From Verrucomicrobiota bacterium (lineage in GTDB: Bacteria > Verrucomicrobiota > Verrucomicrobiia > Opitutales > Opitutaceae), in contig CAUJJL010000045.1 of the NCBI GenBank assembly GCA_963205455.1, positions 1-64,000 on the forward strand: a stretch of DNA of 64,000 nt, written 5' to 3'. Shown here one piece after another: positions 1-64,000 of the stretch; the stretch's first letter is position 1, and each line of letters starts with the position of its first letter. The notes beneath the pieces are model-generated. The model was given only the letters and a program-made list of their open reading frames with translations, had not been told where the DNA came from and searched no databases. The position numbers and the translations under genes are program-made.

Positions 1-223
1 TGAGACCACACTGACCGGTAAGGGACACGAGCCGGAACTCTTCAACCTGCGCACAGACCCCGGCGAAACCAGAAACCTCGCAACTACCAACCCAACAAAG
101 GTCGCGGCACTGCGATCACAACTCGCCGCATGGCGGGAAGCAGTGGGTGCTCAGATGCCGACGGTGAATCCTGACTTCAACCCCACACGCATGAGTCAGG
201 GTGGTGGCAAGGGTTCAGATTGA
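1..223 (+). CDS. Sulfatase, C-terminal fragment (cut by window start)
   Basis: The reading frame is open from base 2 to the TGA at 221-223. It encodes the typical end of a type I (arylsulfatase A-like) sulfatase: the ELFNLRTDPGETRNLA element (the 'LYDLxxDPxExxNLA' signature) followed by a helix (LRSQLAAWREAVGAQMP) and the tail NPDFNPTR. The catalytic part lies outside the window, so substrate cannot be judged. It converges on the minus-strand hydrolase that ends at 231, only 7 bases away. Assignment to the family is firm; everything else is unknown. Confidence 0.85.
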   Translation, partial: ETTLTGKGHEPELFNLRTDPGETRNLATTNPTKVAALRSQLAAWREAVGAQMPTVNPDFNPTRMSQGGGKGSD

Positions 224-230
224 ACTGACC

Positions 231-2336
231 TCAGGCAGGAACTCCAGCCGCGGATGCAGGCTCGATCTGGCGGAGCTGCTTTCGCTTCAGTTCCCGGTAG
301 CAGTCGGGCAGATCGAATGATTTCAGCACTCCCGGCACCAGTGCGGCCCACGGCCAGTCATAGTCCCGGGTTTCCGCTACGTCAGCATAGCTGGTAAGCG
401 CGTGCTTCAGGGTCACCTGCACCACCCGATCATGCAGCACCGCTGCGAAGGTACCCGGAACTGCACCCCAACCGCGCGCCACAAGGTGGACTTCCTCGTG
501 ATCGAAGCCTCCCAACCAGTCCAGAACGCGCAGCAAGTCATGCGTGCGCTGACCGGCGGTGGGATAATCGAACAATACGCCGAAGCCTGCGTGCATGTTG
601 TCGACCCTGCTCTTCAGCGGATTGTCCGGGGTTGAGAGCCCCGGCTGCGATTCTCCCATACCTCTGAGGTCGCATGCGTAGAATGCGGCCTCTGGCTCTG
701 CATCGCACATCTGCTTCAGCCACGGATCGGTCCGCAGTTCGACGTCGGCTGATCGGTGCGAGACATACAGCACCGCGCGTCGAGGGCCACGGGGTGGCCG
801 GGATAGTAGCCGACCATCGCTGAGACGATAGACGAATACCTGAATATCCGGCTCCGTTTCCAAGAGGTATTCGCCATGGTTCTTCTTCGGGAAGCCTCGA
901 GAACTTGTCCCTGTCATGATCCGATACTCGGGCACACCTTCTCGTGCCGGAAGCTTCAACGTTGCAATGATCTTTTCGACCAATGCAGCGCCGGTCAACT
1001 GCGGTCGTGAGGCTCGCAGCTTCTTCGAGAGATCACGGCCATGCGAAAATTCGCTGGTCGACTGAATATCGGCCACCTGCCCGTGCGGCGTACACAGGAG
1101 ATCCTCCGGCTTCTCCCTTGTGATCTCAGGTTCTCCATTGTTTCCGGAAATCCCGGTCCAGCGATTGAACCAGGCATACATCGCTTCACGATTGGGTTTC
1201 GAAAAGCCATGGGAGCCCGTGCCGAGGATCGCGGCAAAATTCTGTTCAGCCCCCAGCAGTCGGTAGAGAGATCGGAGACGGGCGCTGGCCTCCTCGAATC
1301 CGCGGGCATCGAAAAAGTCGTTTTCTTGCCCGAAAAGCATCACGGGGCGCGGCGCCATCGCGGCGATGAAATCGGAATGGTCCAAACCTTGGGCGAGCAA
1401 GCCCCACGGCAGATTCTCCGGATCGAGAGGTCGCTCGTTTTCGACTATTCTTCGCAGCGAGGTCACATTGCAACTCGGTGCCGCCATCGTGAGCCGCTCA
1501 TCAAATCCGCAGAGCAGTTTCGTCTGGTTTCCACCCCCGGAACTGCCCGTGATCCCGAGATGCCTGGCATCCACCTCAGGTCGCTCGATGAGATAGTCCA
1601 GGGAACGGATGCAGTCCCACAGGAACCACGCGGGCAGGGTTTCACCCACCAAGGGCATGCGCACCCCGCTGTAAATGTGCTCGCCGGTGCCGCGACCATG
1701 CGCCGGCTGAAGGTCGGACCCAACATATTGGTAGCGCTCGCCCTGGCCGATGGGGTCGAAGGCCAGAGCCACATAGCCCTGCTTCACCATACCTTGGGCA
1801 AGTGTCTGGGAACCGAGCTTGCCCGAACCGAAATGCCCCACGGGAACGAGCACGCCGGGGAAGGGTCCGGGACGGCCGGTCGGAATGTGGAGATTGGCCG
1901 TCACGAGAAAGCCCGGTCGGCTTTCGTAAATGACGTTCTCGATCTGGTAGCCGTCGCGCCTGTGAGTGCCGGTGACGCGAGCCTTAAGCGGCGTCTTTCC
2001 CGGCATCGGTCCGAAACACCGGCGCAGGCGTTCACGCACATCTGCGACATAGCGTTCCGCATCCGCCTTTGTACGCAAGGCGCCGCGGCGCGCATCCCCC
2101 TCACGCATCACCTCGCGCACCCGCCGCACGTAGTATTCCTGGACGGAGCGCGGTGATCGATTGAGTGCGACCAAGGGCCCGGAGGATATGGCATCGGCGG
2201 GGCTTTCGTCGCCCTCCGCCTCCGCTGTTGGAGGCCGCTCGGCTCGGCCAGCAGCGGTTGCAATTGAGGGCAAGGTGGCACCGAAGAGCGCAAGTCCGCT
2301 CTGATGAATCATTCGACGACGAGTAACGTGAATCAT
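231..2336 (-). CDS. Exported alpha/beta hydrolase (acetylxylan-esterase-like), two hydrolase folds
   Basis: 701 residues from the ATG at 2336. The N-terminus TRRRMIHQSGLALFGA resembles a Tat signal. The first domain (about 110-400) is an alpha/beta hydrolase with nucleophile motif GSSGG (Ser266), a likely Asp in GQENDFFD and His in GTGSHGF; this type is common among bacterial carbohydrate esterases of the acetylxylan esterase group. A second hydrolase-like fold follows (about 500-690), but its elbow reads ARGWGA with Gly in place of Ser, so it is probably inactive. It lies downstream of the TonB receptor on the same strand with a 297-base gap. A role in removing ester groups from the imported glycan is inference. 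Confidence 0.75.
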   Translation of the reverse strand: MIHVTRRRMIHQSGLALFGATLPSIATAAGRAERPPTAEAEGDESPADAISSGPLVALNRSPRSVQEYYVRRVREVMREGDARRGALRTKADAERYVADVRERLRRCFGPMPGKTPLKARVTGTHRRDGYQIENVIYESRPGFLVTANLHIPTGRPGPFPGVLVPVGHFGSGKLGSQTLAQGMVKQGYVALAFDPIGQGERYQYVGSDLQPAHGRGTGEHIYSGVRMPLVGETLPAWFLWDCIRSLDYLIERPEVDARHLGITGSSGGGNQTKLLCGFDERLTMAAPSCNVTSLRRIVENERPLDPENLPWGLLAQGLDHSDFIAAMAPRPVMLFGQENDFFDARGFEEASARLRSLYRLLGAEQNFAAILGTGSHGFSKPNREAMYAWFNRWTGISGNNGEPEITREKPEDLLCTPHGQVADIQSTSEFSHGRDLSKKLRASRPQLTGAALVEKIIATLKLPAREGVPEYRIMTGTSSRGFPKKNHGEYLLETEPDIQVFVYRLSDGRLLSRPPRGPRRAVLYVSHRSADVELRTDPWLKQMCDAEPEAAFYACDLRGMGESQPGLSTPDNPLKSRVDNMHAGFGVLFDYPTAGQRTHDLLRVLDWLGGFDHEEVHLVARGWGAVPGTFAAVLHDRVVQVTLKHALTSYADVAETRDYDWPWAALVPGVLKSFDLPDCYRELKRKQLRQIEPASAAGVPA

Positions 2337-2633
2337 GACCGGCGGGGTGACTGAAATTTGAGCGCTCTCGCAAAAGTGTCAGGCGGTGTGCCTGAACTTG
2401 CGTTGCTTCGGCGAGCTTGTCCCGAAATAGGCACGGGACAAGCAATCCGTCAGACCAAAATCCTGTTGGACGCTATGCGTTGGGAAAACCTCCATCGCAT
2501 CTGGCCACAACTCCGTGAAGGGGCCACACCCCTGCGTGCACGAGGTGCTCACTAACACCATGCCCATTTCCAACGGGATCGCAGGCATCAGCACGAGGCA
2601 AACAGGCTCGGCACATCGGCGGAGGCCTATCGC
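2337..2633. other. Intergenic region between hydrolase and TonB receptor
   Basis: 297 bases between two minus-strand genes. Short open frames exist on both strands but none has a recognisable product or ribosome site. The only structure I see is a perfect 10-bp inverted repeat (2415-2443), listed separately. Confidence 0.5.
2415..2443. repeat. Perfect inverted repeat, 10-bp arms, 9-base loop
   Basis: GCTTGTCCCG at 2415-2424 and its exact complement CGGGACAAGC at 2434-2443, loop AAATAGGCA. It sits downstream of the TonB receptor stop and upstream of the hydrolase on the minus strand. No T-run follows on either strand, so it is not a textbook intrinsic terminator; an mRNA-stabilising hairpin, an attenuating element or a dispersed REP-like repeat are all possible. 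Confidence 0.55.
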
Positions 2634-5600
2634 TCAGAGATCGAAGGTCGTCGTGAAAATTATCGTCCGCGGCGGCACGATGCGGAAGGTGTGAGGTTCA
2701 CCGGTGGGATAAGCCCCAACGGGCTGGAGGCGGGCGTGCGATTCCTGGATGTTTCGCACATTCAACTGAAAACGGGCACGCACCTTGTCGCCGAAAAGTC
2801 GCGTCTGGTAGCTCGCAAAGGCATCGAAATACGCATGCGCCTTGTCCCAGATGGGACGGCTCGGATCGAGCTGCTCCGCTATCTCGATATTGCCGTCGAT
2901 CGGGATGCCATAGAATCCGATCGCACCTTTGCTTTCATAACGAACACCCCCGCCGACGGTCATGTTCTTCAGGAACCGGTTTTGGCTGATTCCGGCAAGT
3001 TTGTAGCTCGTGGCGAGATTGAAACGCCATTCACGCACCTGCGGACGCGAGGTACCCTGGGTCGCGCCTTCGATTCGAAGCGGGGTAATGACACTCGTGT
3101 TGATGAAGTCGCGAGGAGTGCGCGCGGCGGGATCCGGCAGGGTCCCCGTGTATCCGGTATCGAGCCATTTTGTTCCCGTGCGCGGATCAATGATGGTTTC
3201 CCAAACGGCCATGCGCTGCGTGAGCCACGTGGTCAGGTTAGGCGATTGCGGACCGTCAATGGACTCGCTGCGCGTCACATTGGCGCGCAGCGTCCAGTAG
3301 TTGGAGGGATTGAAGCTTAACTCATATTCCTCACCCTTGGCCAGAATGTCGGTTGAGTCCGCAAGGTTGTTGCTTTGCCAGGCGCTGAACACCTCCGGGG
3401 CAATCCCCTGGATGCGGTAGGCTTCGGCGTCGGCCTGGGCAGCCGTCATCGAAGGATTGCGCTGCAGAAGCCAGTTCGTCGCCTGGCTGTGCAGATTGAA
3501 GACGTAGTGATTGGGCGCGATGTCAAAATCGGCATCGATAAGGCGCTTGGCCAGATTGCTTGCCTGTCCTGCCCGGGAATTGAGCTGCAGCGTTGTATAG
3601 TGATTGGCACGCAGCATGAACTTGCTGCCGAAGCTGAGAATGATGCCATAATCCTTGCCGACGGAGCCTGGGTTGGGCAGCTCCTGAAGGAGGATGTTGA
3701 TTGCAGGATCCTCAGGTTTGAAGCTGTCGGCACGATTGTAGTAGAAACTCAGGCCTTGCAGGGCCGAGGCCATCCTGCCCGTCCAGCCCTCGCCGCGGCT
3801 GGCATCCTCAATGGCGCGCCACCCACGGAAGGGCCTAAGGACTGCCCCCTTGGTGGTCGTTTCGCCGCTGCGGATATCCCAGTCACCCCGCCAGCCGCGC
3901 ATGCTGTCAAAATCGAAGTCGATTCCGTTCGGCATGAGGGCGACCCGGTTCTGGCGCTTGAATCCCGTCTGATCGGATCGAAGACCGTAGGTGGTAACGA
4001 GCCGATTGTCGAAGAACGAACTTTGGATGATGAAGCCTTTCGTCTGCAGAAGATTCAGAAGCGAGTTGGCGTTTTCCCCTGCACTGGCCTCAGCGACGGC
4101 AGCCGTGCCGAAGGTGGCGACGTCGGTCACCCACTGCTTGGTCTGCGCATTGTACCAGGTGAAGTTATAGTTGCCGTCCTGTGCACGTGAGGGAGCGAAG
4201 TCGACATCCTGCCCGTTGGCATCGCCAAGATAATACTGAATGTACGGCCGGGTTGCGGTGGTCGATGCCACAAAGCCGTTGGTCGAGAGCTGATTTCCCT
4301 TCGGCTGGCCCGCGGGTGCATAGATCGGATTGTCCGAAATCAAGGCATCGCGGAAGTTATAGACATGATTCTTGGACTTGCGCTCCTCGTAATAGCCGAG
4401 GACCTGCTGCCTGCCCAGGAGCCTCCACCAAAACGACTTCTCCCGCGTGAGATCCAGCACATAAGCGAGCTGGGCGCGGTAGCTGTCCCTCTCATAGGGA
4501 GACTCCGTCCAGACGCGCTCGGCCGCTCCGATGTAGGGCTTGAGAAAAAACGGGTTTGCGCTGCCATCAAGCAGGCGGGAATTGGGGTTTACGTAAATGT
4601 ATCCCGAGGTGCCGACGCCGGCAACGCTGCCCACCGTGTTCCGGCGGCGACGGTCGGCATCTTCACGCTGCCATGCGAGTTGAACAGCCACCGTGTTGCG
4701 GTCGGTGTTGAGAATGTACTGCTCGAATTCGACTGTTGAGGTGTCGACCTCTTCACGCTGGTAGTTTGGCGCGGCGAGATTGACATGAGCGTAGTCGTAA
4801 ATGTCGGGGTCTGAAATCGCACGAATCGTGGTAAAGAGCGGCCGCCCGTCGCGGATGGGCTCGGGAACGCTTTCGAGCAGGCGGTTGATTCCGGCGACGT
4901 TGGCTGCGCCGTTGGTAGCCGTGGCTGCGGGCATGCGGCCTATCTCCCAAAGCTGAACTCCCCCCTGATCGACATACATCACGGGGCCGTTACGATTCAG
5001 GTTGGCCAGTCCAACGGGATTTGTCGTTCCCGTATATGCCTTCGAAACGCCGTTGACCGTCGCGATCTGTGTTACGGGATCCCAGGTGGGACTGCCGAGC
5101 GACTTCCAGTAGGATATGCCGTCGCGCGGCGTCATGGTGTTGGCACGGGTGCCGTCGGAAAAATAGGACTGAAATGACGCCCTCAGCGTCGTGTACTTGA
5201 ATGGCTGAAGACGGATCATGGCATTCAGCCGACGGGTATTCATGCCGGAAGGCTTTTGCACGTCCTCATCATGCTGATAGACGCCGCTTACGCGGGCGGC
5301 GAGTTTGCCCTTTATCAGAGGCCGGTTCAGGTCGAAAGACGTACGCCAACCGTCATTGTTGTCGAAACGCACCTGGGTGGTGGTGATCGCCCGGTTGAGA
5401 TTGGCCGAAGCGGCAACCATGTTTACGGTGCCCGAACCTTCACCGAGTCCGAAGAGATTGGAGTTGGGACCGCGGCTGATCTCGATCGCGTCGATGTCAA
5501 TGGGATCCACCGGCACACGGCCGCTGGTTGCGAAACCTGAACGCGACACGTTGGCGGAGCCTATGCCGCGAAGCCGGTTGGACGACTGACGGTCTGTCAT

Positions 5601-6107
5601 GACCTTGTCCGTGATGTAGCCTTTGCGGTTGACCTCGAAGTCCGTATAGGTGTCCGCACTTTCCGCGCCCGCCTCGTAGGCAAAGACATCGTTGATGTCG
5701 AGCATGGCAAAATCCATCATCTGCTGCTTTGTCACAACCGAGATCGACGAACCCAGGTCCTCAAGCTTGGTATTGAGCCGCGTGCCCGACATCGTGTTGG
5801 TCGCGAGGTAGCCGGTGTTGCTTTCAGTGACCTCAAAGGGGGAAAGGGTTACGGTGCCTGAACCGGCGGTGTCCTCCGCCCCTGAGGATCCCTTGGACTC
5901 ATTCGCGCGCGCCGCTGCCTCATCCTTCGCATCGATGCGCCCATCATTGTTCAGGTCATAGCTCTTCGGATCAGCGGCATCGCGTTCCGCGGGTTTCACC
6001 TGCGCCTTGATGACGCCCGGTGTCAGGGCCACCAGAATAAGGAAGCACATCAGTGCACTACAGAAGCGAAACGGTACGTGATCGCAGTGTGTTGGGGAGG
6101 AATGCAT
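2634..6107 (-). CDS. TonB-dependent outer-membrane receptor with N-terminal dockerin-like Ca loop
   Basis: 1157 residues if started at the ATG at 6107; an upstream frame reaches 6203 but the signal sequence (CSALMCFLILVALTPGVIKAQ) begins after 6107, which supports the shorter start. Between signal peptide and plug there is a DxNxDGxIDxxD loop (residues 51-62), which looks like one dockerin/EF-hand calcium site. The plug begins with LSPFEVTESNTGY and GTRLNTKLEDLGSSISVVT, the Opitutaceae-type lead-in, and contains the EISRGPNSNLFG segment; a 22-strand-type barrel follows and ends in the aromatic-rich IIFTTTFDL. No carboxypeptidase-like domain is present. It should import an oligosaccharide across the outer membrane. 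The LacI gene lies upstream and a shared 22-bp element at 6225-6246 probably controls it. Confidence 0.93.
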   Translation of the reverse strand: MHSSPTHCDHVPFRFCSALMCFLILVALTPGVIKAQVKPAERDAADPKSYDLNNDGRIDAKDEAAARANESKGSSGAEDTAGSGTVTLSPFEVTESNTGYLATNTMSGTRLNTKLEDLGSSISVVTKQQMMDFAMLDINDVFAYEAGAESADTYTDFEVNRKGYITDKVMTDRQSSNRLRGIGSANVSRSGFATSGRVPVDPIDIDAIEISRGPNSNLFGLGEGSGTVNMVAASANLNRAITTTQVRFDNNDGWRTSFDLNRPLIKGKLAARVSGVYQHDEDVQKPSGMNTRRLNAMIRLQPFKYTTLRASFQSYFSDGTRANTMTPRDGISYWKSLGSPTWDPVTQIATVNGVSKAYTGTTNPVGLANLNRNGPVMYVDQGGVQLWEIGRMPAATATNGAANVAGINRLLESVPEPIRDGRPLFTTIRAISDPDIYDYAHVNLAAPNYQREEVDTSTVEFEQYILNTDRNTVAVQLAWQREDADRRRRNTVGSVAGVGTSGYIYVNPNSRLLDGSANPFFLKPYIGAAERVWTESPYERDSYRAQLAYVLDLTREKSFWWRLLGRQQVLGYYEERKSKNHVYNFRDALISDNPIYAPAGQPKGNQLSTNGFVASTTATRPYIQYYLGDANGQDVDFAPSRAQDGNYNFTWYNAQTKQWVTDVATFGTAAVAEASAGENANSLLNLLQTKGFIIQSSFFDNRLVTTYGLRSDQTGFKRQNRVALMPNGIDFDFDSMRGWRGDWDIRSGETTTKGAVLRPFRGWRAIEDASRGEGWTGRMASALQGLSFYYNRADSFKPEDPAINILLQELPNPGSVGKDYGIILSFGSKFMLRANHYTTLQLNSRAGQASNLAKRLIDADFDIAPNHYVFNLHSQATNWLLQRNPSMTAAQADAEAYRIQGIAPEVFSAWQSNNLADSTDILAKGEEYELSFNPSNYWTLRANVTRSESIDGPQSPNLTTWLTQRMAVWETIIDPRTGTKWLDTGYTGTLPDPAARTPRDFINTSVITPLRIEGATQGTSRPQVREWRFNLATSYKLAGISQNRFLKNMTVGGGVRYESKGAIGFYGIPIDGNIEIAEQLDPSRPIWDKAHAYFDAFASYQTRLFGDKVRARFQLNVRNIQESHARLQPVGAYPTGEPHTFRIVPPRTIIFTTTFDL
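5919..5957 (-). other. Dockerin/EF-hand-like calcium loop inside the TonB receptor
   Basis: Residues 51-63 of the receptor read DLNNDGRIDAKDE. Asp1, Asn3, Asp5, Gly6, Ile8, Asp9 and Asp12 fit the dockerin-type loop. Only one loop is present, whereas true dockerins have two. It is placed directly after the signal peptide, on the periplasmic side of the plug. Confidence 0.6.
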
Positions 6108-6224
6108 GGGTGAGGTCGGTTGAGGGGGGGGCCTGTGACTGCGCAGCCTCCGACCACCTGGCAGGGATGGGCAGGGCGGTGCGAAAGGGAGCCAAGCCGC
6201 CAACCCGGGCCGAATGCAACCCGT

Positions 6225-6246
6225 CGCTTACTTTTGTCGTATTAGT
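6225..6246 (-). promoter_or_regulatory. 22-bp element upstream of TonB receptor (copy 1, probable LacI operator)
   Basis: Read toward the receptor (minus strand) the element is ACTAATACGACAAAAGTAAG plus CG. It matches the element at 7406-7427 at 20 of 22 positions, in the same orientation relative to the transport gene it precedes. It overlaps the stop codon of the LacI gene and lies about 120 bases upstream of the receptor start. It is only partly palindromic (TACT...AGTA arms), so the binding protein is inferred from position. Confidence 0.6.
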
Positions 6247-7297
6247 AGACGTGAGCCTCCTGTGAGGGCAGTGAGCGGACCGAGTCCCCGTCGATCCACT
6301 CGCCACGAATGACACTCAACACGGGACGCGAAGGTATGCCTCGCTCACCCCGTGAAAGCTGTCCAACAACCCCGTCGACGGCCGCCGATCCGACGTGATG
6401 CCAGTCCTCATCAATGCAGGCGCACCCTTCATCAGGCAGCAAGGCCGCAAGGCACGCGATCCCAATGTCCTCCGGGGCGGACATGCCCAGATCCCGGAGC
6501 CATTGTCGAATCGGATAGGCCCCTCCGCACAGCACCGCATCCGGTCGGTAGGAACGCAGCCACCGACCAAGTGCTGTCTTGGCACCGGCAGCAGGCAGAC
6601 TGGCAATCGCCTTTGGCGCAATCCTGCCTTTCTCAAATCCAAATGCACAAAATGCAGCGAGCCAACTGCGATGCACGCGCAGGTTGAGCTGCTCATCCAG
6701 CACGATGCCGATCCGCTGGTATCCGCGGGCGCGCAATTGCTCCAGCGCGATCAACACGGAATCGAAATGAGCCGTCACAACACGATGCAGGAGCGGGGAT
6801 TCCAGCGTGTAACCAATCGCGACAGTGGCAAACTTCTCCCAGGGGAGTGACAACGAGGAGCCGCTTGAAAGGGGAAACACGATCACCCCTTCGATGCCTC
6901 GCGCCTGAAGGACTTTGGAAACGCGGGCGGCACTCATCCCATTGCGCCCCATTCCAAACTCCTCGAGCGCGTAGCCCAGTTCTTTCGCGCGCTGGCGCGC
7001 ACCCTCCCATTGGAGGCGCCAGGTGGGATACCTCCGGTATTCAGAGAGTTCGGGCCAATCCGTCACCGCGGCCAGGGTGGGTCTGTACTTTCTTGGGCGC
7101 TTCGAACGAATCTGGGCCATGAGGGATGAAATGCCCGCATGAGGCTGATAGCCCAGTTTCCGCGCGACAGCGCGGATGCGCTCACGAGTCGCACGCGGGA
7201 TGCTCGGATCATTGCGCAGAGCCAGAGAGACCGCGGTCTGACTGACTCCCGCGGCCTTGCCGACGTCTGACATGGTTACGAGGACAACCTTCCCCAT
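6242..7297 (-). CDS. LacI/GalR-family transcriptional regulator
   Basis: 351 residues from the ATG at 7297; the frame extends to a TTG at 7333, and an ATG at 7273 is also possible. The N-terminal helix-turn-helix is clear (VTMSDVGKAAGVSQTAVSLA, then the hinge-type RERIRAVARKLGYQPHAG). The rest is a periplasmic-binding-protein-like sensor (LQARGIEGVIVFPL, RGYQRIGIVLD, DIGIACLA). It lies between the TonB receptor it probably controls (downstream, same strand) and the divergent MFS transporter. Near-identical 22-bp elements flank the gene, which suggests control of both transport genes and of itself. The ligand is unknown, probably a sugar or sugar derivative. Confidence 0.93.
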   Translation of the reverse strand: MGKVVLVTMSDVGKAAGVSQTAVSLALRNDPSIPRATRERIRAVARKLGYQPHAGISSLMAQIRSKRPRKYRPTLAAVTDWPELSEYRRYPTWRLQWEGARQRAKELGYALEEFGMGRNGMSAARVSKVLQARGIEGVIVFPLSSGSSLSLPWEKFATVAIGYTLESPLLHRVVTAHFDSVLIALEQLRARGYQRIGIVLDEQLNLRVHRSWLAAFCAFGFEKGRIAPKAIASLPAAGAKTALGRWLRSYRPDAVLCGGAYPIRQWLRDLGMSAPEDIGIACLAALLPDEGCACIDEDWHHVGSAAVDGVVGQLSRGERGIPSRPVLSVIRGEWIDGDSVRSLPSQEAHVY

Positions 7298-7644
7298 TCG
7301 CCGAAGAAGACGTCGAACCTGAACGGAATTCAACGAGGAAAATCCGGACTCCGGCGCGCGACCAGATTCTGCTGAGCCGGATAAATCGACACACGATCCG
7401 ACTCCACTAATACGAGAAAAGTAAACGTCGCATTGTGTCGGCTCGACTCAGCGGGCTGGCTGGCATCCGCAACGCCCCCGGTTTTGCGGTCCCCATTGCA
7501 CCAAGCCCGCAGACAACTGATGTCGACCCTTGATCCTCCTACGATTCATCACCCCTGAAATTCAAGCCGCGGCAGCATGCCCTGTCCTCGTTGATTGCAA
7601 ACGTCCCAAGCAATAGAAGATTGGCCCGTGCAACTCCCGCTGCA
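7298..7644. other. Divergent promoter region, LacI / MFS transporter
   Basis: 347 bases between the LacI start and the transporter start. It contains the 22-bp element at 7406-7427. No other gene is visible, and I could not place confident -35/-10 boxes. Confidence 0.5.
7406..7427 (+). promoter_or_regulatory. 22-bp element between LacI and MFS genes (copy 2, probable LacI operator)
   Basis: ACTAATACGAGAAAAGTAAA followed by CG; 20 of 22 bases equal the copy at 6225-6246 read on the minus strand. It lies about 110 bases upstream of the LacI start and about 218 bases upstream of the MFS start, so it could serve both divergent promoters. Confidence 0.6.
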
Positions 7645-9000
7645 ATGACCTCGACCGCACAAACCCCCTCTTCCAGGAGATTCACCCGAACCGTCTACTT
7701 TTTCGGCGCGTTGGGCGAACTGATGTTTGGCTACGATGTGGGCGTCATAGGCGTGGCATTGCTCTTCATTTCTCCGGAAATGCACCTGACACCCTTCAGC
7801 CAGGGGCTGGTGGTCAGCGCACTCCTGGCTGGTGCCGCCGTCGGAGTGGGTTGCTCGGGTGTCCTGTCGGATCGATTCGGTCGAAGGCCGCTGCTTCTCG
7901 CCATGGCAGTTCTGTTTGTCGTCGGTGGAATTGGAGGAGGCCTTGCCCCGTCAACGCTCTGGCTGATCGTGGCCCGTGGGGTTATGGGCATGGGCGTTGG
8001 GGCATCCGCCGTGGTTGTGATGGTATATTTGGCCGAACTCGCACCCACCGAACATCGGGGACGCATTGCCGCCCTCGGCCAGTTCATGCTCGTCTGCGGC
8101 ATCCTGCTGTCCTACATCGTTGCCTATCTGCTGCAACCGTGGGAGGCGTGGCGCTGGATGATCGGCATCAGTGCCGTCCCCTCGCTGATCCTGTTTGTCG
8201 GTCTACTGGCAATGCCGGAATCTCCGCGCTGGCTCGTCCAGGCAGGCCGTCCCTCGGAAGCTCGCGCGGTCCTGCAGCGCATCGGACAGGGCGCCCGTGC
8301 CGATGCCGAAATCGCGGCCATCCAGGAATCAATCCTATCGAGCCAGGTCGCAGCAATGGGCATGGGGCGCATTCTATCGGCGCCCGGGCTCCGACGTGCC
8401 CTCGTGGCGTGCTGCGGACTGGCCATCCTGGTCCAGCTCCTTGGTGTCAACACGATCATCTATTACGCACCGACCGTGCTCATCAACGTGGGCTTCGCCC
8501 AGAAGGGCGCGGTGGTCGCAAATCTGGGCATTGGCGCGACGAATGTGGCCATGACGGTTCTTGCGCTTTCATTGCTCGATCGCATCGGACGGCGGCGGCT
8601 TCTGCTGATCGGCTCGGTGCTGATGACGCTGGCGATGGTCTTCCTGGGCGGAGTCGGATCGGCGCAGGCGCCCAACGGCTGGCTCATGCTGGCCGGAATG
8701 CTGACATTCCTTGCCGCATTCGCGATGAGCTGGGGCGCATGCGTGCGCGTCGTCATCTCGGAGTTGCTGCCGCAGCAGGTCCGTGGCGCCATCATGGGCT
8801 ATGTGCTGGTCCTCAATTGGGCCGCGAATTTCAGCGTCGGACTTCTGTTTCCCGTGCTCGTGGCCCGACTGGGCGCCGGTCTCACCTTCCTCGCGTTCGC
8901 CGCGATGGGGGCCGTGTCCCTGGTGTTTGTATTCCGATTCGTGCCTGAAACCAAAGGCCAGACGCTCGAGGAAATTCAGGCATCGCTCCAGCGAGGCTGA
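7645..9000 (+). CDS. MFS transporter, sugar porter family
   Basis: 451 residues from ATG 7645 (the open frame starts at a TTG at 7591). Twelve hydrophobic segments are visible. Sugar-porter signatures are present: GYDVGVIGVAL in TM1, SDRFGRRPLLL between TM2 and TM3, the PESPRWL motif before the central loop, DRIGRRRLLL in the second half, and the C-terminal PETKGQTLEEIQ. It should move a monosaccharide or small sugar across the inner membrane. It stands alone with the following sulfatase (9 bases apart), divergent from LacI, and probably takes up the sugar released from what the TonB receptor imports. Confidence 0.93.
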   Translation: MTSTAQTPSSRRFTRTVYFFGALGELMFGYDVGVIGVALLFISPEMHLTPFSQGLVVSALLAGAAVGVGCSGVLSDRFGRRPLLLAMAVLFVVGGIGGGLAPSTLWLIVARGVMGMGVGASAVVVMVYLAELAPTEHRGRIAALGQFMLVCGILLSYIVAYLLQPWEAWRWMIGISAVPSLILFVGLLAMPESPRWLVQAGRPSEARAVLQRIGQGARADAEIAAIQESILSSQVAAMGMGRILSAPGLRRALVACCGLAILVQLLGVNTIIYYAPTVLINVGFAQKGAVVANLGIGATNVAMTVLALSLLDRIGRRRLLLIGSVLMTLAMVFLGGVGSAQAPNGWLMLAGMLTFLAAFAMSWGACVRVVISELLPQQVRGAIMGYVLVLNWAANFSVGLLFPVLVARLGAGLTFLAFAAMGAVSLVFVFRFVPETKGQTLEEIQASLQRG

Positions 9001-9009
9001 GAACACATC

Positions 9010-10359
9010 ATGGTTGCATCCCCTTCCCGCCCTCCACCCAACATCGTCGTGCTCATCGCCGACGATCTGAGCAGGTTCTCGCTGGGATGTTATGGCGATC
9101 CACACGTGCGCACGCCGGCAATCGATCGCCTCGCTGCTGAAGGCATTCGATTCCAGCGCGCCTATGCCACGGCGCCGCAATGCAGCCCCAGCCGCTCCTC
9201 GCTCTTCACCGGCCGCACGCCTCATGCCACAGGCACCTCGCGCCTGCACGCACCCTTGCCGCGGGAGGTGCCGACAATCCTGGAGCCAATTCGGGAGCGC
9301 GGCTACTTCACGGGCGTTTTCAGAAAGCATCATCTCGGCAACGATTTTGCGCGGAGATTCGATCTGGTCGGCGGCAACGACATGCCAACCGCGGAGTTCT
9401 TTCGCCAGGCGCCACCCGACCGCCCGTTTTTCCTCTGGGTCGGATTCAATGATCCCCACCGGGATCTCTATACCAACTACGACCACATCCGCGGAGAGGT
9501 GATCCCGCCCCACGATCCGGCGAAGGTAACCGTGCCGCCCTTTCTGCCGGACACACCCGCCGTTCGTGCCGATCTTGCGCTGCACTACGATGCCATTCAT
9601 CGCCTCGATAGGGACTGCAACGAAGTGTTGCAGCAACTTGATGCCTCAGGTCGGGCGCGAGACACCATAGTGATTTTCCTGAGCGATCACGGCATGCCAT
9701 ATCCGCGGGCCAAAGCCACGCTCTATGAAGCCGGTATCAACGTCCCGCTCATCGTCCGCTGGCCAGGGAAAATCGCCCCTGGGATTGAGACATCGGAGCT
9801 CGTGTCATCGGTCGATCTGCCAGCCACGTGGCTCGATTTGGCGGACCAGCCCCCGCTGCCATCCATGGAAGGCCGCAGCCTGGTGTCACTGCTTACCGGC
9901 CGACCTCATCCGTCGCGCCAGTACGTTTACGCCGAGCGGAACTGGCACGACACATGGGAACCGACCCGAGCGATTGTCTCGAAACAGTATGCGTTGATCT
10001 GCAACTGCCGCCCCGAAGTCTCCTACCGCGGTTCGCTTGACCATGTCTCCGCCCCGGTCTGGAACATTCTTGAGGCCGAGCAGGCGGCAGGCCGACTTCC
10101 GCCCGCGCTCGCGGAGATGTTCCACTCACCGCGCCCTCCCATCGAACTCTACGACCTGGTTCGCGATCCCCACGAACTCATCAATCTCGCGAACGATCCC
10201 GCCCATGCCTCCATCGGCGATTCGCTTCTCCTTGAGCTGGATCGCTGGATGCGGGCGACGAACGACTTCCTGCCCCCACCCGCCTCCTTCCCTGAGATCA
10301 GGCAGGAGGGAAAACTCACAATGACCCGGATGCTCGACGGCCCATTGCCCAAACGGTAG
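9010..10359 (+). CDS. Type I sulfatase without signal peptide
   Basis: 449 residues, ATG 9010, 9 bases after the transporter. NIVVLIADDLSRFSLGCYGD provides the N-terminal metal Asp pair; the formylglycine motif is CSPSR (Cys58); a second metal motif is SDHGMPYPRAKATLYEAG, and the C-terminus has IELYDLVRDPHELINLAND. The N-terminus (MVASPSRPPPN) has no signal peptide, so the enzyme appears cytoplasmic, which fits its pairing with a sugar transporter. The architecture recalls sulfamidase-like (N-sulfoglucosamine sulfohydrolase) members, but that substrate is only a suggestion. It needs Cys-to-formylglycine maturation by an enzyme not present in this window. Confidence 0.9.
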   Translation: MVASPSRPPPNIVVLIADDLSRFSLGCYGDPHVRTPAIDRLAAEGIRFQRAYATAPQCSPSRSSLFTGRTPHATGTSRLHAPLPREVPTILEPIRERGYFTGVFRKHHLGNDFARRFDLVGGNDMPTAEFFRQAPPDRPFFLWVGFNDPHRDLYTNYDHIRGEVIPPHDPAKVTVPPFLPDTPAVRADLALHYDAIHRLDRDCNEVLQQLDASGRARDTIVIFLSDHGMPYPRAKATLYEAGINVPLIVRWPGKIAPGIETSELVSSVDLPATWLDLADQPPLPSMEGRSLVSLLTGRPHPSRQYVYAERNWHDTWEPTRAIVSKQYALICNCRPEVSYRGSLDHVSAPVWNILEAEQAAGRLPPALAEMFHSPRPPIELYDLVRDPHELINLANDPAHASIGDSLLLELDRWMRATNDFLPPPASFPEIRQEGKLTMTRMLDGPLPKR

Positions 10360-10431
10360 GCAAAGATTTCAGTCCCGGCGTCTCCTGCCATCACCGCAAT
10401 CGCCAGAAAAGGAACCATCGCTTCGAAAGGC

Positions 10432-10447
10432 AAGGCTTGCGAGCCTT
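10432..10447. repeat. Small hairpin between convergent genes
   Basis: AAGGCT at 10432-10437 and AGCCTT at 10442-10447 with a TGCG loop, in the 123-base gap between two convergent sulfatase genes. There is no T-run, so a terminator role is only possible. Confidence 0.25.
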
Positions 10448-10482
10448 CGTGCACCTGGCATCAGCCCACGATTCGGGAGCCG

Positions 10483-11892
<1,410 letters not shown>

Positions 11893-11897
11893 GGTGA

Positions 11898-14417
11898 TCA
11901 ATTCTCTCCGGGATCGCCGCTCATGTTCCGGGGAATCCCGTGTTCGAAATCCACGCGGAAAATTTCACGGCCCGAGAAATCGTTGAGCACGGCGCGACCC
12001 TCCGCACGCTGATCGCGCCACTCCGAGCGTGTGCGCACCTTCCCGTTGGGCCAGAAGTTTGTCCATATGACCAGGGCATCGGAACGGTGGATGCGCTCCC
12101 ATTCGAGGTGTCCATCGGCGGCAAAATACTTTTCCCGACCAGTGAGGCGACCCAAGCTGTAGCTCGCGGAACGCTGCAAGCTCCCGTCCGGATAGAACCA
12201 CCGTTGTTCCCCATCAAAAAGAAAGCGTCCGTCGTTCGCCATGCCTCCCGAATAGATCATTCGCACCCTTCCGGTGGCGTCCTTTTCCTCGTAGGTTCCA
12301 ACGTGCGAAACCCGCGTTGCGGTGTTCGCTCGCAATGAGGCGTCGTCCACCATGATGCGATCTCCCGAAAGGATCCATGCCTCGTTCAATTCAAAATGCA
12401 GGCAGGGTTCGGTCATCGTAGCGATGAGATGAATCACCCCGTTGGGCGCCTGCCGTGCGACAGCATAGCCGAGCGTGTCGCCGTTCATCTGGGCAGAGCG
12501 ATCCGCACGTTCATGCCGCTGCGTTCCCAAGAGCGGACGCTCGAGCCATGTTTCACCGTCGTCGTCGGATAGCGCCACGTAGCATCCACGCCGGTCAATT
12601 CCGACGGGCTGTGCACCTTTCTCGCTCTGGTAGTCGCCCGCCATGAACAACCGGCCGCTCGCGAGACGGATGCACGTTGGCCTCTGGTTGCTGCCCAGAT
12701 GTGCAAACGGAGTTTTCGTGACGGTGTACGTCCGGCCTCCGTCGGTGGAGATTGATTTCGGCATGAAGCCCTCGATGTTTGAGCTCTTGCCGCCCATCCC
12801 CATGATCGTCATGCCATCGCGTTTCAGGACAAATGCGGTGTGCCGCCCGCCGCTGCGGCCACCCGGATCGCGCCAGGTGGATCCATTGTCATCACTCTGC
12901 CAGAGCACAGACTCCGGTCCGACTGCATCGCTCGCCACATAGATACGGCCTCGTGGGTCGCGAAACGCACTCGTAATCGGCTGGGCGGAATGGGGGCCAA
13001 CCGGTGTCGTGAAATTCGGAAACTTGATCCTGCTCCAGGTCGCACCGTTGTCGTCTGAATTGATCCACTGGAAGGGAAATCCGGAATCGAGCCTGTTCGT
13101 TCCCCAAAAGAACCATAGCGTTCCGTTGTCGTTCCACAGCATCGGCGCATGATCGTCGACGTCAGGCAAATCCAGAAACAGATCGGGCGGGTCCCACTCG
13201 TCAGCGCCGTGACGCAATCGGGTGATCAGGAGTGCGACGTCCGGATCGAGTTCACCCACTGCGGTGAACGAGATAAAAATCACGTCGCCGTTGTTCGCCA
13301 CCTCCAGCCCCGGGCTGTGCTGATGCCTGAGAAACCCACGCGGCCAGCCGAGCGCGCGATATGACTTCAGCCGCGCTGGATCGGTGTTTTCCGGAGGCGT
13401 GGGCAGGAGGTAGCGTTTCCGAAAATACGGTTTCGTCGCATCCGGCCCGGCCAGGATCCCAGGTGCGGATTGTGACACGCCTTGCTGCGCGTAGGCGATC
13501 CGCGCGACGATCGGGCGCGCGCTCGGATTCGCGGCGCAGACCACACGGAAGCCGATGTGATGGTTGCCCTGATTGTTCAGGACTGAGCGGGTGAATCCCA
13601 GATACAACACCTCACTCTTGTAAGAGCCGCTTCGCTGCTGTCCCTCCCCTCGCGCCTCGCTCGCGCCACCAGAAATTCGTTTCTCCGCATGCCCGCTCGG
13701 CGCATGACCTGTTGGTGGAAAGTTCGGCGGCATCCCGGCCCGATTGGAAGGACGGACATAGTAGGCGGTTTCCTTGTCGAGTCCACCACCTCGAATGACC
13801 TTGGCCCAGCCGTCCGCAGGGCCAATTGGATCGACTTGGGGCGCAGCCGGATACTCGCCATGCCAGTCAAGACACCACTCCGCTACAGCCGCCTCCATGT
13901 TCTTGACGCCCCAAGCGTTGGGTACGCCGGACGCGGCGGGTTCGTCACCTCCGGCAAACAGCGTCGTGCTGCCCGCCCGCGCAACATACTCCCATTCCGC
14001 TTCGGTCGGAAGGCGGTAGGTCCTGCCTTCCTTTTTGCTCAGCCAGTCGCAGAACGCCATCGCCTCGTCCCAACTGACTCCGCTGACATAGGGCGCCGTA
14101 GAGGGATTGCCGACAAAGTTCGGGTGAAACTGACGGAATTGCTCCACGGTCACCTCCGTTTCGCTCATCGCGAAACCCCGCGTCAATGTCACGGCATGCA
14201 CCGGCCGCTCGTCCCAATCCCCACGCAACAAATAGGCCGGGGTCTCAAAACGAGAAGGCAGCGTATCGGCTGATGCCCCCATAAAAAACGTCCCCGCGCG
14301 AATTCCTATCAGCCGCATTCCAATCGAATTCGTCTCAGGGACCTCGCCGACGGAAGTCAGCGCGAAAAAGACAAGAGATCCCGCCAACCCAATCAGCTTC
14401 CTTTTTGCAGGGGGCAT
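11898..14417 (-). CDS. Exported fusion: FGE-like (SUMF1-type) domain + sialidase-like propeller + tail repeats
   Basis: 839 residues from ATG 14417 (a GTG at 14426 is upstream). Signal peptide KLIGLAGSLVFFALTSVG. Residues about 25-305 form a formylglycine-generating-enzyme superfamily domain: GMRLIGIRAGTFFMGA, TEVTVEQFRQF, SWDEAMAFCDWLSKKEGRTY, RLPTEAEWEYVARAG and GFRVVCA. The segment that carries the two catalytic cysteines in true FGE reads VIRGGGLDKETAYYVRPSNR here and has none, so sulfatase activation is unlikely. Residues about 320-720 look like a BNR/sialidase propeller (SDDNGATWSRI, SDDNGSTWRD, STDGGRTY, SDDDGETWLE Asp-box motifs). The last 100 residues carry MORN-like repeats (WFYPDGSLQ, YFAADGHLEWE, NFWPNGKVRT). 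It is the first gene of an operon with a secreted sulfatase. A sialic-acid substrate should not be assumed. Confidence 0.85.
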   Translation of the reverse strand: MPPAKRKLIGLAGSLVFFALTSVGEVPETNSIGMRLIGIRAGTFFMGASADTLPSRFETPAYLLRGDWDERPVHAVTLTRGFAMSETEVTVEQFRQFHPNFVGNPSTAPYVSGVSWDEAMAFCDWLSKKEGRTYRLPTEAEWEYVARAGSTTLFAGGDEPAASGVPNAWGVKNMEAAVAEWCLDWHGEYPAAPQVDPIGPADGWAKVIRGGGLDKETAYYVRPSNRAGMPPNFPPTGHAPSGHAEKRISGGASEARGEGQQRSGSYKSEVLYLGFTRSVLNNQGNHHIGFRVVCAANPSARPIVARIAYAQQGVSQSAPGILAGPDATKPYFRKRYLLPTPPENTDPARLKSYRALGWPRGFLRHQHSPGLEVANNGDVIFISFTAVGELDPDVALLITRLRHGADEWDPPDLFLDLPDVDDHAPMLWNDNGTLWFFWGTNRLDSGFPFQWINSDDNGATWSRIKFPNFTTPVGPHSAQPITSAFRDPRGRIYVASDAVGPESVLWQSDDNGSTWRDPGGRSGGRHTAFVLKRDGMTIMGMGGKSSNIEGFMPKSISTDGGRTYTVTKTPFAHLGSNQRPTCIRLASGRLFMAGDYQSEKGAQPVGIDRRGCYVALSDDDGETWLERPLLGTQRHERADRSAQMNGDTLGYAVARQAPNGVIHLIATMTEPCLHFELNEAWILSGDRIMVDDASLRANTATRVSHVGTYEEKDATGRVRMIYSGGMANDGRFLFDGEQRWFYPDGSLQRSASYSLGRLTGREKYFAADGHLEWERIHRSDALVIWTNFWPNGKVRTRSEWRDQRAEGRAVLNDFSGREIFRVDFEHGIPRNMSGDPGEN

Positions 14418-14455
14418 GGACCACACCGTGACCTGATGCCAGGCGTTTATCTAGC

Positions 14456-14463
14456 ATGAAATA
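14456..14463. promoter_or_regulatory. ATGAAATA half-site upstream of the FGE-like fusion
   Basis: One of three ATGAAATA/TATTTCAT copies in this 188-base divergent promoter region. It lies 39 bases upstream of the fusion gene start. Role inferred from repetition only. Confidence 0.35.
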
Positions 14464-14530
14464 AGAGAAAATAAGCGCCATAATACCTCATATCCTGGCA
14501 AGAATCAGATAAAAACCTCAATCCACGGAA

Positions 14531-14543
14531 CCCTTACTAAGGG
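14531..14543. promoter_or_regulatory. Odd palindrome CCCTTA-C-TAAGGG
   Basis: Perfect 6-bp arms around one base, in the centre of the divergent promoter region between the FGE-like fusion and the LacI gene. It is a candidate protein-binding site. Confidence 0.4.
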
Positions 14544-14563
14544 TATGTGCGCGACGACTTGGC

Positions 14564-14579
14564 CATTGTTATAACAATG
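14564..14579. promoter_or_regulatory. Perfect 16-bp palindrome, probable operator
   Basis: CATTGTTATAACAATG is fully self-complementary. It lies 27 bases before the LacI ATG and overlaps a plausible promoter (TTGTTA at 14567 and TATGCT at 14591, 18 apart). Size and place fit an operator for the divergently placed LacI-family protein, that is autoregulation, but binding is not shown. Most LacI operators have a central CG; this one has TA. Confidence 0.6.
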
Positions 14580-14607
14580 AAATACACTTTTATGCTATCT
14601 ATTTCAT
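14577..14607. promoter_or_regulatory. ATGAAATA - 15 bases - TATTTCAT inverted pair
   Basis: ATGAAATA at 14577-14584 and TATTTCAT at 14600-14607, the latter overlapping the first possible ATG of the LacI gene. The same two half-sites occur as a tighter inverted repeat at 30592-30614, before the second TonB receptor. Confidence 0.4.
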
Positions 14608-15769
14608 GTTTTTTCTTGCACCAACAATTTTCATCCGCCACAGCCAGAGCGTGAACCGCTCCTCCCCGGCCGCCCTGGAAAAACCCACCATTCTCGACGT
14701 CGCTGCCGTCGCCAAGGTCGCCGTGGGCACCGTTTCCAGAGTGATCAATACTCCCGATGCCGTCGGTCCCGGCATTCGCCAGCGTGTGCTCGAGGCGATC
14801 GCCAGCACGAATTACAAACCGCTTCGGCGTCGGCGCAAAGCGAACCCAATCGACGGCGGTGCACCGCGCCGCAATCGCGGCAACTTCGGCGTTCTCCTCA
14901 TAGGCATGGACGACTCCCTTGCCCACCTGCCTGTCATCGCCGAGGCCCTCCACGGCGTGGAACTCGCGATGGCCGTCGAGGGGATGAACCTCATGCTCGC
15001 CAACGTACCAAACGCTGACCGCATCCCGGCTTTTCTCGCAAAGAACCAGGTGGACGGACTCATCCTCAAGAGCCCGCTGCTCGGAGATCTCAGCACCTGC
15101 GCCAGCCCCGCACTTGTCGACGCCATCAGGCGCCTGCCACATGTCTGGCTGCTCGGCAAACCTGAGTCGGCCGACGGTGACATGTGCGGCACCGACGCCG
15201 ACACCGGCGCGCGCATCGCGGCAGAATACCTGCGAGCGCGTGGTCACAGGAACATCAGCTACCTGCATCCACGCCCGGGCCAGACCCGCGCCGAGGGGCT
15301 CAAGCGCTCCATCTCGCTGCATCTGCAACGACTCGGCATGCAACTGACATTCCTCGAGAATCCCACCGTCGAGAACGTTCGCTGGCCCTTGCCCGCAATC
15401 ACACATCCCAGGGATATCGCCCCGCTGCTCGAGCGATGGGAATCAATGCCAGCCGCCGAGCGCCCGACCGCGCTTGTTGTCAGCGCAGACAGCATCGCCG
15501 TCCAGCTCTACCACGCGTTGCACGAAAAGGGACTCCGCGTCGGACGCGATGTCAGCCTGCTTTCATTCAACCATGAGCGACCGCTGGTGATGGGACTCAC
15601 CCCGGCACTCACCACGATCGATATCCGCGCGGAAGCGATCGGTCGGCGCGCAGTCGAACAACTGCTGTGGCGCATCAGGAACCGCACCGAGAACACTCCG
15701 ACCAAGATCCTCGTGGAGCCACGCCTCGTCGAGGGCGATTCTGTCGCAACGCTTGCACCATCCGTCTGA
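14606..15769 (+). CDS. LacI/GalR-family transcriptional regulator
   Basis: 387 residues from ATG 14606; the family usually has only about ten residues before the helix-turn-helix, so the in-frame GTG at 14651 (373 residues) may be the real start, and a dyad overlapping 14606 supports that. The HTH reads PTILDVAAVAKVAVGTVSRV, followed by the hinge RQRVLEAIASTNYKPLRRRR. The sensor half has GTDADTGARIAAEYLRARGH and ISYLHPRPGQTRAEG, and ends near TTIDIRAEAIGRRAVEQL. It is first in the long plus-strand run of catabolic genes and is likely their regulator. The effector is unknown. Confidence 0.92.
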   Translation: MFFLAPTIFIRHSQSVNRSSPAALEKPTILDVAAVAKVAVGTVSRVINTPDAVGPGIRQRVLEAIASTNYKPLRRRRKANPIDGGAPRRNRGNFGVLLIGMDDSLAHLPVIAEALHGVELAMAVEGMNLMLANVPNADRIPAFLAKNQVDGLILKSPLLGDLSTCASPALVDAIRRLPHVWLLGKPESADGDMCGTDADTGARIAAEYLRARGHRNISYLHPRPGQTRAEGLKRSISLHLQRLGMQLTFLENPTVENVRWPLPAITHPRDIAPLLERWESMPAAERPTALVVSADSIAVQLYHALHEKGLRVGRDVSLLSFNHERPLVMGLTPALTTIDIRAEAIGRRAVEQLLWRIRNRTENTPTKILVEPRLVEGDSVATLAPSV

Positions 15770-15803
15770 AATGCTCCGCCCTTCCGGCTCAACTCCAAAA
15801 CCC

Positions 15804-17450
15804 ATGCGCCACGCAGCCGCGGCCTTGCTCTTTTCCCTCGCGATTCTCTCCGCTCGCGCAGTGGCCACCCCCGGTCCCGACGCCCGCGCTGTCGTTGATA
15901 CCGCCCAGTATGCCACAGTGCTGTACGTCGACCAGGCGCGCGGCGACGACATCAAGGGAGACGGATCCGCAGCCAAACCGCTGGCTAGCGTGATTGCCGC
16001 ACTCGAAGCGGCGGGCGCCCCAGTCGCTCCCCGTCGCGTCGCCGTGCTCGTCGCCGCCGGGCGCTACCTCCAGCCAACCTTCACGCTCAAGCCCCAGGTG
16101 GATCTTTTTGGCGGCTTCGCCGCCGCCGGTGGCGCACGCGACATCCTCGCGCACCCCACCTACCTCGATGGTGGAGAGCAAAACCGGATTGTCATCGGAG
16201 CCAATGATTGCCGGCTCGACGGATTCTTCCTCGTCAACGGCCGCGTGCGCGGCAAGGGCGCTGCCCTGTTCTGCGACGGAGTTTCACCAGTCATCGTCAA
16301 CTGCATCTTCCTCAACAACCGCACCCTCATTCCCACCGGCTGGAACCCGTCGCTGCTCCATGAAACCGCCCACGACGGCGGAGCAATCATGTGCCTGAAC
16401 GGCTCCGCCGTACGCATTGAGAAATGCCTTTTCTACGGCAACACCACGGAATGCGGTCGCGGAGCAGCCGTCGCCGCAGACCGTGCCGCCGCGCCGCGCA
16501 TCTTGGGAAGCGTTTTCGCCAACAACCGCGCCGGTCTGGACGACCCAATGCGTAGTTCCGACGGCGGGGCACTCTCGTTCTTCGACGGATCTCGGGGTGA
16601 ATTGACCGGCAACGTCGTCGTCGCCAACGAGGCGCTCAGCAAGAACGACGCCGGCGGCATCTTCGTCGCGCTCTGGTCCGCCCCACGTATCACCGACAAC
16701 GTCATTGTCGCCAACGAGGCAGGTGATGATGCCGGCGGCCTGTTCCTCGGCGGACAGGAGCATCGCTACGACGCCCCGCTTGATGCGTACCCACCCGCGG
16801 ACCAATTCAACATCGTCGTCGCACGCAATCTCTTCGTTGGGAATGTCAATGGCAGCCGCAACTCAGGTGCCATGCGCGTGACGATGGAGACGCGTGCCCG
16901 GTTCTCGCATAACATCATCGCAGAGAATGCAGGCGGATTTTACCTTCAACGCTCGGAAATCAGCGCCGACCACAACACAGTCTGGCAGGAATGGCGATTC
17001 CTCGAGGACAAGCCGTCGCTCGGACCGAGCAGATTCACCGCCAACATCTTCAAGTCGACCGACAAGGTCGAAAGCCCCCGCGTCACTTTCGATCGCAACA
17101 TGGCCGACGCCTCCACACCGGGCGGCCCACATATTGCCGTCTCCGACATCTTTATCGACGATGCGGTGGAGGGCGAACTCACCGAGCTCCATTTCGACAC
17201 CGTAAGCTGCACCACGATTCTCACCACGCGCGAGCCGCTCGCAGCCGGTGACTACGCCGGCCGTCCCGTCCGCATGGGCGACAGTCGAACGGGCGGCCAG
17301 TGGCGTGTCATTGCACGCGCTTCAGGCAGCCAAGTCGTCCTCTGGGGGCGCCTCGACGCGGTCACCAAGGCCCCAAAGTACTTCGAAATTCTCCGCACAT
17401 TCACCCCGAAACCGGACGCTCCCGCCGATCTCGGCGCCCGACGCAACTGA
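15804..17450 (+). CDS. Secreted right-handed beta-helix protein
   Basis: 548 residues from ATG 15804, chosen because the Sec signal (MRHAAAALLFSLAILSARAVA) starts there; an ATG at 15771 is in frame. After LYVDQARGDDIKGDGSAAKP (a start seen in DUF1565/pectate-lyase-like folds) come repeated helix coils rich in Asn and Gly: VIVNCIFLNNRT, IEKCLFYGNTT, ILGSVFANNRAG, ELTGNVVVANEA, RITDNVIVANEAGDDAGG, RFSHNIIAENAGG. The last 90 residues are a separate small beta domain. Such proteins include polysaccharide lyases and binding proteins; no catalytic set could be identified. It lies 34 bases after LacI and starts the enzyme operon. Confidence 0.8.
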   Translation: MRHAAAALLFSLAILSARAVATPGPDARAVVDTAQYATVLYVDQARGDDIKGDGSAAKPLASVIAALEAAGAPVAPRRVAVLVAAGRYLQPTFTLKPQVDLFGGFAAAGGARDILAHPTYLDGGEQNRIVIGANDCRLDGFFLVNGRVRGKGAALFCDGVSPVIVNCIFLNNRTLIPTGWNPSLLHETAHDGGAIMCLNGSAVRIEKCLFYGNTTECGRGAAVAADRAAAPRILGSVFANNRAGLDDPMRSSDGGALSFFDGSRGELTGNVVVANEALSKNDAGGIFVALWSAPRITDNVIVANEAGDDAGGLFLGGQEHRYDAPLDAYPPADQFNIVVARNLFVGNVNGSRNSGAMRVTMETRARFSHNIIAENAGGFYLQRSEISADHNTVWQEWRFLEDKPSLGPSRFTANIFKSTDKVESPRVTFDRNMADASTPGGPHIAVSDIFIDDAVEGELTELHFDTVSCTTILTTREPLAAGDYAGRPVRMGDSRTGGQWRVIARASGSQVVLWGRLDAVTKAPKYFEILRTFTPKPDAPADLGARRN

Positions 17451-17475
17451 TCCCCCGTCATCCGTTTCCTGCCCC

Positions 17476-18444
17476 ATGAATCGTCTCGCCATTCTCTTCC
17501 TCGCGACGTTCTGCACGATTGCCTCCTACGCGGCAGATGTCGCGTACAACGGGCCAAAGCGGCTCAACAAGGCCATCGAACTGCTCGAAGCCGGTCAGCC
17601 CGTATACTATGACTATGGTCGTGGCGGCTATACCGAGGGCAGGGCGGCCGCACAGACCTGGGCCGACCTGCTCATGTACGACATGGAGGGCGCGGCGCTC
17701 GATTTCACGCAGTTGCGCGAGTTCATGCGCGGTCTCGCCGACGGAGGTCCTACGAAATCCGGCCATCGAACGCCTGCAGTCATCGTCACGCTTCCGCTCT
17801 ACGGCCTCGATGCGTCCACGGTGAAGTCAAACCACTGGATGATCCAGCAGGCCCTTGCAGCCGGCGTCCATGGACTCCACATCTGTCACGCCCGCAACCC
17901 GGAGGCGGTGGCGATGTTCGTTCGCGCGGCCCGGTACGAAGTGAACCGCCAGGCCGTCGGCGCCGGACTCGAAGAGGGCCTTCGCATGTTCGGCGCGCAC
18001 GAATTCGCCTCGAAGATCTGGGGCATCAGCCCGCGCGAGTACTACAAGGTCGCCGACGTCTGGCCGCTCAATCCGAAGGGAGAAATCATGATCGGCGTGA
18101 AGATCGAGGACCGCACGGGCCTGCCACATGCGAAGGCGATCGCCCGCGTGCCAGGGTTGTCCTTCGCCGAATGGGGACCGCGCGACACGAGTTACGCGAA
18201 TGGCTATCTCGACGTGGCGTTCGACTACGGCCGCAAACCGGGCGTGGTACAGCCGCCCGAACTGCTGGCCGCCGCAAAGCGGGTGATCGCCGCTGCAAAG
18301 GCCGCACAGCTTCACATCCTCGACAACGCCCGGACCGAGGACATCGTCTCACAACTCGACGCCGGTATCGACATCATCGCCGGCGGTGCGAAGGAGGTTG
18401 CGGAGATCGGCCGCAGGCACACCGGCCGCACGATGCCCTGGTAA
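17476..18444 (+). CDS. HpcH/HpaI-family aldolase with signal peptide
   Basis: 322 residues from ATG 17476; the open frame reaches back to 17248 inside the preceding gene, but that part is a shadow. The start MNRLAILFLATFCTIASYAA is a Sec signal. The body matches the HpcH/HpaI (2-oxo acid, class II pyruvate) aldolase fold: KAIELLEAGQPVYYDYGRGG, LMYDMEGAALDF, GVHGLHICHARNPEAV, the metal Glu in MIGVKIEDRTGL and Asp in AEWGPRDTSYANG. Family members cleave 4-hydroxy-2-oxo acids to pyruvate and an aldehyde and are normally cytoplasmic, so the signal is unusual. Spacing is 25 bases from the beta-helix gene and 18 to the symporter. Confidence 0.85.
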   Translation: MNRLAILFLATFCTIASYAADVAYNGPKRLNKAIELLEAGQPVYYDYGRGGYTEGRAAAQTWADLLMYDMEGAALDFTQLREFMRGLADGGPTKSGHRTPAVIVTLPLYGLDASTVKSNHWMIQQALAAGVHGLHICHARNPEAVAMFVRAARYEVNRQAVGAGLEEGLRMFGAHEFASKIWGISPREYYKVADVWPLNPKGEIMIGVKIEDRTGLPHAKAIARVPGLSFAEWGPRDTSYANGYLDVAFDYGRKPGVVQPPELLAAAKRVIAAAKAAQLHILDNARTEDIVSQLDAGIDIIAGGAKEVAEIGRRHTGRTMPW

Positions 18445-18462
18445 GCCCTCAATCTCTCTACC

Positions 18463-20028
18463 GTGAGCCTCGCTCCCCTCGATCTCGCTGTCATCGCGCT
18501 GTACTTCGTCCTCATCGGCACGATTGGCTTCTACGTCTCCCGCGGCAGGAAGACCGCGGAGAAATTTTTTGTCGCCGGACGCAGCATCCCCATGTGGGCG
18601 GTCGCGTTTACGATCATGGCGACTATCATCGGCACCGGCACGATCGTCGGCCACCCGGGCACCGCTTACCAGATAGGGCTCGTGCTGCTGATTCCCCACA
18701 TGACCGTGCCCATCGTGCTCCTCGTGGTTGCGCGGATCGTGGTGCCCTTCTACCGCCGCGTCGTGCGCATGAGCGCCTATGAATACATTGGCGAACGCTT
18801 TGGACTCGGCGGCCGTTTCTACACCTCGTTCGGTTTCCTTGCCGACCGCATCTTCGATCTCGGCGTCACGCTGCTCACGACAGCGCTCGCCGTAAATGTG
18901 CTCACGGGATGGGACCTCCAATCCGTCATTCTCGGTGTCGGGCTCTTCACGATCTTCTACACGATGATCGGAGGTGTCGTGGCCGTGGTCTGGACCGACG
19001 TCGTTCAGGGCATCATCCTGATTGCCGGCGGCGTCTTCATTCTCTTCCGCATCCTTCTGGCCCCGGAGGCAGGAGCACCGTTTGCAGTCGTCGCAGAGAC
19101 CTACCGCCAGGGAAAACTCACCCTCGGCATCAGCGGTTTTTCCTGGGACGTGCTTTTTTCGACCCACAACAATACGATGTGGCTTTTTATCCTCGCCTAC
19201 GCGGTGCAATGGACACGGCGCTACTCGACCGATCAGCACATCGTTCAACGCTACCTTGTGGCAAAGGACGACCGCTCCGCCAGCCGAGCGGCGTTTGTCA
19301 GCGCTGTCATCTGCCTGCCCATCTTTGCCATGTTCATGTTCGCAGGCGCATGTCTCAACGGATTCTTCACCCTCGGCCACCTGCCTCCGCCGCCTATGCC
19401 CGACAGCGCGATGCCGTTTTTTCTGGCGAACTACATGCCCGTCGGCCTGCTCGGACTCGTGGTCGCCGCAGTTCTCGCCGCTGCCATGTCCACGGTCAGC
19501 GCTGACCTGAGCAGCGTGGCCACGGTGTTGACAACCGACTATTTCCTGTTCCTCAAACCCGGGGCTGCGGACAAGGCGCAGGTGCTCTGCGGGCGCATCA
19601 TGGTCGTGATCGGCGGCTCGCTGACAATCCTCGTCGCCTGGTTGCTGCTGCCGAAGGAGGGATCGGCGCCGTTGATGGAACGTGTGGTCACCATCGGCTC
19701 GATTCTCGCCGGTGGAACGCTGGGACTTTTCTGCCTGGGCTTCTTTACCCGCACGGCAACACGTCGCGGCTGCTACATCGGCGTGGCTGTGTGCCTGCTG
19801 TACACGATCTGGGCGATCCTCACCGAACCGGGCGGCCGCGTGATCGACGCGGGTCGCTTCAATTTTCCGCTGAATCCATTGCTCATAGGCGTCATCGGCC
19901 ACCTGATCCTTTTCGGAACAGGCTGGATAGCGAGCAGGCTGCTCGGCGGCTACGTCCCCGCCGACGTCGAACGCCTCACCTACTGGAGCATGCGCCCCGC
20001 GAAAGCCCCACCGGCCGTCGCAGCATGA
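18463..20028 (+). CDS. Sodium:solute symporter (SSS family)
   Basis: 521 residues with a GTG start at 18463; no ATG is available near the first membrane helix. About 13 hydrophobic segments. SSS features: YFVLIGTIGFYVSRGRKTAE (TM1 and the first loop with RGRKTAEKFFVAGR), the GTGTIVGHPGTAYQIG region, MSAYEYIGERFG, and MSTVSADLSSVATVL matching the family's Na-site Ser-rich helix. It probably imports a monosaccharide or acid sugar with sodium. It overlaps the following sulfatase by 4 bases (ATGA), so they are translationally coupled. Confidence 0.92.
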   Translation: MSLAPLDLAVIALYFVLIGTIGFYVSRGRKTAEKFFVAGRSIPMWAVAFTIMATIIGTGTIVGHPGTAYQIGLVLLIPHMTVPIVLLVVARIVVPFYRRVVRMSAYEYIGERFGLGGRFYTSFGFLADRIFDLGVTLLTTALAVNVLTGWDLQSVILGVGLFTIFYTMIGGVVAVVWTDVVQGIILIAGGVFILFRILLAPEAGAPFAVVAETYRQGKLTLGISGFSWDVLFSTHNNTMWLFILAYAVQWTRRYSTDQHIVQRYLVAKDDRSASRAAFVSAVICLPIFAMFMFAGACLNGFFTLGHLPPPPMPDSAMPFFLANYMPVGLLGLVVAAVLAAAMSTVSADLSSVATVLTTDYFLFLKPGAADKAQVLCGRIMVVIGGSLTILVAWLLLPKEGSAPLMERVVTIGSILAGGTLGLFCLGFFTRTATRRGCYIGVAVCLLYTIWAILTEPGGRVIDAGRFNFPLNPLLIGVIGHLILFGTGWIASRLLGGYVPADVERLTYWSMRPAKAPPAVAA

Positions 20029-21389
20029 ATTCACCTCTCAACATCCTGGTCGTCATAGCGGATGACATGGGCGTCCATCAGTTGGGCTGCTACGGCAGTT
20101 CCTTCTACGAAACTCCCCACCTTGACCTCCTCGCCGCCGGTGGCGCGCGTTTCGCCACCGCCTACAGCACGAGTCCCGTTTGCTCGCCGGCGCGCGCTTC
20201 ACTCTACACCGGCCTTCACCCGGCGCGCCTGCACCTCACGAATTACATCCCGGGCACGGAACCGGCCAATCCCCGGCTCATCACGCCCGCCTGGCGGCCC
20301 TATCTGCCCGTCGAGGTGCCCACGCTCGGCGATGTCTTCAAGAAGAACGGCTATGCCACAGGCCATTTCGGCAAATGGCATTTCGCGCACGACTACAACT
20401 ATCATCCCGGCAGACCGACCGACCCTGAATCGCAGGGATTCGACAGCGTGCTCGTCACGCGCAAACCCTCTTCGCGTGCCGATGCCGAGCACGACGCGCA
20501 CCACGTCGAGCGGTTGACCGACGCGGCGATCGATTTCATCGGCACGCCCCGGACGAAGCCGTTTCTGTGCATCGTTGCGCATAACACCCTCCATCGTCCG
20601 GAACTCGCCCCTGCCGACCTGATTGCACGCTATGCCTCAAAACCCGGCGCCGACCACGCCCACGAACGCCCCGTCGTTGCAGCCATGGTCGAGCAGCTCG
20701 ACCGCAGCATAGGACGCCTGCTCGCTGCGCTCAGAAGCCATGGACTCGAACGCAACACGCTCGTGGTCTTCACCTCCGACCACGGAGCTTTCGGACGCAG
20801 CCAAGACTGCAAGCCGCTCCGCGGAGCCAAGGCCGATCTCTATGAAGGCGGCGTGCGTGTCCCTCTCATCTACTCGCTGCCGCCCCGGATCGCGCCTCAG
20901 GTACGCAACGAACCAGTCGCAGGAACCGACTTTTTCTCCACCGCACTCGATTTGGCTGGACTCGCCGCACCCGAGAATGTCGACGGCCGCAGCGTCGCCC
21001 CGGCCCTGCTCGACCCAGCCGCCAAGCTCGCGCCTGCCGCGGAGTTGTGCTGGCACTTTCCCCACTACCACCACCTCGGACTCGCACCTTCCGGCGCCAT
21101 CCGCGTCGGTCGGTACAAACTCATCGAATGGTTCGATCGATCGATCGGCGGAGCGCAGGACGGTCCGGCTTTTGAACTTTACGATCTCGAGTCCGATCCA
21201 TCCGAGCAGCACAACCTTGCCGCACAGGAGCCCGCCAGGACCTCCGAACTTGCGGCACGCCTCCGAAACTGGCGACGCGAGGTCGGCGCGCAGGAGATGA
21301 CGCGAAACCCCGCCTTTGATCCCGCGCTTGGCGCTGACATGGCGCCTCCGCCGCCCGGCGATCCCGGCAATCCCTACTCCTCCCATTGA
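20025..21389 (+). CDS. Type I sulfatase without signal peptide
   Basis: 454 residues from ATG 20025, overlapping the symporter stop by ATGA. It starts MNSPLNILVVIADDMG with no leader, so it should act in the cytoplasm on a sulfated sugar brought in by the symporter. Formylglycine motif CSPAR (Cys53), GHFGKWHF, second metal site FTSDHGAFG, then RVGRYKLIEWFD and ELYDLESDPSEQHNLA. It is related to the secreted sulfatase at 10483 (shared LHLTNYIPG, DPESQGFD, HFPHYHHLG). No maturation enzyme is in the window. Confidence 0.92.
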   Translation: MNSPLNILVVIADDMGVHQLGCYGSSFYETPHLDLLAAGGARFATAYSTSPVCSPARASLYTGLHPARLHLTNYIPGTEPANPRLITPAWRPYLPVEVPTLGDVFKKNGYATGHFGKWHFAHDYNYHPGRPTDPESQGFDSVLVTRKPSSRADAEHDAHHVERLTDAAIDFIGTPRTKPFLCIVAHNTLHRPELAPADLIARYASKPGADHAHERPVVAAMVEQLDRSIGRLLAALRSHGLERNTLVVFTSDHGAFGRSQDCKPLRGAKADLYEGGVRVPLIYSLPPRIAPQVRNEPVAGTDFFSTALDLAGLAAPENVDGRSVAPALLDPAAKLAPAAELCWHFPHYHHLGLAPSGAIRVGRYKLIEWFDRSIGGAQDGPAFELYDLESDPSEQHNLAAQEPARTSELAARLRNWRREVGAQEMTRNPAFDPALGADMAPPPPGDPGNPYSSH

Positions 21390-22531
21390 ATACGGTCATT
21401 CTCCAACAACCCAAGCGCCTGCTGCTCGGCAGCGGTTGCATCCAGCAAAGTCCTGCCGAGTTCCAGCTTTCCGGCTGGAAACGGCTCTTTGTCGTTTCAA
21501 GTCCGCAGGTGGCAGCCGCACAGGACGGCCTCTTTGAGACCTGGAGGTCCGCCGGGCTTCACGTGGACCTTTTTGAAGGCATCGACCGCGAACCCGAGGT
21601 CGCGCTCTTTAACCAGGTGCTCACGGCCGCGCGTGACGCCCGGCCCGATGTCATCATCGGCCTCGGCGGCGGCAGTCCGATCGATGTGGCAAAACTCGTG
21701 GCTGCCATCCTCGACGGCGCACAGTCGATCCGCGAGATTTTCGGCATCGGCCTGCTCAAGCGGCGCGCCGCTCCACTGGTGTGCATCCCGACCACAGCCG
21801 GCACCGGCGCAGATGTTTCGCCCAATGCCATTCTCCTGGTCGAAGAGGAACGACTCAAGAAGGGCATCGTCAGCCCGCACCTTGTGGCGGACCTGGCCAT
21901 CTGCGACCCGGACCTGACGATGTCGATGCCGCCGGCCGTCACTGCCGCCACGGGCATCGACGCGCTCGTCCATTGCATGGAGGCGTACGCGAACAGGTTC
22001 GCCCATCCGGCAGTCGACGTCTATGCGCTCGAAGGCATCCGACGCATCGGTCGCAGCATCGAGACCGCCGTGCGAAACGGCTCCGATCGCAACGCACGCG
22101 CGGACGTCATGCTCGGCGCTCTCTATGGAGGACTTTGCCTCGGCCCGGTTAACACCGCCGCTGTGCACGCGCTCTCCTATCCCCTCGGTGGCGAGTACCG
22201 GATCGCCCACGGCGTGGCCAACTCGCTGCTCATGCCTCATGTCTTCCGATTCAACCTGCCCGCGATGCCGGAGCGCTACGCGGAAATCGCCCTTGCACTT
22301 GGATGCAGCGCCCACGGGTCTCCGGGTGCGACCGCTGAGGCGGGCCTGCAGCGCCTTGTGGCAATGTCGCTCGCCTGCGGCATTCCCCAGCGCCTCCGCG
22401 ACGTCGGCATTCCGGAGACAGACCTGCCGCGCCTCGCGCAGGAGGCGATGAAAGTCACACGCCTTCTGAAAAACAATCCACGAGAACTCACCCCTTCCGA
22501 CGCCGAACAGATCTACCGCGCCGCGTACTGA
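21386..22531 (+). CDS. Iron-containing alcohol dehydrogenase
   Basis: 381 residues with a TTG start at 21386 that overlaps the sulfatase stop (TTGA); no ATG lies near the conserved PKRLLLGSGC start. NAD(P) site GLGGGSPIDVAKLVAAI, then CIPTTAGTGADVSPNAIL, and metal ligands Asp and His in GIDALVHCMEAY plus His residues in AAVHALSYPLGG and RIAHGVANSLLMP. Group III (Fe) dehydrogenases oxidise alcohols or reduce aldehydes; in acid-sugar pathways they handle products such as lactaldehyde or glycolaldehyde, or hydroxy-acid substrates. The exact substrate here is unknown. It is cytoplasmic and is followed after 11 bases by the aldolase gene. Confidence 0.9.
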   Translation: MNTVILQQPKRLLLGSGCIQQSPAEFQLSGWKRLFVVSSPQVAAAQDGLFETWRSAGLHVDLFEGIDREPEVALFNQVLTAARDARPDVIIGLGGGSPIDVAKLVAAILDGAQSIREIFGIGLLKRRAAPLVCIPTTAGTGADVSPNAILLVEEERLKKGIVSPHLVADLAICDPDLTMSMPPAVTAATGIDALVHCMEAYANRFAHPAVDVYALEGIRRIGRSIETAVRNGSDRNARADVMLGALYGGLCLGPVNTAAVHALSYPLGGEYRIAHGVANSLLMPHVFRFNLPAMPERYAEIALALGCSAHGSPGATAEAGLQRLVAMSLACGIPQRLRDVGIPETDLPRLAQEAMKVTRLLKNNPRELTPSDAEQIYRAAY

Positions 22532-22542
22532 TTGATCTCAGA

Positions 22543-23481
22543 ATGACGAAGAAACTGACAACCCACGGACTGTCCCGCGCCCAACTTCGAGGCCACGTCA
22601 TCGTGCCGCTGCTCACCCCCTTCACCCGGGCGGGCGAAATCGACGAACCTGCGGTTGCGCGCATGCTCAACCACGTCATGGCAGGCGGCTGCCAGGGCAT
22701 CATGGTCGCAGGAACCACCGGCGAATTTGCATCGATGCCCATTCGGATGCGATTGCGCCTGATGGAACTCGCAGTCCGCGCCGCAAGCGGGCGCATGTTG
22801 ATCTTCGGTGGCATCGGCGACACAAGCCCGGCACATTCGATCGAACTGGGCCGCGAGTTCGTTCGCCTCGGCGCGCATGCCGTTGTAGGCAACCTGCCGT
22901 CGTACTATCCACTCACCCCGGAGATGATGGAGCGCTACTTCGTGCATGTCGCCGAAGCTGTTGGAGCACCGATGTACCTCTACAACATCCCACAGACCAC
23001 CAAACAAACCATCCCTCTTGAGGTGGTCGAACGCCTCTCACACCACCCTCTCGTCGCGGGCATCAAGGATTCCGAACCCGACGCCACACGTCAGGAAACT
23101 CTCGCGCGCCAGTACGGCGGACGCCCGGATTTCGCGGTGTTCTGTGGATCGATCGCCTTCACGAGCAAGTCCGTGCGCGCCGGTGCAGACGGCTGTGTTC
23201 CAGGCGCGGGCAACTTTGCGCCCTCCGACCTTCGCAATCTGATGATCCAGCTCTTCTCAGGCGACACCGCCCGAGGCGATGCCGCCCAGCAACGCGTCGA
23301 TTCCATCAACGCCACCTACCAGAAGGGCCGAACGCTCTCACAGGTTTTCATCGCCCTGAAGGCAATCATGGAAATTTACGGCCTCTGCTCGCGCGAGGTG
23401 CTCTCCCCCCTGATTCCCGCCAGCGACGCCGAGGTTTCCCAGATCCGTCTGGCCCTGCGCGATGCAGGGCTCATCCCGTGA
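22543..23481 (+). CDS. DapA/NanA-family (dihydrodipicolinate synthase-like) Schiff-base aldolase
   Basis: 312 residues, ATG 22543. TIM-barrel signatures: VIVPLLTPFTRAGEID, the pyruvate-binding GTTGEF, the catalytic Tyr in YLYNIPQTT and the Schiff-base Lys in VAGIKDSE. This family holds lyases and dehydratases for 2-keto-3-deoxy sugar acids and N-acetylneuraminate besides true DapA. The operon context (sulfatase, Fe-dehydrogenase, PdxA2-like, acid-sugar kinase) favours sugar-acid catabolism over lysine biosynthesis. It overlaps the next gene by 4 bases (GTGA). Confidence 0.9.
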   Translation: MTKKLTTHGLSRAQLRGHVIVPLLTPFTRAGEIDEPAVARMLNHVMAGGCQGIMVAGTTGEFASMPIRMRLRLMELAVRAASGRMLIFGGIGDTSPAHSIELGREFVRLGAHAVVGNLPSYYPLTPEMMERYFVHVAEAVGAPMYLYNIPQTTKQTIPLEVVERLSHHPLVAGIKDSEPDATRQETLARQYGGRPDFAVFCGSIAFTSKSVRAGADGCVPGAGNFAPSDLRNLMIQLFSGDTARGDAAQQRVDSINATYQKGRTLSQVFIALKAIMEIYGLCSREVLSPLIPASDAEVSQIRLALRDAGLIP

Positions 23482-24518
23482 ACACCATCCCCAAACCCAT
23501 TCTCGCCGTCACCCTAGGCGACCCCGCAGGCACCGGACCGGAGCTTCTGACAAAGGTCTTCTTGCTGCCCGAGGTCCGTAACGTCTGCCGGCCAGTGGTC
23601 ATCGGCGATGCCTCGGTGGTTTGCGCGGCGATCGCCATTACCCAGGCACCCGCGCAGGTTCGCGTGATCGCAAGTCCCTCCGACGCCACAGATTCCCCCT
23701 CCTTGATCGAGGTCGTCGATCTCGCAAACCTCGACGCCGCGAAACTGGTCCGCGGCAGGATCAATCCCGCGTGCGGCCAGGCAGCTTTCGAGTACATCAA
23801 GCGTGCGGTGGAACTCACGCTTGCGGAAAAGGCTCATGCCGTTGTCACGTCCGCGATCAACAAGGCGGCGCTGCATGCCGCGGGACATCACTACGACGGA
23901 CATACCGAATTGCTCTCCGAACTCTGCGGCCAGCCGAAAGTCACGATGATGCTCGTGGCCGACAATTTGCGCATCTGCCATGTCAGCACTCACGTCTCGC
24001 TACGCGAGGCAATCGAGCGCGCACGACCCGAACGCATCCTCTCCGTGATCGAGATCGCGCGAACTGGTGTGCAGGAACTCGGCATCGCCAATCCCCACAT
24101 CGCCGTCGCCGGCCTCAATCCGCATGCGGGTGAAGGCGGCCTCTTTGGCGACGAGGAAATCAAGTACATCTCGCCTGCCATCGAACAGGCGCGCGCACGC
24201 GGATGGAACGTCAGCGGGCCCTATGCAGGCGACACGGTTTTTTTCCGCACCCTGCAGGGTCAATTCGATTGCGCCATTGCGATGTACCACGACCAGGGCC
24301 ACGTCGCGGCCAAGATGCTCGGCATCTGGCGTGGGGTCAATGTGACCCTCGGGCTGCCCATCATCCGCACCTCCGTCGAGCATGGCACCGACTTCGACAA
24401 CGCTGGCACCGGCCGAGGTGACGCCCGGTCGCTCGTCCAGGCCCTCCTGCTCGCCGCAACCGTCGCCTCCAACCGTCTGCGCGCCACCGGATCCGCCGTC
24501 AAAAAAGTTGCCTCCTGA
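23478..24518 (+). CDS. PdxA2-like 4-phospho-aldonate dehydrogenase
   Basis: 346 residues with a GTG start at 23478 overlapping the previous stop. PdxA family: AVTLGDPAGTGPEL, metal His residues in HYDGHTELLSELCG, GLNPHAGEGGLFGDEE and MYHDQGHVAAKML. True PdxA acts in pyridoxal phosphate synthesis, but PdxA2 homologues oxidise and decarboxylate 4-phospho-D-threonate or -erythronate made by DUF1537 kinases. A DUF1537 gene lies two genes downstream in the same operon (29414), which strongly favours the PdxA2 role. It overlaps the next start by one base (TGATG). Confidence 0.88.
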   Translation: MNTIPKPILAVTLGDPAGTGPELLTKVFLLPEVRNVCRPVVIGDASVVCAAIAITQAPAQVRVIASPSDATDSPSLIEVVDLANLDAAKLVRGRINPACGQAAFEYIKRAVELTLAEKAHAVVTSAINKAALHAAGHHYDGHTELLSELCGQPKVTMMLVADNLRICHVSTHVSLREAIERARPERILSVIEIARTGVQELGIANPHIAVAGLNPHAGEGGLFGDEEIKYISPAIEQARARGWNVSGPYAGDTVFFRTLQGQFDCAIAMYHDQGHVAAKMLGIWRGVNVTLGLPIIRTSVEHGTDFDNAGTGRGDARSLVQALLLAATVASNRLRATGSAVKKVAS

Positions 24519-26992
24519 TGACGCCGGCTGCCCCAGCCCCGCTCTCCATTTTCCGCTGCGTTCGCTCCCTCATCGCAGCCGTGCTGCTCCTTGCGGTCGC
24601 CGCCCGCGGAGAGACCATAGCACTCTGGCTTTTCGACGAACAGGTGGGCGTTTATCCAAGCTCAATACTGAACGACGCTGGACCAAACGCCTATTTCCTC
24701 GTGCTCGGGCGCGGAGGCGAAATCACGAAGGGCAGATTCGGCAACGCCCTCCACCCGATCACACCGGGACCGTTCTCGCCGGTGTTCAAAGCCGGGCTTT
24801 CCAGCGCGGTCCGCGACGGCCTCGAAGCTCCTCCGAAAGCCGAAGGCCGCACAGTCGAGCCACTGAGTTGGCGGACTGCGACGTTTGCCGCCGGCTTCCT
24901 GAATGGCGACAAGCACCTGCGTCGCCAGGCATTCCCCTCACCCACGGATTCGCCTCTCAATATCGGCGCGACGGACTTCACGATCGAATTCTGGCTCAAG
25001 GCCGACACCACCGCATCCGGCGATGGTGTTGTTTTCGAACTCGGCTCAGGTCCGCGCGGTGAGAACGACGTCGTCACACGCCTCTCATTCTCTCCCGCCA
25101 AAGCCGCCTTCGAGTTTTCCAACCAGCCATCACGAACACACGTCACGCTTGCCAGCGATGCTGCCGCTCTGCGTTCAGGCACGTGGGTCCACTGCGCGGT
25201 GGTCTATGATTCCAGGAAGGGACTGCTTCGCCATTTCGCCAACGGCAGATCGCAGTCCGTGACCGCAGTGAGGCTCAAGGCGCTGCCCAAGGGCGACGAG
25301 GACTACTGGTCGATCGCCCGCGATGGCACCTGGCAGCAGCCGTTGCCGGGAGCAATCGATGAATTGCGACTGAGCGATCACCAGGCGTACGTCGCGGACT
25401 TCAAGCCGCCCGCAAGTTTTTCTCGCCTCCTGAATGGCGAACGTCAGGCGCATCCTCTGCTCGCAGGTCCGCCCCTGCTCTTTCCCGGCAACCACTCCCG
25501 GGCAGCCGTCATCGATCTCGGTTCGCGCCGCCATCTGTTTCTCGACGATGTGCTCCTCTCGGAAAGTCGCAATGTGACCTTTACTCCTCACCCAGCCCGC
25601 ATCGCCGAGCGAGTGCTCGAGGCATCCGGCTGGATCTCCGTGGTCGACGCGGGACCCGAGGACATCCGACTCTACGTGAACGGGCCGAGGGATTCCGTCG
25701 CGGTATTCACTTCGAAGGATGGAGTGAAATTCGTCGCACCGGATCTCGGACGCGAATTCGGCGGGAAGAGGAACATCGCGATCAAGGATCCCGCGACGGT
25801 CGGAAATGTGTTTATCGATCCCAACGGCCATGGCGATGAACGATGGAAACTCGTGAGCGGCCTCCGCCAGCGCGGCGGCATTTTCACCTACTCCTCCGCC
25901 GACGGATACACCTGGCTCCGCAACAATGCCGCCTCACTCCCGTTCTGGGCGGGCTCCGCGGAGAATGTCTTCTACGACGACCAGCGCCAGTGCTATGTCC
26001 TCCATCATCGCACCGATTACTACAGCCTGGCGAACGGCAGCACGGATCGGAAAATGCTGCTGATGGAGGCAACGGACCTGCTTCAACCCTGGCCCTTCCA
26101 ACCCGTCACACCCGCCGACACCCGGGCCGCACTGGAGAAAGGCATTCGTATCCAGGCGAAGGAACTCGATCCCTGGTGGCTCGACAACGGCCCGCTCGCT
26201 CCCGGCGGTTTCGGCCTCGAATATCCAATCGCTTTCGAGGCAGACCCCCGGCTCGATCCCGAGGGCACCGATGTCTACAACACCCGCGCACAGAAATATG
26301 CATGGGCCGAGGACGCCTACGTCGCGTTCCCATTGCTCTTCTTCCACTACCACACCGACGGTCCGCCGCAGCGACGCATCCTCGCGCGCGCGGATGAACA
26401 ACGCGGAACCGGACTGGTGGAGACACAACTCGCCGTCAGCCGCGACGGCCTGAATTGGAAGCGTTACCCGCGCCCGGCCTACGTCGGTGTGGGGGAAGTC
26501 GACGGATACGTGATGCGCCGTCCCTACACGGGCTACGGCATGGTCCGACGCGGTCGCGAAATCTGGCAGTATGCCTATACCCGATCGACTTACCACGATC
26601 CCTACCAAAGGGCCGCACAGCCGGATGTGATTCACCGGCTCGTGCAGCGCACCGATGGCTTCGTGTCGCTTGATGGCGCGTATACCGGTGGAGAGTTTGT
26701 CACCAAACCGTTCCGCTTCACCGGCAACCGCCTCGTGCTGAACGTGGACACAGAAGCCACCGGTTACCTCCAGCTTGGATTTGTCGACGAAAGGAACCAG
26801 CCGATTCCTGGGTTCAGCGTCGACGAAGGCATCTACGTCAACGGCGATGAAATCGACTATGAAGTCGAATGGCTGGCCAGGGACTTGAGACATCGCACAA
26901 AGGATCTCTCCGCACTTTCCGGGCAAACCGTGCGCCTCGTGGGGCGCATTCGTGGTGCATCACTTTATGCACTGCAGTTTGTCCGACGCTGA
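24518..26992 (+). CDS. Exported LamG + five-bladed-propeller-like protein (copy A)
   Basis: 824 residues from ATG 24518. Sec signal SLIAAVLLLAVAARG, then ETIALWLFDEQVGVYPS. Residues about 130-300 form a LamG/concanavalin-like domain (FTIEFWLKAD, WVHCAVVYDS, LPKGDEDYWSIARDG, GAIDELRLSD). After RRHLFLDDVLL comes a propeller-like part resembling GH32/GH43-type folds (FTSKDGVKF, ERWKLVSGLRQRG, VFYDDQRQCYVLHHRTDYY, ETQLAVSRDGLNWKRYPRPA, GMVRRGREIWQYAY), ending in a small beta domain (GYLQLGFVDERNQPIPGF). It has a tandem paralogue immediately downstream. No GH family can be assigned from sequence alone; a glycan-active or glycan-binding role is likely. Confidence 0.75.
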   Translation: MTPAAPAPLSIFRCVRSLIAAVLLLAVAARGETIALWLFDEQVGVYPSSILNDAGPNAYFLVLGRGGEITKGRFGNALHPITPGPFSPVFKAGLSSAVRDGLEAPPKAEGRTVEPLSWRTATFAAGFLNGDKHLRRQAFPSPTDSPLNIGATDFTIEFWLKADTTASGDGVVFELGSGPRGENDVVTRLSFSPAKAAFEFSNQPSRTHVTLASDAAALRSGTWVHCAVVYDSRKGLLRHFANGRSQSVTAVRLKALPKGDEDYWSIARDGTWQQPLPGAIDELRLSDHQAYVADFKPPASFSRLLNGERQAHPLLAGPPLLFPGNHSRAAVIDLGSRRHLFLDDVLLSESRNVTFTPHPARIAERVLEASGWISVVDAGPEDIRLYVNGPRDSVAVFTSKDGVKFVAPDLGREFGGKRNIAIKDPATVGNVFIDPNGHGDERWKLVSGLRQRGGIFTYSSADGYTWLRNNAASLPFWAGSAENVFYDDQRQCYVLHHRTDYYSLANGSTDRKMLLMEATDLLQPWPFQPVTPADTRAALEKGIRIQAKELDPWWLDNGPLAPGGFGLEYPIAFEADPRLDPEGTDVYNTRAQKYAWAEDAYVAFPLLFFHYHTDGPPQRRILARADEQRGTGLVETQLAVSRDGLNWKRYPRPAYVGVGEVDGYVMRRPYTGYGMVRRGREIWQYAYTRSTYHDPYQRAAQPDVIHRLVQRTDGFVSLDGAYTGGEFVTKPFRFTGNRLVLNVDTEATGYLQLGFVDERNQPIPGFSVDEGIYVNGDEIDYEVEWLARDLRHRTKDLSALSGQTVRLVGRIRGASLYALQFVRR

Positions 26993-27005
26993 TCGGTTAA
27001 AATTC

Positions 27006-29417
27006 ATGCGATTCCTACTTCCCGCCGCCCTTCTCCTCACAGGCTCCGCCCTGACCGCGGCGGATACTGTCGCCCTATGGTTGTTCGACGAACCCGTCGG
27101 TCTCTATCCCAGTACCCCGCTGGAGTCTTCAGCCGGCATTGACGCACCACTCGTCCTCGGGCTCGGTGGAAGCGTCGTGCCGGGCCGTTTCGGACAGGCG
27201 TTGAGCACGACGCCGTTTCCCTCCGTGACCATACCCTCGGAGGGTGAGCGCACCGCGGCGCTTCACCGTTTTCCTGTCCCGCCTGGACGCACAATGGAAC
27301 CGCTGAGCTGGCACAACGCACAGTTCACCGCGCTCATGACCAGCGGTGAGCGGCAGATTCGACGCGAGGTGACGTTTGCCCGGGTCACTCACAGCGATCT
27401 GAATCTCGGAGCCTTTGACTGGACGGTGGAGTTCTGGCTTCGCTCTCAGCCTGGACACGCCCAAGGTGTCGTGCTCGAACTCGGCACGGGGCCGCGGGGA
27501 GAAAATGACATCGTCACGCGCCTTTCCATCGACAGGAACGCCTCGCGCCTCATTTGGGAGAATCCCGGCAGCAGACGCATCAGCGTATCATCCCTTGCGG
27601 CAGCGATCAACGATACACAGGGATGGCATCACTACGCCTTCGTCCATGACGCCGCCCGCGGACGCCTCTTTCATTTTGTCGACGGACGCCCAATCGCGGA
27701 AACGTCCGCTGTCGGTTTCCATGCACTGCCCAAGGGTGATGAAGACTACCTCACGCTCGGTCGCGACGGCCACTGGACACGGCCGCTTGCAGGCGCTCTG
27801 GATGAGTTTCGAATTTCGCGCGGCGCCGTGTACACGGGAGCATTTGCCCCAACAAGTTTCGCGCCCGCCTGGCCGGAACCCAATTTCACTCCAGGTCCTC
27901 CCCTCCTCTTCGCGCCCAACAGCCCACGTCAGGAAGTGGTTGAACTTGGTACGAGACGGCACCTTTTTCTCGACGACAGCTTTATGGAGAGGCGAGAGAA
28001 CATCGCCTTCACCGTGCATCCGCCGCAGCGCATCGAACCCGTGTTCGCGGCGGGTCCAGGTCCTTTCCGCAAACACCTCACCGTGGTTGAGGATGAGAAG
28101 GGTCTCATTCGCATCTACAACGGCGGCCCCGACGACTACCTCATGGTGCATACCTCCACCGACGGCGTACACTTCACCGCGCCGGATACCGGCATGCATC
28201 ACAAGGGGCGACGGAATATTGTCATCGCAGAACCTGCCGCTCTGGGACGCCCAATCCTCGATCCTCAGGCACCGCCGGCTGAGCGCTGGAAATATGTGAG
28301 CGGCCTCGAGGGACGCGGCGTTTATTTGTACACGTCCGCCGACGGCTGGAAATGGACCCGGCAACGAACTGCCGTGCTGTCCTTCCGTTCCGGTTCGCAA
28401 TCAGGTCTATTCTACGACGACCAGCGTGGCTGCTACGTCGGCTATCATCGCACGGGATTTCCGCGCAGTGCTGGCGGAGGCACGCGACGTGAGTTCGTGA
28501 TGTCCGAAACCCGCGACATCCACCGCCCGTGGCCGGTCCCGCTGTTGTCGGCGGATCAGGTTCACGCCATTGCGGCAAAGAGACCTCTGCGAACCCCGCA
28601 GCCATGGTGGCTCGACAACGGCCCGCTCACGCCTGGCGACTTCGGAATCGAACTGCCGACAGTCTTTCAACCTGATGAACGCATTGATCCACCCGGAAGC
28701 GGCGTCTATGTGCCCAAGGCCGACAAATACCCGTGGGCCCCAGACGCCTATTTTGCGTTTCCGGTGATGTATTTCGATTACGAGGAGCCAGCGCAGCCCG
28801 CGACACGCCGCGTATTGTACGAAGACAAGTCGCGCGGCCTCGGGTCCGGCATGGTTGAAACACAGACTGCCGTGAGCCGCGACGGCATCCACTGGACCCG
28901 CTTCCCCTCGCCGACCTACCTCCAGGTTGGCGAGTACGCAGGTCGGAATCTGCATCAAATCTATATTGCCGAAGGCATGGTCCGGCGCGGCGATGAGATC
29001 TGGCAGTATTTCTTCGGCAACGAAGAGTATCATTCCCCCGCACGTCGCCTGACTGACGGCGGCATGGTCTATCGCGCGGTGCAGCGCCTCGACGGATTTG
29101 TCTCCGCCGATGCACCCTACGATCGCATGGGCCTGATCATCACGCGACCATTCACATTCACTGGGCAAAGCCTGGAATTGAACATCAACACTGGAGCGAT
29201 GGGCTATGCCCAAGTCGGTTTCGAGGATCAGGAGGGGCGCCCGATTCCAGGTTTCGGCGTGGACGACTGCGTCTATATCAATGGCAACTTTGTCCACCAC
29301 AGCGTCGAATGGCTCGGCCATGGAAAAGACGTGTCGTCCATCGCCGGCCGACCCGTGCGCCTCGTGGTCCGCCTGCGCGGCGCCTCCCTGTACGCGCTGC
29401 AATTTCTCCCGCGATGA
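27006..29417 (+). CDS. Exported LamG + five-bladed-propeller-like protein (copy B)
   Basis: 803 residues from ATG 27006, chosen because the signal MRFLLPAALLLTGSALTAA begins there (the frame reaches back to 26952). It is colinear with copy A over its full length: TVALWLFDEPVGLYPS, a LamG domain with FDWTVEFWLRS and GALDEFRISRG, RRHLFLDDSFM, LFYDDQRGCYVGYHRTGF, WWLDNGPLTPGDFGIELP, ETQTAVSRDGIHWTRFP, GMVRRGDEIWQYFF and QVGFEDQEGRPIPGFGVDDCVYING. The copies have diverged substantially, which suggests different substrates rather than a recent duplication. It overlaps the kinase gene by 4 bases. Confidence 0.75.
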   Translation: MRFLLPAALLLTGSALTAADTVALWLFDEPVGLYPSTPLESSAGIDAPLVLGLGGSVVPGRFGQALSTTPFPSVTIPSEGERTAALHRFPVPPGRTMEPLSWHNAQFTALMTSGERQIRREVTFARVTHSDLNLGAFDWTVEFWLRSQPGHAQGVVLELGTGPRGENDIVTRLSIDRNASRLIWENPGSRRISVSSLAAAINDTQGWHHYAFVHDAARGRLFHFVDGRPIAETSAVGFHALPKGDEDYLTLGRDGHWTRPLAGALDEFRISRGAVYTGAFAPTSFAPAWPEPNFTPGPPLLFAPNSPRQEVVELGTRRHLFLDDSFMERRENIAFTVHPPQRIEPVFAAGPGPFRKHLTVVEDEKGLIRIYNGGPDDYLMVHTSTDGVHFTAPDTGMHHKGRRNIVIAEPAALGRPILDPQAPPAERWKYVSGLEGRGVYLYTSADGWKWTRQRTAVLSFRSGSQSGLFYDDQRGCYVGYHRTGFPRSAGGGTRREFVMSETRDIHRPWPVPLLSADQVHAIAAKRPLRTPQPWWLDNGPLTPGDFGIELPTVFQPDERIDPPGSGVYVPKADKYPWAPDAYFAFPVMYFDYEEPAQPATRRVLYEDKSRGLGSGMVETQTAVSRDGIHWTRFPSPTYLQVGEYAGRNLHQIYIAEGMVRRGDEIWQYFFGNEEYHSPARRLTDGGMVYRAVQRLDGFVSADAPYDRMGLIITRPFTFTGQSLELNINTGAMGYAQVGFEDQEGRPIPGFGVDDCVYINGNFVHHSVEWLGHGKDVSSIAGRPVRLVVRLRGASLYALQFLPR

Positions 29418-30601
29418 GCGACTTCCTCCTCGCCGATGATCTCAGCGGAGGCCTGGAAGTCGGAGCGTCGTTCAGGCGACACGGGCATCCAGTCGTCGTT
29501 CCTCTCAGATCGGCCCAACTATCGCCTCAAGGCCTGACCGTGCTCACAACGGAAACGCGCAATCTCCCATCGGAAACCGCCCGCGAGATCGTGACAAGCC
29601 TGCTGAAGGAGCAACTCTCGACCGGCGGACGTCTGCTGCTGAAAAAAATTGATTCGACGCTGCGCGGTCCACTCGGCGCCGAACTGCGCGCAGTCAACGA
29701 GACGCTGCGCCCGCCGCGCATGATCCTGTGCCCGGCAAATCCCGCCACGGGTCGCACCGTTCGAGATGGCATCCTTCTCGTCGATGGAGTTCCGCTAAGT
29801 GAAACGCCGTTTCGCGACGATCCCATCTGGCCCGCCCGCGACAGTCGCATCGCGCCGCTGCTGGACGACTCCGGACTTAAGTGCGACCACCTCTCGCTCG
29901 ACACGGTGCGCCGCGGTGGTGCCCAGCAGCAACTCGCACAGGATCCATCCCGATCTCGGATTGTTGTCTGTGATGCCGAAACGCCCGCCGATATCGACAA
30001 GATCGTCACGGCGACCCGCGCTGCCGAGCCGGACGCTGTCTTTGTCGGCGCCAATGGACTCGCAGTCAGCCTGGCTGCGATCTTGCCGACACCTCGTTCG
30101 ACGATAGCGCCATCCCCCATCCGCGTCGATACGCTGCTGATTGTGTGCGGGACCCGGCATCCGGCATCCCATCGCCAGATCGAGCGTCTCGCCGATGCAG
30201 GCCTTGCCACGGTCGTTACGGTCAGGTCCGGCAAATTCACGCCGACAGCTGCCGCAGCAGAAATCCGACAGGCTTTCATCCAGAAGCGCATTGTGGCGCT
30301 TCGTTTCGATCCCTCGGTACTCGAGCCGTCTCACACCCTTCAAGCCTTCATCGCCCAAAGCGTGGCGACATTTGCATCCTCACGTGTTCCCGGAGCCTAC
30401 TTTTTTACTGGCGGAGAAACCGCATGGAACGCCTGCAAGAGCCTCGGGGGAGGACAGCTTCTAATTCACGGGCCATGGGAGACTGCGGTCGTCGAGGCCG
30501 AACTCGACTGCCTCAACCATACTCTCGCCGTATTTACGAAGCCAGGCGGCTACGGAGATCCAGATCTTCTCGTGCGGTTCGTAATATCAATGATGAAATA
30601 G
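29414..30601 (+). CDS. Four-carbon acid sugar kinase family (DUF1537)
   Basis: 395 residues from ATG 29414 (an upstream shadow frame begins at 29309). Signatures: FLLADDLSGGLEVGASF at the N-terminus, LKKIDSTLRGPLGAEL, CPANPATGRTVRDGILLVDG, and the C-terminal ATP-binding part with CGTRHPASHRQI, FTGGETAWNA and FTKPGGYGDPDLL. The family phosphorylates threonate, erythronate or related four-carbon acids (DtnK, LtnK, OtnK types). It works with the PdxA2-like enzyme encoded upstream. It is the last gene of the ATGA-coupled run; a 223-base regulatory gap follows. Confidence 0.88.
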   Translation: MSDFLLADDLSGGLEVGASFRRHGHPVVVPLRSAQLSPQGLTVLTTETRNLPSETAREIVTSLLKEQLSTGGRLLLKKIDSTLRGPLGAELRAVNETLRPPRMILCPANPATGRTVRDGILLVDGVPLSETPFRDDPIWPARDSRIAPLLDDSGLKCDHLSLDTVRRGGAQQQLAQDPSRSRIVVCDAETPADIDKIVTATRAAEPDAVFVGANGLAVSLAAILPTPRSTIAPSPIRVDTLLIVCGTRHPASHRQIERLADAGLATVVTVRSGKFTPTAAAAEIRQAFIQKRIVALRFDPSVLEPSHTLQAFIAQSVATFASSRVPGAYFFTGGETAWNACKSLGGGQLLIHGPWETAVVEAELDCLNHTLAVFTKPGGYGDPDLLVRFVISMMK

Positions 30602-30614
30602 GTATTATTTCATC
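30592..30614. promoter_or_regulatory. 9-bp inverted repeat GATGAAATA / TATTTCATC
   Basis: Perfect arms at 30592-30600 and 30606-30614 around GGTAT, overlapping the stop of the kinase gene and at the upstream edge of the TonB receptor promoter region. The same half-site occurs three times in the promoter region of the LacI gene at 14606. There is no T-run behind it, so an operator is more likely than a terminator. Confidence 0.45.
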
Positions 30615-30824
30615 TATCGGCGCCCCCTCCGATCGAAAACTCAATTCACGCCTACTTCACTGGTAAAACCGAACAGACAGTCGCTATCATCATCATTTGA
30701 TTTCTCTCTTTTTTTATTTCAATCGTTGACAATACTTCTATTTCACTATCCCTAATTCACGGCCACCTCACGGAATGAACGTGGCCGCTATCGCCTCGTC
30801 GCACCCCTCGCACCTCCCCAACCC
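30602..30824. other. Promoter region of the second TonB receptor
   Basis: 223 bases, AT-richer than the surrounding genes (a T-run near 30710-30720). TTGACA occurs at 30726-30731, but no well-spaced -10 follows, so I do not call a promoter. TATTTCA at 30739-30745 partly repeats the ATGAAATA/TATTTCAT half-site. Confidence 0.4.
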
Positions 30825-33680
30825 ATGAGATTCTATCTACTCCCGCTCCATCGCGGCCTTGGTGCCGCTTTGCTCATTGCTGCTGGCGCGCTCAGCGCGC
30901 GTGCCACCGAAATCGTCGGAGTCGTTTCCGATGCCAAATCGCAGACCCTCCTTCCTGGAGCATCCATCGTTATCGTGGAAAATGGTCGCACTGCCGTCGC
31001 CGATGAGCAGGGGCGTTTCCGTTTCGCGAACATTGAAGGCGGCAACTACACGCTGCGCACCTCCTTCCTGGGTTACGAGAGCACCTCGGAGGCGATCACC
31101 GTGCCTGGCTCGGGTGTGCTCAACATTCCGGTGAAGATGGGCGAACAAGTGCTGCAGCTCGAAAAGCTCGTCGTTGAAGGATATCGCGAAGGCCGCGCCA
31201 AGGCTCTCCAGCAAAAGCGTTCTTCCCAAAGCCTGGTCGACATTGTGTCCGCCGATTCGGTCGGAAACCTTCCCGATCGCAACGTCGCGGATGCGCTCTC
31301 CCGGTTGCCCGGCATCTCGATCGTCGCCGACAACGGCGAAGGCCGCTTCGTCACAATCCGCGGCGCGGAGGCCAATCTCAACGCAGTGACGCTCAACGGC
31401 GCCACGATCGCCGCCCCTGGCGTCGACGGCCGCTCGGGTCGCTCAATGCCGCTCGACGTCATCAGTTCCTCACAGATTTCCCAGATCGAGGTCGTGAAAA
31501 CGATCACGCCAGACATGGACGGAACCGGCATCGGCGGCGCGATCAACATCCGCAGCGCGAGCGCCTTCGACCGCCCTTCGCGCTTCCTGAGCGGATCACT
31601 CGCGATGGGTTACAGCGATTTGGCCAACGACAAGATCTACGAGGGCGACGTCACATACTCAGACCGCTTCGGTGCCAACAAGACCATCGGCGTGGCACTC
31701 GCCGGCAGCTTCTCGCGCCGCCCTTTCCGCACCGAAGCCATCCAATCCGATTGGAGGGTGGGAACGGTCAACAATGTCTCGGTCATTGCGCCCGACTCCA
31801 TCCAAATTCTCCCTGAGGACGCCGTGCGCAAACGCACCGGCCTCAATGCGAACTTCGAATATCGTCCTTCGACCAACCTTCAGCTCTACCTCCATACGAT
31901 CTTCAATGAGTTCGACGAGGAGAACTATCGTCAGGAAGTCTCCAACGGCCAGAACGGCAACCTCACGATCCTCAACGACCACAGCGTGGTCTGGGGCCGG
32001 GCCCGCTCGGAACGCCGCGCATTCTACAATCCGCGCAATCAGAAACTCTTCAACGTCACGGGTGGTGCTGTCATCCACAGCGGCAACCTCACCATCACCC
32101 CCGAACTCACCTACTCCTTCGCGCAGGAGGAGCAGAACTCCGGCTTCAACACCGGCCAGTTCCGCGGCGGCAATTCCTCTGCCGGCCCGATGACCCTCGA
32201 CTGGAGCGAATTCCGCATCGGTTTCTCCACGACCTCAACCGACTACGCGAACCCTGCCCAGTACCCGCTTCGTCGCTTCAACTTTGAAACCTCAACCGTG
32301 GAGGAGAACACCTATACGCCGAAGGTCGACTTCAAGTGGGACCTCGATCAATTCCTCGGAGGCACGGGATCCATCAAGGTCGGCGCCAAGGCCAACACGC
32401 GCAAGCGGTTCGTCCACGACAACTCCGCACGCTACGTCGCAGGCACCATCAATCCGACAATCGCAACCATCGGTGCCGCCAAATCTCCCGGGCAGACCGT
32501 GCTCGGAAAATACAACACGGTCTTTGACCTCGATTACTTCGTGATGAGGGACTGGGTAAGTGCGAATCTGGCCGGTCTCAACTACGACGCCGACGGCTCT
32601 GCCCAGAACAATTCAGAGGACACGTACGACCTGACAGAGGATATCTACGCCGGCTATGCAATGGGCACTGCAACCTGGGGAAAATTCACCCTTCTCGGCG
32701 GCGCGCGCTACGAATACACGGACGCAACGATCTCGGGCAAGGAATACCGGAGCTTCGGCGGCGCCTTCCAAGGGCTCTTCGATAACAAAGGGAGTTTCAA
32801 CTACGACAACCTCCTGCCGAATCTCCAAGGACGCTACGAGTTCGCGAAAAACCTCATAGCCCGTGCATCCTTCACCAGCACGGTGGGCCGCCCGCGCTAT
32901 GAGTACATGTCACCCAAATCGAGCCTCGTCTATCAGACCGATACCGTCTCTCCAACTCCCGGCTATCCAAACACCGGTGTCCTCACCATCGGCAACCCCG
33001 ATCTGCAGGCTTTCGAGTCGAATAATTTCGATGTCTCGCTCGACTACTACCTGGAATCTGGCGGCATCCTCTCCATTGCTGGCTTTTACAAGGACATCAA
33101 GAATCCGATCTACCGCTTCAGCGAAACCCAACGCAGTGTCACCTACAACGGCCTGAACTTCGAGCAGCTCGATTCGCAGATCTACCGGAATGCTGACAGC
33201 GGCAAGGTGAAGGGCATCGAGCTGAACGTGCAGCTTCCGCTCACGTTCCTCCCGGGTTTCCTCGACGGGCTAGGCATCGACGCAAACTACACCCTCGTCG
33301 ATTCCGAGGTCACTGTCCCAAACCGCACCGGTCTGCCGTTCTTCGAGCAGCCCGACAAGTCAGCAAACCTTGCCCTCTACTACCAGAAATACCGCTTCCA
33401 GGCGCGCGTTGCATGGAACTTCCAATCAGAAAGCCTTCGTGAAATCCGTCCGCTTTTCTCGATCAATGGCACAACCCAGCCAGGAGACTATTATCGCGCC
33501 GACCACTACTCCATCGACGCACAGGCAAGCTACAAACTGACCGAAGACTTCCGCCTGTTCGTCAATGGCCAGAACCTCACCAACCAGGCTCAGGACACCT
33601 ACACCGGCGCCAAGTATCGGCTGCGCTACTCGCGCGAGTTCGGCTACAACATCCGCGGAGGCATCCAGTTCATTTTCTAG
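30825..33680 (+). CDS. TonB-dependent receptor with carboxypeptidase-regulatory-like domain
   Basis: 951 residues, ATG 30825. Signal peptide LGAALLIAAGALSARA; then a carboxypeptidase-regulatory-like beta-sandwich (residues about 28-115: IVGVVSDAKSQTLLPGASI, FRFANIEGGNYTLRTSFLGY); plug domain with LQLEKLVVEGY, DALSRLPGISIVADNGEG, FVTIRGAEANLNAVTLNG and QIEVVKTITPDMDGTGIGGA; then the barrel, which closes with NIRGGIQFIF. This layout is typical of carbohydrate receptors of the SusC-like or oar-like type. No SusD-like partner is seen. It stands between the acid-sugar operon and three exported or cupin enzymes and probably delivers their substrate. Confidence 0.94.
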   Translation: MRFYLLPLHRGLGAALLIAAGALSARATEIVGVVSDAKSQTLLPGASIVIVENGRTAVADEQGRFRFANIEGGNYTLRTSFLGYESTSEAITVPGSGVLNIPVKMGEQVLQLEKLVVEGYREGRAKALQQKRSSQSLVDIVSADSVGNLPDRNVADALSRLPGISIVADNGEGRFVTIRGAEANLNAVTLNGATIAAPGVDGRSGRSMPLDVISSSQISQIEVVKTITPDMDGTGIGGAINIRSASAFDRPSRFLSGSLAMGYSDLANDKIYEGDVTYSDRFGANKTIGVALAGSFSRRPFRTEAIQSDWRVGTVNNVSVIAPDSIQILPEDAVRKRTGLNANFEYRPSTNLQLYLHTIFNEFDEENYRQEVSNGQNGNLTILNDHSVVWGRARSERRAFYNPRNQKLFNVTGGAVIHSGNLTITPELTYSFAQEEQNSGFNTGQFRGGNSSAGPMTLDWSEFRIGFSTTSTDYANPAQYPLRRFNFETSTVEENTYTPKVDFKWDLDQFLGGTGSIKVGAKANTRKRFVHDNSARYVAGTINPTIATIGAAKSPGQTVLGKYNTVFDLDYFVMRDWVSANLAGLNYDADGSAQNNSEDTYDLTEDIYAGYAMGTATWGKFTLLGGARYEYTDATISGKEYRSFGGAFQGLFDNKGSFNYDNLLPNLQGRYEFAKNLIARASFTSTVGRPRYEYMSPKSSLVYQTDTVSPTPGYPNTGVLTIGNPDLQAFESNNFDVSLDYYLESGGILSIAGFYKDIKNPIYRFSETQRSVTYNGLNFEQLDSQIYRNADSGKVKGIELNVQLPLTFLPGFLDGLGIDANYTLVDSEVTVPNRTGLPFFEQPDKSANLALYYQKYRFQARVAWNFQSESLREIRPLFSINGTTQPGDYYRADHYSIDAQASYKLTEDFRLFVNGQNLTNQAQDTYTGAKYRLRYSREFGYNIRGGIQFIF

Positions 33681-33741
33681 TTCAAGCTACCTCCCGCCTG
33701 TCCAGGCCTGACCTCAACCGCGGGGCCTGCCCTTACCGCCG

Positions 33742-34602
33742 ATGCGCCGCCTCCTGCCCACGCTAACCGTGCTCTCTGTCGGCATTGCATTTTCCGCTAC
33801 CGCAGCGGAAAAATACTGTCGCTTCGCTGACCACGCAGGTGCCACCCATTATGCCCGCGTCGACGGCGACACGTTGCTGTCCCTCGACGCAGCCCCCTGG
33901 TCCGGAGGAAAAGAAACAGGCGTCCGCATTGCACTCGCCGACGCGAAACTCCTGCCGCCTTCCGAGCCGCGAAATATTCTCTGCCTCGCCAATTCCTACG
34001 CTGGCAAGGACCCGAACCCACCGGCATTCATACGGTGGTTTGCCAAATCGAACGGCGCCGCCGCCACGGACGGCGATCCGGTCGCAATCCCACCGATCGT
34101 CGACCAGTTGAAAACCGAGGCGGAGGTCGTCCTCATCGTCGGCCGCCGATTGCGCAACGCGACCGAGGACGAGGCCCGGGCGGCAATCTTCGGCTACGCG
34201 GTCGGCAATGAACTCTTCGGATTTCCCGAATCCTTCCAGCGCCTGCACGGCGACGCCCCCGGGCGCACAGAGGTCATGCTCGCTGCAGGGTTGAAGCTCG
34301 GCGACCACTTCGCCCCCTTCGGTCCCTTTATCGAACGGGGCAGCGAATGGAAGGATCGACGACGCGTCCTCAGCATCACGAACTCCTCGACCGGAAAATC
34401 CATCGAGCACGCATCGGATACAAAAGGCCTGCTTTACCCACCTGCAAAGATTCTCACCGAACTCTCCCGCGTACTCACCCTTGAACCCGGTGATATTGTT
34501 TTCACGGGCTCCGACCGTTCATTCATCGTCGACGCCGGCGACACCATCACCATCGAGATCGAAGGTCTCGGCAAGCTCACCAACCGCATCGTCAAGCCAT
34601 GA
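33742..34602 (+). CDS. Fumarylacetoacetate hydrolase (FAH) family protein with signal peptide
   Basis: 286 residues, ATG 33742. Sec signal RRLLPTLTVLSVGIAFSATAA. FAH fold: ILCLANSYAGKDPNPP, the metal ExE pair in KTEAEVVLIVGRR, and the C-terminal GDIVFTGSDRSFIVDAGDTI plus IEIEGLGKLTNRIV. The usual GYxxxNDxSxRD motif, whose Asp binds the metal, reads GYAVGNELFGFP here, so the ligand is Glu or has moved. The family hydrolyses or hydrates 2,4-dioxo and 2-keto-3-deoxy acids and is normally cytoplasmic. It lies 61 bases after the TonB receptor and 96 before the dehydratase. Confidence 0.82.
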   Translation: MRRLLPTLTVLSVGIAFSATAAEKYCRFADHAGATHYARVDGDTLLSLDAAPWSGGKETGVRIALADAKLLPPSEPRNILCLANSYAGKDPNPPAFIRWFAKSNGAAATDGDPVAIPPIVDQLKTEAEVVLIVGRRLRNATEDEARAAIFGYAVGNELFGFPESFQRLHGDAPGRTEVMLAAGLKLGDHFAPFGPFIERGSEWKDRRRVLSITNSSTGKSIEHASDTKGLLYPPAKILTELSRVLTLEPGDIVFTGSDRSFIVDAGDTITIEIEGLGKLTNRIVKP

Positions 34603-34698
34603 CCGCGCGCCCGACCCCCAGCCTCGGCCTCATCTGCGACTGCGATCCGACCGAACAAATGCCCCTGTGCGCCCAAGTAACCCTTTGCTCCGCTCCCC

Positions 34699-36006
34699 AT
34701 GCTTGATAGACGATCCTTTCTCACCGCAGGCCTCGCCGGTGCCGCATCGGCACTGACCCCGCACCTCCTCGCGCAGGCTCCTACACTCAGTGAAACCCAG
34801 GAGAAGGGAAACCTCTCAGCACTGCGCATCACGGGCCTGAAGACATTCCTGGTCGATGCCGGGAACGACGAGAACTTCGTCTTCGTCAAGATCCACACCG
34901 ATCAGGGCATCACAGGCCTCGGTGAAGGGACGCTTGCCACCAAATGCCGGACGGTCGCGACGGCAATCGAGGAGCACAAGCGCTTCCTCGTGGGAAAGAA
35001 TCCCGCGGAAATCGAACGACTCTGGCAGACAATGTTCCGCGGACCGCGCTATCGGGGCGGCCCGGTTCTGATGTCCGCCCTCAGTGCCGTGGAGATCGCA
35101 CTCTGGGACATCCTCGGCAAGGCGCTCGGCGTGCCGATCTACCAGCTCCTTGGCGGCAAGGCGCGCGACAAGGTTCGGCTCTATTGCCATGAGGGCTACC
35201 TCGAACGGATCAGCCATCGCAAACGCCGGCGCCCCAAGAACCGCGAAGAGGAAATCGCCCTCTGGAAGCAAAAACAGGCCGATGGCTGGACCTGCATCAA
35301 GGGGAGTTTCTTCCCCGCCGAAAAACGCGTCATCGATTTTCCCCGGGCTCTGCATGAAGGCATAGCGATGCTCACAGACATCCGCGCTGCGGTCGGTCCC
35401 GACTTTGACATCATAGCCGAACTGCACGCAAAGGCCCCGCCTTCCTGGGCATCCGAGTTCTGCCGACTGGCCGAGCCCCTGCGTCCGCTCTGGGTCGAGG
35501 AAGCCACTCAACTCGAAAACGAGGACCTTGGAGAACTTCGCCTCCTGCGCAACCGCACGCGAGTGCCGCTGGCGACAGGCGAACGGCTGACGAGCCGCTA
35601 CCATTTCGGCCCGCTTTGCGCTGAACACCTTGTCGATGTCATCATGCCGGATGTTGTCCACGTCGGCGGCATCCTGGAGATGAAAAAGATCGCCGCTCTC
35701 GCCGAGTGCTTCCGGGTCGATGTCTCACCCCATACACCGCAAAGCGAGGTCAGCAACATGGCGTCCCTCCACGTCTGCATGTGCACGCCGAACGCCACAC
35801 TTCTCGAACTGGGCAGCGGCCACGACCCATTCTGGAGCGACCTCTTCCGAGGTGGCGGCATTCGGATTGAGCGCGGTTATGCACTGCCACCCGAAAAGCC
35901 AGGCCTCGGTCTCGAACTCGACGAAGCCGTCGCAGCAAAATATCCCTACGAGGAAAAGAACTACGATATCCTGCGCACTCCTGACGGCGCCCCAGCCGAT
36001 CGCTGA
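34699..36006 (+). CDS. Enolase-superfamily dehydratase (MR/MLE, galactonate-dehydratase-like) with Tat signal
   Basis: 435 residues, ATG 34699. The start MLDRRSFLTAGLAGAASAL is a twin-arginine signal. The capping domain has FVFVKIHTDQGITGLGEG and SAVEIALWDILGKALGVP; the barrel shows KQADGWTCIKGSF, metal ligands in IIAELHAK, LWVEEAT and ATGERL, and a catalytic His in VDVSPHTPQSEV. The ligand set and SPHTP motif place it near the galactonate/gluconate dehydratase branch, which turns an aldonate into a 2-keto-3-deoxy acid. The first ligand motif is ELH instead of the more usual DxH. Export through Tat implies folding with the metal in the cytoplasm before transport. It lies 18 bases from the bicupin gene. 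Confidence 0.88.
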   Translation: MLDRRSFLTAGLAGAASALTPHLLAQAPTLSETQEKGNLSALRITGLKTFLVDAGNDENFVFVKIHTDQGITGLGEGTLATKCRTVATAIEEHKRFLVGKNPAEIERLWQTMFRGPRYRGGPVLMSALSAVEIALWDILGKALGVPIYQLLGGKARDKVRLYCHEGYLERISHRKRRRPKNREEEIALWKQKQADGWTCIKGSFFPAEKRVIDFPRALHEGIAMLTDIRAAVGPDFDIIAELHAKAPPSWASEFCRLAEPLRPLWVEEATQLENEDLGELRLLRNRTRVPLATGERLTSRYHFGPLCAEHLVDVIMPDVVHVGGILEMKKIAALAECFRVDVSPHTPQSEVSNMASLHVCMCTPNATLLELGSGHDPFWSDLFRGGGIRIERGYALPPEKPGLGLELDEAVAAKYPYEEKNYDILRTPDGAPADR

Positions 36007-36024
36007 TGCTCCCACGCTTCCTCC

Positions 36025-36789
36025 ATGATGCTTCGTAACGCCCATTCCGGACAGAAACTCGACGTCGCTGGTCTCAATGAGATCACGGTTCTCATCGACC
36101 GCTCCGAAACCGAACGCTCCGAGGTCGCGATCAACCGCTGGCATCCTGGTCTTGATGGCCCGCCACACCAGCATGAGCACAAGGAGCAGATTTTCCTCGT
36201 CCTCGCCGGTGAGGGCGACGTCATTGTCGGCGACCAGAAGTTTTCCGCCAGTGTGGGTTCGCTGTTCTATCTGCCCGCGGGCGTGGTTCATCAGACAATC
36301 AACCGCGGAGATTCTCCACTGGAATACTTTCTCTTCAACGCCTTCCTCGATGCCGAGAAGGAAGGGCATGCGTCCTTCGCAGAACACATCGCCAAGGTGA
36401 AGCACATCCGCCGTCGGCAGGCGGACACCCAGCGCGCAGAGTCCGGCGACAACGGATCGCTCTCAACCACCTCCTCGCGGATCGGCCTACAGGCCCAGGT
36501 TTCGTCCGAAAAAACTGGTCGCGCGGTTCTGCTGTCTCCGGCCGACACTGAATCCTGCAACGCCATCCTCATTGCGCTCCCCGACCACGGCACTGCCCAG
36601 ATCGCCGCAAGCACGCCTTGGGAGCAGACGCTCCACGTGCTCGCCGGTTCTGGCTCCGTCCGAATTGCTGACGAGACCGCCTCGTTTGGCATCGGACAGA
36701 CCCTTTTTATTCCACGCGGATGCACCGCGACACTGCGCGCCGGTCACGGCGGACTACGCGTCGTTTCCTTCGGCGCCGCGGTGAGGTGA
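36025..36789 (+). CDS. Bicupin protein
   Basis: 254 residues, ATG 36025 (a second ATG follows at 36028). The first cupin holds the metal-type motif HQHEHKEQIFLVLAGEGD and LPAGVVHQTINRGD. The second (about 165-254) has LHVLAGSGSVRIADETASFG and FIPRGCTATLRAGHGG and has lost most His ligands. Cupins near uronate and aldonate enzymes are often isomerases (KdgF-like) or sensors; nothing here decides which. It is cytoplasmic, unlike the two preceding exported enzymes. Its last 158 bases recur as a fragment at 37505-37663. Confidence 0.8.
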   Translation: MMLRNAHSGQKLDVAGLNEITVLIDRSETERSEVAINRWHPGLDGPPHQHEHKEQIFLVLAGEGDVIVGDQKFSASVGSLFYLPAGVVHQTINRGDSPLEYFLFNAFLDAEKEGHASFAEHIAKVKHIRRRQADTQRAESGDNGSLSTTSSRIGLQAQVSSEKTGRAVLLSPADTESCNAILIALPDHGTAQIAASTPWEQTLHVLAGSGSVRIADETASFGIGQTLFIPRGCTATLRAGHGGLRVVSFGAAVR

Positions 36790-36790
36790 A
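36632..36790 (+). repeat. 159-bp direct repeat, copy 1 (3' end of bicupin gene)
   Basis: Identical to 37505-37663 except for six substitutions (about 96 percent). This copy belongs to the intact bicupin gene. The distance between copies is 873 bases, and the intervening part carries a HigBA-like module. Confidence 0.9.
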
Positions 36791-36954
36791 TCATCATCTA
36801 CTTCGGAGAAAACCTTCTGATGATCCATGGGCCTCCGCGGTCAAAATGGTGACCGGCGCTGAGGTCCGACCGAAGTTTGCGATAGCGAACGTGAACGCCA
36901 CCTGCCTATTCATGAAAAATGACCTCGAAAGGATATGGGGACAATCCCGACGGA

Positions 36955-37245
36955 CTAGGCGACAGCATCCAACACGGCCTCTGGATGTCGCTCGGCTACT
37001 CGGAGCAATACCTTGGCAGGGCCGGTAGGCTGCCGACGCCCTTGTTCCCAGTTTTGCAGCGTATCGAGGCTGATGCCGAAAGCTCGGGCGAACTGGGCCT
37101 GGCTGAGCTTCAGTTTGGCACGGATAGCGGCGACTGATTGAGGAGAGATACGGTCGGTGCGGGCGACGGCTTTGCGGTTACCTTTGAGGTACGCACCGGC
37201 GTCGCGGACGCTTTCGAGCAGTTCTTGGAAGGCAGCGGCTTTCAT
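36955..37245 (-). CDS. XRE-family antitoxin (HigA2/NadS-like)
   Basis: 96 residues, ATG 37245, TAG stop at 36955. It has an XRE helix-turn-helix (AAIRAKLKLSQAQFARAFGI, then TLQNWEQGRRQPTGPAKVLL), as in antitoxins of HigB2/RelE-type systems. It overlaps the toxin stop by ATGA, the usual toxin-first order. The antitoxin looks complete, while its toxin has lost the core (next entry). The module lies between two copies of the bicupin 3' end, on the opposite strand. Confidence 0.88.
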   Translation of the reverse strand: MKAAAFQELLESVRDAGAYLKGNRKAVARTDRISPQSVAAIRAKLKLSQAQFARAFGISLDTLQNWEQGRRQPTGPAKVLLRVAERHPEAVLDAVA

Positions 37246-37409
37246 GGAAATTCCTCTCGGACAATTTGAGTGAGTTGTTTGATCTGAGCAGGCGTCAGGT
37301 CGCCGGCCACCGGATCGGCCATCAGCACCAGCTCGAGTTCGAACACGTCATGTTCGCCAAGTAGTCCAGCACAGGACCTATCAAAGAGGCGGAGGCGTTT
37401 GAATTCCAC
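37242..37409 (-). pseudogene. HigB2/RelE-like toxin with in-frame core deletion
   Basis: A GTG at 37409 opens a 55-residue frame ending at the TGA overlapping the antitoxin start. The N-terminal part (VEFKRLRLFDRS ... FELELVLMADPVAGD) matches the start of HigB2-type toxins, and the end (DLTPAQIKQLTQIVREEF) matches their C-terminal helix. The usual roughly 50-60 residues in between, including the GGLRK...GKRGG...YY catalytic sheet, are missing. The join is at GDL, which occurs on both sides in this family (GDL-IPG and xDLTPAQ), so a short-homology deletion is plausible. The product should not be toxic; residual antitoxin binding or operator control is possible. Confidence 0.7.
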
Positions 37410-37441
37410 AGCAGACTAATACGCCATTGGCGGACAAATGC

Positions 37442-37472
37442 AAGGCGCAAGGAGTTTCACTCCTGCGACCTT
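37442..37472. repeat. Imperfect hairpin upstream of the toxin remnant
   Basis: AGGAGT-TTC-ACTCCT at 37450-37464 is perfect, and GC and AAGG/CCTT arms extend it with bulges. It lies between the toxin remnant and the bicupin fragment. It may be the promoter-side dyad of the TA module or the scar of its insertion. Confidence 0.35.
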
Positions 37473-37504
37473 TCATGGGCCCATTAGCCGCATGCGCCGA
37501 AGAG

Positions 37505-37663
37505 TCCACGTCCTCGCCGGTTCTGGCTCCGTCCGAATTGCTGGCGAGACCGCCTCGTTTGGCATCGGACAGACCCTGTTTATTCCACGCGGATGCACCG
37601 CGACACTCCGCGTCGGCCACGGCGGACTACGCGTCGTTTCCTTCGGCGCCGCGGTGAGGTGAA
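37505..37663 (+). pseudogene. Bicupin 3'-end fragment (direct repeat copy 2)
   Basis: The last 53 codons of the bicupin gene (VHVLAGSGSVRIAGETASFG to VSFGAAVR and stop) plus one base, 96 percent identical to 36632-36790. The frame remains open but the fragment has no start of its own. Four of the six changes alter codons or lie in the most variable part, so the copies have drifted for some time. Confidence 0.85.
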
Positions 37664-37756
37664 GCCATCGATAGCAAACGGAGCCTTCCGAGAATCCGAC
37701 GAGACGCCATGTGCCACCCCGCTCGATCGCATGCATGGATACACATACGCAAAAAC

Positions 37757-37794
37757 TTGAAGGACCTTCGGGAATGTTCCCGAAGGTCCTTCAA
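37757..37794 (-). terminator. Strong intrinsic terminator of the VPDSG-CTERM gene
   Basis: Perfect 18-bp arms at 37757-37774 and 37777-37794 with a two-base centre; on the minus strand the hairpin is followed by GTTTTT (A-run at 37751-37755 on the plus strand). It lies 27 bases after the stop of the minus-strand gene at 37822. The AA following the second arm on the plus strand is too short for bidirectional action. Confidence 0.85.
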
Positions 37795-37821
37795 AATTGC
37801 GAAACGCTGAATGTTGAGAAT

Positions 37822-38691
37822 TCAGCGGCGAACCATGAATCGACGGAAAGCTGCAAATGCTCCGATCAAACCGAGATAGACAACCACAAAGCTACCCGCA
37901 TCGGGCACGCCGCGTACGGTGATGCTTCCACTGCCCGATCCACCCAACACGACCGCTCGGCTTGAACGTGAAGGGTCCGTTGCCAAAATCGGGAGCCCCG
38001 CCGTATCCGAAAAGTAGTTGTGATACGGCCCCGTGCTCAGGTCGGAATCTGTCAACCCAGGGAACGCTGCCGTTCCGGCGGCAGTAAGGCTTAGGACCGC
38101 GGAAACTCCACCACCTCCCAGATCCACCGCACTCAAAGTCGGCACCAAAGATGTCACCCAAGAAAAATCGTTGGCTTGGCTGAACAAACCACCACCGGAT
38201 CCCACAAACGCGTTGATGATCGCAGCATAGGGATCAAAGGACGAACCACTGACGCCACCGACGACATTTGACCCGGAGTCCATGAGCAAAAGACCGGCCG
38301 AGCTGATCTTTTTGGCTCCGGTATTGTCAAAAAACGACGCGAAGTCGGCAACACTTACAGTTTCGAGCGTCCATCCGGCGAGCCCGGCACCGTCAAAAGC
38401 GGAGGTAGCCGCAGTGAGTGCCGTTGACGACGATCCCAAGACATACGCGGTCGTGTTTCCGTTTGTCACCGCACTACCAAGATTGGTGATCGCTTTCTGC
38501 ATAAAAAGCCATCCGCCGGAATTGCCGACACCGCTGGTGCCCGAGTTGCTGCCGTGATCGTCAGAATCCGTGCCAGATAGAATAAAGGGGCCGCCAAAGG
38601 ACGACGATGCCGCCGCGAGAATGGCCATGCCCAAGGCAAGAAGCCTGGGTACACGCCGTGAAGGATACCTAGCTGGAATTTTCGTTTTCAT
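37822..38691 (-). CDS. VPDSG-CTERM-like exported protein of unknown function
   Basis: 289 residues from ATG 38691 (the open frame reaches 38820, but the signal peptide VPRLLALGMAILAAASSSFGG starts after 38691). The mature part is Gly/Ser/Thr-rich (GTDSDDHGSNSGTSGVGNSG, LLLMDSGSNVVGG). The C-terminus is VPDAGSFVVVYLGLIGAFAAF followed by RRFMVRR: a VPDSG-type sorting signal with Ala for Ser, a hydrophobic helix and a basic end, as processed by exosortase-like enzymes in Verrucomicrobiota. No exosortase is in the window. It is monocistronic, with its own long upstream region and terminator. Confidence 0.8.
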   Translation of the reverse strand: MKTKIPARYPSRRVPRLLALGMAILAAASSSFGGPFILSGTDSDDHGSNSGTSGVGNSGGWLFMQKAITNLGSAVTNGNTTAYVLGSSSTALTAATSAFDGAGLAGWTLETVSVADFASFFDNTGAKKISSAGLLLMDSGSNVVGGVSGSSFDPYAAIINAFVGSGGGLFSQANDFSWVTSLVPTLSAVDLGGGGVSAVLSLTAAGTAAFPGLTDSDLSTGPYHNYFSDTAGLPILATDPSRSSRAVVLGGSGSGSITVRGVPDAGSFVVVYLGLIGAFAAFRRFMVRR

Positions 38692-39128
38692 GAGTAACTT
38701 AGAGGGGAATCTACCTAGGGGACAAATACCGTAGGAGTAACCAGCATACGGCAGGCCACTCTCAGCCGATGTGCACATGCATTTGTTAATACTTAATAGA
38801 AAACAGAATGCCACTTTCATATTTTCTTATACGAAAAATCCCCAACCTGAATGTGTAACGTCTTCCGACACTTTGGCGTGCTTTTTACAGGATTCGCAGG
38901 GCTCTGACATACCGAACGAACGAGGCAGAATCTTTGGGTCCCCAACAGCCAAGATTCAACCGTCCGGACCGAGGAGCCCCTGCGCGCTGAACAAGGCAAT
39001 GTTCCCCCTGCCAACCCACGCAATGCTCGCTACCCGATAATACGTGGGTTGGCGATTCGTGGCGAATACCGTAGACTTCAGGCAATCCGCGCCCTCCCAC
39101 CCTCCTGCATTGTACCGGCACCATCCGG
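38692..39128. other. Divergent intergenic region
   Basis: 437 bases between the VPDSG-CTERM gene and the plus-strand gene at 39129. It is AT-rich around 38780-38850. A perfect 10-bp palindrome ATGTGCACAT lies at 38769-38778. I see no gene or RNA in it. Confidence 0.45.
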
Positions 39129-41540
39129 ATGCGTCACACTCCGCCGCCTGCACGTCTTACCCCCTTCATGGATGGTTTCCCCAATGCTTTTCACAACGGT
39201 TTGAATCATCGAGGGACAACCTCCACGTCGGTCGGCCCGAATCAACTGCGCATCCCGTCTCCAAAGGGGCGCGCCTCCCTTCTCGTCGCGGTGTTTGTGA
39301 TCCTGATCCTCTTGGTGGTTCCCGCACATGCGCAGTCGGACTACCTGCTCATCCCGGGTCACGGGCTCACCAATCGGACCGATGGAAGGGCCTCCAACGC
39401 GGTCACGATCAGCGAACTCATCCGGGAATGCCAGGCCACGGGACCTTGGATGCGTTTCATCGAACGCGAATACGACTGGGCGGAATTGCAGGACAGTGGG
39501 GTTGGAAACACTCCCGGTGAATTCAAGCTGGGCAATCCGGGGATAGGCCGGATCGTCGCCGAAGCAGTGGCATGCAACTCTGCTGGCCTGAAATTGCGCG
39601 TCATGCTCACGCACAAATTCTCGTCACTGCCCCAGTTCCTGACTCGCGGATGGAAATATGCAACCGGCGACCAGACCACGGATCCCAAGGAAACTTCGAA
39701 CATCAAACTGGATAAGCCCGAAGTCCTCGGGTTTCTGGAGGACCTGTACCGGACGGTCATTTCTGAACTCAGGAAATCGCCCGACGCAAGCGAGGCATTT
39801 TACGGTTTTGTGATCCAGGAGCATGAGGTCGGGACCAGCAACTACTGGACGACAGAGAGGCGGGCCGCCTGGATCGAAAACCTGAAGGCCTTTCACGTCT
39901 GGCTGGCGGGCCGGGATTGGAATCCCCAATCGAACACGTGGGTCTGGGCGGAGGGGCGCCTGCGCAATTTCTCCCCCGGCAGCAGTCGGCCGCACCGGCT
40001 CTTCTGGCAGATGGTCAACTCTCCCACAACCGAGGTGAAGACCATCATCGCCCACCTGCTTGACACCTCAACAATCCGCATGGGCGGCGGCATCTGCGGG
40101 CCGGATACCTTTCCACGCGAGCCGGGCCCGACTCCGTTGCATGGCGGCGCACGGGGCGCACTTTACCGATGCTACGAGGAAATGAGGGCCGTACGCAATG
40201 TCCTCCCCATGTCGCTGCATGTCTACCACCTCAATTATTGGAATCCCTATGTTCACGCCGCGAAGAACGATGTGAACATGAATGCGTCTCCAAAGGACAT
40301 GGATCCGCTGATCGCACCGCAGCCCTTCTGGGGTAGGCAACCGGAACTTCCCTCCGTCAACGGCGCCCCAAATGGAAACGCCGGCATTGGGATCGCCAAT
40401 TTCCTGGGCTGCGTGCCCGAGGATCAGCAGGATCCCGACAACCTGCGCGTCAACAATGTCGTCTGGAGCTACGTGAAAAGCATCCCACCGGAGGCGAGGT
40501 ATCAGAATCCGGCGGTGCAGGAATATGGATGGCCGGATGTCCGGGACTGGATGAAGGCCAACGGCAGGTACGCCTCCCGACAACCGCAGGACAGCACGGC
40601 GCAATTTGTGCGGGTGCCGGGCAACGACGGATCCTTCGCAGGCGGATGCAATCCCATCACTCCCTCGTCGATTCGCAATTTACCACAGTCCCCTTCCCGG
40701 CTGATCAACCTGTCCACGCGCGGATCCGTCCGGACGGGCGACAACGTCATGATCCTTGGTTTTGTCATTCAAGGCTCTGTCGGAAAGCGGCTGCTGATTC
40801 GTGCCGTCGGTCCGGGGCTCGGAAGTTTCGGTGTGGCCAATGTTCTCCCCGACCCCGTCCTGACCCTCACGCACCAGACATCAACGGGAGTGAGCGACAT
40901 CGCCTTCAACGACAATTGGAGCACCAGCGCCAGTGCCGTGGACATCAAGTCAACCGCCGAAGCTGTCGGAGCATTCCCGCTGATCAATGGCAGCGCGGAT
41001 GCCGCGATCCTCGCCGATCTCCAGCCCGGTCTCTACACGGCCATCGCGCGGGGAGCAGGAGCGCTCACCGGCATTGCGATCGTGGAGCTTTACGAGGCCG
41101 ATGCCACCCCGGGCGAGTCCCGGCTCATCAATATTTCCACCCGCGGATACTGCGGCACGGGCGAGGAGATCATCATCCCTGGATTCATCATTTCGCCCGG
41201 CGCGCCAAAAAAACTCCTGATCCGGGTCGTGGGACCGACGCTCAGCGGCGCTCCCTTCAATCTCCCTGGAACCATGCGCGACCCCATGCTCGTGCTGCAT
41301 CGGAGTGAAACGAATGGTTCAAGCACGGTTCTCCAGACACAGAACGACTGGGGCGATGCGCCCGACCCGACCGCGATCGCGCAGGCGGCAGCGCTCGTCG
41401 GCGCGTTCCCCCTCGCCCCCGGCAGTGGCGATGCTGCCATCGTCGCCACTCTCGATCCCGGCGTCTACACGGTCCACGGTTCATCCGAAGATAGCTCAGG
41501 AACAGGCATCGTACTCGTCGAGGTCTACGCCCTGCCCTGA
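39129..41540 (+). CDS. Secreted TIM-barrel-like (glycosidase-like) protein with two C-terminal repeats
   Basis: 803 residues from ATG 39129; an ATG at 39168 is also possible since the signal sequence (ASLLVAVFVILILLVVPAHAQ) only begins near residue 49. Residues about 70-510 look like a glycosidase barrel (GPWMRFIEREYDWAEL, GLKLRVMLTHKF, GFVIQEHEVGTSNYW, SLHVYHLNYWNPY); the Glu residues in GFVIQEHE could be catalytic. Residues 523-658 and 664-803 are two copies of a roughly 140-residue unit (SRLINLSTRG / SRLINISTRG; LLIRAVGPGL / LLIRVVGPTL; VGAFPL in both). Such units recur in Verrucomicrobiota secreted proteins and may attach to surfaces. It is a single gene next to VapBC. Confidence 0.7.
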   Translation: MRHTPPPARLTPFMDGFPNAFHNGLNHRGTTSTSVGPNQLRIPSPKGRASLLVAVFVILILLVVPAHAQSDYLLIPGHGLTNRTDGRASNAVTISELIRECQATGPWMRFIEREYDWAELQDSGVGNTPGEFKLGNPGIGRIVAEAVACNSAGLKLRVMLTHKFSSLPQFLTRGWKYATGDQTTDPKETSNIKLDKPEVLGFLEDLYRTVISELRKSPDASEAFYGFVIQEHEVGTSNYWTTERRAAWIENLKAFHVWLAGRDWNPQSNTWVWAEGRLRNFSPGSSRPHRLFWQMVNSPTTEVKTIIAHLLDTSTIRMGGGICGPDTFPREPGPTPLHGGARGALYRCYEEMRAVRNVLPMSLHVYHLNYWNPYVHAAKNDVNMNASPKDMDPLIAPQPFWGRQPELPSVNGAPNGNAGIGIANFLGCVPEDQQDPDNLRVNNVVWSYVKSIPPEARYQNPAVQEYGWPDVRDWMKANGRYASRQPQDSTAQFVRVPGNDGSFAGGCNPITPSSIRNLPQSPSRLINLSTRGSVRTGDNVMILGFVIQGSVGKRLLIRAVGPGLGSFGVANVLPDPVLTLTHQTSTGVSDIAFNDNWSTSASAVDIKSTAEAVGAFPLINGSADAAILADLQPGLYTAIARGAGALTGIAIVELYEADATPGESRLINISTRGYCGTGEEIIIPGFIISPGAPKKLLIRVVGPTLSGAPFNLPGTMRDPMLVLHRSETNGSSTVLQTQNDWGDAPDPTAIAQAAALVGAFPLAPGSGDAAIVATLDPGVYTVHGSSEDSSGTGIVLVEVYALP

Positions 41541-41668
41541 GCGCGACTCCGCATTGCCAGGCCTGGTCCCGGGAGCTAACGGCGCGATGGCCTCCACTTT
41601 ACTTCCAACCCCGGCGCATTGACCGTGCCGGTCCTTGACGGGATCAACGGAAAATGCATTTTCAATGT

Positions 41669-41929
41669 ATGCCCTACACGACTCTCACTGTCCGGCAAGA
41701 GGTAGCCCGGCGCCTCCGCGGAGCTCGGCAATCTGGTGAAAGCTACAGCGACGTGATCACCCGCCTCCTCGACAACCAACCCTGCAAGACCGTGGGCGAA
41801 TGGCTCAATTCACTTGAGCCATTGGAAGGTCGTACTCTCTTTTCGGTTGAGGAACGCGCCCGCTTGATCCAAGACCAACGGTCACCCCGTGCCTCTCTCG
41901 CCCGGCGAAAGTCCCATGCTCGTGCTTGA
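41669..41929 (+). CDS. VapB-like antitoxin
   Basis: 86 residues from ATG 41669 (another ATG at 41654 adds five residues). It begins PYTTLTVRQEVARRLRGARQ with YSDVITRLLD, a ribbon-helix-helix type start seen in antitoxins paired with PIN toxins. It overlaps the toxin ATG by 14 bases, which is typical coupling. The pair is isolated between a secreted protein and a sulfatase on the other strand. Confidence 0.8.
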   Translation: MPYTTLTVRQEVARRLRGARQSGESYSDVITRLLDNQPCKTVGEWLNSLEPLEGRTLFSVEERARLIQDQRSPRASLARRKSHARA

Positions 41930-42314
41930 TACCAGCGCCTTGATCGGCCTCGAACACGAACTGGCGGAGAGCAGAGTCGGTCCGCTGCGAGACTATTTGG
42001 GCCGCCACAAGAGTGAAGACCTGGCCTGCAGTACCGTCACGGTGGGTGAACTGGCCTGCGGCGCTTCCGAGACTGCCACCCGCGTACTCCTCCGGCATCT
42101 TCGAAAGCTTCCCGTCTCGGAGGCACTGGCCTATCGGGCCGGAGAGTTGGATAGGCAGCTGATGCAGATCGGCGCCCGCTTGGGGGAAAACGACAATTGG
42201 ATCGCAGCCACCGCACTTCACTATTCAGCCACGCTTCTCTACACGGACGGAGATTTTGATCGGGTCCCCGGCCTGAAACGAACCAAGGTCATCCAGCCGA
42301 CGACCGAGAGATAG
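41916..42314 (+). CDS. VapC-like PIN-domain ribonuclease toxin
   Basis: 132 residues from ATG 41916 (the frame reaches back to a GTG at 41889). PIN acid residues are in place: Asp in MLVLDTSALIGLE, Glu in VTVGELACGA, Asp in GENDNWIAATAL and the end DGDFDRVPGL. It should be a Mg-dependent RNase held by the upstream antitoxin. Unlike the HigB-like toxin at 37242 it looks complete. Confidence 0.9.
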   Translation: MLVLDTSALIGLEHELAESRVGPLRDYLGRHKSEDLACSTVTVGELACGASETATRVLLRHLRKLPVSEALAYRAGELDRQLMQIGARLGENDNWIAATALHYSATLLYTDGDFDRVPGLKRTKVIQPTTER

Positions 42315-42416
42315 GACCCAATGCTTATCGGGTCGAAGAAGGGTCAATTCGTGGTCATCGTGTGGTGCGGAGCACTTCTCTGGATGGACAAATAGGCACT
42401 CACTCGGTCGGCGATC

Positions 42417-43928
42417 TCAGGGGCACTCCGGTCGTGCGCCCTGCCAGCCTTTGCGCCATTGCTTCATCAGGCGGGAGAGGATCTCGGCCTGGCTGGGGTC
42501 GGCGGCGAGGTTGGTATTCTCCTGCGGATCCCCGACGGAATCATAGAGCTCGACGGCGTCTATGGTGGAATGATCATCGCGATGGACCCAGACGGTCAGG
42601 CGGTGATGGTCCGTGCGCATCGAGTAGCCCATGAGCTGAAACGCCTTCCCGTTTCCTTCGCGCTTTACCTCGCGTGGGTACTGACTGAAGGCCGCGCGTT
42701 TAATGGAGCGATCCGGCTGTACGAGCACGGGTTTCAGGCTGCTGCCTTCGAGGTGTGACGGCAACGGCAGGCCTGCGAGGTCACAAAGCGTCGGGTAAAT
42801 GTCGACAAGCTCCGCCAGCGCCCGGGTGTGGGATCCCGCTGACTTGAGCCCCGGCGCAGAGATGATCAGTGGCACCCGTGTGTCGTTCTCGACATTCGAG
42901 TGTTTGCTCCACGCATGGTGCTCGCCGAGTTTCCATCCATGATCGCCCCACAGCACTACGATCGTGTTTTTCCTGAGACCCGTGCGCTCCAGTTCATCCA
43001 GCACAAGGCCGATCTGCGCGTCTACATAACTGGTCGCCGCGTAATAGGCGTGTTTCAACCGGCGCGCCACGTCCGCGGGAATCTGCCCATTCGGCATACC
43101 GTGATAGCGGCGCAATTCCCCTCCCGGCACAAGAATGGCATAATCCGGCGCGCCCTTTGGATAGAAAGGATTGGGCGCAAGCTGAATGCGTGCCGGATCA
43201 TACAGGTCCCAATAACGTTTCGGCGAAACAAAGGGCAGGTGAGGTTTTGAAAAGCCGACCGCCAGGAAAAACGGCTCCTGCTTGCCCGCAAGTTCACCAA
43301 GCGTTGCGACCGCCAGGCGTGCCGTCTTTCCATCGGTGAAGGTGTCATCGGGCACATCCTCGCCTTCGTAGGCGGGACCCCGGGAGCCTGGCGGTATGGC
43401 AGGCCTTCCTCCCTTGGTACCGCGGCGAGGAGCAACGCCCTCCGTCCGGCGATGCAGCCGCAGGTTTTCCTCATTGGCATATGTCGGCGCCGAAGGTGTG
43501 CCCCACGGCACGCTCCACGTCGCGGCATCATTGAAGCCGCCATGATAAATCTTGCCCATGCCCTGGGAAAAATAGCCGTGATTCTTGAAATGCTGTCCGA
43601 GCGTGACCACATCGGGCATCGCCTTTCGAAAATCCGTCTCAAGGTCCCAGACCTTGGTGGTGTCCGGTCGCGCACCGGTCATCACACTCGAGCGCGACGG
43701 CGAACAAACCGCCTGTTGCGCATAAGCGCGTTCAAAGAGCACACCTTGCTTTGCCAGACGATCAATGTTCGGGCTCACAACCGGCATGCCATAGCATCCG
43801 AGTTCGGGACGAAGATCGTCGACCGCGATGAACAGTACATTCGGATGCGATGGGCCTCCAGCGGCAACAAGCGAACCGCCGAGCGAAATCAATCCCAGCA
43901 CATACCAGACAGGCGTAAGACATTTCAT
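42417..43928 (-). CDS. Iduronate-2-sulfatase-like secreted sulfatase
   Basis: 503 residues from ATG 43928; the frame extends to 44054 but the signal (MKCLTPVWYVLGLISLGGSLVAA) starts here. Motifs follow the iduronate-2-sulfatase branch: NVLFIAVDDLRPELGCYG, formylglycine motif CSPSR (Cys75), VWDLETDFRKAMPDVVTL, FFLAVGFSKPHLPFVSPKRY, WGDHGWKLGEHHAWSKHSN, and the C-terminal VELYDSVGDPQENTNLAAD. The family removes 2-O-sulfate from uronate residues in glycosaminoglycans or other sulfated glycans; the exact glycan here is unknown. It lies 178 bases downstream of the AraC gene on the same strand. Confidence 0.93.
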   Translation of the reverse strand: MKCLTPVWYVLGLISLGGSLVAAGGPSHPNVLFIAVDDLRPELGCYGMPVVSPNIDRLAKQGVLFERAYAQQAVCSPSRSSVMTGARPDTTKVWDLETDFRKAMPDVVTLGQHFKNHGYFSQGMGKIYHGGFNDAATWSVPWGTPSAPTYANEENLRLHRRTEGVAPRRGTKGGRPAIPPGSRGPAYEGEDVPDDTFTDGKTARLAVATLGELAGKQEPFFLAVGFSKPHLPFVSPKRYWDLYDPARIQLAPNPFYPKGAPDYAILVPGGELRRYHGMPNGQIPADVARRLKHAYYAATSYVDAQIGLVLDELERTGLRKNTIVVLWGDHGWKLGEHHAWSKHSNVENDTRVPLIISAPGLKSAGSHTRALAELVDIYPTLCDLAGLPLPSHLEGSSLKPVLVQPDRSIKRAAFSQYPREVKREGNGKAFQLMGYSMRTDHHRLTVWVHRDDHSTIDAVELYDSVGDPQENTNLAADPSQAEILSRLMKQWRKGWQGARPECP

Positions 43929-44106
43929 GGTGAATTTTATTTTCTCACTTCTGGATTCCTGCCGACTTCCTTCTTCGAAGCCGGGTCGCGGCCGGAATCC
44001 GCGCAATTCCCTTTTTACCCGAATACGGAAAGGAATCAAGCCGTGCTCATCCATCGAATCATTTTACGCCCTCAAACACAGCGTCCTAGACACCCACGTC
44101 CCAAAT

Positions 44107-44934
44107 TCATTCGCGCATTCGCCGACGGAAGGCCTGGGGCGATTCTCCCACGCAACGCCCGAATACTTCATAAAATGCACTCAGCGACCCGAAGCCGCAG
44201 GCGAGTGCGACGTCCACAACCTTGTCATCATTCAGAAGCAGCAACCGCTGCGCATTGGTCACACGGCATTGCCGCAGGTAGTCGCCAATCGTGATGCCTG
44301 ACAGACGTTGAAACAACGGCATGGCGTAATTGGGATGCAGGCCGGCCGAACCGGCGACATCGGCGATGGACAGTTTCTCATGATAACGCTCCGCCATGCA
44401 CCGGGCCATTGCTTCGACGTGCCTCAGATTGTTGGGCACGGATTTCACGCGCGCGTTTCGTTTCGGATTTTCTTCAACATCCGCCTTCTCAGCCATCCAG
44501 AGCAGGCACGCCTGGAGTTCGTACAACAATCGCCGCTGCTGCTGGTGATTCGCATTGGCGAGTTCCTTGACCCAGTCGAGCACAGCAAACCGCCCGGCGT
44601 TGTCCGCGGGAGCAACCCACCAGTTGCCTTCCATCAGTCCGCTGACAAAGCGCGCCGGCAGCGTCCAGCTCCACACCCACGCGAGCGGCACCGTGATCCA
44701 CGCCATCCGACTCCGGCGGTCCGCCGCAACCAGGGTATGCGGCGTCGATCCCCAGAACATCGTCAACCGCCGCGGAATCAACCGCCTCATCACCCCGCGA
44801 TGCAGGTAGGTGACCTCTCCCTTCAGCAGATAGTTGATTTCAATCTCACTGTGATGATGGATCCGCTCCATCGCACGAGGCGGCGAAAGCAGCCTGGCAG
44901 CCAGCCCAAAGGTCTCGAATCGAACATCCGGCAT
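44107..44934 (-). CDS. AraC-family transcriptional regulator
   Basis: 275 residues from ATG 44934, which has AGGA just upstream; a GTG at 45012 is in frame. The N-terminal cupin-type sensor has HHHSEIEINYLLKGEVTYLH and RRLTMFWGSTPHTLV. The C-terminal double helix-turn-helix reads LSIADVAGSAGLHPNYAMPL and VVDVALACGFGSLSAFYEVF, then VGESPQAFRRRM. It probably responds to a sugar and controls the neighbouring sulfatase or oxidoreductase. Its first 23 codons and upstream region are duplicated at 46860-46990. Confidence 0.92.
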   Translation of the reverse strand: MPDVRFETFGLAARLLSPPRAMERIHHHSEIEINYLLKGEVTYLHRGVMRRLIPRRLTMFWGSTPHTLVAADRRSRMAWITVPLAWVWSWTLPARFVSGLMEGNWWVAPADNAGRFAVLDWVKELANANHQQQRRLLYELQACLLWMAEKADVEENPKRNARVKSVPNNLRHVEAMARCMAERYHEKLSIADVAGSAGLHPNYAMPLFQRLSGITIGDYLRQCRVTNAQRLLLLNDDKVVDVALACGFGSLSAFYEVFGRCVGESPQAFRRRMRE

Positions 44935-44996
44935 GTATCCTATTTTTCCGGAAAGAATGGGCGTAGTACCCCGATGCTTCCAGCCGCAAAATGGCA
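44866..44996. repeat. 131-bp direct repeat, copy 1 (5' end of AraC gene and promoter)
   Basis: Matches 46860-46990 with seven substitutions, six of them clustered in ten bases (44963-44973). It holds the first 23 codons of the AraC gene, its ribosome site and about 60 bases upstream. The copies are 1994 bases apart. Confidence 0.9.
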
Positions 44997-45066
44997 GGGC
45001 CTCCCCCTCCACGAGGAAGTCGAGACCTGCAGGAAACGCTCTGCGAATGGCGCGGATGGAGTTGGC

Positions 45067-46749
45067 TCAATGAGCCTTCGTGGATTCAGGCTGAAGGGTC
45101 CACGCGAGCACCTGTCCATCCTCTGTCAATCGCTGCCGCAGCCTTTCAAAGTCGATATCCTGCACAGCCTTTTTCTCATCCATCGCCTGGACCGCCGCCG
45201 TTGCCGCAGATTGTCCCAACACCATAAACACCGGCTCCATCCGGATCGACCCAAAGGCGATGTGACTCGCCGAGAGGCAGACCGGCACAAGCAGATTGGC
45301 GCACTCCCTGGCGGACGGCACAATCGACTTGTAGCTGATGGGATACGGAGGGAATCCCTTGATCTGCACGTCACCTTCGTTTCGCACGTGACCTTGAGCG
45401 TCCACATAGCGCTGCTGGTTGTGCGAATCCATCGTGTACGCAGCCAGCGCAACCGGATCTTTAGCCACGGCTTTCCCCTGGCAATTGTCCTGTGTCATCA
45501 CGTAGTCGCTCACCATCCTTCGCGCCTCTCGCACATAGATCTGCTCCTGCCAGCCATGGCCTTCCACAAACTCATCCTTCGTCATCCCCCAACGCGCGAC
45601 TTCATTTCGCACCGCTTCAGGCACGCGCGGATGATTTGCCAGCGTCCACATCAACCCCTGCTGGTATAGGCGGTGCTGCGCCACGATCCTTTCGCGTTCG
45701 GCATAAGAAGCTTCAGGATAGTCGTAGTTCTGACCGATAAAATCTGTGGATACACCATGCTTGTTGTTTGTGTCCGACTTGCGGTTGGGCATCGCGGAAT
45801 TGATCCACGGCACCCTTCGCTCGCCGGATTCAAAATTGCGCAGCAGCAGTTCATACCACAGCGGATCGTAGCCTTCCGGCTTGGCAAAAGGGATCCGGTT
45901 GTCGGGGTGATCCGTCAGGCACATCCGGAAACAATAGGCCTGCACGCGTTTGTCCGCGCCACCCTCCTCGCCCGGTCCCGTCGGGTCGATGTGCGGCAGA
46001 AGACCGCTGCTGGGATCGCCGGGCTTGATGTAGGGATCGATGCCCGGAAAAAGCTGATGCGACTTCGCAAGTTGCGTCTGCACGCCGTTCGCTGTTTCTC
46101 CATACTGCGCGTTCGCCTCGCGACCCACCGTATAGGAAACCTTCGCCGCAGCCATGAGGTCACCTTCATAGGTCGCATCGATAAACATGCGACCGCGAAA
46201 CACCTTCCCCGATTCCATCGCGATTGCCATGATGCGCCACGGAATGGAACGCGTCAGCGACACCCCAGTCTCGCGATTGAGCCTCTCGCCATATGCCACT
46301 TCGATGCCGTACTCACCCACCCAGTCATTGAAGATCTTGAGCGCCGCGCTCGGCTCGAATGTCCACATCGCCGTCTCGCCCGCACCCGTGCGTGTCTGCC
46401 CATCATCCTTATATTCGCGGCGGTCCTGCCACTTCCATGCGGATGGCTGATCGTAGTATCGGCGCACGGCCTGATAGAACTCGCGCGCAATGCCACCGAT
46501 TGCCGCCTTGTTGCCAATGTCCGTCTGGCCAAGGCCTCCACTGCTCAACCCGCCCAACCGCTGCGTGGGCTCGATCACCACAACGGTCCTGCCAAGTCGT
46601 TTTGCCTGAACCGCCGCCGCAAGCCCAGCTGATGTTCCCCCATAAATCACGACATCATACTCTTTCACCGCACGCAGATCGCCCGCAAAACATAGCATCA
46701 GGAGCAAGAAGAGCAGGGCCTTGGATTTTTTGATGGCGCTATCAACCAT
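45067..46749 (-). CDS. Exported FAD-dependent oxidoreductase
   Basis: 560 residues, ATG 46749. Signal [18 protein letters not shown], then the dinucleotide site [20 protein letters not shown] and ETxxRLGG-type loop [19 protein letters not shown]. The middle contains [17 protein letters not shown] and the end [20 protein letters not shown] and [11 protein letters not shown], as in the FAD_oxidored family common in Planctomycetota and Verrucomicrobiota polysaccharide loci. The electron acceptor and substrate are unknown. It sits between two copies of the AraC 5' end, and may be expressed from the duplicated AraC promoter. Confidence 0.85.
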
Positions 46750-46928
46750 TGTGATGAGGAAATTGAAGAAGAAACAGATGTGAAGGCGTGCGTACTGACC
46801 GGTTCAGACCCTTGGACACTGGCATCGAGCGTCAAGTGCAGAACCCAAGCCAATCTCATCTCCATCGCACGAGGCGGCGAAAGCAGCCTGGCAGCCAGCC
46901 CAAAGGTCTCGAATCGAACATCCGGCAT
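46698..46928 (-). pseudogene. Truncated AraC copy / possible leader peptide
   Basis: The duplicated AraC start (MPDVRFETFGLAARLLSPPR, then AME) at 46928 runs into unrelated sequence and stops at 46698, inside the start of the FAD oxidoreductase gene (46749). It keeps the AGGA ribosome site. Ribosomes could therefore initiate here and pass the true start in another frame; the effect on the oxidoreductase is unknown. Confidence 0.65.
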
Positions 46929-46990
46929 GCATCCTATTTTTCCGGAAAGAATGGGCGCAATTTCTGGATGCTTCCAGCCGCAAAATGGCA
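46860..46990. repeat. 131-bp direct repeat, copy 2
   Basis: Second copy of 44866-44996, now between the minus-strand FAD oxidoreductase and the plus-strand SIS gene (13 bases before its ATG). It brings an AraC-type promoter and start in front of the oxidoreductase. Confidence 0.9.
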
Positions 46991-47003
46991 TAGACTCGAC
47001 GGC

Positions 47004-47819
47004 ATGTCTCCTTCCGCAGTCCTGCCGGAGCTCTCCTTCCCCGATCAGCTTGAGCGCGTACGGCTCTCTCTTCGCGCCCAACATGCAGCCTTGACGGGCG
47101 TCGCCCGTCTCTTCGCCGATGCCCTCGGAGAAGGTGGCGTCGTCCATGTCTACGCCAACGGACACTCCCGCCTAGCGGTCGAGGAGCTTTGCATCCGCAT
47201 CGGCGCGCTCACCGGTTTTCATCCGCTCCTTCAGACCGGGCTCGTCACGTTCGTCGACGTCGTTGGACCGAACGGCATCCGGCTCAACCAGACCATAGAA
47301 AAGGTCGAGGGACTCGGACGCCAGCTCCTTGCCGAGGTGGATGTTGGTCCAAACGAACCCATGCTCGCCATCTCCGCCACGGGGCAGACCGCCGCCGCGG
47401 TGGACGCTGCGCTCGCCTGGCGTCAGATGCATCCCAACAACCCGCTCGTGCTGCTCTGCTGCCGCGAGCAGGCGCGTCAGGGTGCGCCCAAACACAGTTC
47501 GGGCAAAACCTTCTGGCACATCGCGGAGGAAGGTCCCGGCGTAGTCCATCTACTCGACAATGCCATGCCGATGGGTGACACCACCGTCATGGTTTCCGGA
47601 GGCACGGGCAACTATCCGCTTTGTCCGCTTTCCTCCATCGGTGCGTTGAGTGTCATCCAATGCCTGAATGAACTCACCTTGCGCGAACTTGATTCCCGCG
47701 GAATTCGCCATCCGGTGCTCCGCAACATGCATGTCGCCGACACGCGCGACACCTACGATGCCTGGATCCGCGACCAGCGTCGGCGCTATGCCCGGGCGCT
47801 GCATCGCCCGACATCCTGA
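47004..47819 (+). CDS. SIS-domain protein (sugar isomerase-like, UPF0309 type)
   Basis: 271 residues from ATG 47004; the open frame starts at 46788 in the duplicated region, but the similarity to SIS proteins begins at MSPSAVLPELSFPDQL. SIS features: VARLFADALGEGGVVHVYANG, HSRLAVEELCIRIGALTGFHP, and the Ala-rich AISATGQTAAAVDAALAWRQM with the Ser/Thr pocket replaced in part. SIS domains bind phosphosugars as isomerases or sensors. It starts the plus-strand run that goes through the oxidoreductase and ROK genes, so a role in aminosugar or ketosugar phosphate metabolism is possible. Confidence 0.8.
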   Translation: MSPSAVLPELSFPDQLERVRLSLRAQHAALTGVARLFADALGEGGVVHVYANGHSRLAVEELCIRIGALTGFHPLLQTGLVTFVDVVGPNGIRLNQTIEKVEGLGRQLLAEVDVGPNEPMLAISATGQTAAAVDAALAWRQMHPNNPLVLLCCREQARQGAPKHSSGKTFWHIAEEGPGVVHLLDNAMPMGDTTVMVSGGTGNYPLCPLSSIGALSVIQCLNELTLRELDSRGIRHPVLRNMHVADTRDTYDAWIRDQRRRYARALHRPTS

Positions 47820-47833
47820 TTCTCCCTGCCGAG

Positions 47834-49159
47834 ATGTTCACCTATTCAAAATCCATTCCGGTCTACGGAGACTTTGACGTTGTCATTGTCGGCTCCGGCT
47901 CGGCAGGCGCGACTGCCACAATTGCTGCCGCCCGCGCGGGAGTGCGCACGCTGCTGATCGAAAAACTGCCTTTTCTCGGAGGCACCTCCACCGCAGTCCT
48001 CGATACCTTTTACGGCTTCTATACTCCCGGGAAAACCAATCGCAAAGTTGTTGGCGGCGTGCCCGACGATCTTGTGGCAGAAATGCGGTCCATCGGCCCC
48101 GTGGTTGAGCGACCGAATACTTTCGGCGCAGGTACCGGCATTACGTATCATCCCGACGAACTCAAGGTAGCATGGGAACGACTCGTCCGTCGCGCGGGAG
48201 CGCATGTGCTGCTGCACACGACCGTCCAGGATGTGATCCGCGGCGGAGACCGCTTCGAGGCCCTTGTGATTGCAACCAAGACCGGCCTGCAACTCGTCCG
48301 CGGTCGCGCGTTCATTGACGCCTCCGGCGACGCCGATCTCTGCGCGTACGGCGGAGTGCCCTTCGAACTCGCCGGCGCCGAGGCTCCCGCGCAAACGCTC
48401 ACCACCTCCTTCCGCGTTGCCAATGTTGACATGGCTCAGCGCAAAACCGTGACCAAGGACCGGCTGCATGCGCTCATGGCTGAGGCCGCCACGACGCTCG
48501 GTTACCGGCTGCCACGACGGGAGGGTTCCGACCACATTACTCCTGTGGAAAACATGACGGCCACGATCATGACGCGCCTCAATTCCTTTGAGCGCAACGC
48601 TGCCGGCGCGGTCATCAATGCGACAGACCCGGACCTCCTCACCCGCGCAGAAATGGACGGACGCGAACAGGCGCTTGAATACATCCGTTTCCTGCACGAT
48701 CGGGTGCCAGGCTACGGGAAGGCCCGCCTCGCCACCTTCGGTCCGCAGATCGGTGTCCGCGAAACGCGACGCGTCCATGGCCTGTACCGCCTCACAAAGG
48801 AGGATGTGCTCGAAGCGAGGCAGTTCGATGACCAGATCGGATTGTGCGGTGCACCCATCGAGGACCATCACGATGGCGATGGCACACGCTGGCACTACCT
48901 GCCCGACGACCAATGTGTCGGCATTCCCTATCGCACGCTCGTGCCCCGTGGAATCGACAATGTGGCAGTCGCCGGACGTTGTTTTTCAGCCACCCATGAC
49001 GCGCATGCCAGCGTGAGGTCAATGGGACAATGCATGGTCATGGGACACGCGGCGGGTGTCGCCGCATCCATGATCGCGAGCCGGGGCGGTCGGTTCACCG
49101 ACGTGGATGCCGCGCGCCTGCGTTCCACGCTCCGGTCCCAGGGAGCCATTCTCGAATGA
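47834..49159 (+). CDS. FAD-dependent oxidoreductase (cytoplasmic)
   Basis: 441 residues, ATG 47834, 14 bases after the SIS gene. No signal peptide. FDVVIVGSGSAGATATIAAA is the FAD site, LLIEKLPFLGGTSTA the second-strand loop, GRAFIDASGDADLCAYGG the middle motif and NVAVAGRCFSATHDAHASVR plus MGHAAGVAASM the C-terminal FAD contact. Same broad family as the exported enzyme at 45067, but shorter and cytoplasmic. It overlaps the ROK gene by ATGA. The substrate is unknown. Confidence 0.87.
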   Translation: MFTYSKSIPVYGDFDVVIVGSGSAGATATIAAARAGVRTLLIEKLPFLGGTSTAVLDTFYGFYTPGKTNRKVVGGVPDDLVAEMRSIGPVVERPNTFGAGTGITYHPDELKVAWERLVRRAGAHVLLHTTVQDVIRGGDRFEALVIATKTGLQLVRGRAFIDASGDADLCAYGGVPFELAGAEAPAQTLTTSFRVANVDMAQRKTVTKDRLHALMAEAATTLGYRLPRREGSDHITPVENMTATIMTRLNSFERNAAGAVINATDPDLLTRAEMDGREQALEYIRFLHDRVPGYGKARLATFGPQIGVRETRRVHGLYRLTKEDVLEARQFDDQIGLCGAPIEDHHDGDGTRWHYLPDDQCVGIPYRTLVPRGIDNVAVAGRCFSATHDAHASVRSMGQCMVMGHAAGVAASMIASRGGRFTDVDAARLRSTLRSQGAILE

Positions 49160-50121
49160 ACTGGATCGGCCTCGACATCGGTGGAACTCGCATCAAGGGC
49201 GGAGTCCTCGATGACGCCGGCCGGGTACTTACGCGGGCTGTCGAGGACACTCAGGTCCGGCAATCCTTGCGTGCCTTTGAGCGACAACTCGACAATCTCG
49301 TTTCCCGGCTGATGCGGCAGGCTCCCGGCATACTCGGCGGCATTGGCGCTGCCATCACAGGCCCGGTCGATCCGGCGATTGGATGCGTCTACCTGCCAGG
49401 CAAGATCCGCGGACTCGATCGCCATCGCACGGTACCCTACCTTCGCAAACGCTGGAAGGTGCCCGTGACGGCCGACAACGATGGACGCCTTGCATGCCTC
49501 GCCGAGTGGCGCGCTGGCGCTGGCCGCGGCTGCGCGAATCTCGTCGTCTTCACGCTCGGCACGGGAATCGGGTCTGGAGTCGTGCTGGATGGGCGCCTGC
49601 TCACCGATCGTCATTGGCAGCGCGGCACGCAGTGCGGCCACATGATCATCGACGTGAACGGCCCCCGCTGCCTTACAGGCCCGCGCGGCACCGGGGAGAG
49701 CCTCGCCTCCGTCACCGCCCTCGTGCAGTCCGTGCGCGATCACCTTGCGCGCGGACTTCCTTCGGTGCTTGGGAAAAAGGCACCGCACGAAATTGCGTTC
49801 ACGGACATCGCGCTCGCGGTGCGACGCAAGGATCCGGTGATCACCGACATTTTCGAACGATGGCTCAATCGTTTCGCGGCCGTTGTATTGAATACCTACT
49901 ACGCCTACACCCCCGACCTGATCGTGCTGGCTGGCGGCCCCATGCACGCCGCGAGCATCATTCTTCCACGCCTCGAAGCCGCGCTCAACACGGCCGCCTT
50001 TCGTGTGCCCCCTGATTACCCGATACCCGTGCGTGCCGCACGCTTCGTTGATGACGCCGGATGGATCGGCGCCGCCCTGAGCGGCAGCGATTTCGCGGCC
50101 AAAGAAAAGGACAGCGCATGA
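49156..50121 (+). CDS. ROK-family protein (sugar kinase-like), degenerate zinc motif
   Basis: 321 residues from ATG 49156. ATP site WIGLDIGGTRIKGGVLDDAG, catalytic Asp in ADNDGRLACLAEW, GTGIGSGVVLDG and the adenosine loop DLIVLAGGPMHA. ROK proteins usually have GHxxx...CxCGxxGCxE; here it reads CGHMIIDVNGPRCLTGPRGT and only the His and first Cys remain, so the structural zinc is probably lost. There is no DNA-binding domain, so it is more a kinase (glucokinase or aminosugar kinase type) than a repressor. It overlaps the oxidoreductase stop by ATGA. Confidence 0.87.
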   Translation: MNWIGLDIGGTRIKGGVLDDAGRVLTRAVEDTQVRQSLRAFERQLDNLVSRLMRQAPGILGGIGAAITGPVDPAIGCVYLPGKIRGLDRHRTVPYLRKRWKVPVTADNDGRLACLAEWRAGAGRGCANLVVFTLGTGIGSGVVLDGRLLTDRHWQRGTQCGHMIIDVNGPRCLTGPRGTGESLASVTALVQSVRDHLARGLPSVLGKKAPHEIAFTDIALAVRRKDPVITDIFERWLNRFAAVVLNTYYAYTPDLIVLAGGPMHAASIILPRLEAALNTAAFRVPPDYPIPVRAARFVDDAGWIGAALSGSDFAAKEKDSA

Positions 50122-50198
50122 GCGACGCATCGCAGTCCCTCGTGAATGTTTTCCCTTCGACCATGGCAGTTCGTTCTGCACACCCCTGAGCCCTTCCC

Positions 50199-51263
50199 AT
50201 GAACAAGCCCGCCCCGTTGCCCATTCTCCCGACCCACGTCATCGGCTCCTATGCATGGCCCGGTTGGTACCATTGCTGTCATGCCTGTGTGCGACGCGGT
50301 GAATTCGGTCCCATCGACCTCGAGGAACTGCAGAACGACGCGGTCGATCTTGCGATCCGCGACCAGGAGGAGGCGGGACTCGACGTGATCTCCGACGGCG
50401 AAATGCGCCGCGCGGGTTTCTTCACGGCGGCCTTCTACGGTTTCATTCCCGGACTCGAATCCCTTCCGCCCACGCGTCTGCTCGGCGTGACGAGCCACGA
50501 CCAGCAGCACCGGTTTCGCGCCACACGGCCATTCACCGTTCCGACAGGTTTCGGGACCACCCAGGAATTCGGATACGCGAGGAAACGCACCTCCAAGCCA
50601 CTCATGGTTCCATTGCCGGGTCCCTACACGCTCGCCGGTCGCATCCTCACCGGCGAGGGCCAGCCGTATCGTTCGCGCGAAGAGGCGGCGTGGGCACTCG
50701 TGCCGTTCCTGCAGGAGGAAATCCGGCAGCTCTTTGCCGCCGGCGCACGTTACGTGCAGATCGACGAACCGACGCCTGCAATCCACAAGGTGCAGGACGT
50801 GGACATCGCGAAACTTTTCAATGCGGTGGTCGACGGTGTGCGGAAGCCGGCTGACGCCGAGATCTGGTGTCACCTGTGTTTCGGAAACTTCGCAGGAAGA
50901 CCGTATGCGCGGCGGGACTACGCGCCGGTCATCGACACCATCGCAAAGTTCAAGGTCGACCAGGTGCACCTGGAGTTCGCCGGAGTGGAGATGAACGGCA
51001 TCGGGATCGTCGCTCCGCTTGCCAATGTCTTCAAACGCGTGTCCATCGGTGTGGTGGACGTGAAGCTACACCAGGTGGAGACTCCCGCGGATATCGCGGC
51101 GCGCATCCGCCTCGCTCTCCGCCATCTGCCCGCGGACAAACTCGCGCTCGCACCTGATTGCGGCTTCAGCCAGACTCCCCGAGCGGGCGCACGAGGCAAG
51201 GCCACCGCTCTCACCACCGCTGCAGGCCTGGTCCGCGCCGAGATCAACGGCTCATCCCGGTAG
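50199..51263 (+). CDS. MetE C-terminal-like (cobalamin-independent methionine synthase family) protein
   Basis: 354 residues, ATG 50199. It has the barrel of the MetE C-terminal half: THVIGSYAWPGWYH, QEEAGLDVISDGEMRR, LMVPLPGPYTLAGR, VQIDEPTPAIH. The zinc ligands are present: His and Cys in IWCHLCFGN, Glu in VHLEFAGVEMNG, Cys in LALAPDCGFSQTPR. Stand-alone members use various methyl- or alkyl-thiol chemistry, or demethylate and cleave C-S bonds; methionine synthesis would need the missing N-terminal half. In this sugar locus, a thiol-transfer or demethylation role is possible but unproven. Confidence 0.85.
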   Translation: MNKPAPLPILPTHVIGSYAWPGWYHCCHACVRRGEFGPIDLEELQNDAVDLAIRDQEEAGLDVISDGEMRRAGFFTAAFYGFIPGLESLPPTRLLGVTSHDQQHRFRATRPFTVPTGFGTTQEFGYARKRTSKPLMVPLPGPYTLAGRILTGEGQPYRSREEAAWALVPFLQEEIRQLFAAGARYVQIDEPTPAIHKVQDVDIAKLFNAVVDGVRKPADAEIWCHLCFGNFAGRPYARRDYAPVIDTIAKFKVDQVHLEFAGVEMNGIGIVAPLANVFKRVSIGVVDVKLHQVETPADIAARIRLALRHLPADKLALAPDCGFSQTPRAGARGKATALTTAAGLVRAEINGSSR

Positions 51264-51283
51264 TCCACCTTCTTTTACTTCTC

Positions 51284-52246
51284 ATGAGCCTCACCATCGA
51301 AACCACACTGGGCGCGCTCCCGAAGGAGCGACTCGGACGCATCAACTCCCACGAGCACCTCTTCATCGACTCCAGTCAGGGCATCGTCAAGGACCCGGAT
51401 TTTCGCCTCGATAGTGTCGAGTGCGCCATCAAGGACGTCGTGGAATGGCGCGATGCGGGCGGCGGCGCAATGGTCGACACCATGCCCGTTTCCGCCGGAC
51501 GCAATGTCGGCAAACTCATCAAGGTTTCCGAGGCCACCGGCATCCCCATCATCGTGCCCACGGGATTTCACAAGAGCTACTACTACTGGCCAGACCACTG
51601 GCGCAACCGGTACAGCGAAGATGAGATGACGGAACTGATCGTCGCCGAGATCGAACAAGGCTGCGATCTCAACGAATACCAGGGGCCCATCGTCAAGCGC
51701 TGCGCCGTGAAGGCGGGAGCCATGAAGGTCGCCGGGCAATACAACTACGTGGACGACGTCATGAAACGACTCATCCGTGTCGTCGGACGCGCACACCAGC
51801 GCACGAGCTGCCCGGTCTTCGTCCACACCGAACGCGGACTGGAGTGTTTTGAACTCGTCCAGCGCCTCAACGACGCCGGCGTTCCCTCCCGAAGCATCCT
51901 CGTCTGCCACATGGACCGCAATGCCGACCTGTGGCTCCATCGCAAGCTCGCCCAGACCGGTGTCTTTCTCGAGTACGACACACCGAGTCGCTTCAAGTAC
52001 CAGCCGGAGTCCGTTCTCACCCGGCTCATGCGAGAGATGATTGAGGCGGGATTCCTCGACCGGCTCATGCTCGGTGGGGACATGGCTCGCCGCTCGTACC
52101 TCAAGTCCTACGGCGGCGGCCCCGGCTACGCCTATCTTCTTACCCATTTCACGGCGCGGCTCCGCGAGGAAGGATTTGGCGATGACGAACTCACCGCCAT
52201 CTGGATCGACAATCCTTTCCGCTGGCTCGCCGGAAAATCCACATGA
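51284..52246 (+). CDS. Phosphotriesterase-family metal hydrolase
   Basis: 320 residues from ATG 51284 (an overlapping shadow frame starts at 51158). Binuclear-metal motifs: HxH in INSHEHLFIDS, the bridging Lys in GPIVKRCAVKAGAM, His in VFVHTERG, His in ILVCHMDRN and Asp in LMLGGDMARRS. The family includes lactonases and phosphotriesterase homologues; in sugar operons many are lactonases for sugar lactones, which is the favoured guess. It overlaps the symporter by ATGA. Confidence 0.88.
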   Translation: MSLTIETTLGALPKERLGRINSHEHLFIDSSQGIVKDPDFRLDSVECAIKDVVEWRDAGGGAMVDTMPVSAGRNVGKLIKVSEATGIPIIVPTGFHKSYYYWPDHWRNRYSEDEMTELIVAEIEQGCDLNEYQGPIVKRCAVKAGAMKVAGQYNYVDDVMKRLIRVVGRAHQRTSCPVFVHTERGLECFELVQRLNDAGVPSRSILVCHMDRNADLWLHRKLAQTGVFLEYDTPSRFKYQPESVLTRLMREMIEAGFLDRLMLGGDMARRSYLKSYGGGPGYAYLLTHFTARLREEGFGDDELTAIWIDNPFRWLAGKST

Positions 52247-53979
52247 CTACCCCGCCCTCCTCCGTCCTGCTTGAACTCGCCTGGGTCGATTACCTGATCC
52301 TGGGCCTCTACTTCGTCTTCGTCCTGGGAATCGGCTGGACGTTGAAGAAGCACCTCCGCACGAGCTCCGATTTTTTTGAATCGGGGCGCTCCCTGCCCGC
52401 CTGGATCTGCGCCCTCGGTTTTGTCGGTGCCAATCTCGGCGCGCAGGAAGTCATCGGCATGGCGGCCAGCGGGGCGAAATACGGCCTGCTCTCGGCCCAC
52501 TTCTACTGGGTGGGCGCCATCCCTGCGATGGTTTTCCTCGGGCTGTTCATGATGCCGTTCTACTACGGCTCGAAGGTGCGCTCGGTGCCGGAGTACCTCA
52601 AGCTGCGCTTCGACGAAAAAACCCGCGCACTGAACGCGCTCTCCTTCGCGGTCATGACGGTTTTCTCGTCAGGCATTTCGATGTTCGCCCTCGCGAAGCT
52701 CCTCAACGCCATCCTCGGCTGGAACTTCGATGTCTGCCTCGTCGCTTCAAGTCTCGTGGTGCTCGTCTACATCTACGCCGGAGGACTCACCTCCGCGATC
52801 TACAACGAGGTTCTCCAGTTTTTCCTCATCGTGCTCGGCCTTCTTCCGCTGGTGCTTCTCGGACTCCAGGACATAGGAGGCTGGAGCGGGCTGGAGAAAC
52901 AGCTCGCCTCGTACTCTGCGGGACGCGGCATGCCCGGCGCGTGGACATCCACCTTTGCCCACACCGCAAATCCCGCGGACAACCCGATCGGCATCGAGTG
53001 GTTCGGCATCGTTGCCGGACTCGGATTTGTCCTCTCCTTCGGTTACTGGTGCACGGACTTCCTTGTCATTCAGCGCGCCATGGCGGCCAAGGACATGAGC
53101 GCCGCCCGGCGGACTCCGCTTATTGCCACGGTGCCAAAGATGCTCATGCCATTCCTGGTCATCGTTCCGGGCCTGATCGCCATCGCCCTGTTTCATCGCG
53201 GCGGATCCGCCGACCTTCCGATCCCTGTCACCGCGGACGGCCAGCCCGATTTCAACATGGTGATGCCCTCGTTGCTCGCAAAATACCTGCCGAATGGTCT
53301 GCTCGGTGTCGGCATCACTGCACTGGTCGCTTCGTTCATGTCAGGCATGGCGGGCAACGTCACCGCATTCAACACGGTGTGGACCTACGATCTCTACCAG
53401 CGCTGGTTCAAGCCGGATGCGAGTGATGCTCATCTCGTCCGTGTCGGACGCCTTACCACGGTTGTGGGGCTCCTGATCAGCGCCGCGTGCGCCTACGCCG
53501 CCGCGCAATTCAACAATATCATGGATGCCGTTCAGCTCGTGTTCGGTTTCGTCAACGCGCCACTCTTCGCCGTCTTCCTCCTCGGCATGTTCTGGCGACG
53601 CGCAACCGGTCACGGCGCCTTCTTCGGACTCGTGCTCGGCACACTGTCCGCCGCGATTTTCCAGGGCTGCACCGTTCCTGTCAGCGAAACCCCCGGCCTT
53701 CTCAAAGGCGGATGGATCTCCGTGCAGCACACCTTCGCAAGTTCCATGGCCCAGAATTTCTGGATGGCCATCTTTGCGTTCACGGGCTGCTTCCTCGGAT
53801 GCATTTTTGTTTCCTTGGCGACGCGTCCCAACCGCAAGGAGGAGGAACTGAAGGGGCTTGTTTACTCTCTCACTCCCAGGCTCCCCACCGACATGTCCGT
53901 CGCGTGGTACGCGCGGCCCGTTCCGTTGGGCATCGCCGCTCTCGCCGCTTCCATCCTTCTCAACCTCATCTTCTGGTAA
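52243..53979 (+). CDS. Sodium:solute symporter (SSS family)
   Basis: 578 residues, ATG 52243. About 14 hydrophobic segments. Family marks: VDYLILGLYFVFVLGIGWTL, SSDFFESGRSLPAWI, GANLGAQEVIGMAASGAKYG (the sugar-type SGLT loop), SVPEYLKLRFDEKTR, MSGMAGNVTAFNTVWTYDLY. It resembles the SGLT-like sugar branch and should import a sugar with sodium. It overlaps the phosphotriesterase gene and is followed 12 bases later by a small membrane protein. Confidence 0.92.
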   Translation: MTTPPSSVLLELAWVDYLILGLYFVFVLGIGWTLKKHLRTSSDFFESGRSLPAWICALGFVGANLGAQEVIGMAASGAKYGLLSAHFYWVGAIPAMVFLGLFMMPFYYGSKVRSVPEYLKLRFDEKTRALNALSFAVMTVFSSGISMFALAKLLNAILGWNFDVCLVASSLVVLVYIYAGGLTSAIYNEVLQFFLIVLGLLPLVLLGLQDIGGWSGLEKQLASYSAGRGMPGAWTSTFAHTANPADNPIGIEWFGIVAGLGFVLSFGYWCTDFLVIQRAMAAKDMSAARRTPLIATVPKMLMPFLVIVPGLIAIALFHRGGSADLPIPVTADGQPDFNMVMPSLLAKYLPNGLLGVGITALVASFMSGMAGNVTAFNTVWTYDLYQRWFKPDASDAHLVRVGRLTTVVGLLISAACAYAAAQFNNIMDAVQLVFGFVNAPLFAVFLLGMFWRRATGHGAFFGLVLGTLSAAIFQGCTVPVSETPGLLKGGWISVQHTFASSMAQNFWMAIFAFTGCFLGCIFVSLATRPNRKEEELKGLVYSLTPRLPTDMSVAWYARPVPLGIAALAASILLNLIFW

Positions 53980-53991
53980 CCCCAAATTCCC

Positions 53992-54222
53992 ATGAGCCTC
54001 GATATTCGCTTGCCCGTCGGACTTTTTTTCCTCGCCTCCGGTCTACTGCTCGCCGGCTACGGCCTGCTCGTCGATCCGGAGGTTTATGCGCGCCACTCAC
54101 TCGGACAAAACGTCAATTCAATCTGGGGTCTGATCTTCGCCGTGTTCGGGATCATCATGCTCCTGCTGGTTCGCCGCACGCGCATCCGCGAATCCCGTCA
54201 ATCACCCAAGGAAAAGTCATGA
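53992..54222 (+). CDS. Small two-helix membrane protein, probable symporter accessory
   Basis: 76 residues, ATG 53992. Two membrane segments (LPVGLFFLASGLLLAGYGLL and IWGLIFAVFGIIMLLLVR) with a basic C-terminal tail. It is wedged between the SSS symporter (12 bases) and a sulfatase (ATGA overlap). Small accessory proteins of this kind accompany some SSS transporters; the assignment rests on position and size. Confidence 0.7.
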   Translation: MSLDIRLPVGLFFLASGLLLAGYGLLVDPEVYARHSLGQNVNSIWGLIFAVFGIIMLLLVRRTRIRESRQSPKEKS

Positions 54223-55775
54223 GTCACCGTCGATTGTTACTGGCTGCGGCACTGCTGTTCGCGCCCTTTGCAGCTGTTCTGCCTGCAGCAACTCCCTCAC
54301 GCCCGAACATTGTCATCATCATCGCGGATGACCTTGGATATGGCGACATCGGCTGCTACGGCGCAACGGACATCCCGACTCCCCGCCTTGATCGTCTCGC
54401 ACAACAGGGCCGACGTTTCACCCGCGCGTATGCGCCCGCCTCCACCTGCACCCCCAGTCGCTATGCGCTTCTCTCCGGGGAGTATGGCTGGCGACAGCCC
54501 GAGAAGAAGACCGCAATCCTCGATGGTGACGCCCCACTCGCGCTAGATCCCACGCGACCCACACTTGCCAGCCAGCTTCAGAAGGCGGGGTATTTCACCG
54601 GGCTGATCGGGAAATGGCACCTGGGGCTTGGAGACGGCTCTCATCCCATTGACTTCAATGGCGACATCAAACCGGGCCCCCTGGAAGTCGGTTTTGATTC
54701 TGCCTTCTTTCTTCCCGCCACGGTCGATCGTGTTCCCACTGTTTTCATCGAGAACCACCGCGTGTCCGGACTGGATCCTTCCGATCCAATCCGCGTCAGT
54801 TACCAGAAGCGGGTGAATCCGGAACCCACCGGCGCAGAGCGCCCCGATCTCCTCAAGATGGGAGCCGAGGCCATTCACTCCAACGTCATCGTCAATGGCA
54901 TCAGCCGCATCGGTTCCATGGCCGGCGGTCGGACAGCACGCTGGGTTGACGAAGACATCGCCGATCTCCTGGCACAGCGCTCCGCGGCTTTTATCGAATC
55001 ACACAAGAACGGTCCCTTCTTTCTCCTCCTCGGACTCCACGATCCTCATGTACCCCACGCACCGAATGCACGTTTTGTCGGCAAGACAAAGCTCGGGCGG
55101 CGCGGTGATGCGATTGCCCAACTCGACTGGACCGTTGGCGCGGTCATCGACGCACTCGAGCGCTCGGGAGTTGCGGACAACACCCTGATCATCTTCACGT
55201 CCGACAACGGACCCGTGCTCTATGATGGCTATTACGACCAGTCCGCCGAATTGAATGGCAGCCATCGCCCTGCCGGAGGACTTCGCGGCTGGAAGTACCT
55301 GCCTTACGAAGGAGGGCTGCGCATTCCCTTCATCGTCCGCTGGCCGGGCCACGTGAAGTCCGGCGTCGATGATCGTCTTCTTGGCCTGAATGATCTCTTT
55401 GCCACGCTGAGCACCATCACAGGACAGTCCATCGCGAAAGGCGTTGCCCAGGACAGTCTCGATCAATCGAAGGTGCTTCTTGGTAAACGAGGACCAGCCA
55501 TTCGCACCGAGCTTGTGGAGCAAGCCATCTCCAACACACTCGCCCTGCGCTCGGGCGACTGGAAACTCATCCCGGCCAGCCCCCAACAGCAGGTTTCCGG
55601 TATGGGCGCCGGTGCCGATCCCAACGACAACCGCTGGACGCATTCAATCATTCGTCAGGATGAACTCTATGACCTGGCCAAGGATCCGTCGGAATCCACC
55701 AATCTCGCGTCCCGTTTTCCTGAACGCGTCGCTGCCATGAAGGCACGTCTCCAGGCGATCAGACGCGGCAAATGA
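54219..55775 (+). CDS. Secreted type I sulfatase
   Basis: 518 residues from ATG 54219 (an upstream frame begins in the symporter). Signal RRLLLAAALLFAPFAAVLPAA. NIVIIIADDLGYGDIGCYG, formylglycine motif CTPSR (Cys77), GLIGKWHLG, VNGISRIGSMAGG, second metal motif FTSDNGPVLYDGYY, C-terminal DELYDLAKDPSESTNLAS. It has an insertion (FDSAFFLPATVDRVPTVFIE) shared with the sulfatase at 57550, so these two are close paralogues. It should act in the periplasm or outside. It is coupled to the small membrane protein. Confidence 0.93.
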   Translation: MSHRRLLLAAALLFAPFAAVLPAATPSRPNIVIIIADDLGYGDIGCYGATDIPTPRLDRLAQQGRRFTRAYAPASTCTPSRYALLSGEYGWRQPEKKTAILDGDAPLALDPTRPTLASQLQKAGYFTGLIGKWHLGLGDGSHPIDFNGDIKPGPLEVGFDSAFFLPATVDRVPTVFIENHRVSGLDPSDPIRVSYQKRVNPEPTGAERPDLLKMGAEAIHSNVIVNGISRIGSMAGGRTARWVDEDIADLLAQRSAAFIESHKNGPFFLLLGLHDPHVPHAPNARFVGKTKLGRRGDAIAQLDWTVGAVIDALERSGVADNTLIIFTSDNGPVLYDGYYDQSAELNGSHRPAGGLRGWKYLPYEGGLRIPFIVRWPGHVKSGVDDRLLGLNDLFATLSTITGQSIAKGVAQDSLDQSKVLLGKRGPAIRTELVEQAISNTLALRSGDWKLIPASPQQQVSGMGAGADPNDNRWTHSIIRQDELYDLAKDPSESTNLASRFPERVAAMKARLQAIRRGK

Positions 55776-55893
55776 TTTCCGATGCCAACCTGAGCGCCGC
55801 ACCTGCGGCGTTCGTGAAGGTGGAAACTCTTGTAAGACCCTTCATCACCCGATAGAGATGCTCGGTCGTTCTCACCCTCCGCCATTGTCTCCC

Positions 55894-57483
55894 ATGCATC
55901 TCCGACTGCCCTTTCTCGCTTTTCTTCTATGCGTCACTGCCTTCGCCGCCGATCGTCCCAACATTCTTTTCATTTTTTCTGACGATCATGCGCAGCATGC
56001 GATTTCCGCGTATGGATCGAAGGTCAACCAGACGCCTCACATTGACCGCCTGGCGACAGAGGGTGCGCGATTCACAAACTCATTCGTCACAAACTCCATC
56101 TGCACGCCGAGCCGCGCCACATTGCTGACGGGACAGTATTCCCATCTCAACGGGGTGCCCGTTTTCAACCGCTTCGACAGCTCGCGTGACACCGTCGCCA
56201 AACACCTCCAGGCCGCCGGCTATTACACGGGAGTCATCGGCAAGTGGCATCTGGGCTCGAATCCAGTAGGCTTTGACCGCTGGATCATCCTTGTTGGTCA
56301 GGGCAAGTACCACGATCCGACCTTTATCGTTCCTGGCGGTCAGCTCAGGATAAACGGACACTGCACCGACATCACAACCGACCTGGGACTCGAGTGGCTC
56401 CGGACCAGGCCCAAGGACAAACCCTTCTTCCTGATGTTGCACCAGAAGGCGCCTCACCGTCCGTGGGAGCCCGACGAACGCAACAAGGCGCTGTTCAAAA
56501 ACCGTCTCATCCCTGAGCCGGAGACCCTGTGGGATGACTATTCCACGCGTCCGGCTGCGCTCCCCGTGAATCAGCAGACGGTAGCCCGCGACCTCACCCG
56601 CCTCGATCTGAAGTTGGATCCGCCCGCAGGGCTCACAGGTGAGAAACTCCGTGCGTGGCTCCAGACCAAGCCGACGGAGGTCAAAGTGGATGGAAAGACG
56701 CTCACCGGCCACGAGCTCGTCAAATGGAAATACCAGCGCTACATGCAGGACTACCTGGCCTGCGTGCAAGGCGTGGATGACGGAGTCGGCCGGGTGCTCG
56801 ACTACCTCGATCAGACCGGTCTCTCAAAAAACACGATCGTCATGTACGCCGCCGACAACGGCTGGTATCTCGGCGACCTGGGGCTCTACGACAAGCGCTT
56901 CATGTACGAGCCCGGCCTGCGAGTCCCTCTGCTGGTTCGTGGACCCGGGATCAAGGCAGGCACCCTCCTTCCCGAGTTCATTGCCAACATCGATCTCGCA
57001 CCCACTTTCCTCGACCTCGCCGGGCTGCCAATCCCCGGATTCATGCAAGGTCGCTCGTTGGTACCGCTTCTCCATGGGGAAAGGCCTGCCGACTGGCGCA
57101 CGTCGATCTACTATCGCTACTATCACGATCCCGGCCACCACAACACCCACGCCCACCTCGGCGTCCGCACCGCGACGCACAAGCTCGTCTATTACTGGAA
57201 ACAGAATGCGTATGAGATGTTCGACCTGACGAAGGATCCGAACGAACAGCACAATCTCCTGTTTTCACCTGCGGAAGCAAGACAGCCGGCCATTGCCGCC
57301 AAGTTCGCCGAACTGAAAGCCGAGATCGCGCGCCTTCAAAAGGAGTTCAAGGATGACGGTCAATACGCCGACAGCGCCGACTGGCCCAAAGGGGGCGTCG
57401 ACGGTCCCGAGGGCATGGCGGACCGACACATGCTCGGTCAGAAGACCGTTGCCGAGGCGATCTCCGCGGCAGGTTCCAACTGA
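55894..57483 (+). CDS. Secreted type I sulfatase (glucosamine-6-sulfatase-like layout)
   Basis: 529 residues from ATG 55894 (frame opens at 55858; signal MHLRLPFLAFLLCVTAFAA fits the ATG). NILFIFSDDHAQHAISAYG, formylglycine motif CTPSR (Cys70), GVIGKWHLGSNPVGFDRW, LMLHQKAPHRPWEPD, second site YAADNGWYLGDLGLYDKRFM, C-terminal YEMFDLTKDPNEQHNL. The DDHAQ start and the KAPHRPWEPD and KRFMYEPGLRVPL segments are typical of the branch with N-acetylglucosamine-6-sulfatase; the substrate stays open. It is 118 bases after the preceding sulfatase, so it may have its own promoter. Confidence 0.92.
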   Translation: MHLRLPFLAFLLCVTAFAADRPNILFIFSDDHAQHAISAYGSKVNQTPHIDRLATEGARFTNSFVTNSICTPSRATLLTGQYSHLNGVPVFNRFDSSRDTVAKHLQAAGYYTGVIGKWHLGSNPVGFDRWIILVGQGKYHDPTFIVPGGQLRINGHCTDITTDLGLEWLRTRPKDKPFFLMLHQKAPHRPWEPDERNKALFKNRLIPEPETLWDDYSTRPAALPVNQQTVARDLTRLDLKLDPPAGLTGEKLRAWLQTKPTEVKVDGKTLTGHELVKWKYQRYMQDYLACVQGVDDGVGRVLDYLDQTGLSKNTIVMYAADNGWYLGDLGLYDKRFMYEPGLRVPLLVRGPGIKAGTLLPEFIANIDLAPTFLDLAGLPIPGFMQGRSLVPLLHGERPADWRTSIYYRYYHDPGHHNTHAHLGVRTATHKLVYYWKQNAYEMFDLTKDPNEQHNLLFSPAEARQPAIAAKFAELKAEIARLQKEFKDDGQYADSADWPKGGVDGPEGMADRHMLGQKTVAEAISAAGSN

Positions 57484-57549
57484 GTCCATTCCAGAAACTG
57501 CACTGTAACGCTCCACCCACGAAATCCCTACGAACTGACCCACCAACCC

Positions 57550-59019
57550 ATGCCTCTGTACCGCCTGCTCACTGTACTCTTCCTTCTTCTCGGATCCGCC
57601 GTCTCCGCCGCTACCCGGCCCAATATCATCCTGATCGTTTCCGATGATGTCGGCTACGGCGACATCGGTTGTTACGGTGCCACCCATGTGCGCACGCCGA
57701 ACCTCGACCGGCTCGCCCGCGAGGGAACACGTTTCACCGACGCACATGCCACCGCCTCGGTCTGCACGCCGACGCGCTTCGCCCTGCTCACCGGAAAATA
57801 CGCCTGGCGGGTTCCGGGCACGGGCATTGCACCCGGTGATTCGACGCTGCTCATTCCCCAAGGCACGCCCACAATTGCGTCCGAGCTGAAATCCGCAGGC
57901 TACTCCACGGGCCTGATCGGGAAATGGCATCTGGGGCTCGGAACCACGACTCCCGATTTCAACAGCGACCTCAAGCCCGGTCCCGTCGAACTGGGTTTTG
58001 ACTACGCCTTCTTCATCCCCGCCACAGGCGACCGCGTGCCCTGCGTCTTCGTCCAGAACCATCGCGTCGTCGACCTCGAGCCGACGGACCCAATCACCGT
58101 CAGTTACAAAGGACGCATCGGCAATGAGCCGATTGGCAGCGAGCATCAGGACTGGCTCAAGATCAAGGGCGACCGTTCACATTCGGATGCCATCGTAAAC
58201 GGCATCAGCCGCATCGGTTTCATGACCGGCGGCCACCGCGCGCAATGGGTGGACGAAACCATCGCGGACACGTTGGCCCGCCAGGCTGTCACATTCATCG
58301 AACGCCAGAAAGAGGATCAGCCCTTTTTTCTCCTCCTCACTCCGCACGACATTCATGAGCCCATGGTTCCCAACCCGCGTTTCCGTGGCACAAGCGATTG
58401 CGGCTGGCGCGGAGATGTCATCCACCAACTCGACTGGACCGTCGGCGAGGTACTTGGAACCCTCGATCGCCTGGGCATCGCGAAAAACACGCTCGTGATC
58501 TTCTCCTCGGACAACGGCGGTGCCATCAAGAGCACCTACGACGACGGCACCAATCCGCTGCACGGCCGCCAGAGTTCCAACGGGATTCTTCGCGGACAAA
58601 AGGGCAGCCTCTACGAAGGCGGTCACCGTGTGCCTTTCCTCGCACGCTGGCCTGGACACATTCCCGCCGGTCGCGAATCTCCCGCGCTACTGGCCTTGGT
58701 GGACCTGCTTCCCACCTTTGCGGATCTCGCAGGCAGGACGATCTCTACCGGAGCCTCCCCCGATGGAGTCAACCTCAAGTCGACCCTCCTTCTTGACGCC
58801 AAGGCGAAGCAGCGGCCCGCACTCGTGCTACAAAGCAACCGGACGACCTATCTCGCAATCCGCGACGGTGACTGGAAGCTGGTTGAGACGGCTGCAGGCC
58901 CGCAGCTCTACAATCTCGCCGCGGATCTTGTCGAAGCCCACGATCTCGCAAAATCCGAACCGGCCCGCGTCAAATCGCTGGCCGCCAAGCTCGCAGCCGA
59001 ACGCGCTCGCACACAATGA
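57550..59019 (+). CDS. Secreted type I sulfatase, paralogue of 54219
   Basis: 489 residues, ATG 57550. Signal YRLLTVLFLLLGSAVSAA. NIILIVSDDVGYGDIGCYG, formylglycine motif CTPTR (Cys72), GLIGKWHLGLG, FDYAFFIPATGDRVPCVFV, VNGISRIGFMTGGHRAQW, second metal site FSSDNGGAI, and a shortened C-terminus LYNLAADLVEAHDLA. Similar over most of its length to the sulfatase at 54219; the two probably cleave related linkages. It overlaps the next gene by ATGA. Confidence 0.92.
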   Translation: MPLYRLLTVLFLLLGSAVSAATRPNIILIVSDDVGYGDIGCYGATHVRTPNLDRLAREGTRFTDAHATASVCTPTRFALLTGKYAWRVPGTGIAPGDSTLLIPQGTPTIASELKSAGYSTGLIGKWHLGLGTTTPDFNSDLKPGPVELGFDYAFFIPATGDRVPCVFVQNHRVVDLEPTDPITVSYKGRIGNEPIGSEHQDWLKIKGDRSHSDAIVNGISRIGFMTGGHRAQWVDETIADTLARQAVTFIERQKEDQPFFLLLTPHDIHEPMVPNPRFRGTSDCGWRGDVIHQLDWTVGEVLGTLDRLGIAKNTLVIFSSDNGGAIKSTYDDGTNPLHGRQSSNGILRGQKGSLYEGGHRVPFLARWPGHIPAGRESPALLALVDLLPTFADLAGRTISTGASPDGVNLKSTLLLDAKAKQRPALVLQSNRTTYLAIRDGDWKLVETAAGPQLYNLAADLVEAHDLAKSEPARVKSLAAKLAAERARTQ

Positions 59020-59840
59020 ATCCGCTCATGCCTCACGGCCGCAGCACCTGCAGCAGGTTCGTGCCATTTGCAGCGCCTCGCTTCATTCGCGCGCGTGCAG
59101 GCTTTTCCTGCGCAATCACGCCAATCGCCCTCATTGGGGTCCTGCTGATTGGATCTCAGGCGCAGGCTGCCGACGATTCCGCTCCAACCAACAGCCTGAG
59201 AAATCAGCTTGTTTTCTCGGATGATTTCGAGCGGGCCGGCCTCGGACCGGCACTGAAATCCCCCATCCCTGCATTCACCGTCGCCGACGGCCTGCTCATC
59301 GGGCGCCAGGAACGCGCGGACCACGGTGGCACACTCGCAGCACTCCTTCCGCTGCCGGATGGCAATGCCATCGTTGAAATCAAGTTCCGCTTTGCTGGCG
59401 CCCGCTCCTTCAACCTCGCCTGCGACGACATCAGTTACCGTGGCACCCATGCGGGCCACATCAGCCGCGTCACGATCCGTCCCAATCAAATCACGCTTTA
59501 CGACGACAAGGAAGGCGTCATGCGCAATGACATCTACGCCCTGCGCCGATCGGGCGATCCGCAGAAGAAAGCGGAGGGGGACAGGCTCGCGAAAGACGCC
59601 GTTGTCAACTTCCCGCTCAAACTTGAGCAACACCGCTGGTATTCTCTCAGTGTAGCGATCATCGGTGACCGCCTGACCGTAAGCATCGACGGCAGGCAGG
59701 TCGGTGATCTCAAGAGTCCCGGCATCGCTCACCCCACCAAGCCCAATCTTCGCCTCAGCGTCTGGGGCGCAAAGCCCGCCCAGGTGGTGCAGTTCGATGC
59801 CTTGCGCGTTTGGTCCGTCAAGCCAGCGACAGGTTCCTGA
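59016..59840 (+). CDS. Exported LamG/DUF1080-like jelly-roll protein
   Basis: 274 residues, ATG 59016. A long N-region precedes the signal ITPIALIGVLLIGSQAQAA. The mature part (about 60-270) looks like a concanavalin-type sandwich: LVFSDDFERAGLGPAL, FTVADGLLIGRQERADHGG, AIVEIKFRFAGARSFNLACD, HRWYSLSVAIIGDRLTVSID and LRLSVWGAKPAQVVQFDALR. The DUF1080 (3-keto-disaccharide hydrolase-like) fold is the closest guess. It lies between two sulfatase genes and is coupled to the first, so it likely binds or cleaves the same glycan. Confidence 0.7.
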   Translation: MNPLMPHGRSTCSRFVPFAAPRFIRARAGFSCAITPIALIGVLLIGSQAQAADDSAPTNSLRNQLVFSDDFERAGLGPALKSPIPAFTVADGLLIGRQERADHGGTLAALLPLPDGNAIVEIKFRFAGARSFNLACDDISYRGTHAGHISRVTIRPNQITLYDDKEGVMRNDIYALRRSGDPQKKAEGDRLAKDAVVNFPLKLEQHRWYSLSVAIIGDRLTVSIDGRQVGDLKSPGIAHPTKPNLRLSVWGAKPAQVVQFDALRVWSVKPATGS

Positions 59841-59967
59841 CAACACGCGGCAACACCTCGCCGCACATCCTGCCTTGTATTTCAAGTCCGCCTGATCCTG
59901 TCGGTGCGAGGCGTCGTTCCCAACGATGCTCTGCCGAGTTCTTCCTTTCCCTACCAATTTATCACCC

Positions 59968-62013
59968 ATGCGCGCGATCCCTCGTTTCCTGTTCGTGTTG
60001 ATGTCGGTAATCGCCTGCGCGCAGGTCACAGCGGCAGACCGGCCCAATATCATTCTCATCCTCACCGACGATCTCGGTTATGGAGATCTCAGTTGTTTCG
60101 GTCAGGAGCGCTTCAGGACGCCCGCCCTGGACCGCATGTCAGCCGAAGGGGCGCGGCTCACCAACCATTATGCGGCCGCTCCCGTCTGCGCGCCGTCACG
60201 AGCTTCGCTGCTCCTCGGTGTCCATCAGGGTCACGCCAATGTTCGGGACAACCAGTTCGACAAGGCGCTTGAGGACAACCACACCCTCGCTACGGTGCTC
60301 CGGCGCGCGGGATATTCCACCGCTGCCATAGGCAAATGGGGACTCCATGGCCAGCCGGTTGGAGGTGGTCCCACCGGTGCGGACCCCAATACTCCGGCTC
60401 ATCCGCTCAACCGAGGCTTCGATCATTTCTACGGGGTGCTCCGTCACATCGACGGACACGAACACTACCCCAAGGAGGGGCTCTATTTTGCGGCAAAGGC
60501 TAAAGCCCGCGGTCCGGTTTTTGTTTGGGATGATCGGAACAATGTCACCTCGGGATTGGATCGCTGCTACACGACGGACCTCTTCACCGCCCGCGCGAAG
60601 AAATTCATCCGCGAACACAACGCGACGACGCCCGCGCAACCGTTCTTTCTCTACCTCGCGTACGATACACCCCACGCCGTTCTCGAACTGCCGACGCAGG
60701 CCTACCCGAAAGGCGGCGGACTCAAGGGGGGGCTGCAATGGCTCGGCCAGCCCGGCCACATGATCAACACGGCCAGCGGCGTCATCGACTCCTGGACCGA
60801 TCCGGAGCTTCTCTCCTCCAATAACGGCAAGGCATGGGGAGAGGTCTATCGACGCCAGGCGACCAGTGTACGCCGGATCGACGATGCGGTCGGCGACATT
60901 CTGAAGCTCCTCGCCGACCTCAAGATCGATTCAAAGACCCTCGTTGTTTTCACGTCCGACAACGGACCTGAAACGGAATCCATGCTGCCCGAGCCTTACA
61001 CTCCCGAATTTTTCCGCAGCTACGGTCCCTTCGACGGCATCAAACGCGACCTCTGGGAAGGCGGCACCCGCGTGCCAACACTCGTGCGCTGGCCCGCTCA
61101 CATTCCCGCGGGACAGGTCATCGCTGAGCCAAGCGCACAGTGGGACTGGCTGCCCACCTTCGCAACGCTCGCGGGACTGCCCCCGCCCGCGCGGGCCGAC
61201 GGCATTTCCCTCCTTCCCGTGCTTACCGGCGGACGCACCTCACCTTCGCCCCGGACGCTTTATTTCGAGTATTTCGTCAATGGCACAACTCCCTCTTATG
61301 CCGATTTTGAAGCGGCGCACCGCGGTCGACGGCGCAATCAGATGCAGGCAGTTCGATACGGCGACTTTGTTGGAGTTCGATACGATGTGAAGGCACCCGA
61401 TGCTCCCTTTGAAATCTACAACGTGGTGAAGGATCCGAAGGAGACTACAAACCTCGCCAATGAATCGAACATGGCCGACCTGCAGACCCGCCTTCACGCC
61501 ATCTCGCTCCGATCACGCCGCCCGGATTCGACCGCTCCCCGGCCCTACGATCGCGAACTCGTGCCGGCCGTTGAGATCAAGACACCATCAGCCGGACTCA
61601 ATTGGAAGGCCTGTGTCGGCAGCTTCCCGTGGGTGCCCGATTTCGCCGCGCTCGCACCCACGGCCACCGGGCAAATAGCCCAACCCAACCTGAATGTTGC
61701 GGAGATGACCGACGCCTCGGGTGTGCTCTTCACCGGTTACCTCGAAGTCCCCGCTGACGGCGACTATGTCTTTCAACTCAACACCAGCACTCGTGCGTCC
61801 CTGCGACTGCACGACGCCCTCGTGATCGACTGCGACTACGGCTATCGTTCCGGCACCACAGTCACGGGCAGCGTCCACCTTGCTGCCGGACTGCATCCCG
61901 TCCGGCTGTCCTGCCTGCGCAATACCTCCGGGACATCACGGCTTGATCTCGAATGGAGCGGCCCGGGATTTGCGATGAGGAAGATTCCAAATTCGGCCTG
62001 GCGCGCGCCTTGA
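59968..62013 (+). CDS. Secreted sulfatase with C-terminal PA14-like domain
   Basis: 681 residues from ATG 59968 (frame opens at 59926). Signal MRAIPRFLFVLMSVIACAQV. NIILILTDDLGYGDLSCFG, formylglycine motif CAPSR (Cys74), AAIGKWGLHG, FFLYLAYDTPHAVLELP, second metal site FTSDNGPETESM, FEIYNVVKDPKETTNLANE. After about residue 540 a separate domain follows with GVLFTGYLEVPADGDYVFQL, RLHDALVIDC, HLAAGLHPVRLSCLR and LDLEWSGPGF, which matches PA14-type carbohydrate-binding folds. It is the last gene of the sulfatase run and converges on the SRPBCC gene. Confidence 0.9.
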   Translation: MRAIPRFLFVLMSVIACAQVTAADRPNIILILTDDLGYGDLSCFGQERFRTPALDRMSAEGARLTNHYAAAPVCAPSRASLLLGVHQGHANVRDNQFDKALEDNHTLATVLRRAGYSTAAIGKWGLHGQPVGGGPTGADPNTPAHPLNRGFDHFYGVLRHIDGHEHYPKEGLYFAAKAKARGPVFVWDDRNNVTSGLDRCYTTDLFTARAKKFIREHNATTPAQPFFLYLAYDTPHAVLELPTQAYPKGGGLKGGLQWLGQPGHMINTASGVIDSWTDPELLSSNNGKAWGEVYRRQATSVRRIDDAVGDILKLLADLKIDSKTLVVFTSDNGPETESMLPEPYTPEFFRSYGPFDGIKRDLWEGGTRVPTLVRWPAHIPAGQVIAEPSAQWDWLPTFATLAGLPPPARADGISLLPVLTGGRTSPSPRTLYFEYFVNGTTPSYADFEAAHRGRRRNQMQAVRYGDFVGVRYDVKAPDAPFEIYNVVKDPKETTNLANESNMADLQTRLHAISLRSRRPDSTAPRPYDRELVPAVEIKTPSAGLNWKACVGSFPWVPDFAALAPTATGQIAQPNLNVAEMTDASGVLFTGYLEVPADGDYVFQLNTSTRASLRLHDALVIDCDYGYRSGTTVTGSVHLAAGLHPVRLSCLRNTSGTSRLDLEWSGPGFAMRKIPNSAWRAP

Positions 62014-62058
62014 GCGTGCTCCTTCTCCCTTGTTGCGCATGACCGCGACATCCGGACT

Positions 62059-62514
62059 TCAGCCATTCGGGATGTCCGGCTCTACGACGTTGGCGAGTTG
62101 GACGAGGGAATCCTGCCATCCGAGGTAACACATCTCAGCGGGAATGACAGCGGGCACTCCCGCCTGTTCAATGCTCACCTCGGTGCCGCATGAAACCTTT
62201 TTCAATGTCACGGTGACAGCCATCTCGCCCGGCAAATTCGCGTCATCAAATTTGTCGCTGTAGCGCACCTTTTCGCCCGGCACGAGTTCATGGTAATGAC
62301 CGCCAAAGGAATGGCTCTGGCCGGTGCCGAAATTGGTGAACGACATGCGGAAGCCGCCGCCTACGCGGGGATCGAGCGAATGGACCTTGCAGGTGAAGCC
62401 GTAAGGTGGAAGCCATTTGGCAAGAGCATCGGCGTCGAGGAAGGCCTTGTAGATTTTTTCGGGGGTCGAACGGAACACACGGTGCAGTCGGATGGTATGG
62501 GACTTCGATGACAT
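62059..62514 (-). CDS. SRPBCC protein (AHSA1-like)
   Basis: 151 residues, ATG 62514. AHSA1/START-type fold: IRLHRVFRSTPEKIYKAFLD, LAKWLPPYGFTCKVHSLDPR, GGGFRMSFTNFGTG, and the C-terminal AEMCYLGWQDSLVQLANVVE. Such proteins bind small hydrophobic ligands; this group often occurs with YCII and DUF1428 genes, as here. It probably forms a minus-strand group with the two genes upstream, though gaps are 145 and 39 bases. Confidence 0.88.
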   Translation of the reverse strand: MSSKSHTIRLHRVFRSTPEKIYKAFLDADALAKWLPPYGFTCKVHSLDPRVGGGFRMSFTNFGTGQSHSFGGHYHELVPGEKVRYSDKFDDANLPGEMAVTVTLKKVSCGTEVSIEQAGVPAVIPAEMCYLGWQDSLVQLANVVEPDIPNG

Positions 62515-62659
62515 GGTGGGGGAAGGTTATGTAAGGGTTTATTTGTGTTTTCTCACTCTCTCAACGATCGAGATCCCGTGTCTTGGACAGGGCATCCCAC
62601 AGCGAAACTAAAGGCGCGGGCCGACACGGAGCCTGGACGGCAATTGCGCACCGCCCGGC

Positions 62660-63028
62660 TCAGGCTTCAACCATCACCTTGAAGCCTCCGTAGAGCATGC
62701 GCTTGCAGTCAAAGGGCATCTTCTTGGGGTCACACATCGCCGAGATGCGCGGGTCCTTCATGACAGCCGCGTTCACCTTGTCGCGATGCGCACGCGACTT
62801 GTACACGATGTAGGAAAAGACGACCGTTTCACCGGACTTCGTCCGGATGCCCTTTGGAAAAGGCAGCGCAAAGTCAGCGGCGGAAGACAGGTCTTCTCCA
62901 ACACATTCCTTGTAATCGAGCGCACCATGATCGCGCCAGACCTTGCTGGCCACTTTCGCGATCGCGAAATACTGTTTCAGTTTCTGCTTGCGGACTGGAA
63001 TCACGAATCCATCGACGTATTTGGGCAT
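62660..63028 (-). CDS. DUF1428 family protein (YbaA-like)
   Basis: 122 residues, ATG 63028. DUF1428 signatures: MPKYVDGFVIPVRKQKLKQY, RDHGALDYKECVGEDL, VVFSYIVYKSRAHRDKVNAA, DPRISAM and the end KRMLYGGFKVMVEA. The family is a small ferredoxin-like dimeric-barrel protein of unknown function, widely linked with SRPBCC and YCII genes. Confidence 0.9.
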   Translation of the reverse strand: MPKYVDGFVIPVRKQKLKQYFAIAKVASKVWRDHGALDYKECVGEDLSSAADFALPFPKGIRTKSGETVVFSYIVYKSRAHRDKVNAAVMKDPRISAMCDPKKMPFDCKRMLYGGFKVMVEA

Positions 63029-63067
63029 GGGACAGGGGAGTTGAGGTTTTTGGGATTGGAAAGTCAG

Positions 63068-63598
63068 CTACTTGGATTCGACGGCGGATTTGAGGTTGGC
63101 CAGGCCCTTCTCGAAATCGCTACCGATCATCTTGTCCATGCTCGTGAACACATTGATGAGCTTGGCCATAAAACTGTTCGGACCTGACATTGTCCAAGTG
63201 ACGAGTGTGCCGCTCCCTTCACGCCCAAACGTGAACTCGGTCACACAAGTCGACTCCCAGGGTTTGAGAAATTCGAGCCGGATCCGGATGAGTTCCGAAG
63301 GAAGGCTCGCGGCAATGGTCATGCGCCCGGACCCGACCTTCTTGTTGCCTTCCCAACTATAAATGGAGCCCATGCCCGAGGCCGGCCCCTCAAAAGTGCG
63401 CTTGAGATTGGGATCCATCTTTTCCCAGGGAGACCAAGCCTGCCATCGGTGAAAATCATTGATCTCCGAAAATACGGCCGAAGCCGGGGCAGCAAGTGTT
63501 GCGCTGCGGGTCACGCGAAACTCAGCAGGCTGAAAGGTGGCGAGCACCAGAATGAGGACGACGGTCGCAGCGAGGACGAGGAGGATAATCTTGATCAT
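63068..63598 (-). CDS. Membrane-anchored SRPBCC (polyketide cyclase-like) protein
   Basis: 176 residues, ATG 63598. A single N-terminal membrane segment (IILLVLAATVVLILVLATF) precedes an SRPBCC fold: RVTRSATLAAPASAVFSEIN, WQAWSPWEKMDPNLKRTFEG, GMGSIYSWEGNKKVGSGRM, and KMIGSDFEKGLANLKSAVES. The ligand is unknown. It lies 39 bases upstream of the DUF1428 gene on the same strand. Confidence 0.87.
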   Translation of the reverse strand: MIKIILLVLAATVVLILVLATFQPAEFRVTRSATLAAPASAVFSEINDFHRWQAWSPWEKMDPNLKRTFEGPASGMGSIYSWEGNKKVGSGRMTIAASLPSELIRIRLEFLKPWESTCVTEFTFGREGSGTLVTWTMSGPNSFMAKLINVFTSMDKMIGSDFEKGLANLKSAVESK

Positions 63599-63932
63599 GG
63601 GGAATGTGGGGGGGGGTGTTATCGTGGGAGTGTCTGGACCTGCAAAGCCCGGGCGGCAAGCGCCACTAGCCGGAGCATTGATCGATGCATGGTCATACGG
63701 TACATGGATTCAACGAAGGAGGATTCCCGTTTCGGACACGGAAATTGAAAAGGGTGATGTGACGTGGTTGACTGGGCATACGCTCTCGCCGCGACTACCT
63801 CACCCAAACGATACATCCTTCCCCAGAACGGTTACCCAACAACGCACCCCAAACCTCACATGTCCGTGTCCAGAACCCCGGCCGCCGTTCGTTGAAGGTA
63901 TGGCAAAACAACACAATTCATCCGATCCTCCC
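63599..63932. other. Divergent intergenic region
   Basis: 334 bases between the SRPBCC gene and the YCII-like gene. It has a G-run at 63609-63617 and no recognisable gene. No confident promoter boxes were placed. Confidence 0.45.
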
Positions 63933-64000
63933 ATGTCCTCCAAACCACTCCCCCAACCCTACATGCTTTTTTTCCGCAATTCCGGTCCGGATACGCACGC
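63933..64000 (+). CDS. YCII-related protein, N-terminal fragment (cut by window end)
   Basis: From ATG 63933 (an in-frame ATG also lies at 63900) the frame reads MSSKPLPQPYMLFFRNSGPD then THA. The PYMLFFRNSGPDTH segment is typical of YCII/DGPF-family proteins, which accompany SRPBCC and DUF1428 genes and ECF sigma factors. Only 22 codons are visible. Confidence 0.65.
   Translation, partial: MSSKPLPQPYMLFFRNSGPDTH

What the first reader, a model, noticed from the sequence alone, without database searches (positions are those of the whole stretch)
6225..7427. Near-identical 22-bp elements before the TonB receptor and the MFS transporter
ACTAATACGA[C/G]AAAAGTAA[G/A]CG occurs at 6225-6246 (minus) and 7406-7427 (plus), 20 of 22 identical, in the same orientation relative to the receptor and the transporter, with the LacI gene between. 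Such a match is very unlikely by chance in about 1.2 kb and defines a probable operator and regulon. The element is only weakly palindromic, which is uncommon for LacI-family operators.
Basis: partly seen in the sequence, partly recalled or inferred. Interest (0 to 1): 0.6.

Follow-up and report, generated by a model that had tools for sequence, protein, structure and literature searches.

The report
Paired LacI operators flanking regulator gene
Two matching short DNA sites on either side of a sugar-regulator gene are very probably that regulator's own docking sites, one in front of an outer-membrane receptor gene and one in front of an inner-membrane transporter gene; this is a common kind of switch, except that in a related bacterium the regulator gene lies the other way round between the two sites.

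Summary
The two 22-mers (20 of 22 identical) are the only matches within 3 mismatches in the window and in the 4.56-Mb genome. The similarity extends to 33 nt and ends in a TTG at a fixed distance. Comparative data support the operator reading. Both sites are unchanged in a relative whose LacI is 91% identical, while nearby bases changed. A relative with 71% LacI identity also has one site before each target, although its lacI gene is inverted. A LacI ortholog in another genus, among different genes, has related sites beside it. Across seven sites the invariant bases form CTnnTnCGnnAnnAG with one exception, an odd 17-bp dyad with a central CG, then 10 nt and TTG. Odd operators occur in about 4% of LacI-family regulators (PMC4052901), so weak symmetry is no objection. 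I conclude that this is a two-site local LacI regulon, resembling the Xanthomonas sux locus. Repression versus activation is unresolved. The oddest point: the lacI stop codon lies inside whichever site follows the gene, suggesting lacI inverted by exchange between its own operators.

The parts
6230..6246 (-).
6217..6219 (-). TTG 10 nt after the 17-mer, fixed in all seven sites compared; candidate start of a -35 box
   Evidence: the -35 role is inference
7406..7422 (+).
7433..7435 (+). TTG 10 nt after the 17-mer; candidate start of a -35 box
   Evidence: the -35 role is inference
6242..7297 (-). LacI-family regulator, 351 aa from ATG 7297 (start chosen by comparison with relatives; TTG 7333 and ATG 7273 are alternatives)
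   Evidence: Pfam LacI 6.7e-13 and Peripla_BP_3 3.3e-10 on the 363-aa form; MGK start shared by the G007 ortholog; translation
2634..6107 (-). TonB-dependent receptor, 1157 aa, predicted target
   Evidence: Pfam Plug 3.4e-06; ATG 6107
7645..9000 (+). MFS sugar transporter, 451 aa, predicted target
   Evidence: Pfam Sugar_tr 1.1e-109 and TIGR00879 1.8e-104 above cut-off, scanned from TTG 7591; ATG 7645
9010..10359 (+). sulfatase starting 10 nt after the transporter stop, probably in the same operon
   Evidence: Pfam Sulfatase 6.4e-49; co-transcription is inference
231..2336 (-). esterase-like protein downstream of the receptor, possibly co-transcribed
   Evidence: only sub-threshold Pfam matches to glucuronyl esterase and Peptidase_S9; same neighbour in G007

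Best explanation
The two elements are the operators of the LacI-family protein encoded between them. A LacI dimer binds a 17-bp pseudo-palindrome (RCTWWTWCG-nn-AHWAGY, odd-centred with an off-centre CG as in lacO1, recalled) just upstream of the receptor promoter and of the transporter promoter. A sugar or oligosaccharide taken up through the receptor and transporter changes the protein's grip, so outer- and inner-membrane uptake are switched together. The transporter-side site also lies in the lacI upstream region, so autoregulation is likely. Shown by calculation: uniqueness, conservation, one site per target in three genomes, and related sites at an unlinked LacI ortholog. Inferred: that LacI is the protein that binds, that binding depends on an effector, and the sign of control. 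By analogy with SuxR I lean to repression (about 60:40), because the fixed 10-nt gap to a conserved TTG would also suit an activator sitting just upstream of a -35 box.
For: Only 2 copies in 4.56 Mb, flanking lacI. Both 22-mers are 22/22 in G169 (LacI 91%), including the two positions where the copies differ, while flanking bases changed. The module pattern with 0 mismatches occurs exactly twice in each of the 3 of 10 genus genomes that have the LacI ortholog and in none of the other 7. In G007 the lacI gene is inverted, yet one site still precedes the receptor and one the transporter. In another genus, with neither receptor nor transporter ortholog beside lacI in the stretch read, a symmetrised 17-mer matrix built from the first genus alone gives as top hits sites at L043:15089, L039:16257 and L039:12238 (0 of 200 first-order Markov shuffles each), which lie before a sulfatase gene and a TonB gene. 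These sites carry TTG at the predicted offset although the matrix held no TTG column. Of all axes tried, position 9 gives the most dyad pairs: 33 of 56 against a mean of 14. The protein has an intact LacI HTH domain.
Against: No binding data. The window copies have only 4 of 8 dyad pairs, and the G007 transporter copy 3 of 8. In the genus, the transporter ortholog occurs in the same 3 of 10 genomes as LacI, so co-occurrence alone cannot assign the element to LacI; only the other genus separates them. There the unsymmetrised matrix ranks a coding site first in L043 (13212) and L039:7762, of no clear gene, first in L039; the site after lacI is not significant (18.5% of shuffles); and the G040 copy of the TonB site has lost one T. 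The 17-mer consensus used was fitted to sites already seen. More distant homologs (40-46%; four stretches) show no significant site. No sigma-70-like promoter is found in the region.
Confidence: 0.85

Rival explanations
1. The elements are bound by some other protein, or are part of a special promoter (another regulator or a sigma factor), and lacI sits between them by chance.
For: A TTG at a fixed distance points to promoter architecture. In the genus the element co-occurs with the transporter as well as with LacI. The window copies are weakly symmetric.
Against: Only two copies per genome, both beside lacI, does not fit a general promoter or global regulator. Related sites recur beside a LacI ortholog in another genus with different neighbours. 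The conserved bases are symmetric with a CG at the centre, the LacI-family pattern (PMC4052901 passages).
Confidence: 0.1
2. The elements are recombination sites: inverted repeats that flip the lacI segment, with regulation secondary.
For: They are inverted relative to each other and flank lacI, and lacI has opposite orientation in G007. The lacI stop codon lies at the same place inside the element on the other side, and the lacI upstream regions match only in the orientation expected from a flip (0 of 1000 shuffles).
Against: In the other genus the best related sites (L039 11047, 12238, 16257) all point the same way and do not flank lacI as an inverted pair. Conservation extends to TTG, which fits promoters. 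No recombinase turned up among the ORFs assigned, although not every ORF was scanned. One flip between species needs no dedicated machinery.
Confidence: 0.04
3. Terminal inverted repeats of a small mobile unit carrying lacI.
For: A 33-nt inverted repeat at 82% flanks a single gene.
Against: No further copies in the genome within 3 mismatches, no transposase-sized gene other than lacI between the repeats, and the element does not travel as a flanking pair with the ortholog in the other genus.
Confidence: 0.01

Closest known systems
sux locus of Xanthomonas campestris pv. campestris (SuxR, SuxC, SuxA, SuxB; PMC1790865, passages read)
   Same: A LacI/GalR-family regulator gene next to genes for an MFS inner-membrane transporter and a TonB-dependent receptor; SuxR represses suxA, suxB, suxC and itself.
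   Different: Here there are sulfatase and esterase-like genes instead of amylosucrase, a different phylum, and a regulator of unknown sign and effector whose gene orientation differs between relatives.
Odd-length LacI-family operators such as those of LacR, GalR and EbgR (PMC4052901, passages read; lacO1 from recall)
   Same: Odd palindrome (17, 19 or 21 nt, about 4% of 1303 regulators) and a CG at the core.
   Different: The conserved symmetric part is short (CTnnTnCGnnAnnAG) and is followed at a constant 10 nt by TTG.
LacI-family sites used for activation, such as Cra/FruR on gluconeogenic genes (PMC4052901 passages) and CcpA upstream of ackA (recalled)
   Same: An operator just upstream of a presumed -35 box could serve activation.
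   Different: No evidence on the sign of control here.

Membership tests
LacI/GalR transcription factor family | N-terminal LacI helix-turn-helix | tested here: met
   PF00356, E 6.7e-13, 48.7 bits against a cut-off of 27
LacI/GalR transcription factor family | C-terminal periplasmic-binding-protein-like effector domain | tested here: met
   PF13377, E 3.3e-10, 40.7 bits against a cut-off of 26.5
LacI-family operator | Palindrome shared by the sites of one regulator | tested here: met
   Best dyad axis at position 9 over seven sites, 33 of 56 pairs against a mean of 14.25; single window copies only 4 of 8
LacI-family operator | Even length with CG at the exact centre (the usual form) | tested here: not met
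   The axis falls on a base (17 bp, odd) with C8G9 invariant; the odd form is a known minority of about 4% (PMC4052901 passages)
LacI-family operator | Bound by the cognate LacI protein | not testable with these tools
   Needs a gel shift or footprint
sux-like carbohydrate utilization locus | TonB receptor, inner-membrane transporter and regulator gene together | tested here: met
   Gene order in the window and in G007
sux-like carbohydrate utilization locus | Regulator represses and the transported sugar induces | not testable with these tools
   Needs expression data
Invertible DNA (phase-variable segment) | Both orientations within one population | not testable with these tools
   Only assemblies are available; orientation differs between species
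Invertible DNA (phase-variable segment) | Dedicated recombinase next to the segment | tested here: inconclusive
   None among the annotated neighbours, but not every ORF was scanned

The most novel reading that the evidence does not exclude
The regulator's two operators also serve as crossover points. The segment between them, lacI plus its upstream region, has been inverted in place, so the gene ends inside the receptor-side operator in one lineage and inside the transporter-side operator in another, while both targets keep an operator. If this recurs or is reversible, it would be a switch that changes which target receives read-through from lacI without losing control of either.
Probability: 0.15. 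Interest if true: 0.6.

Novelty: new member of a known kind. Interest (0 to 1): 0.35.

Why it matters
It gives a testable operator for a LacI regulator in the Opitutaceae, for which my searches of the held open-access library listed no described LacI operator (listings only). The same motif can be used to search for targets in relatives. The inverted regulator gene shows how a paired-operator layout lets a regulator turn round without breaking control of its two targets.

Tried and rejected
A third site in the window, 2415-2431 minus, found by a 17-mer scan with one mismatch before the esterase gene, was dropped because it overlaps a perfect 10-bp hairpin (GCTTGTCCCG / CGGGACAAGC with a 9-nt loop; my reading). 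The site 37415-37431 (one mismatch) was not followed further.

Pattern hits with 3 mismatches in G038 and G046 lie among genes unrelated to this locus and were taken as chance. The 3-mismatch hits in four other genus genomes (G082, G123, G155, G183) were taken as noise.

The site just after lacI in the other genus (L043:9883, L039:11047) was kept as possible only: it overlaps the T run of a terminator-like hairpin (my reading) and is not significant alone. L039:7762 scores well (0 of 200 with the plain matrix, 2% with the symmetrised one), but I could not link it to a gene start. Distant LacI homologs (L040, L045, L046, L047) gave no significant sites.

RNA element: no Rfam match up to E 0.1 in 5900-7700. 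Sigma-70 consensus promoter: none in 6000-7700. Comparison of leader sequences between species gave only scattered similarity: receptor leader of the window against transporter leader of G007 reached by 0.2% of shuffles, other leader pairs weaker, 18 comparisons in all.

The first genome-contig scan found nothing; the second, with an alignment, found three loci. A literature search for mapped promoters in Verrucomicrobia gave nothing of use (listing). A search for regulator-gene inversion between operators listed 4 papers, none of them on that by title and abstract start (listing).

Full report
Observation. They are the only matches within 3 mismatches in the window and in the whole genome of 4,562,407 bases. 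The inverted repeat is in fact 33 nt long (6217-6249 and 7403-7435, 82%) and ends with TTG in both copies.

Surroundings. The genes are a TonB-dependent receptor (2634-6107, minus), a LacI-family regulator (6242-7297, minus), an MFS sugar transporter (7645-9000, plus) and a sulfatase 10 nt further on (9010-10359). Downstream of the receptor is an esterase-like gene (231-2336). The wider window is rich in sulfatases and sugar-acid enzymes (the functions of those ORFs beyond searches are my reading of the translations). The lacI start at ATG 7297 is chosen because a relative begins in the same way, MGK.

Relatives. All 252 genomes of the family available here were searched with the LacI protein: 6 of 252 match at E <= 1e-78. 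Three of these besides the window's own are close orthologs: G169 (91%), G007 (71%) and G040 (63%). A further record, L039, is 97.5% identical in DNA to the G040 locus over 12 kb. In G169 both 22-mers are identical to those of the window, each keeping its own variant bases, while the surrounding intergenic DNA has substitutions and small gaps. In G007 one site lies between lacI and the transporter (3 mismatches) and a more diverged copy, GCTTATACGATACAAGC, lies before the receptor.

Uniqueness. The module pattern STWATACGANAMAAGYAA-N8-TTG gives exactly two 0-mismatch hits in each of G000, G169 and G007, and none in the other 7 of 10 genus genomes. The pattern was built from these sites, so the informative part is that no others appear. 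The genomes without it also lack the LacI ortholog and the transporter ortholog, so within the genus the element cannot be assigned to one or the other.

Separation from the targets. G040 and L039 have the LacI ortholog among different genes: an aldose-epimerase-like gene, TonB receptors, a carboxylesterase and a sulfatase. A 17-mer matrix built only from the first genus and made symmetric gives as its best hits there L043:15089 and L039:16257 (score 23.1) and L039:12238 (18.5), each reached by 0 of 200 shuffles. They lie before the sulfatase gene and before a TonB gene. Against this, the unsymmetrised matrix puts other sites first (a coding site at L043:13212; L039:7762, of no clear gene), the G040 copy of the TonB site lacks one T, and the site after lacI is not significant alone. 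With the fitted consensus RCTWWTWCGNNAHWAGY, 0-mismatch hits are 2 in G000, 2 in G169, 1 in G007 and 2 in G040, all in the LacI loci; three control genomes without the ortholog give 0, 1 and 0.

Shape. Over seven sites (two from the window, two from G007, three from L039) the invariant columns are T3, T6, C8, G9, A12, A15, G16 and the TTG at 28-30; C2 holds in six of seven. These bases are symmetric about position 9. Among all axes tested this one has the most complementary pairs, 33 of 56 against a mean of 14.25. Three of the seven sites were picked with a symmetrised matrix or a palindromic pattern; the four genus sites on their own also have their best axis at position 9, but with 17 of 32 pairs against 16 for the next axis, so the symmetry is weak there. 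Single sites vary from 3 to 6 of 8. Odd palindromes are reported for about 4% of 1303 LacI-family regulators, and most LacI-family sites have a central CG pair (PMC4052901, passages).

Promoter link. TTG follows the 17-mer after exactly 10 nt in all seven sites, and two of the three L039 sites stand out with a matrix that had no TTG column. If TTG starts a -35 box, the operator centre lies near -55. No consensus sigma-70 promoter is detected, and the -10 regions are weak by eye. A fixed spacing suits an activator; blocking of the promoter by a repressor is equally possible. I lean to repression only because SuxR, in the similar Xanthomonas locus, is a repressor (PMC1790865, passages).

Inversion of lacI. 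In the window and G169, lacI runs toward the receptor; in G007 it runs toward the transporter. In each case the lacI stop codon TAA occupies positions 3-5 of the element that follows the gene: the receptor-side one in the window, the transporter-side one in G007. The lacI upstream regions of window and G007 are similar in the matching orientation (0 of 1000 shuffles; reverse 38%) although they border different targets. The simplest account is an inversion with both breakpoints in or next to the two operators. Whether it is a single evolutionary event or a recurring switch cannot be told from assemblies. No dedicated recombinase was noticed, but not every ORF was scanned.

Verdict. This is very probably the operator pair of a local LacI regulon of two transcription units: ordinary in kind, well supported by comparison, with an uncommon odd-length operator and an unusual inversion of the regulator gene between its operators.

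Noticed in passing
L050:713-6110 (G007:C1, about 526.7-532.1 kb): G007 has a second receptor 82% identical in DNA over 3.2 kb, with an added STN domain (just under its cut-off), beside an ECF sigma factor gene and a FecR gene instead of a LacI operator: the same receptor type under two different control systems.
   Followed up: partly
L042:1-1953 and 12744-14696: In G007 the esterase gene is duplicated at 99% DNA identity on both sides of the LacI locus, a recent duplication, while the two receptors are only 82% identical.
   Followed up: partly
window 2415-2443, minus strand: Perfect 10-bp hairpin GCTTGTCCCG/CGGGACAAGC between the receptor gene and the esterase gene, possibly a terminator or processing site.
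   Followed up: no
L043:9830-9890 and L039:10990-11060: Terminator-like hairpin after lacI whose stem differs between the two close relatives but is re-formed with a shifted pairing, followed by a T run that is part of the candidate operator (my reading).
   Followed up: no
window 14606-15769, plus strand: A second LacI-family gene (Pfam LacI 8.5e-12) with a TVSR-type recognition helix; no copy of the 22-mer is near it.
   Followed up: no

Follow-up and report, generated by a model that had tools for sequence, protein, structure and literature searches.

The window, which is the whole stretch of 64,000 nucleotides that was analysed, harbors a gene island on the forward strand (+) headed by a LacI-type regulator (14606..15769; NCBIfam LacI-family matches), whose homologues head GH143-type operons. 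It is followed by an exported right-handed beta-helix protein (15804..17450; Pfam Beta_helix) and by a protein of the HpcH/HpaI fold (17476..18444), which matches Pfam HpcH_HpaI weakly (2.2e-6) and carries a Sec-type leader at residues 1 to ~20. Downstream lie an SSS sodium/solute symporter (18463..20028; TIGR00813, 205 bits, above the cut-off), present also in GH143-type operons, and a leaderless sulfatase (20025..21389; Pfam Sulfatase, 1.3e-53). An iron-containing dehydrogenase (21386..22531; Pfam Fe-ADH) is proposed to be a D-threuronate reductase and is linked to GH143-type genes. The adjacent DapA/NanA-type aldolase (22543..23481), with broad DapA matches and found in GH143-type operons, is proposed to be a Dha aldolase, and the PdxA-type dehydrogenase (23478..24518; TIGR00557 above the cut-off, PRK03371 at 7.6e-95) a D-threonate 4-phosphate dehydrogenase.

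The next two genes encode exported proteins with a LamG domain (Pfam Laminin_G_3) and a beta-propeller-like part, GHa (24518..26992) and GHb (26952..29417); both are kept in the islands and GHa is probably glycan-active. A sialidase-like assignment of GHa was set aside as evidence, given a model pLDDT of 62 and Foldseek sialidase matches of TM ~0.15. Thereafter, a DUF1537 kinase (29414..30601; Pfam SBD_N/NBD_C) has the D-threonate kinase DtnK as its best match (NF047819, 9.6e-49), although it misses the DtnK equivalog cut-off with 166 vs. 450 bits. An open reading frame for a TonB-dependent receptor (30825..33680) has homologous receptors in the G031, G028, G514, and L042 islands. Behind it sit a FAH-family protein (33742..34602; FAA_hydrolase, 6.2e-33, plus Rv2993c-like_N) with a Sec-type leader at residues 1 to ~22, an enolase-superfamily acid-sugar dehydratase (34699..36006; MR_MLE_C, 7.5e-52) with a Tat leader, and a bicupin without leader (36025..36789; Pfam Cupin_2), which has a homologue in the L091 island. 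The latter FAH and MR_MLE genes are separated from the HpcH gene by ~15 kb. Synteny extends to G031, G028, and G514 as well as to loci in Acidobacteria and Gammaproteobacteria. We infer that the locus is a glycan-utilisation island of the Dha type, to which a periplasmic sugar-acid pair would have been added.

Class II aldolases and dehydratases of sugar acids are seen as enzymes of the cytoplasm, and a literature search returned nothing relevant on exported HpcH or MR_MLE enzymes. The first-pass annotation had nevertheless assigned export-type N-termini to three proteins of this locus, and its coordinates and families (the latter by Pfam) are borne out, as are the export-type N-termini. HpcH starts with MNRLAILFLATFCTIASYAADVAYNGPKR (12-residue hydropathy 2.56), FAH with MRRLLPTLTVLSVGIAFSATAAEKY (2.02) and the dehydratase with MLDRRSFLTAGLAGAASALTPHLLAQA, which contains the Tat-type RRSFL. 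The leaders were tested comparatively, with homologues and cytoplasmic controls under one hydropathy rule. Among the island homologues a leader was called in 62/87 HpcH proteins, in comparison to 0/21 of the FeADH, DapA, PdxA, and DUF1537 proteins. This rule misses Tat leaders (0/16) as well as the FAH leader of G514, whose n-region has a net charge of zero. Tat export was therefore assigned by motif: an RR-x-phi precedes a mild hydrophobic stretch and is kept in the orthologues, being present in 29/32 close dehydratase homologues, and TatC is encoded in the genome.

The HpcH leader precedes the core, which in the leaderless relatives L016, L017, and L019 begins at the initiator Met. Within 81 homologous HpcH domains, 65 carry a leader themselves and eight are fused behind an exported beta-helix (L060-L062, L064, L065, L070, L079, L080). 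The remaining eight are leaderless, as had been anticipated for some relatives, and all belong to Chloroflexi/Poribacteria. Since the leaders are conserved across phyla, a chance origin was ruled out. The iron dehydrogenase, DapA, PdxA, and DUF1537 proteins are leaderless and thus placed inside the cell, in agreement with the earlier assignment. The exported enzymes had further been described as neighbors of secreted sulfatases. This does not hold for the sulfatase of the operon itself, which lacks a leader like its seven adjacent orthologues and is therefore predicted to be cytoplasmic.

The model of the HpcH protein (pLDDT 88) displays the TIM-barrel HpcH/HpaI fold, with HpcH/HpaI aldolases as top Foldseek matches, among them Burkholderia 4mf4 (4.4e-15). 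The metal ligands Glu149 and Asp175 of the class II pyruvate aldolases of the HpaI/HpcH type (PDB 2v5j, 4b5s) correspond to Glu211 and Asp237, which are invariant in 93/93 family sequences. In HpaI, Arg70 binds the pyruvate carbonyl and His45 is the catalytic base. The former is missing in 92/93 family sequences (Arg is found solely in the outgroup L020), being replaced by Thr, Val or Ser (Thr105 in the window protein), and Lys takes the position of Gln147. His45 is kept in 80/93 sequences and is a Gly (Gly72) in the window clade. Lys209, Trp182, and Trp196 are near-invariant. In contrast to HpaI aldolases, the family is exported and contains an insert with GLxxGxRGxGS and WPLNPxGE motifs. As Arg70 is lost throughout the family and the window clade lacks His45 in addition, an extracytoplasmic aldolase activity is uncertain, and plain pyruvate-aldolase chemistry of this family is not assured.

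The dehydratase contains the MR_MLE N- and C-terminal domains, three carboxylate metal ligands and an active-site His, as expected for an enolase-superfamily acid-sugar dehydratase. Its residues 43-422 align to galactonate dehydratase of the DgoD/ManD group (PDB 3rr1, 4il2; 4.5e-84), and E241, E267, and E295 as well as H243 and H345 are retained. It differs from this group by the Tat leader and by a Glu instead of an Asp as first metal ligand, and it misses the NCBIfam D-galactonate dehydratase equivalog cut-off (282.7 vs. 311 bits).

At the level of the order, HpcH and the dehydratase co-occur in 6/7 genomes each way, against 1/169 others (table 6/1/1/168; Fisher 1.3e-9 without phylogenetic correction). 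Two dehydratases are clearly leaderless: the one of G021, a genome without exported HpcH, lies beside GAPDH/PGK genes, and the one of G569 (Chloroflexi) is accompanied by an HpcH (L119) that is leaderless as well. In Acidobacteria both exported genes are mostly unlinked and located outside Dha-type islands, and neighbor clustering of 80 HpcH loci gave no fixed partner in Bryobacterales except same-lineage genes. This comparison shows that HpcH (Sec) and the dehydratase (Tat) form a conserved co-occurring pair, predicted to be exported together, whose leaders are gained and lost jointly; it also shows a physical coupling of the HpcH domain to the putatively exported beta-helix protein. Part of an unusual acidic-sugar breakdown probably lies outside the inner membrane.

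Inside the cell, the genes point to a different chemistry. Nine genomes without exported HpcH combine the SSS, FeADH, DapA, DUF1537, and PdxA genes in one cluster with a PF24067/BT_1020-like gene. No BT_1020-like gene is present within the window; in the own genome it is found unlinked on another contig, and it is linked to the module in G031 and G028. All seven HpcH-positive genomes of the order possess such a gene, and the BT_1020-like proteins are diverse (28/177 genomes). The island-linked protein of the relatives matches residues 28-610, the N-terminal module, of BT_1020 (1.1e-136), a GH143 plus GH142 protein of RG-II utilisation in Bacteroides thetaiotaomicron. GH143 is said to have been identified as a Dha hydrolase by Ndeh et al. 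in 2017; the PDB entry bears the title beta-L-arabinobiosidase.

Dha is a sugar of plant rhamnogalacturonan II. Its identity was taken from the literature (PMC12168206). By its stereochemistry, retro-aldol cleavage gives pyruvate and a fragment whose reduction yields D-threonate, which agrees with the DtnK and PRK03371 matches. DtnK is a DUF1537 enzyme (PMC10971088), and the known D-threonate pathway consists, in the account of Zhang et al. (2016) as cited there, of DtnK plus PdxA2. Both this pathway and the locus have a DUF1537 kinase gene near a PdxA-type dehydrogenase gene; the locus adds the DapA aldolase, the iron dehydrogenase and the SSS symporter, together with GH143-type proteins in relatives. 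Since the GH143-linked module occurs without the exported pair, the pair would be dispensable for Dha use. A literature search found no described pathway for bacterial Dha catabolism, and an apparently undescribed Dha pathway is predicted inside the cell. Catabolism of Dha via D-threonate explains the cytoplasmic genes better than the remainder of an aldonate pathway, as which they had been regarded.

Taken together, we consider the chances about even that this is a two-compartment glycan island, in which an exported dehydratase/HpcH pair is combined with a cytoplasmic route from Dha via D-threonate to DHAP and FAH is not a core component. Outside the inner membrane, the dehydratase would turn a released acid sugar into the corresponding 2-keto-3-deoxy compound. 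This product or a related 3-deoxy-ulosaric acid would serve as substrate for the HpcH-fold metal enzyme, in which a Lys replaces the Arg70/Gln147 pair of HpaI. The SSS symporter would then import the product. Inside, the DapA-type aldolase would split a Dha-like C7 diacid (3-deoxy-D-lyxo-heptulosaric acid) into pyruvate and D-threuronate, which the iron dehydrogenase would reduce to D-threonate. Phosphorylation by the DUF1537 kinase and oxidation by PdxA would finally yield DHAP and CO2. More tentatively, the Tat dehydratase and the Sec HpcH-fold enzyme with its rebuilt, Arg-less and Lys-bearing active site may represent a conserved periplasmic branch, which acts before uptake and is coupled to this undescribed cytoplasmic pathway.

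The first-pass annotation had placed three successive steps of a non-phosphorylative aldonate pathway in the periplasm, carried out by dehydratase, FAH, and HpcH. All three leaders are indeed found in this genome, in a 97 percent relative (L041/L189) and in the same-genus G514, and FAH adjoins exported HpcH in L074 and L091. The FAH protein has the FAA_hydrolase domain, the ExE metal motif and the active-site Lys position of HpaG/YcgM-type enzymes (PDB 1gtt, 3rr6), differing from them by the Sec leader, a Glu for an Asp ligand and scores far below the equivalog cut-offs. However, it is confined to the window genus among 388 genomes of the phylum, is absent from the six other HpcH-plus-dehydratase genomes of the order, and is leaderless in its distant relative of L091. 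Hydrolysis of a 2,4-diketo acid by a FAH-type enzyme is moreover a substitute for aldol cleavage and needs a dehydrogenase, no exported version of which was found in the locus. The three-step scheme is thus quite improbable: co-export and co-occurrence hold for HpcH and the dehydratase across the order, and FAH would have joined the exported set at lineage level rather than form a core step. Leaders that merely result from the choice of start codons, with all three proteins in the cytoplasm, are highly improbable. Leaderless relatives exist, but the leaders occupy one and the same place in front of the core in different phyla, co-vary between two often unlinked genes and are replaced in some HpcH proteins by fusion to an exported domain, while none of the 21 cytoplasmic controls was called.

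The nature of the HpcH protein leaves more room. It might be a glycan-binding or repurposed metal protein that aids the beta-helix protein on the polymer, with the dehydratase as a separate activity. The altered Arg70 and His45 positions, the near-invariant Lys and Trp residues and the fusions in eight other genomes fit this, but the invariant metal ligands, the retained His45 in most sequences, HpaI-type aldolases as closest fold and the co-occurrence with a catalytic-looking dehydratase make it rather unlikely. Slightly less unlikely is that the substrate of the cytoplasmic module is a 3-deoxy-ulosonic or uronic acid other than Dha and that the BT_1020-like link reflects a different family specificity, in line with the diversity of these proteins and the broad DapA matches. 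Yet a C4-acid kinase and dehydrogenase require a four-carbon acid, and Dha is a natural 3-deoxy-ulosonate that gives D-threonate by the route of the module.

If the two-compartment reading holds true, glycan breakdown outside the cytoplasm would gain a chemical step through the co-exported pair, widespread in Acidobacteriota, Verrucomicrobiota, and others, and many automatic annotations would have to be corrected. The linked cytoplasmic genes, in turn, offer a concrete and testable route for Dha.

The draft genome has a size of 4.56 Mb and the window lies on its contig C45. Here, the positions and families that the first-pass annotation had given for the HpcH/HpaI-fold protein (HpcH, 17476-18444), the FAH-family protein (FAH, 33742-34602) and the enolase-superfamily (MR_MLE) acid-sugar dehydratase (34699-36006) are correct. 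Their leaders are MNRLAILFLATFCTIASYAAD for HpcH, MRRLLPTLTVLSVGIAFSATAA for FAH and MLDRRSFLTAGLAGAASALTPHLLAQA for the dehydratase, and the genome encodes TatC.

HpcH was found in 10 of 177 genomes of the order. A scan of the collection reached 579 relatives, of which the best 80 loci were retained; within these, the window protein is closest in sequence to homologues from Verrucomicrobiota MAGs, several of which carry an Opitutae or Opitutaceae label (97 percent in locus L041, 72-81 percent in L042-L045). Of 81 homologous HpcH domains, 65 carry an own leader, mostly Sec-like and in some cases Tat-like (e.g., L097), while in L054 it appears only with a non-ATG start. Eight domains are fused C-terminal to a counterpart of the beta-helix protein that is encoded upstream in the window, and in those inspected (L061, L062, L079, L080) the beta-helix part carries the leader. 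Two neighbouring genes of the window are in this way naturally joined into a single polypeptide in L060-L062, L064, L065, L070, L079 and L080, which belong to Acidobacteria and Gammaproteobacteria MAGs. As a control, the leader rule was positive for 62 of 87 HpcH proteins versus 0 of 21 FeADH, DapA, PdxA and DUF1537 homologues.

For the dehydratase, the comparison covered a non-redundant set of 32 homologues at 47 percent or above, and 29 display an RR motif within a Tat-type leader; the others are one broken ORF (L208) and two leaderless proteins. Leaderless relatives, whose existence had been considered possible, are found for the dehydratase (2/32) as well as for HpcH (8/81), the latter all from Chloroflexi, Thermomicrobiales or Poribacteria. 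The start of leaderless HpcH relatives coincides exactly with that of the conserved core.

Within the order, exported HpcH is present in genomes G031, G007, G111, G089, G028, G047 and G063, and a close dehydratase in G063, G089, G007, G031, G028, G047 and G021, which gives an overlap of six genomes (table 6/1/1/168, Fisher 1.3e-9, kinship of genomes ignored). G021, the sole genome with this dehydratase but without exported HpcH, lacks the Tat leader, and its dehydratase gene is located outside an island, on a contig that holds GAPDH, PGK and TPI genes. Furthermore, both proteins are leaderless in G569, the one Chloroflexi genome with a close dehydratase among the 47 HpcH-bearing genomes reached via the scan. 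Both cases argue that the export state, as judged from the leaders, goes with the HpcH-dehydratase pair, even if the genes are unlinked.

FAH was found solely in the window genome within the order (1/177) and in one additional genome, G514 of the same genus, across 388 genomes of the phylum. G514 repeats the entire island with leaders on all three proteins. In its locus (L158 4112-14163) the cytoplasmic genes, HpcH and the beta-helix gene are split by many frameshifts (assembly errors or decay), and MR_MLE, FAH and the second LamG/propeller protein are intact. FAH carries a leader in the close relative L189 and, adjoining exported HpcH, in the Calditrichota locus L074, but not beside exported HpcH in the KSB1 locus L091. 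Of the joint export of three enzymes proposed in the first-pass annotation, the conserved and co-occurring pair therefore stands, whereas FAH is accessory.

The predicted HpcH model (pLDDT 88) matches 4mf4, HpaI, GarL and macrophomate synthase. The metal ligands Glu211 and Asp237 are invariant over 93 sequences and common to HpaI-type aldolases, in contrast to three further positions (HpaI numbering); the functions of all these residues are established for HpaI. At position 70, Thr, Val or Ser takes the place of Arg in 84/93, with Arg solely in the outgroup L020, Gln147 is Lys in 92/93, and His45, retained in 80/93, is Gly in the window clade (P0001, L041-L045) and G514. In the dehydratase, three carboxylate ligands are retained, as are two His residues, and its top matches are galactonate and mannonate dehydratases with scores under the equivalog cut-offs. 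FAH has kept its ExE motif as well as the position of the Lys, and its third ligand is changed from Asp to Glu.

The recurrent gene set of the island consists of LacI, beta-helix, HpcH, SSS, sulfatase, FeADH, DapA, PdxA, two LamG/propeller proteins, DUF1537 and TonB, and recurs in G031, G028, G007, G089, G111, G514, L042-L044 and others, rearranged and with some members missing. Exported sulfatases are encoded at 10483-11892 and 55858-62013. The operon sulfatase is leaderless in 7/7 adjacent orthologues examined, and a sulfated small molecule may therefore be imported. A second sulfatase (9010-10359, plus strand) starts with MVASPSRPPPNIVVLIADD and has no leader, in contrast to the exported ones. 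A protein that combines MORN repeats with a BNR_2 propeller and a formylglycine-generating-like FGE-sulfatase domain (11898-14417, minus strand) has homologues on the island's flanks in L041 and L044; G007 and G047 encode homologues as well. The window further encodes an 803-residue protein without Pfam match (39129-41540, plus strand) and a separate cluster (45067-53979) of two FAD_oxidored, SIS-domain, ROK kinase, Meth_synt_2, phosphotriesterase-family and SSF transporter genes, after which exported sulfatases follow. In distant loci, PhoD-like phosphatases adjoin exported HpcH (L061 3202-5358, L091 14613-16313).

For the cytoplasmic half, Ndeh et al. reportedly described in 2017 the N-terminal module of BT_1020 from Bacteroides thetaiotaomicron (GH143 + GH142) as the GH143 hydrolase acting on the sugar acid Dha. 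A neighbour protein in L091 matches PF24067, the N-terminal propeller of BT_1020 (5.8e-96), and the equivalent G031 protein matches residues 28-610 (1.1e-136), a stretch not including the GH142 active-site residue Glu694 (PMC7263609). A BT_1020-like protein is present in 7/7 HpcH-positive genomes of the order versus 9/169 others (Fisher 1.2e-8); none is encoded within the 64-kb window, the copy of this genome being located on another contig. With the window FeADH as query, eight genomes without exported HpcH (G070, G114, G021, G164, G172, G102, G126 and G147) were seen to carry a homologue at ~3 kb distance from their BT_1020-like gene. In these regions and in G139, LacI, SSS, FeADH, DapA, DUF1537 and PdxA members are grouped around the BT_1020-like gene; all five from SSS to PdxA were called in L240, while the simple gene caller hid some cluster genes in the other loci. 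These compact clusters from nine same-order genomes (L235-L243) are candidates for an independent operon of Dha catabolism.

Dha is 3-deoxy-D-lyxo-heptulosaric acid (PMC12168206). Its retro-aldol cleavage yields pyruvate and a four-carbon aldehyde acid, the reduction of which gives D-threonate. The best family match of the DUF1537 protein is D-threonate kinase, DtnK being a characterised DUF1537 enzyme (PMC10971088), and strong PdxA matches include D-threonate 4-phosphate dehydrogenase. Due to the clusters, the stereochemistry of the cleavage and these matches, the cytoplasmic half is proposed to act on Dha, which we regard as fairly probable. In two distant genomes, an aldehyde dehydrogenase (of the alpha-ketoglutaric semialdehyde type in L022) is paired with a leaderless MR_MLE beside the island (L022 9858-12478, L079 1961-4479), possibly an alternative exit for the aldehyde.

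Since the Dha module occurs without the exported pair, the pair contributes something extra: most likely, it converts another acid sugar, or a compound related to Dha, that is then taken up. Here, the Tat enzyme would dehydrate an acid sugar to a 2-keto-3-deoxy acid outside, and the HpcH-fold enzyme, near its beta-helix partner, would then perform a metal-dependent cleavage or rearrangement; this two-step order is put forward tentatively, as somewhat short of an even chance. Because the active site of HpcH is changed, most of all in the window clade, a non-aldolase role is a serious rival to this cleavage step. Among the open-access papers searched, none was found to describe the export pair or a pathway of Dha catabolism. 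The component families are known, and the difference lies in their location, the coupling of export and the altered active site.
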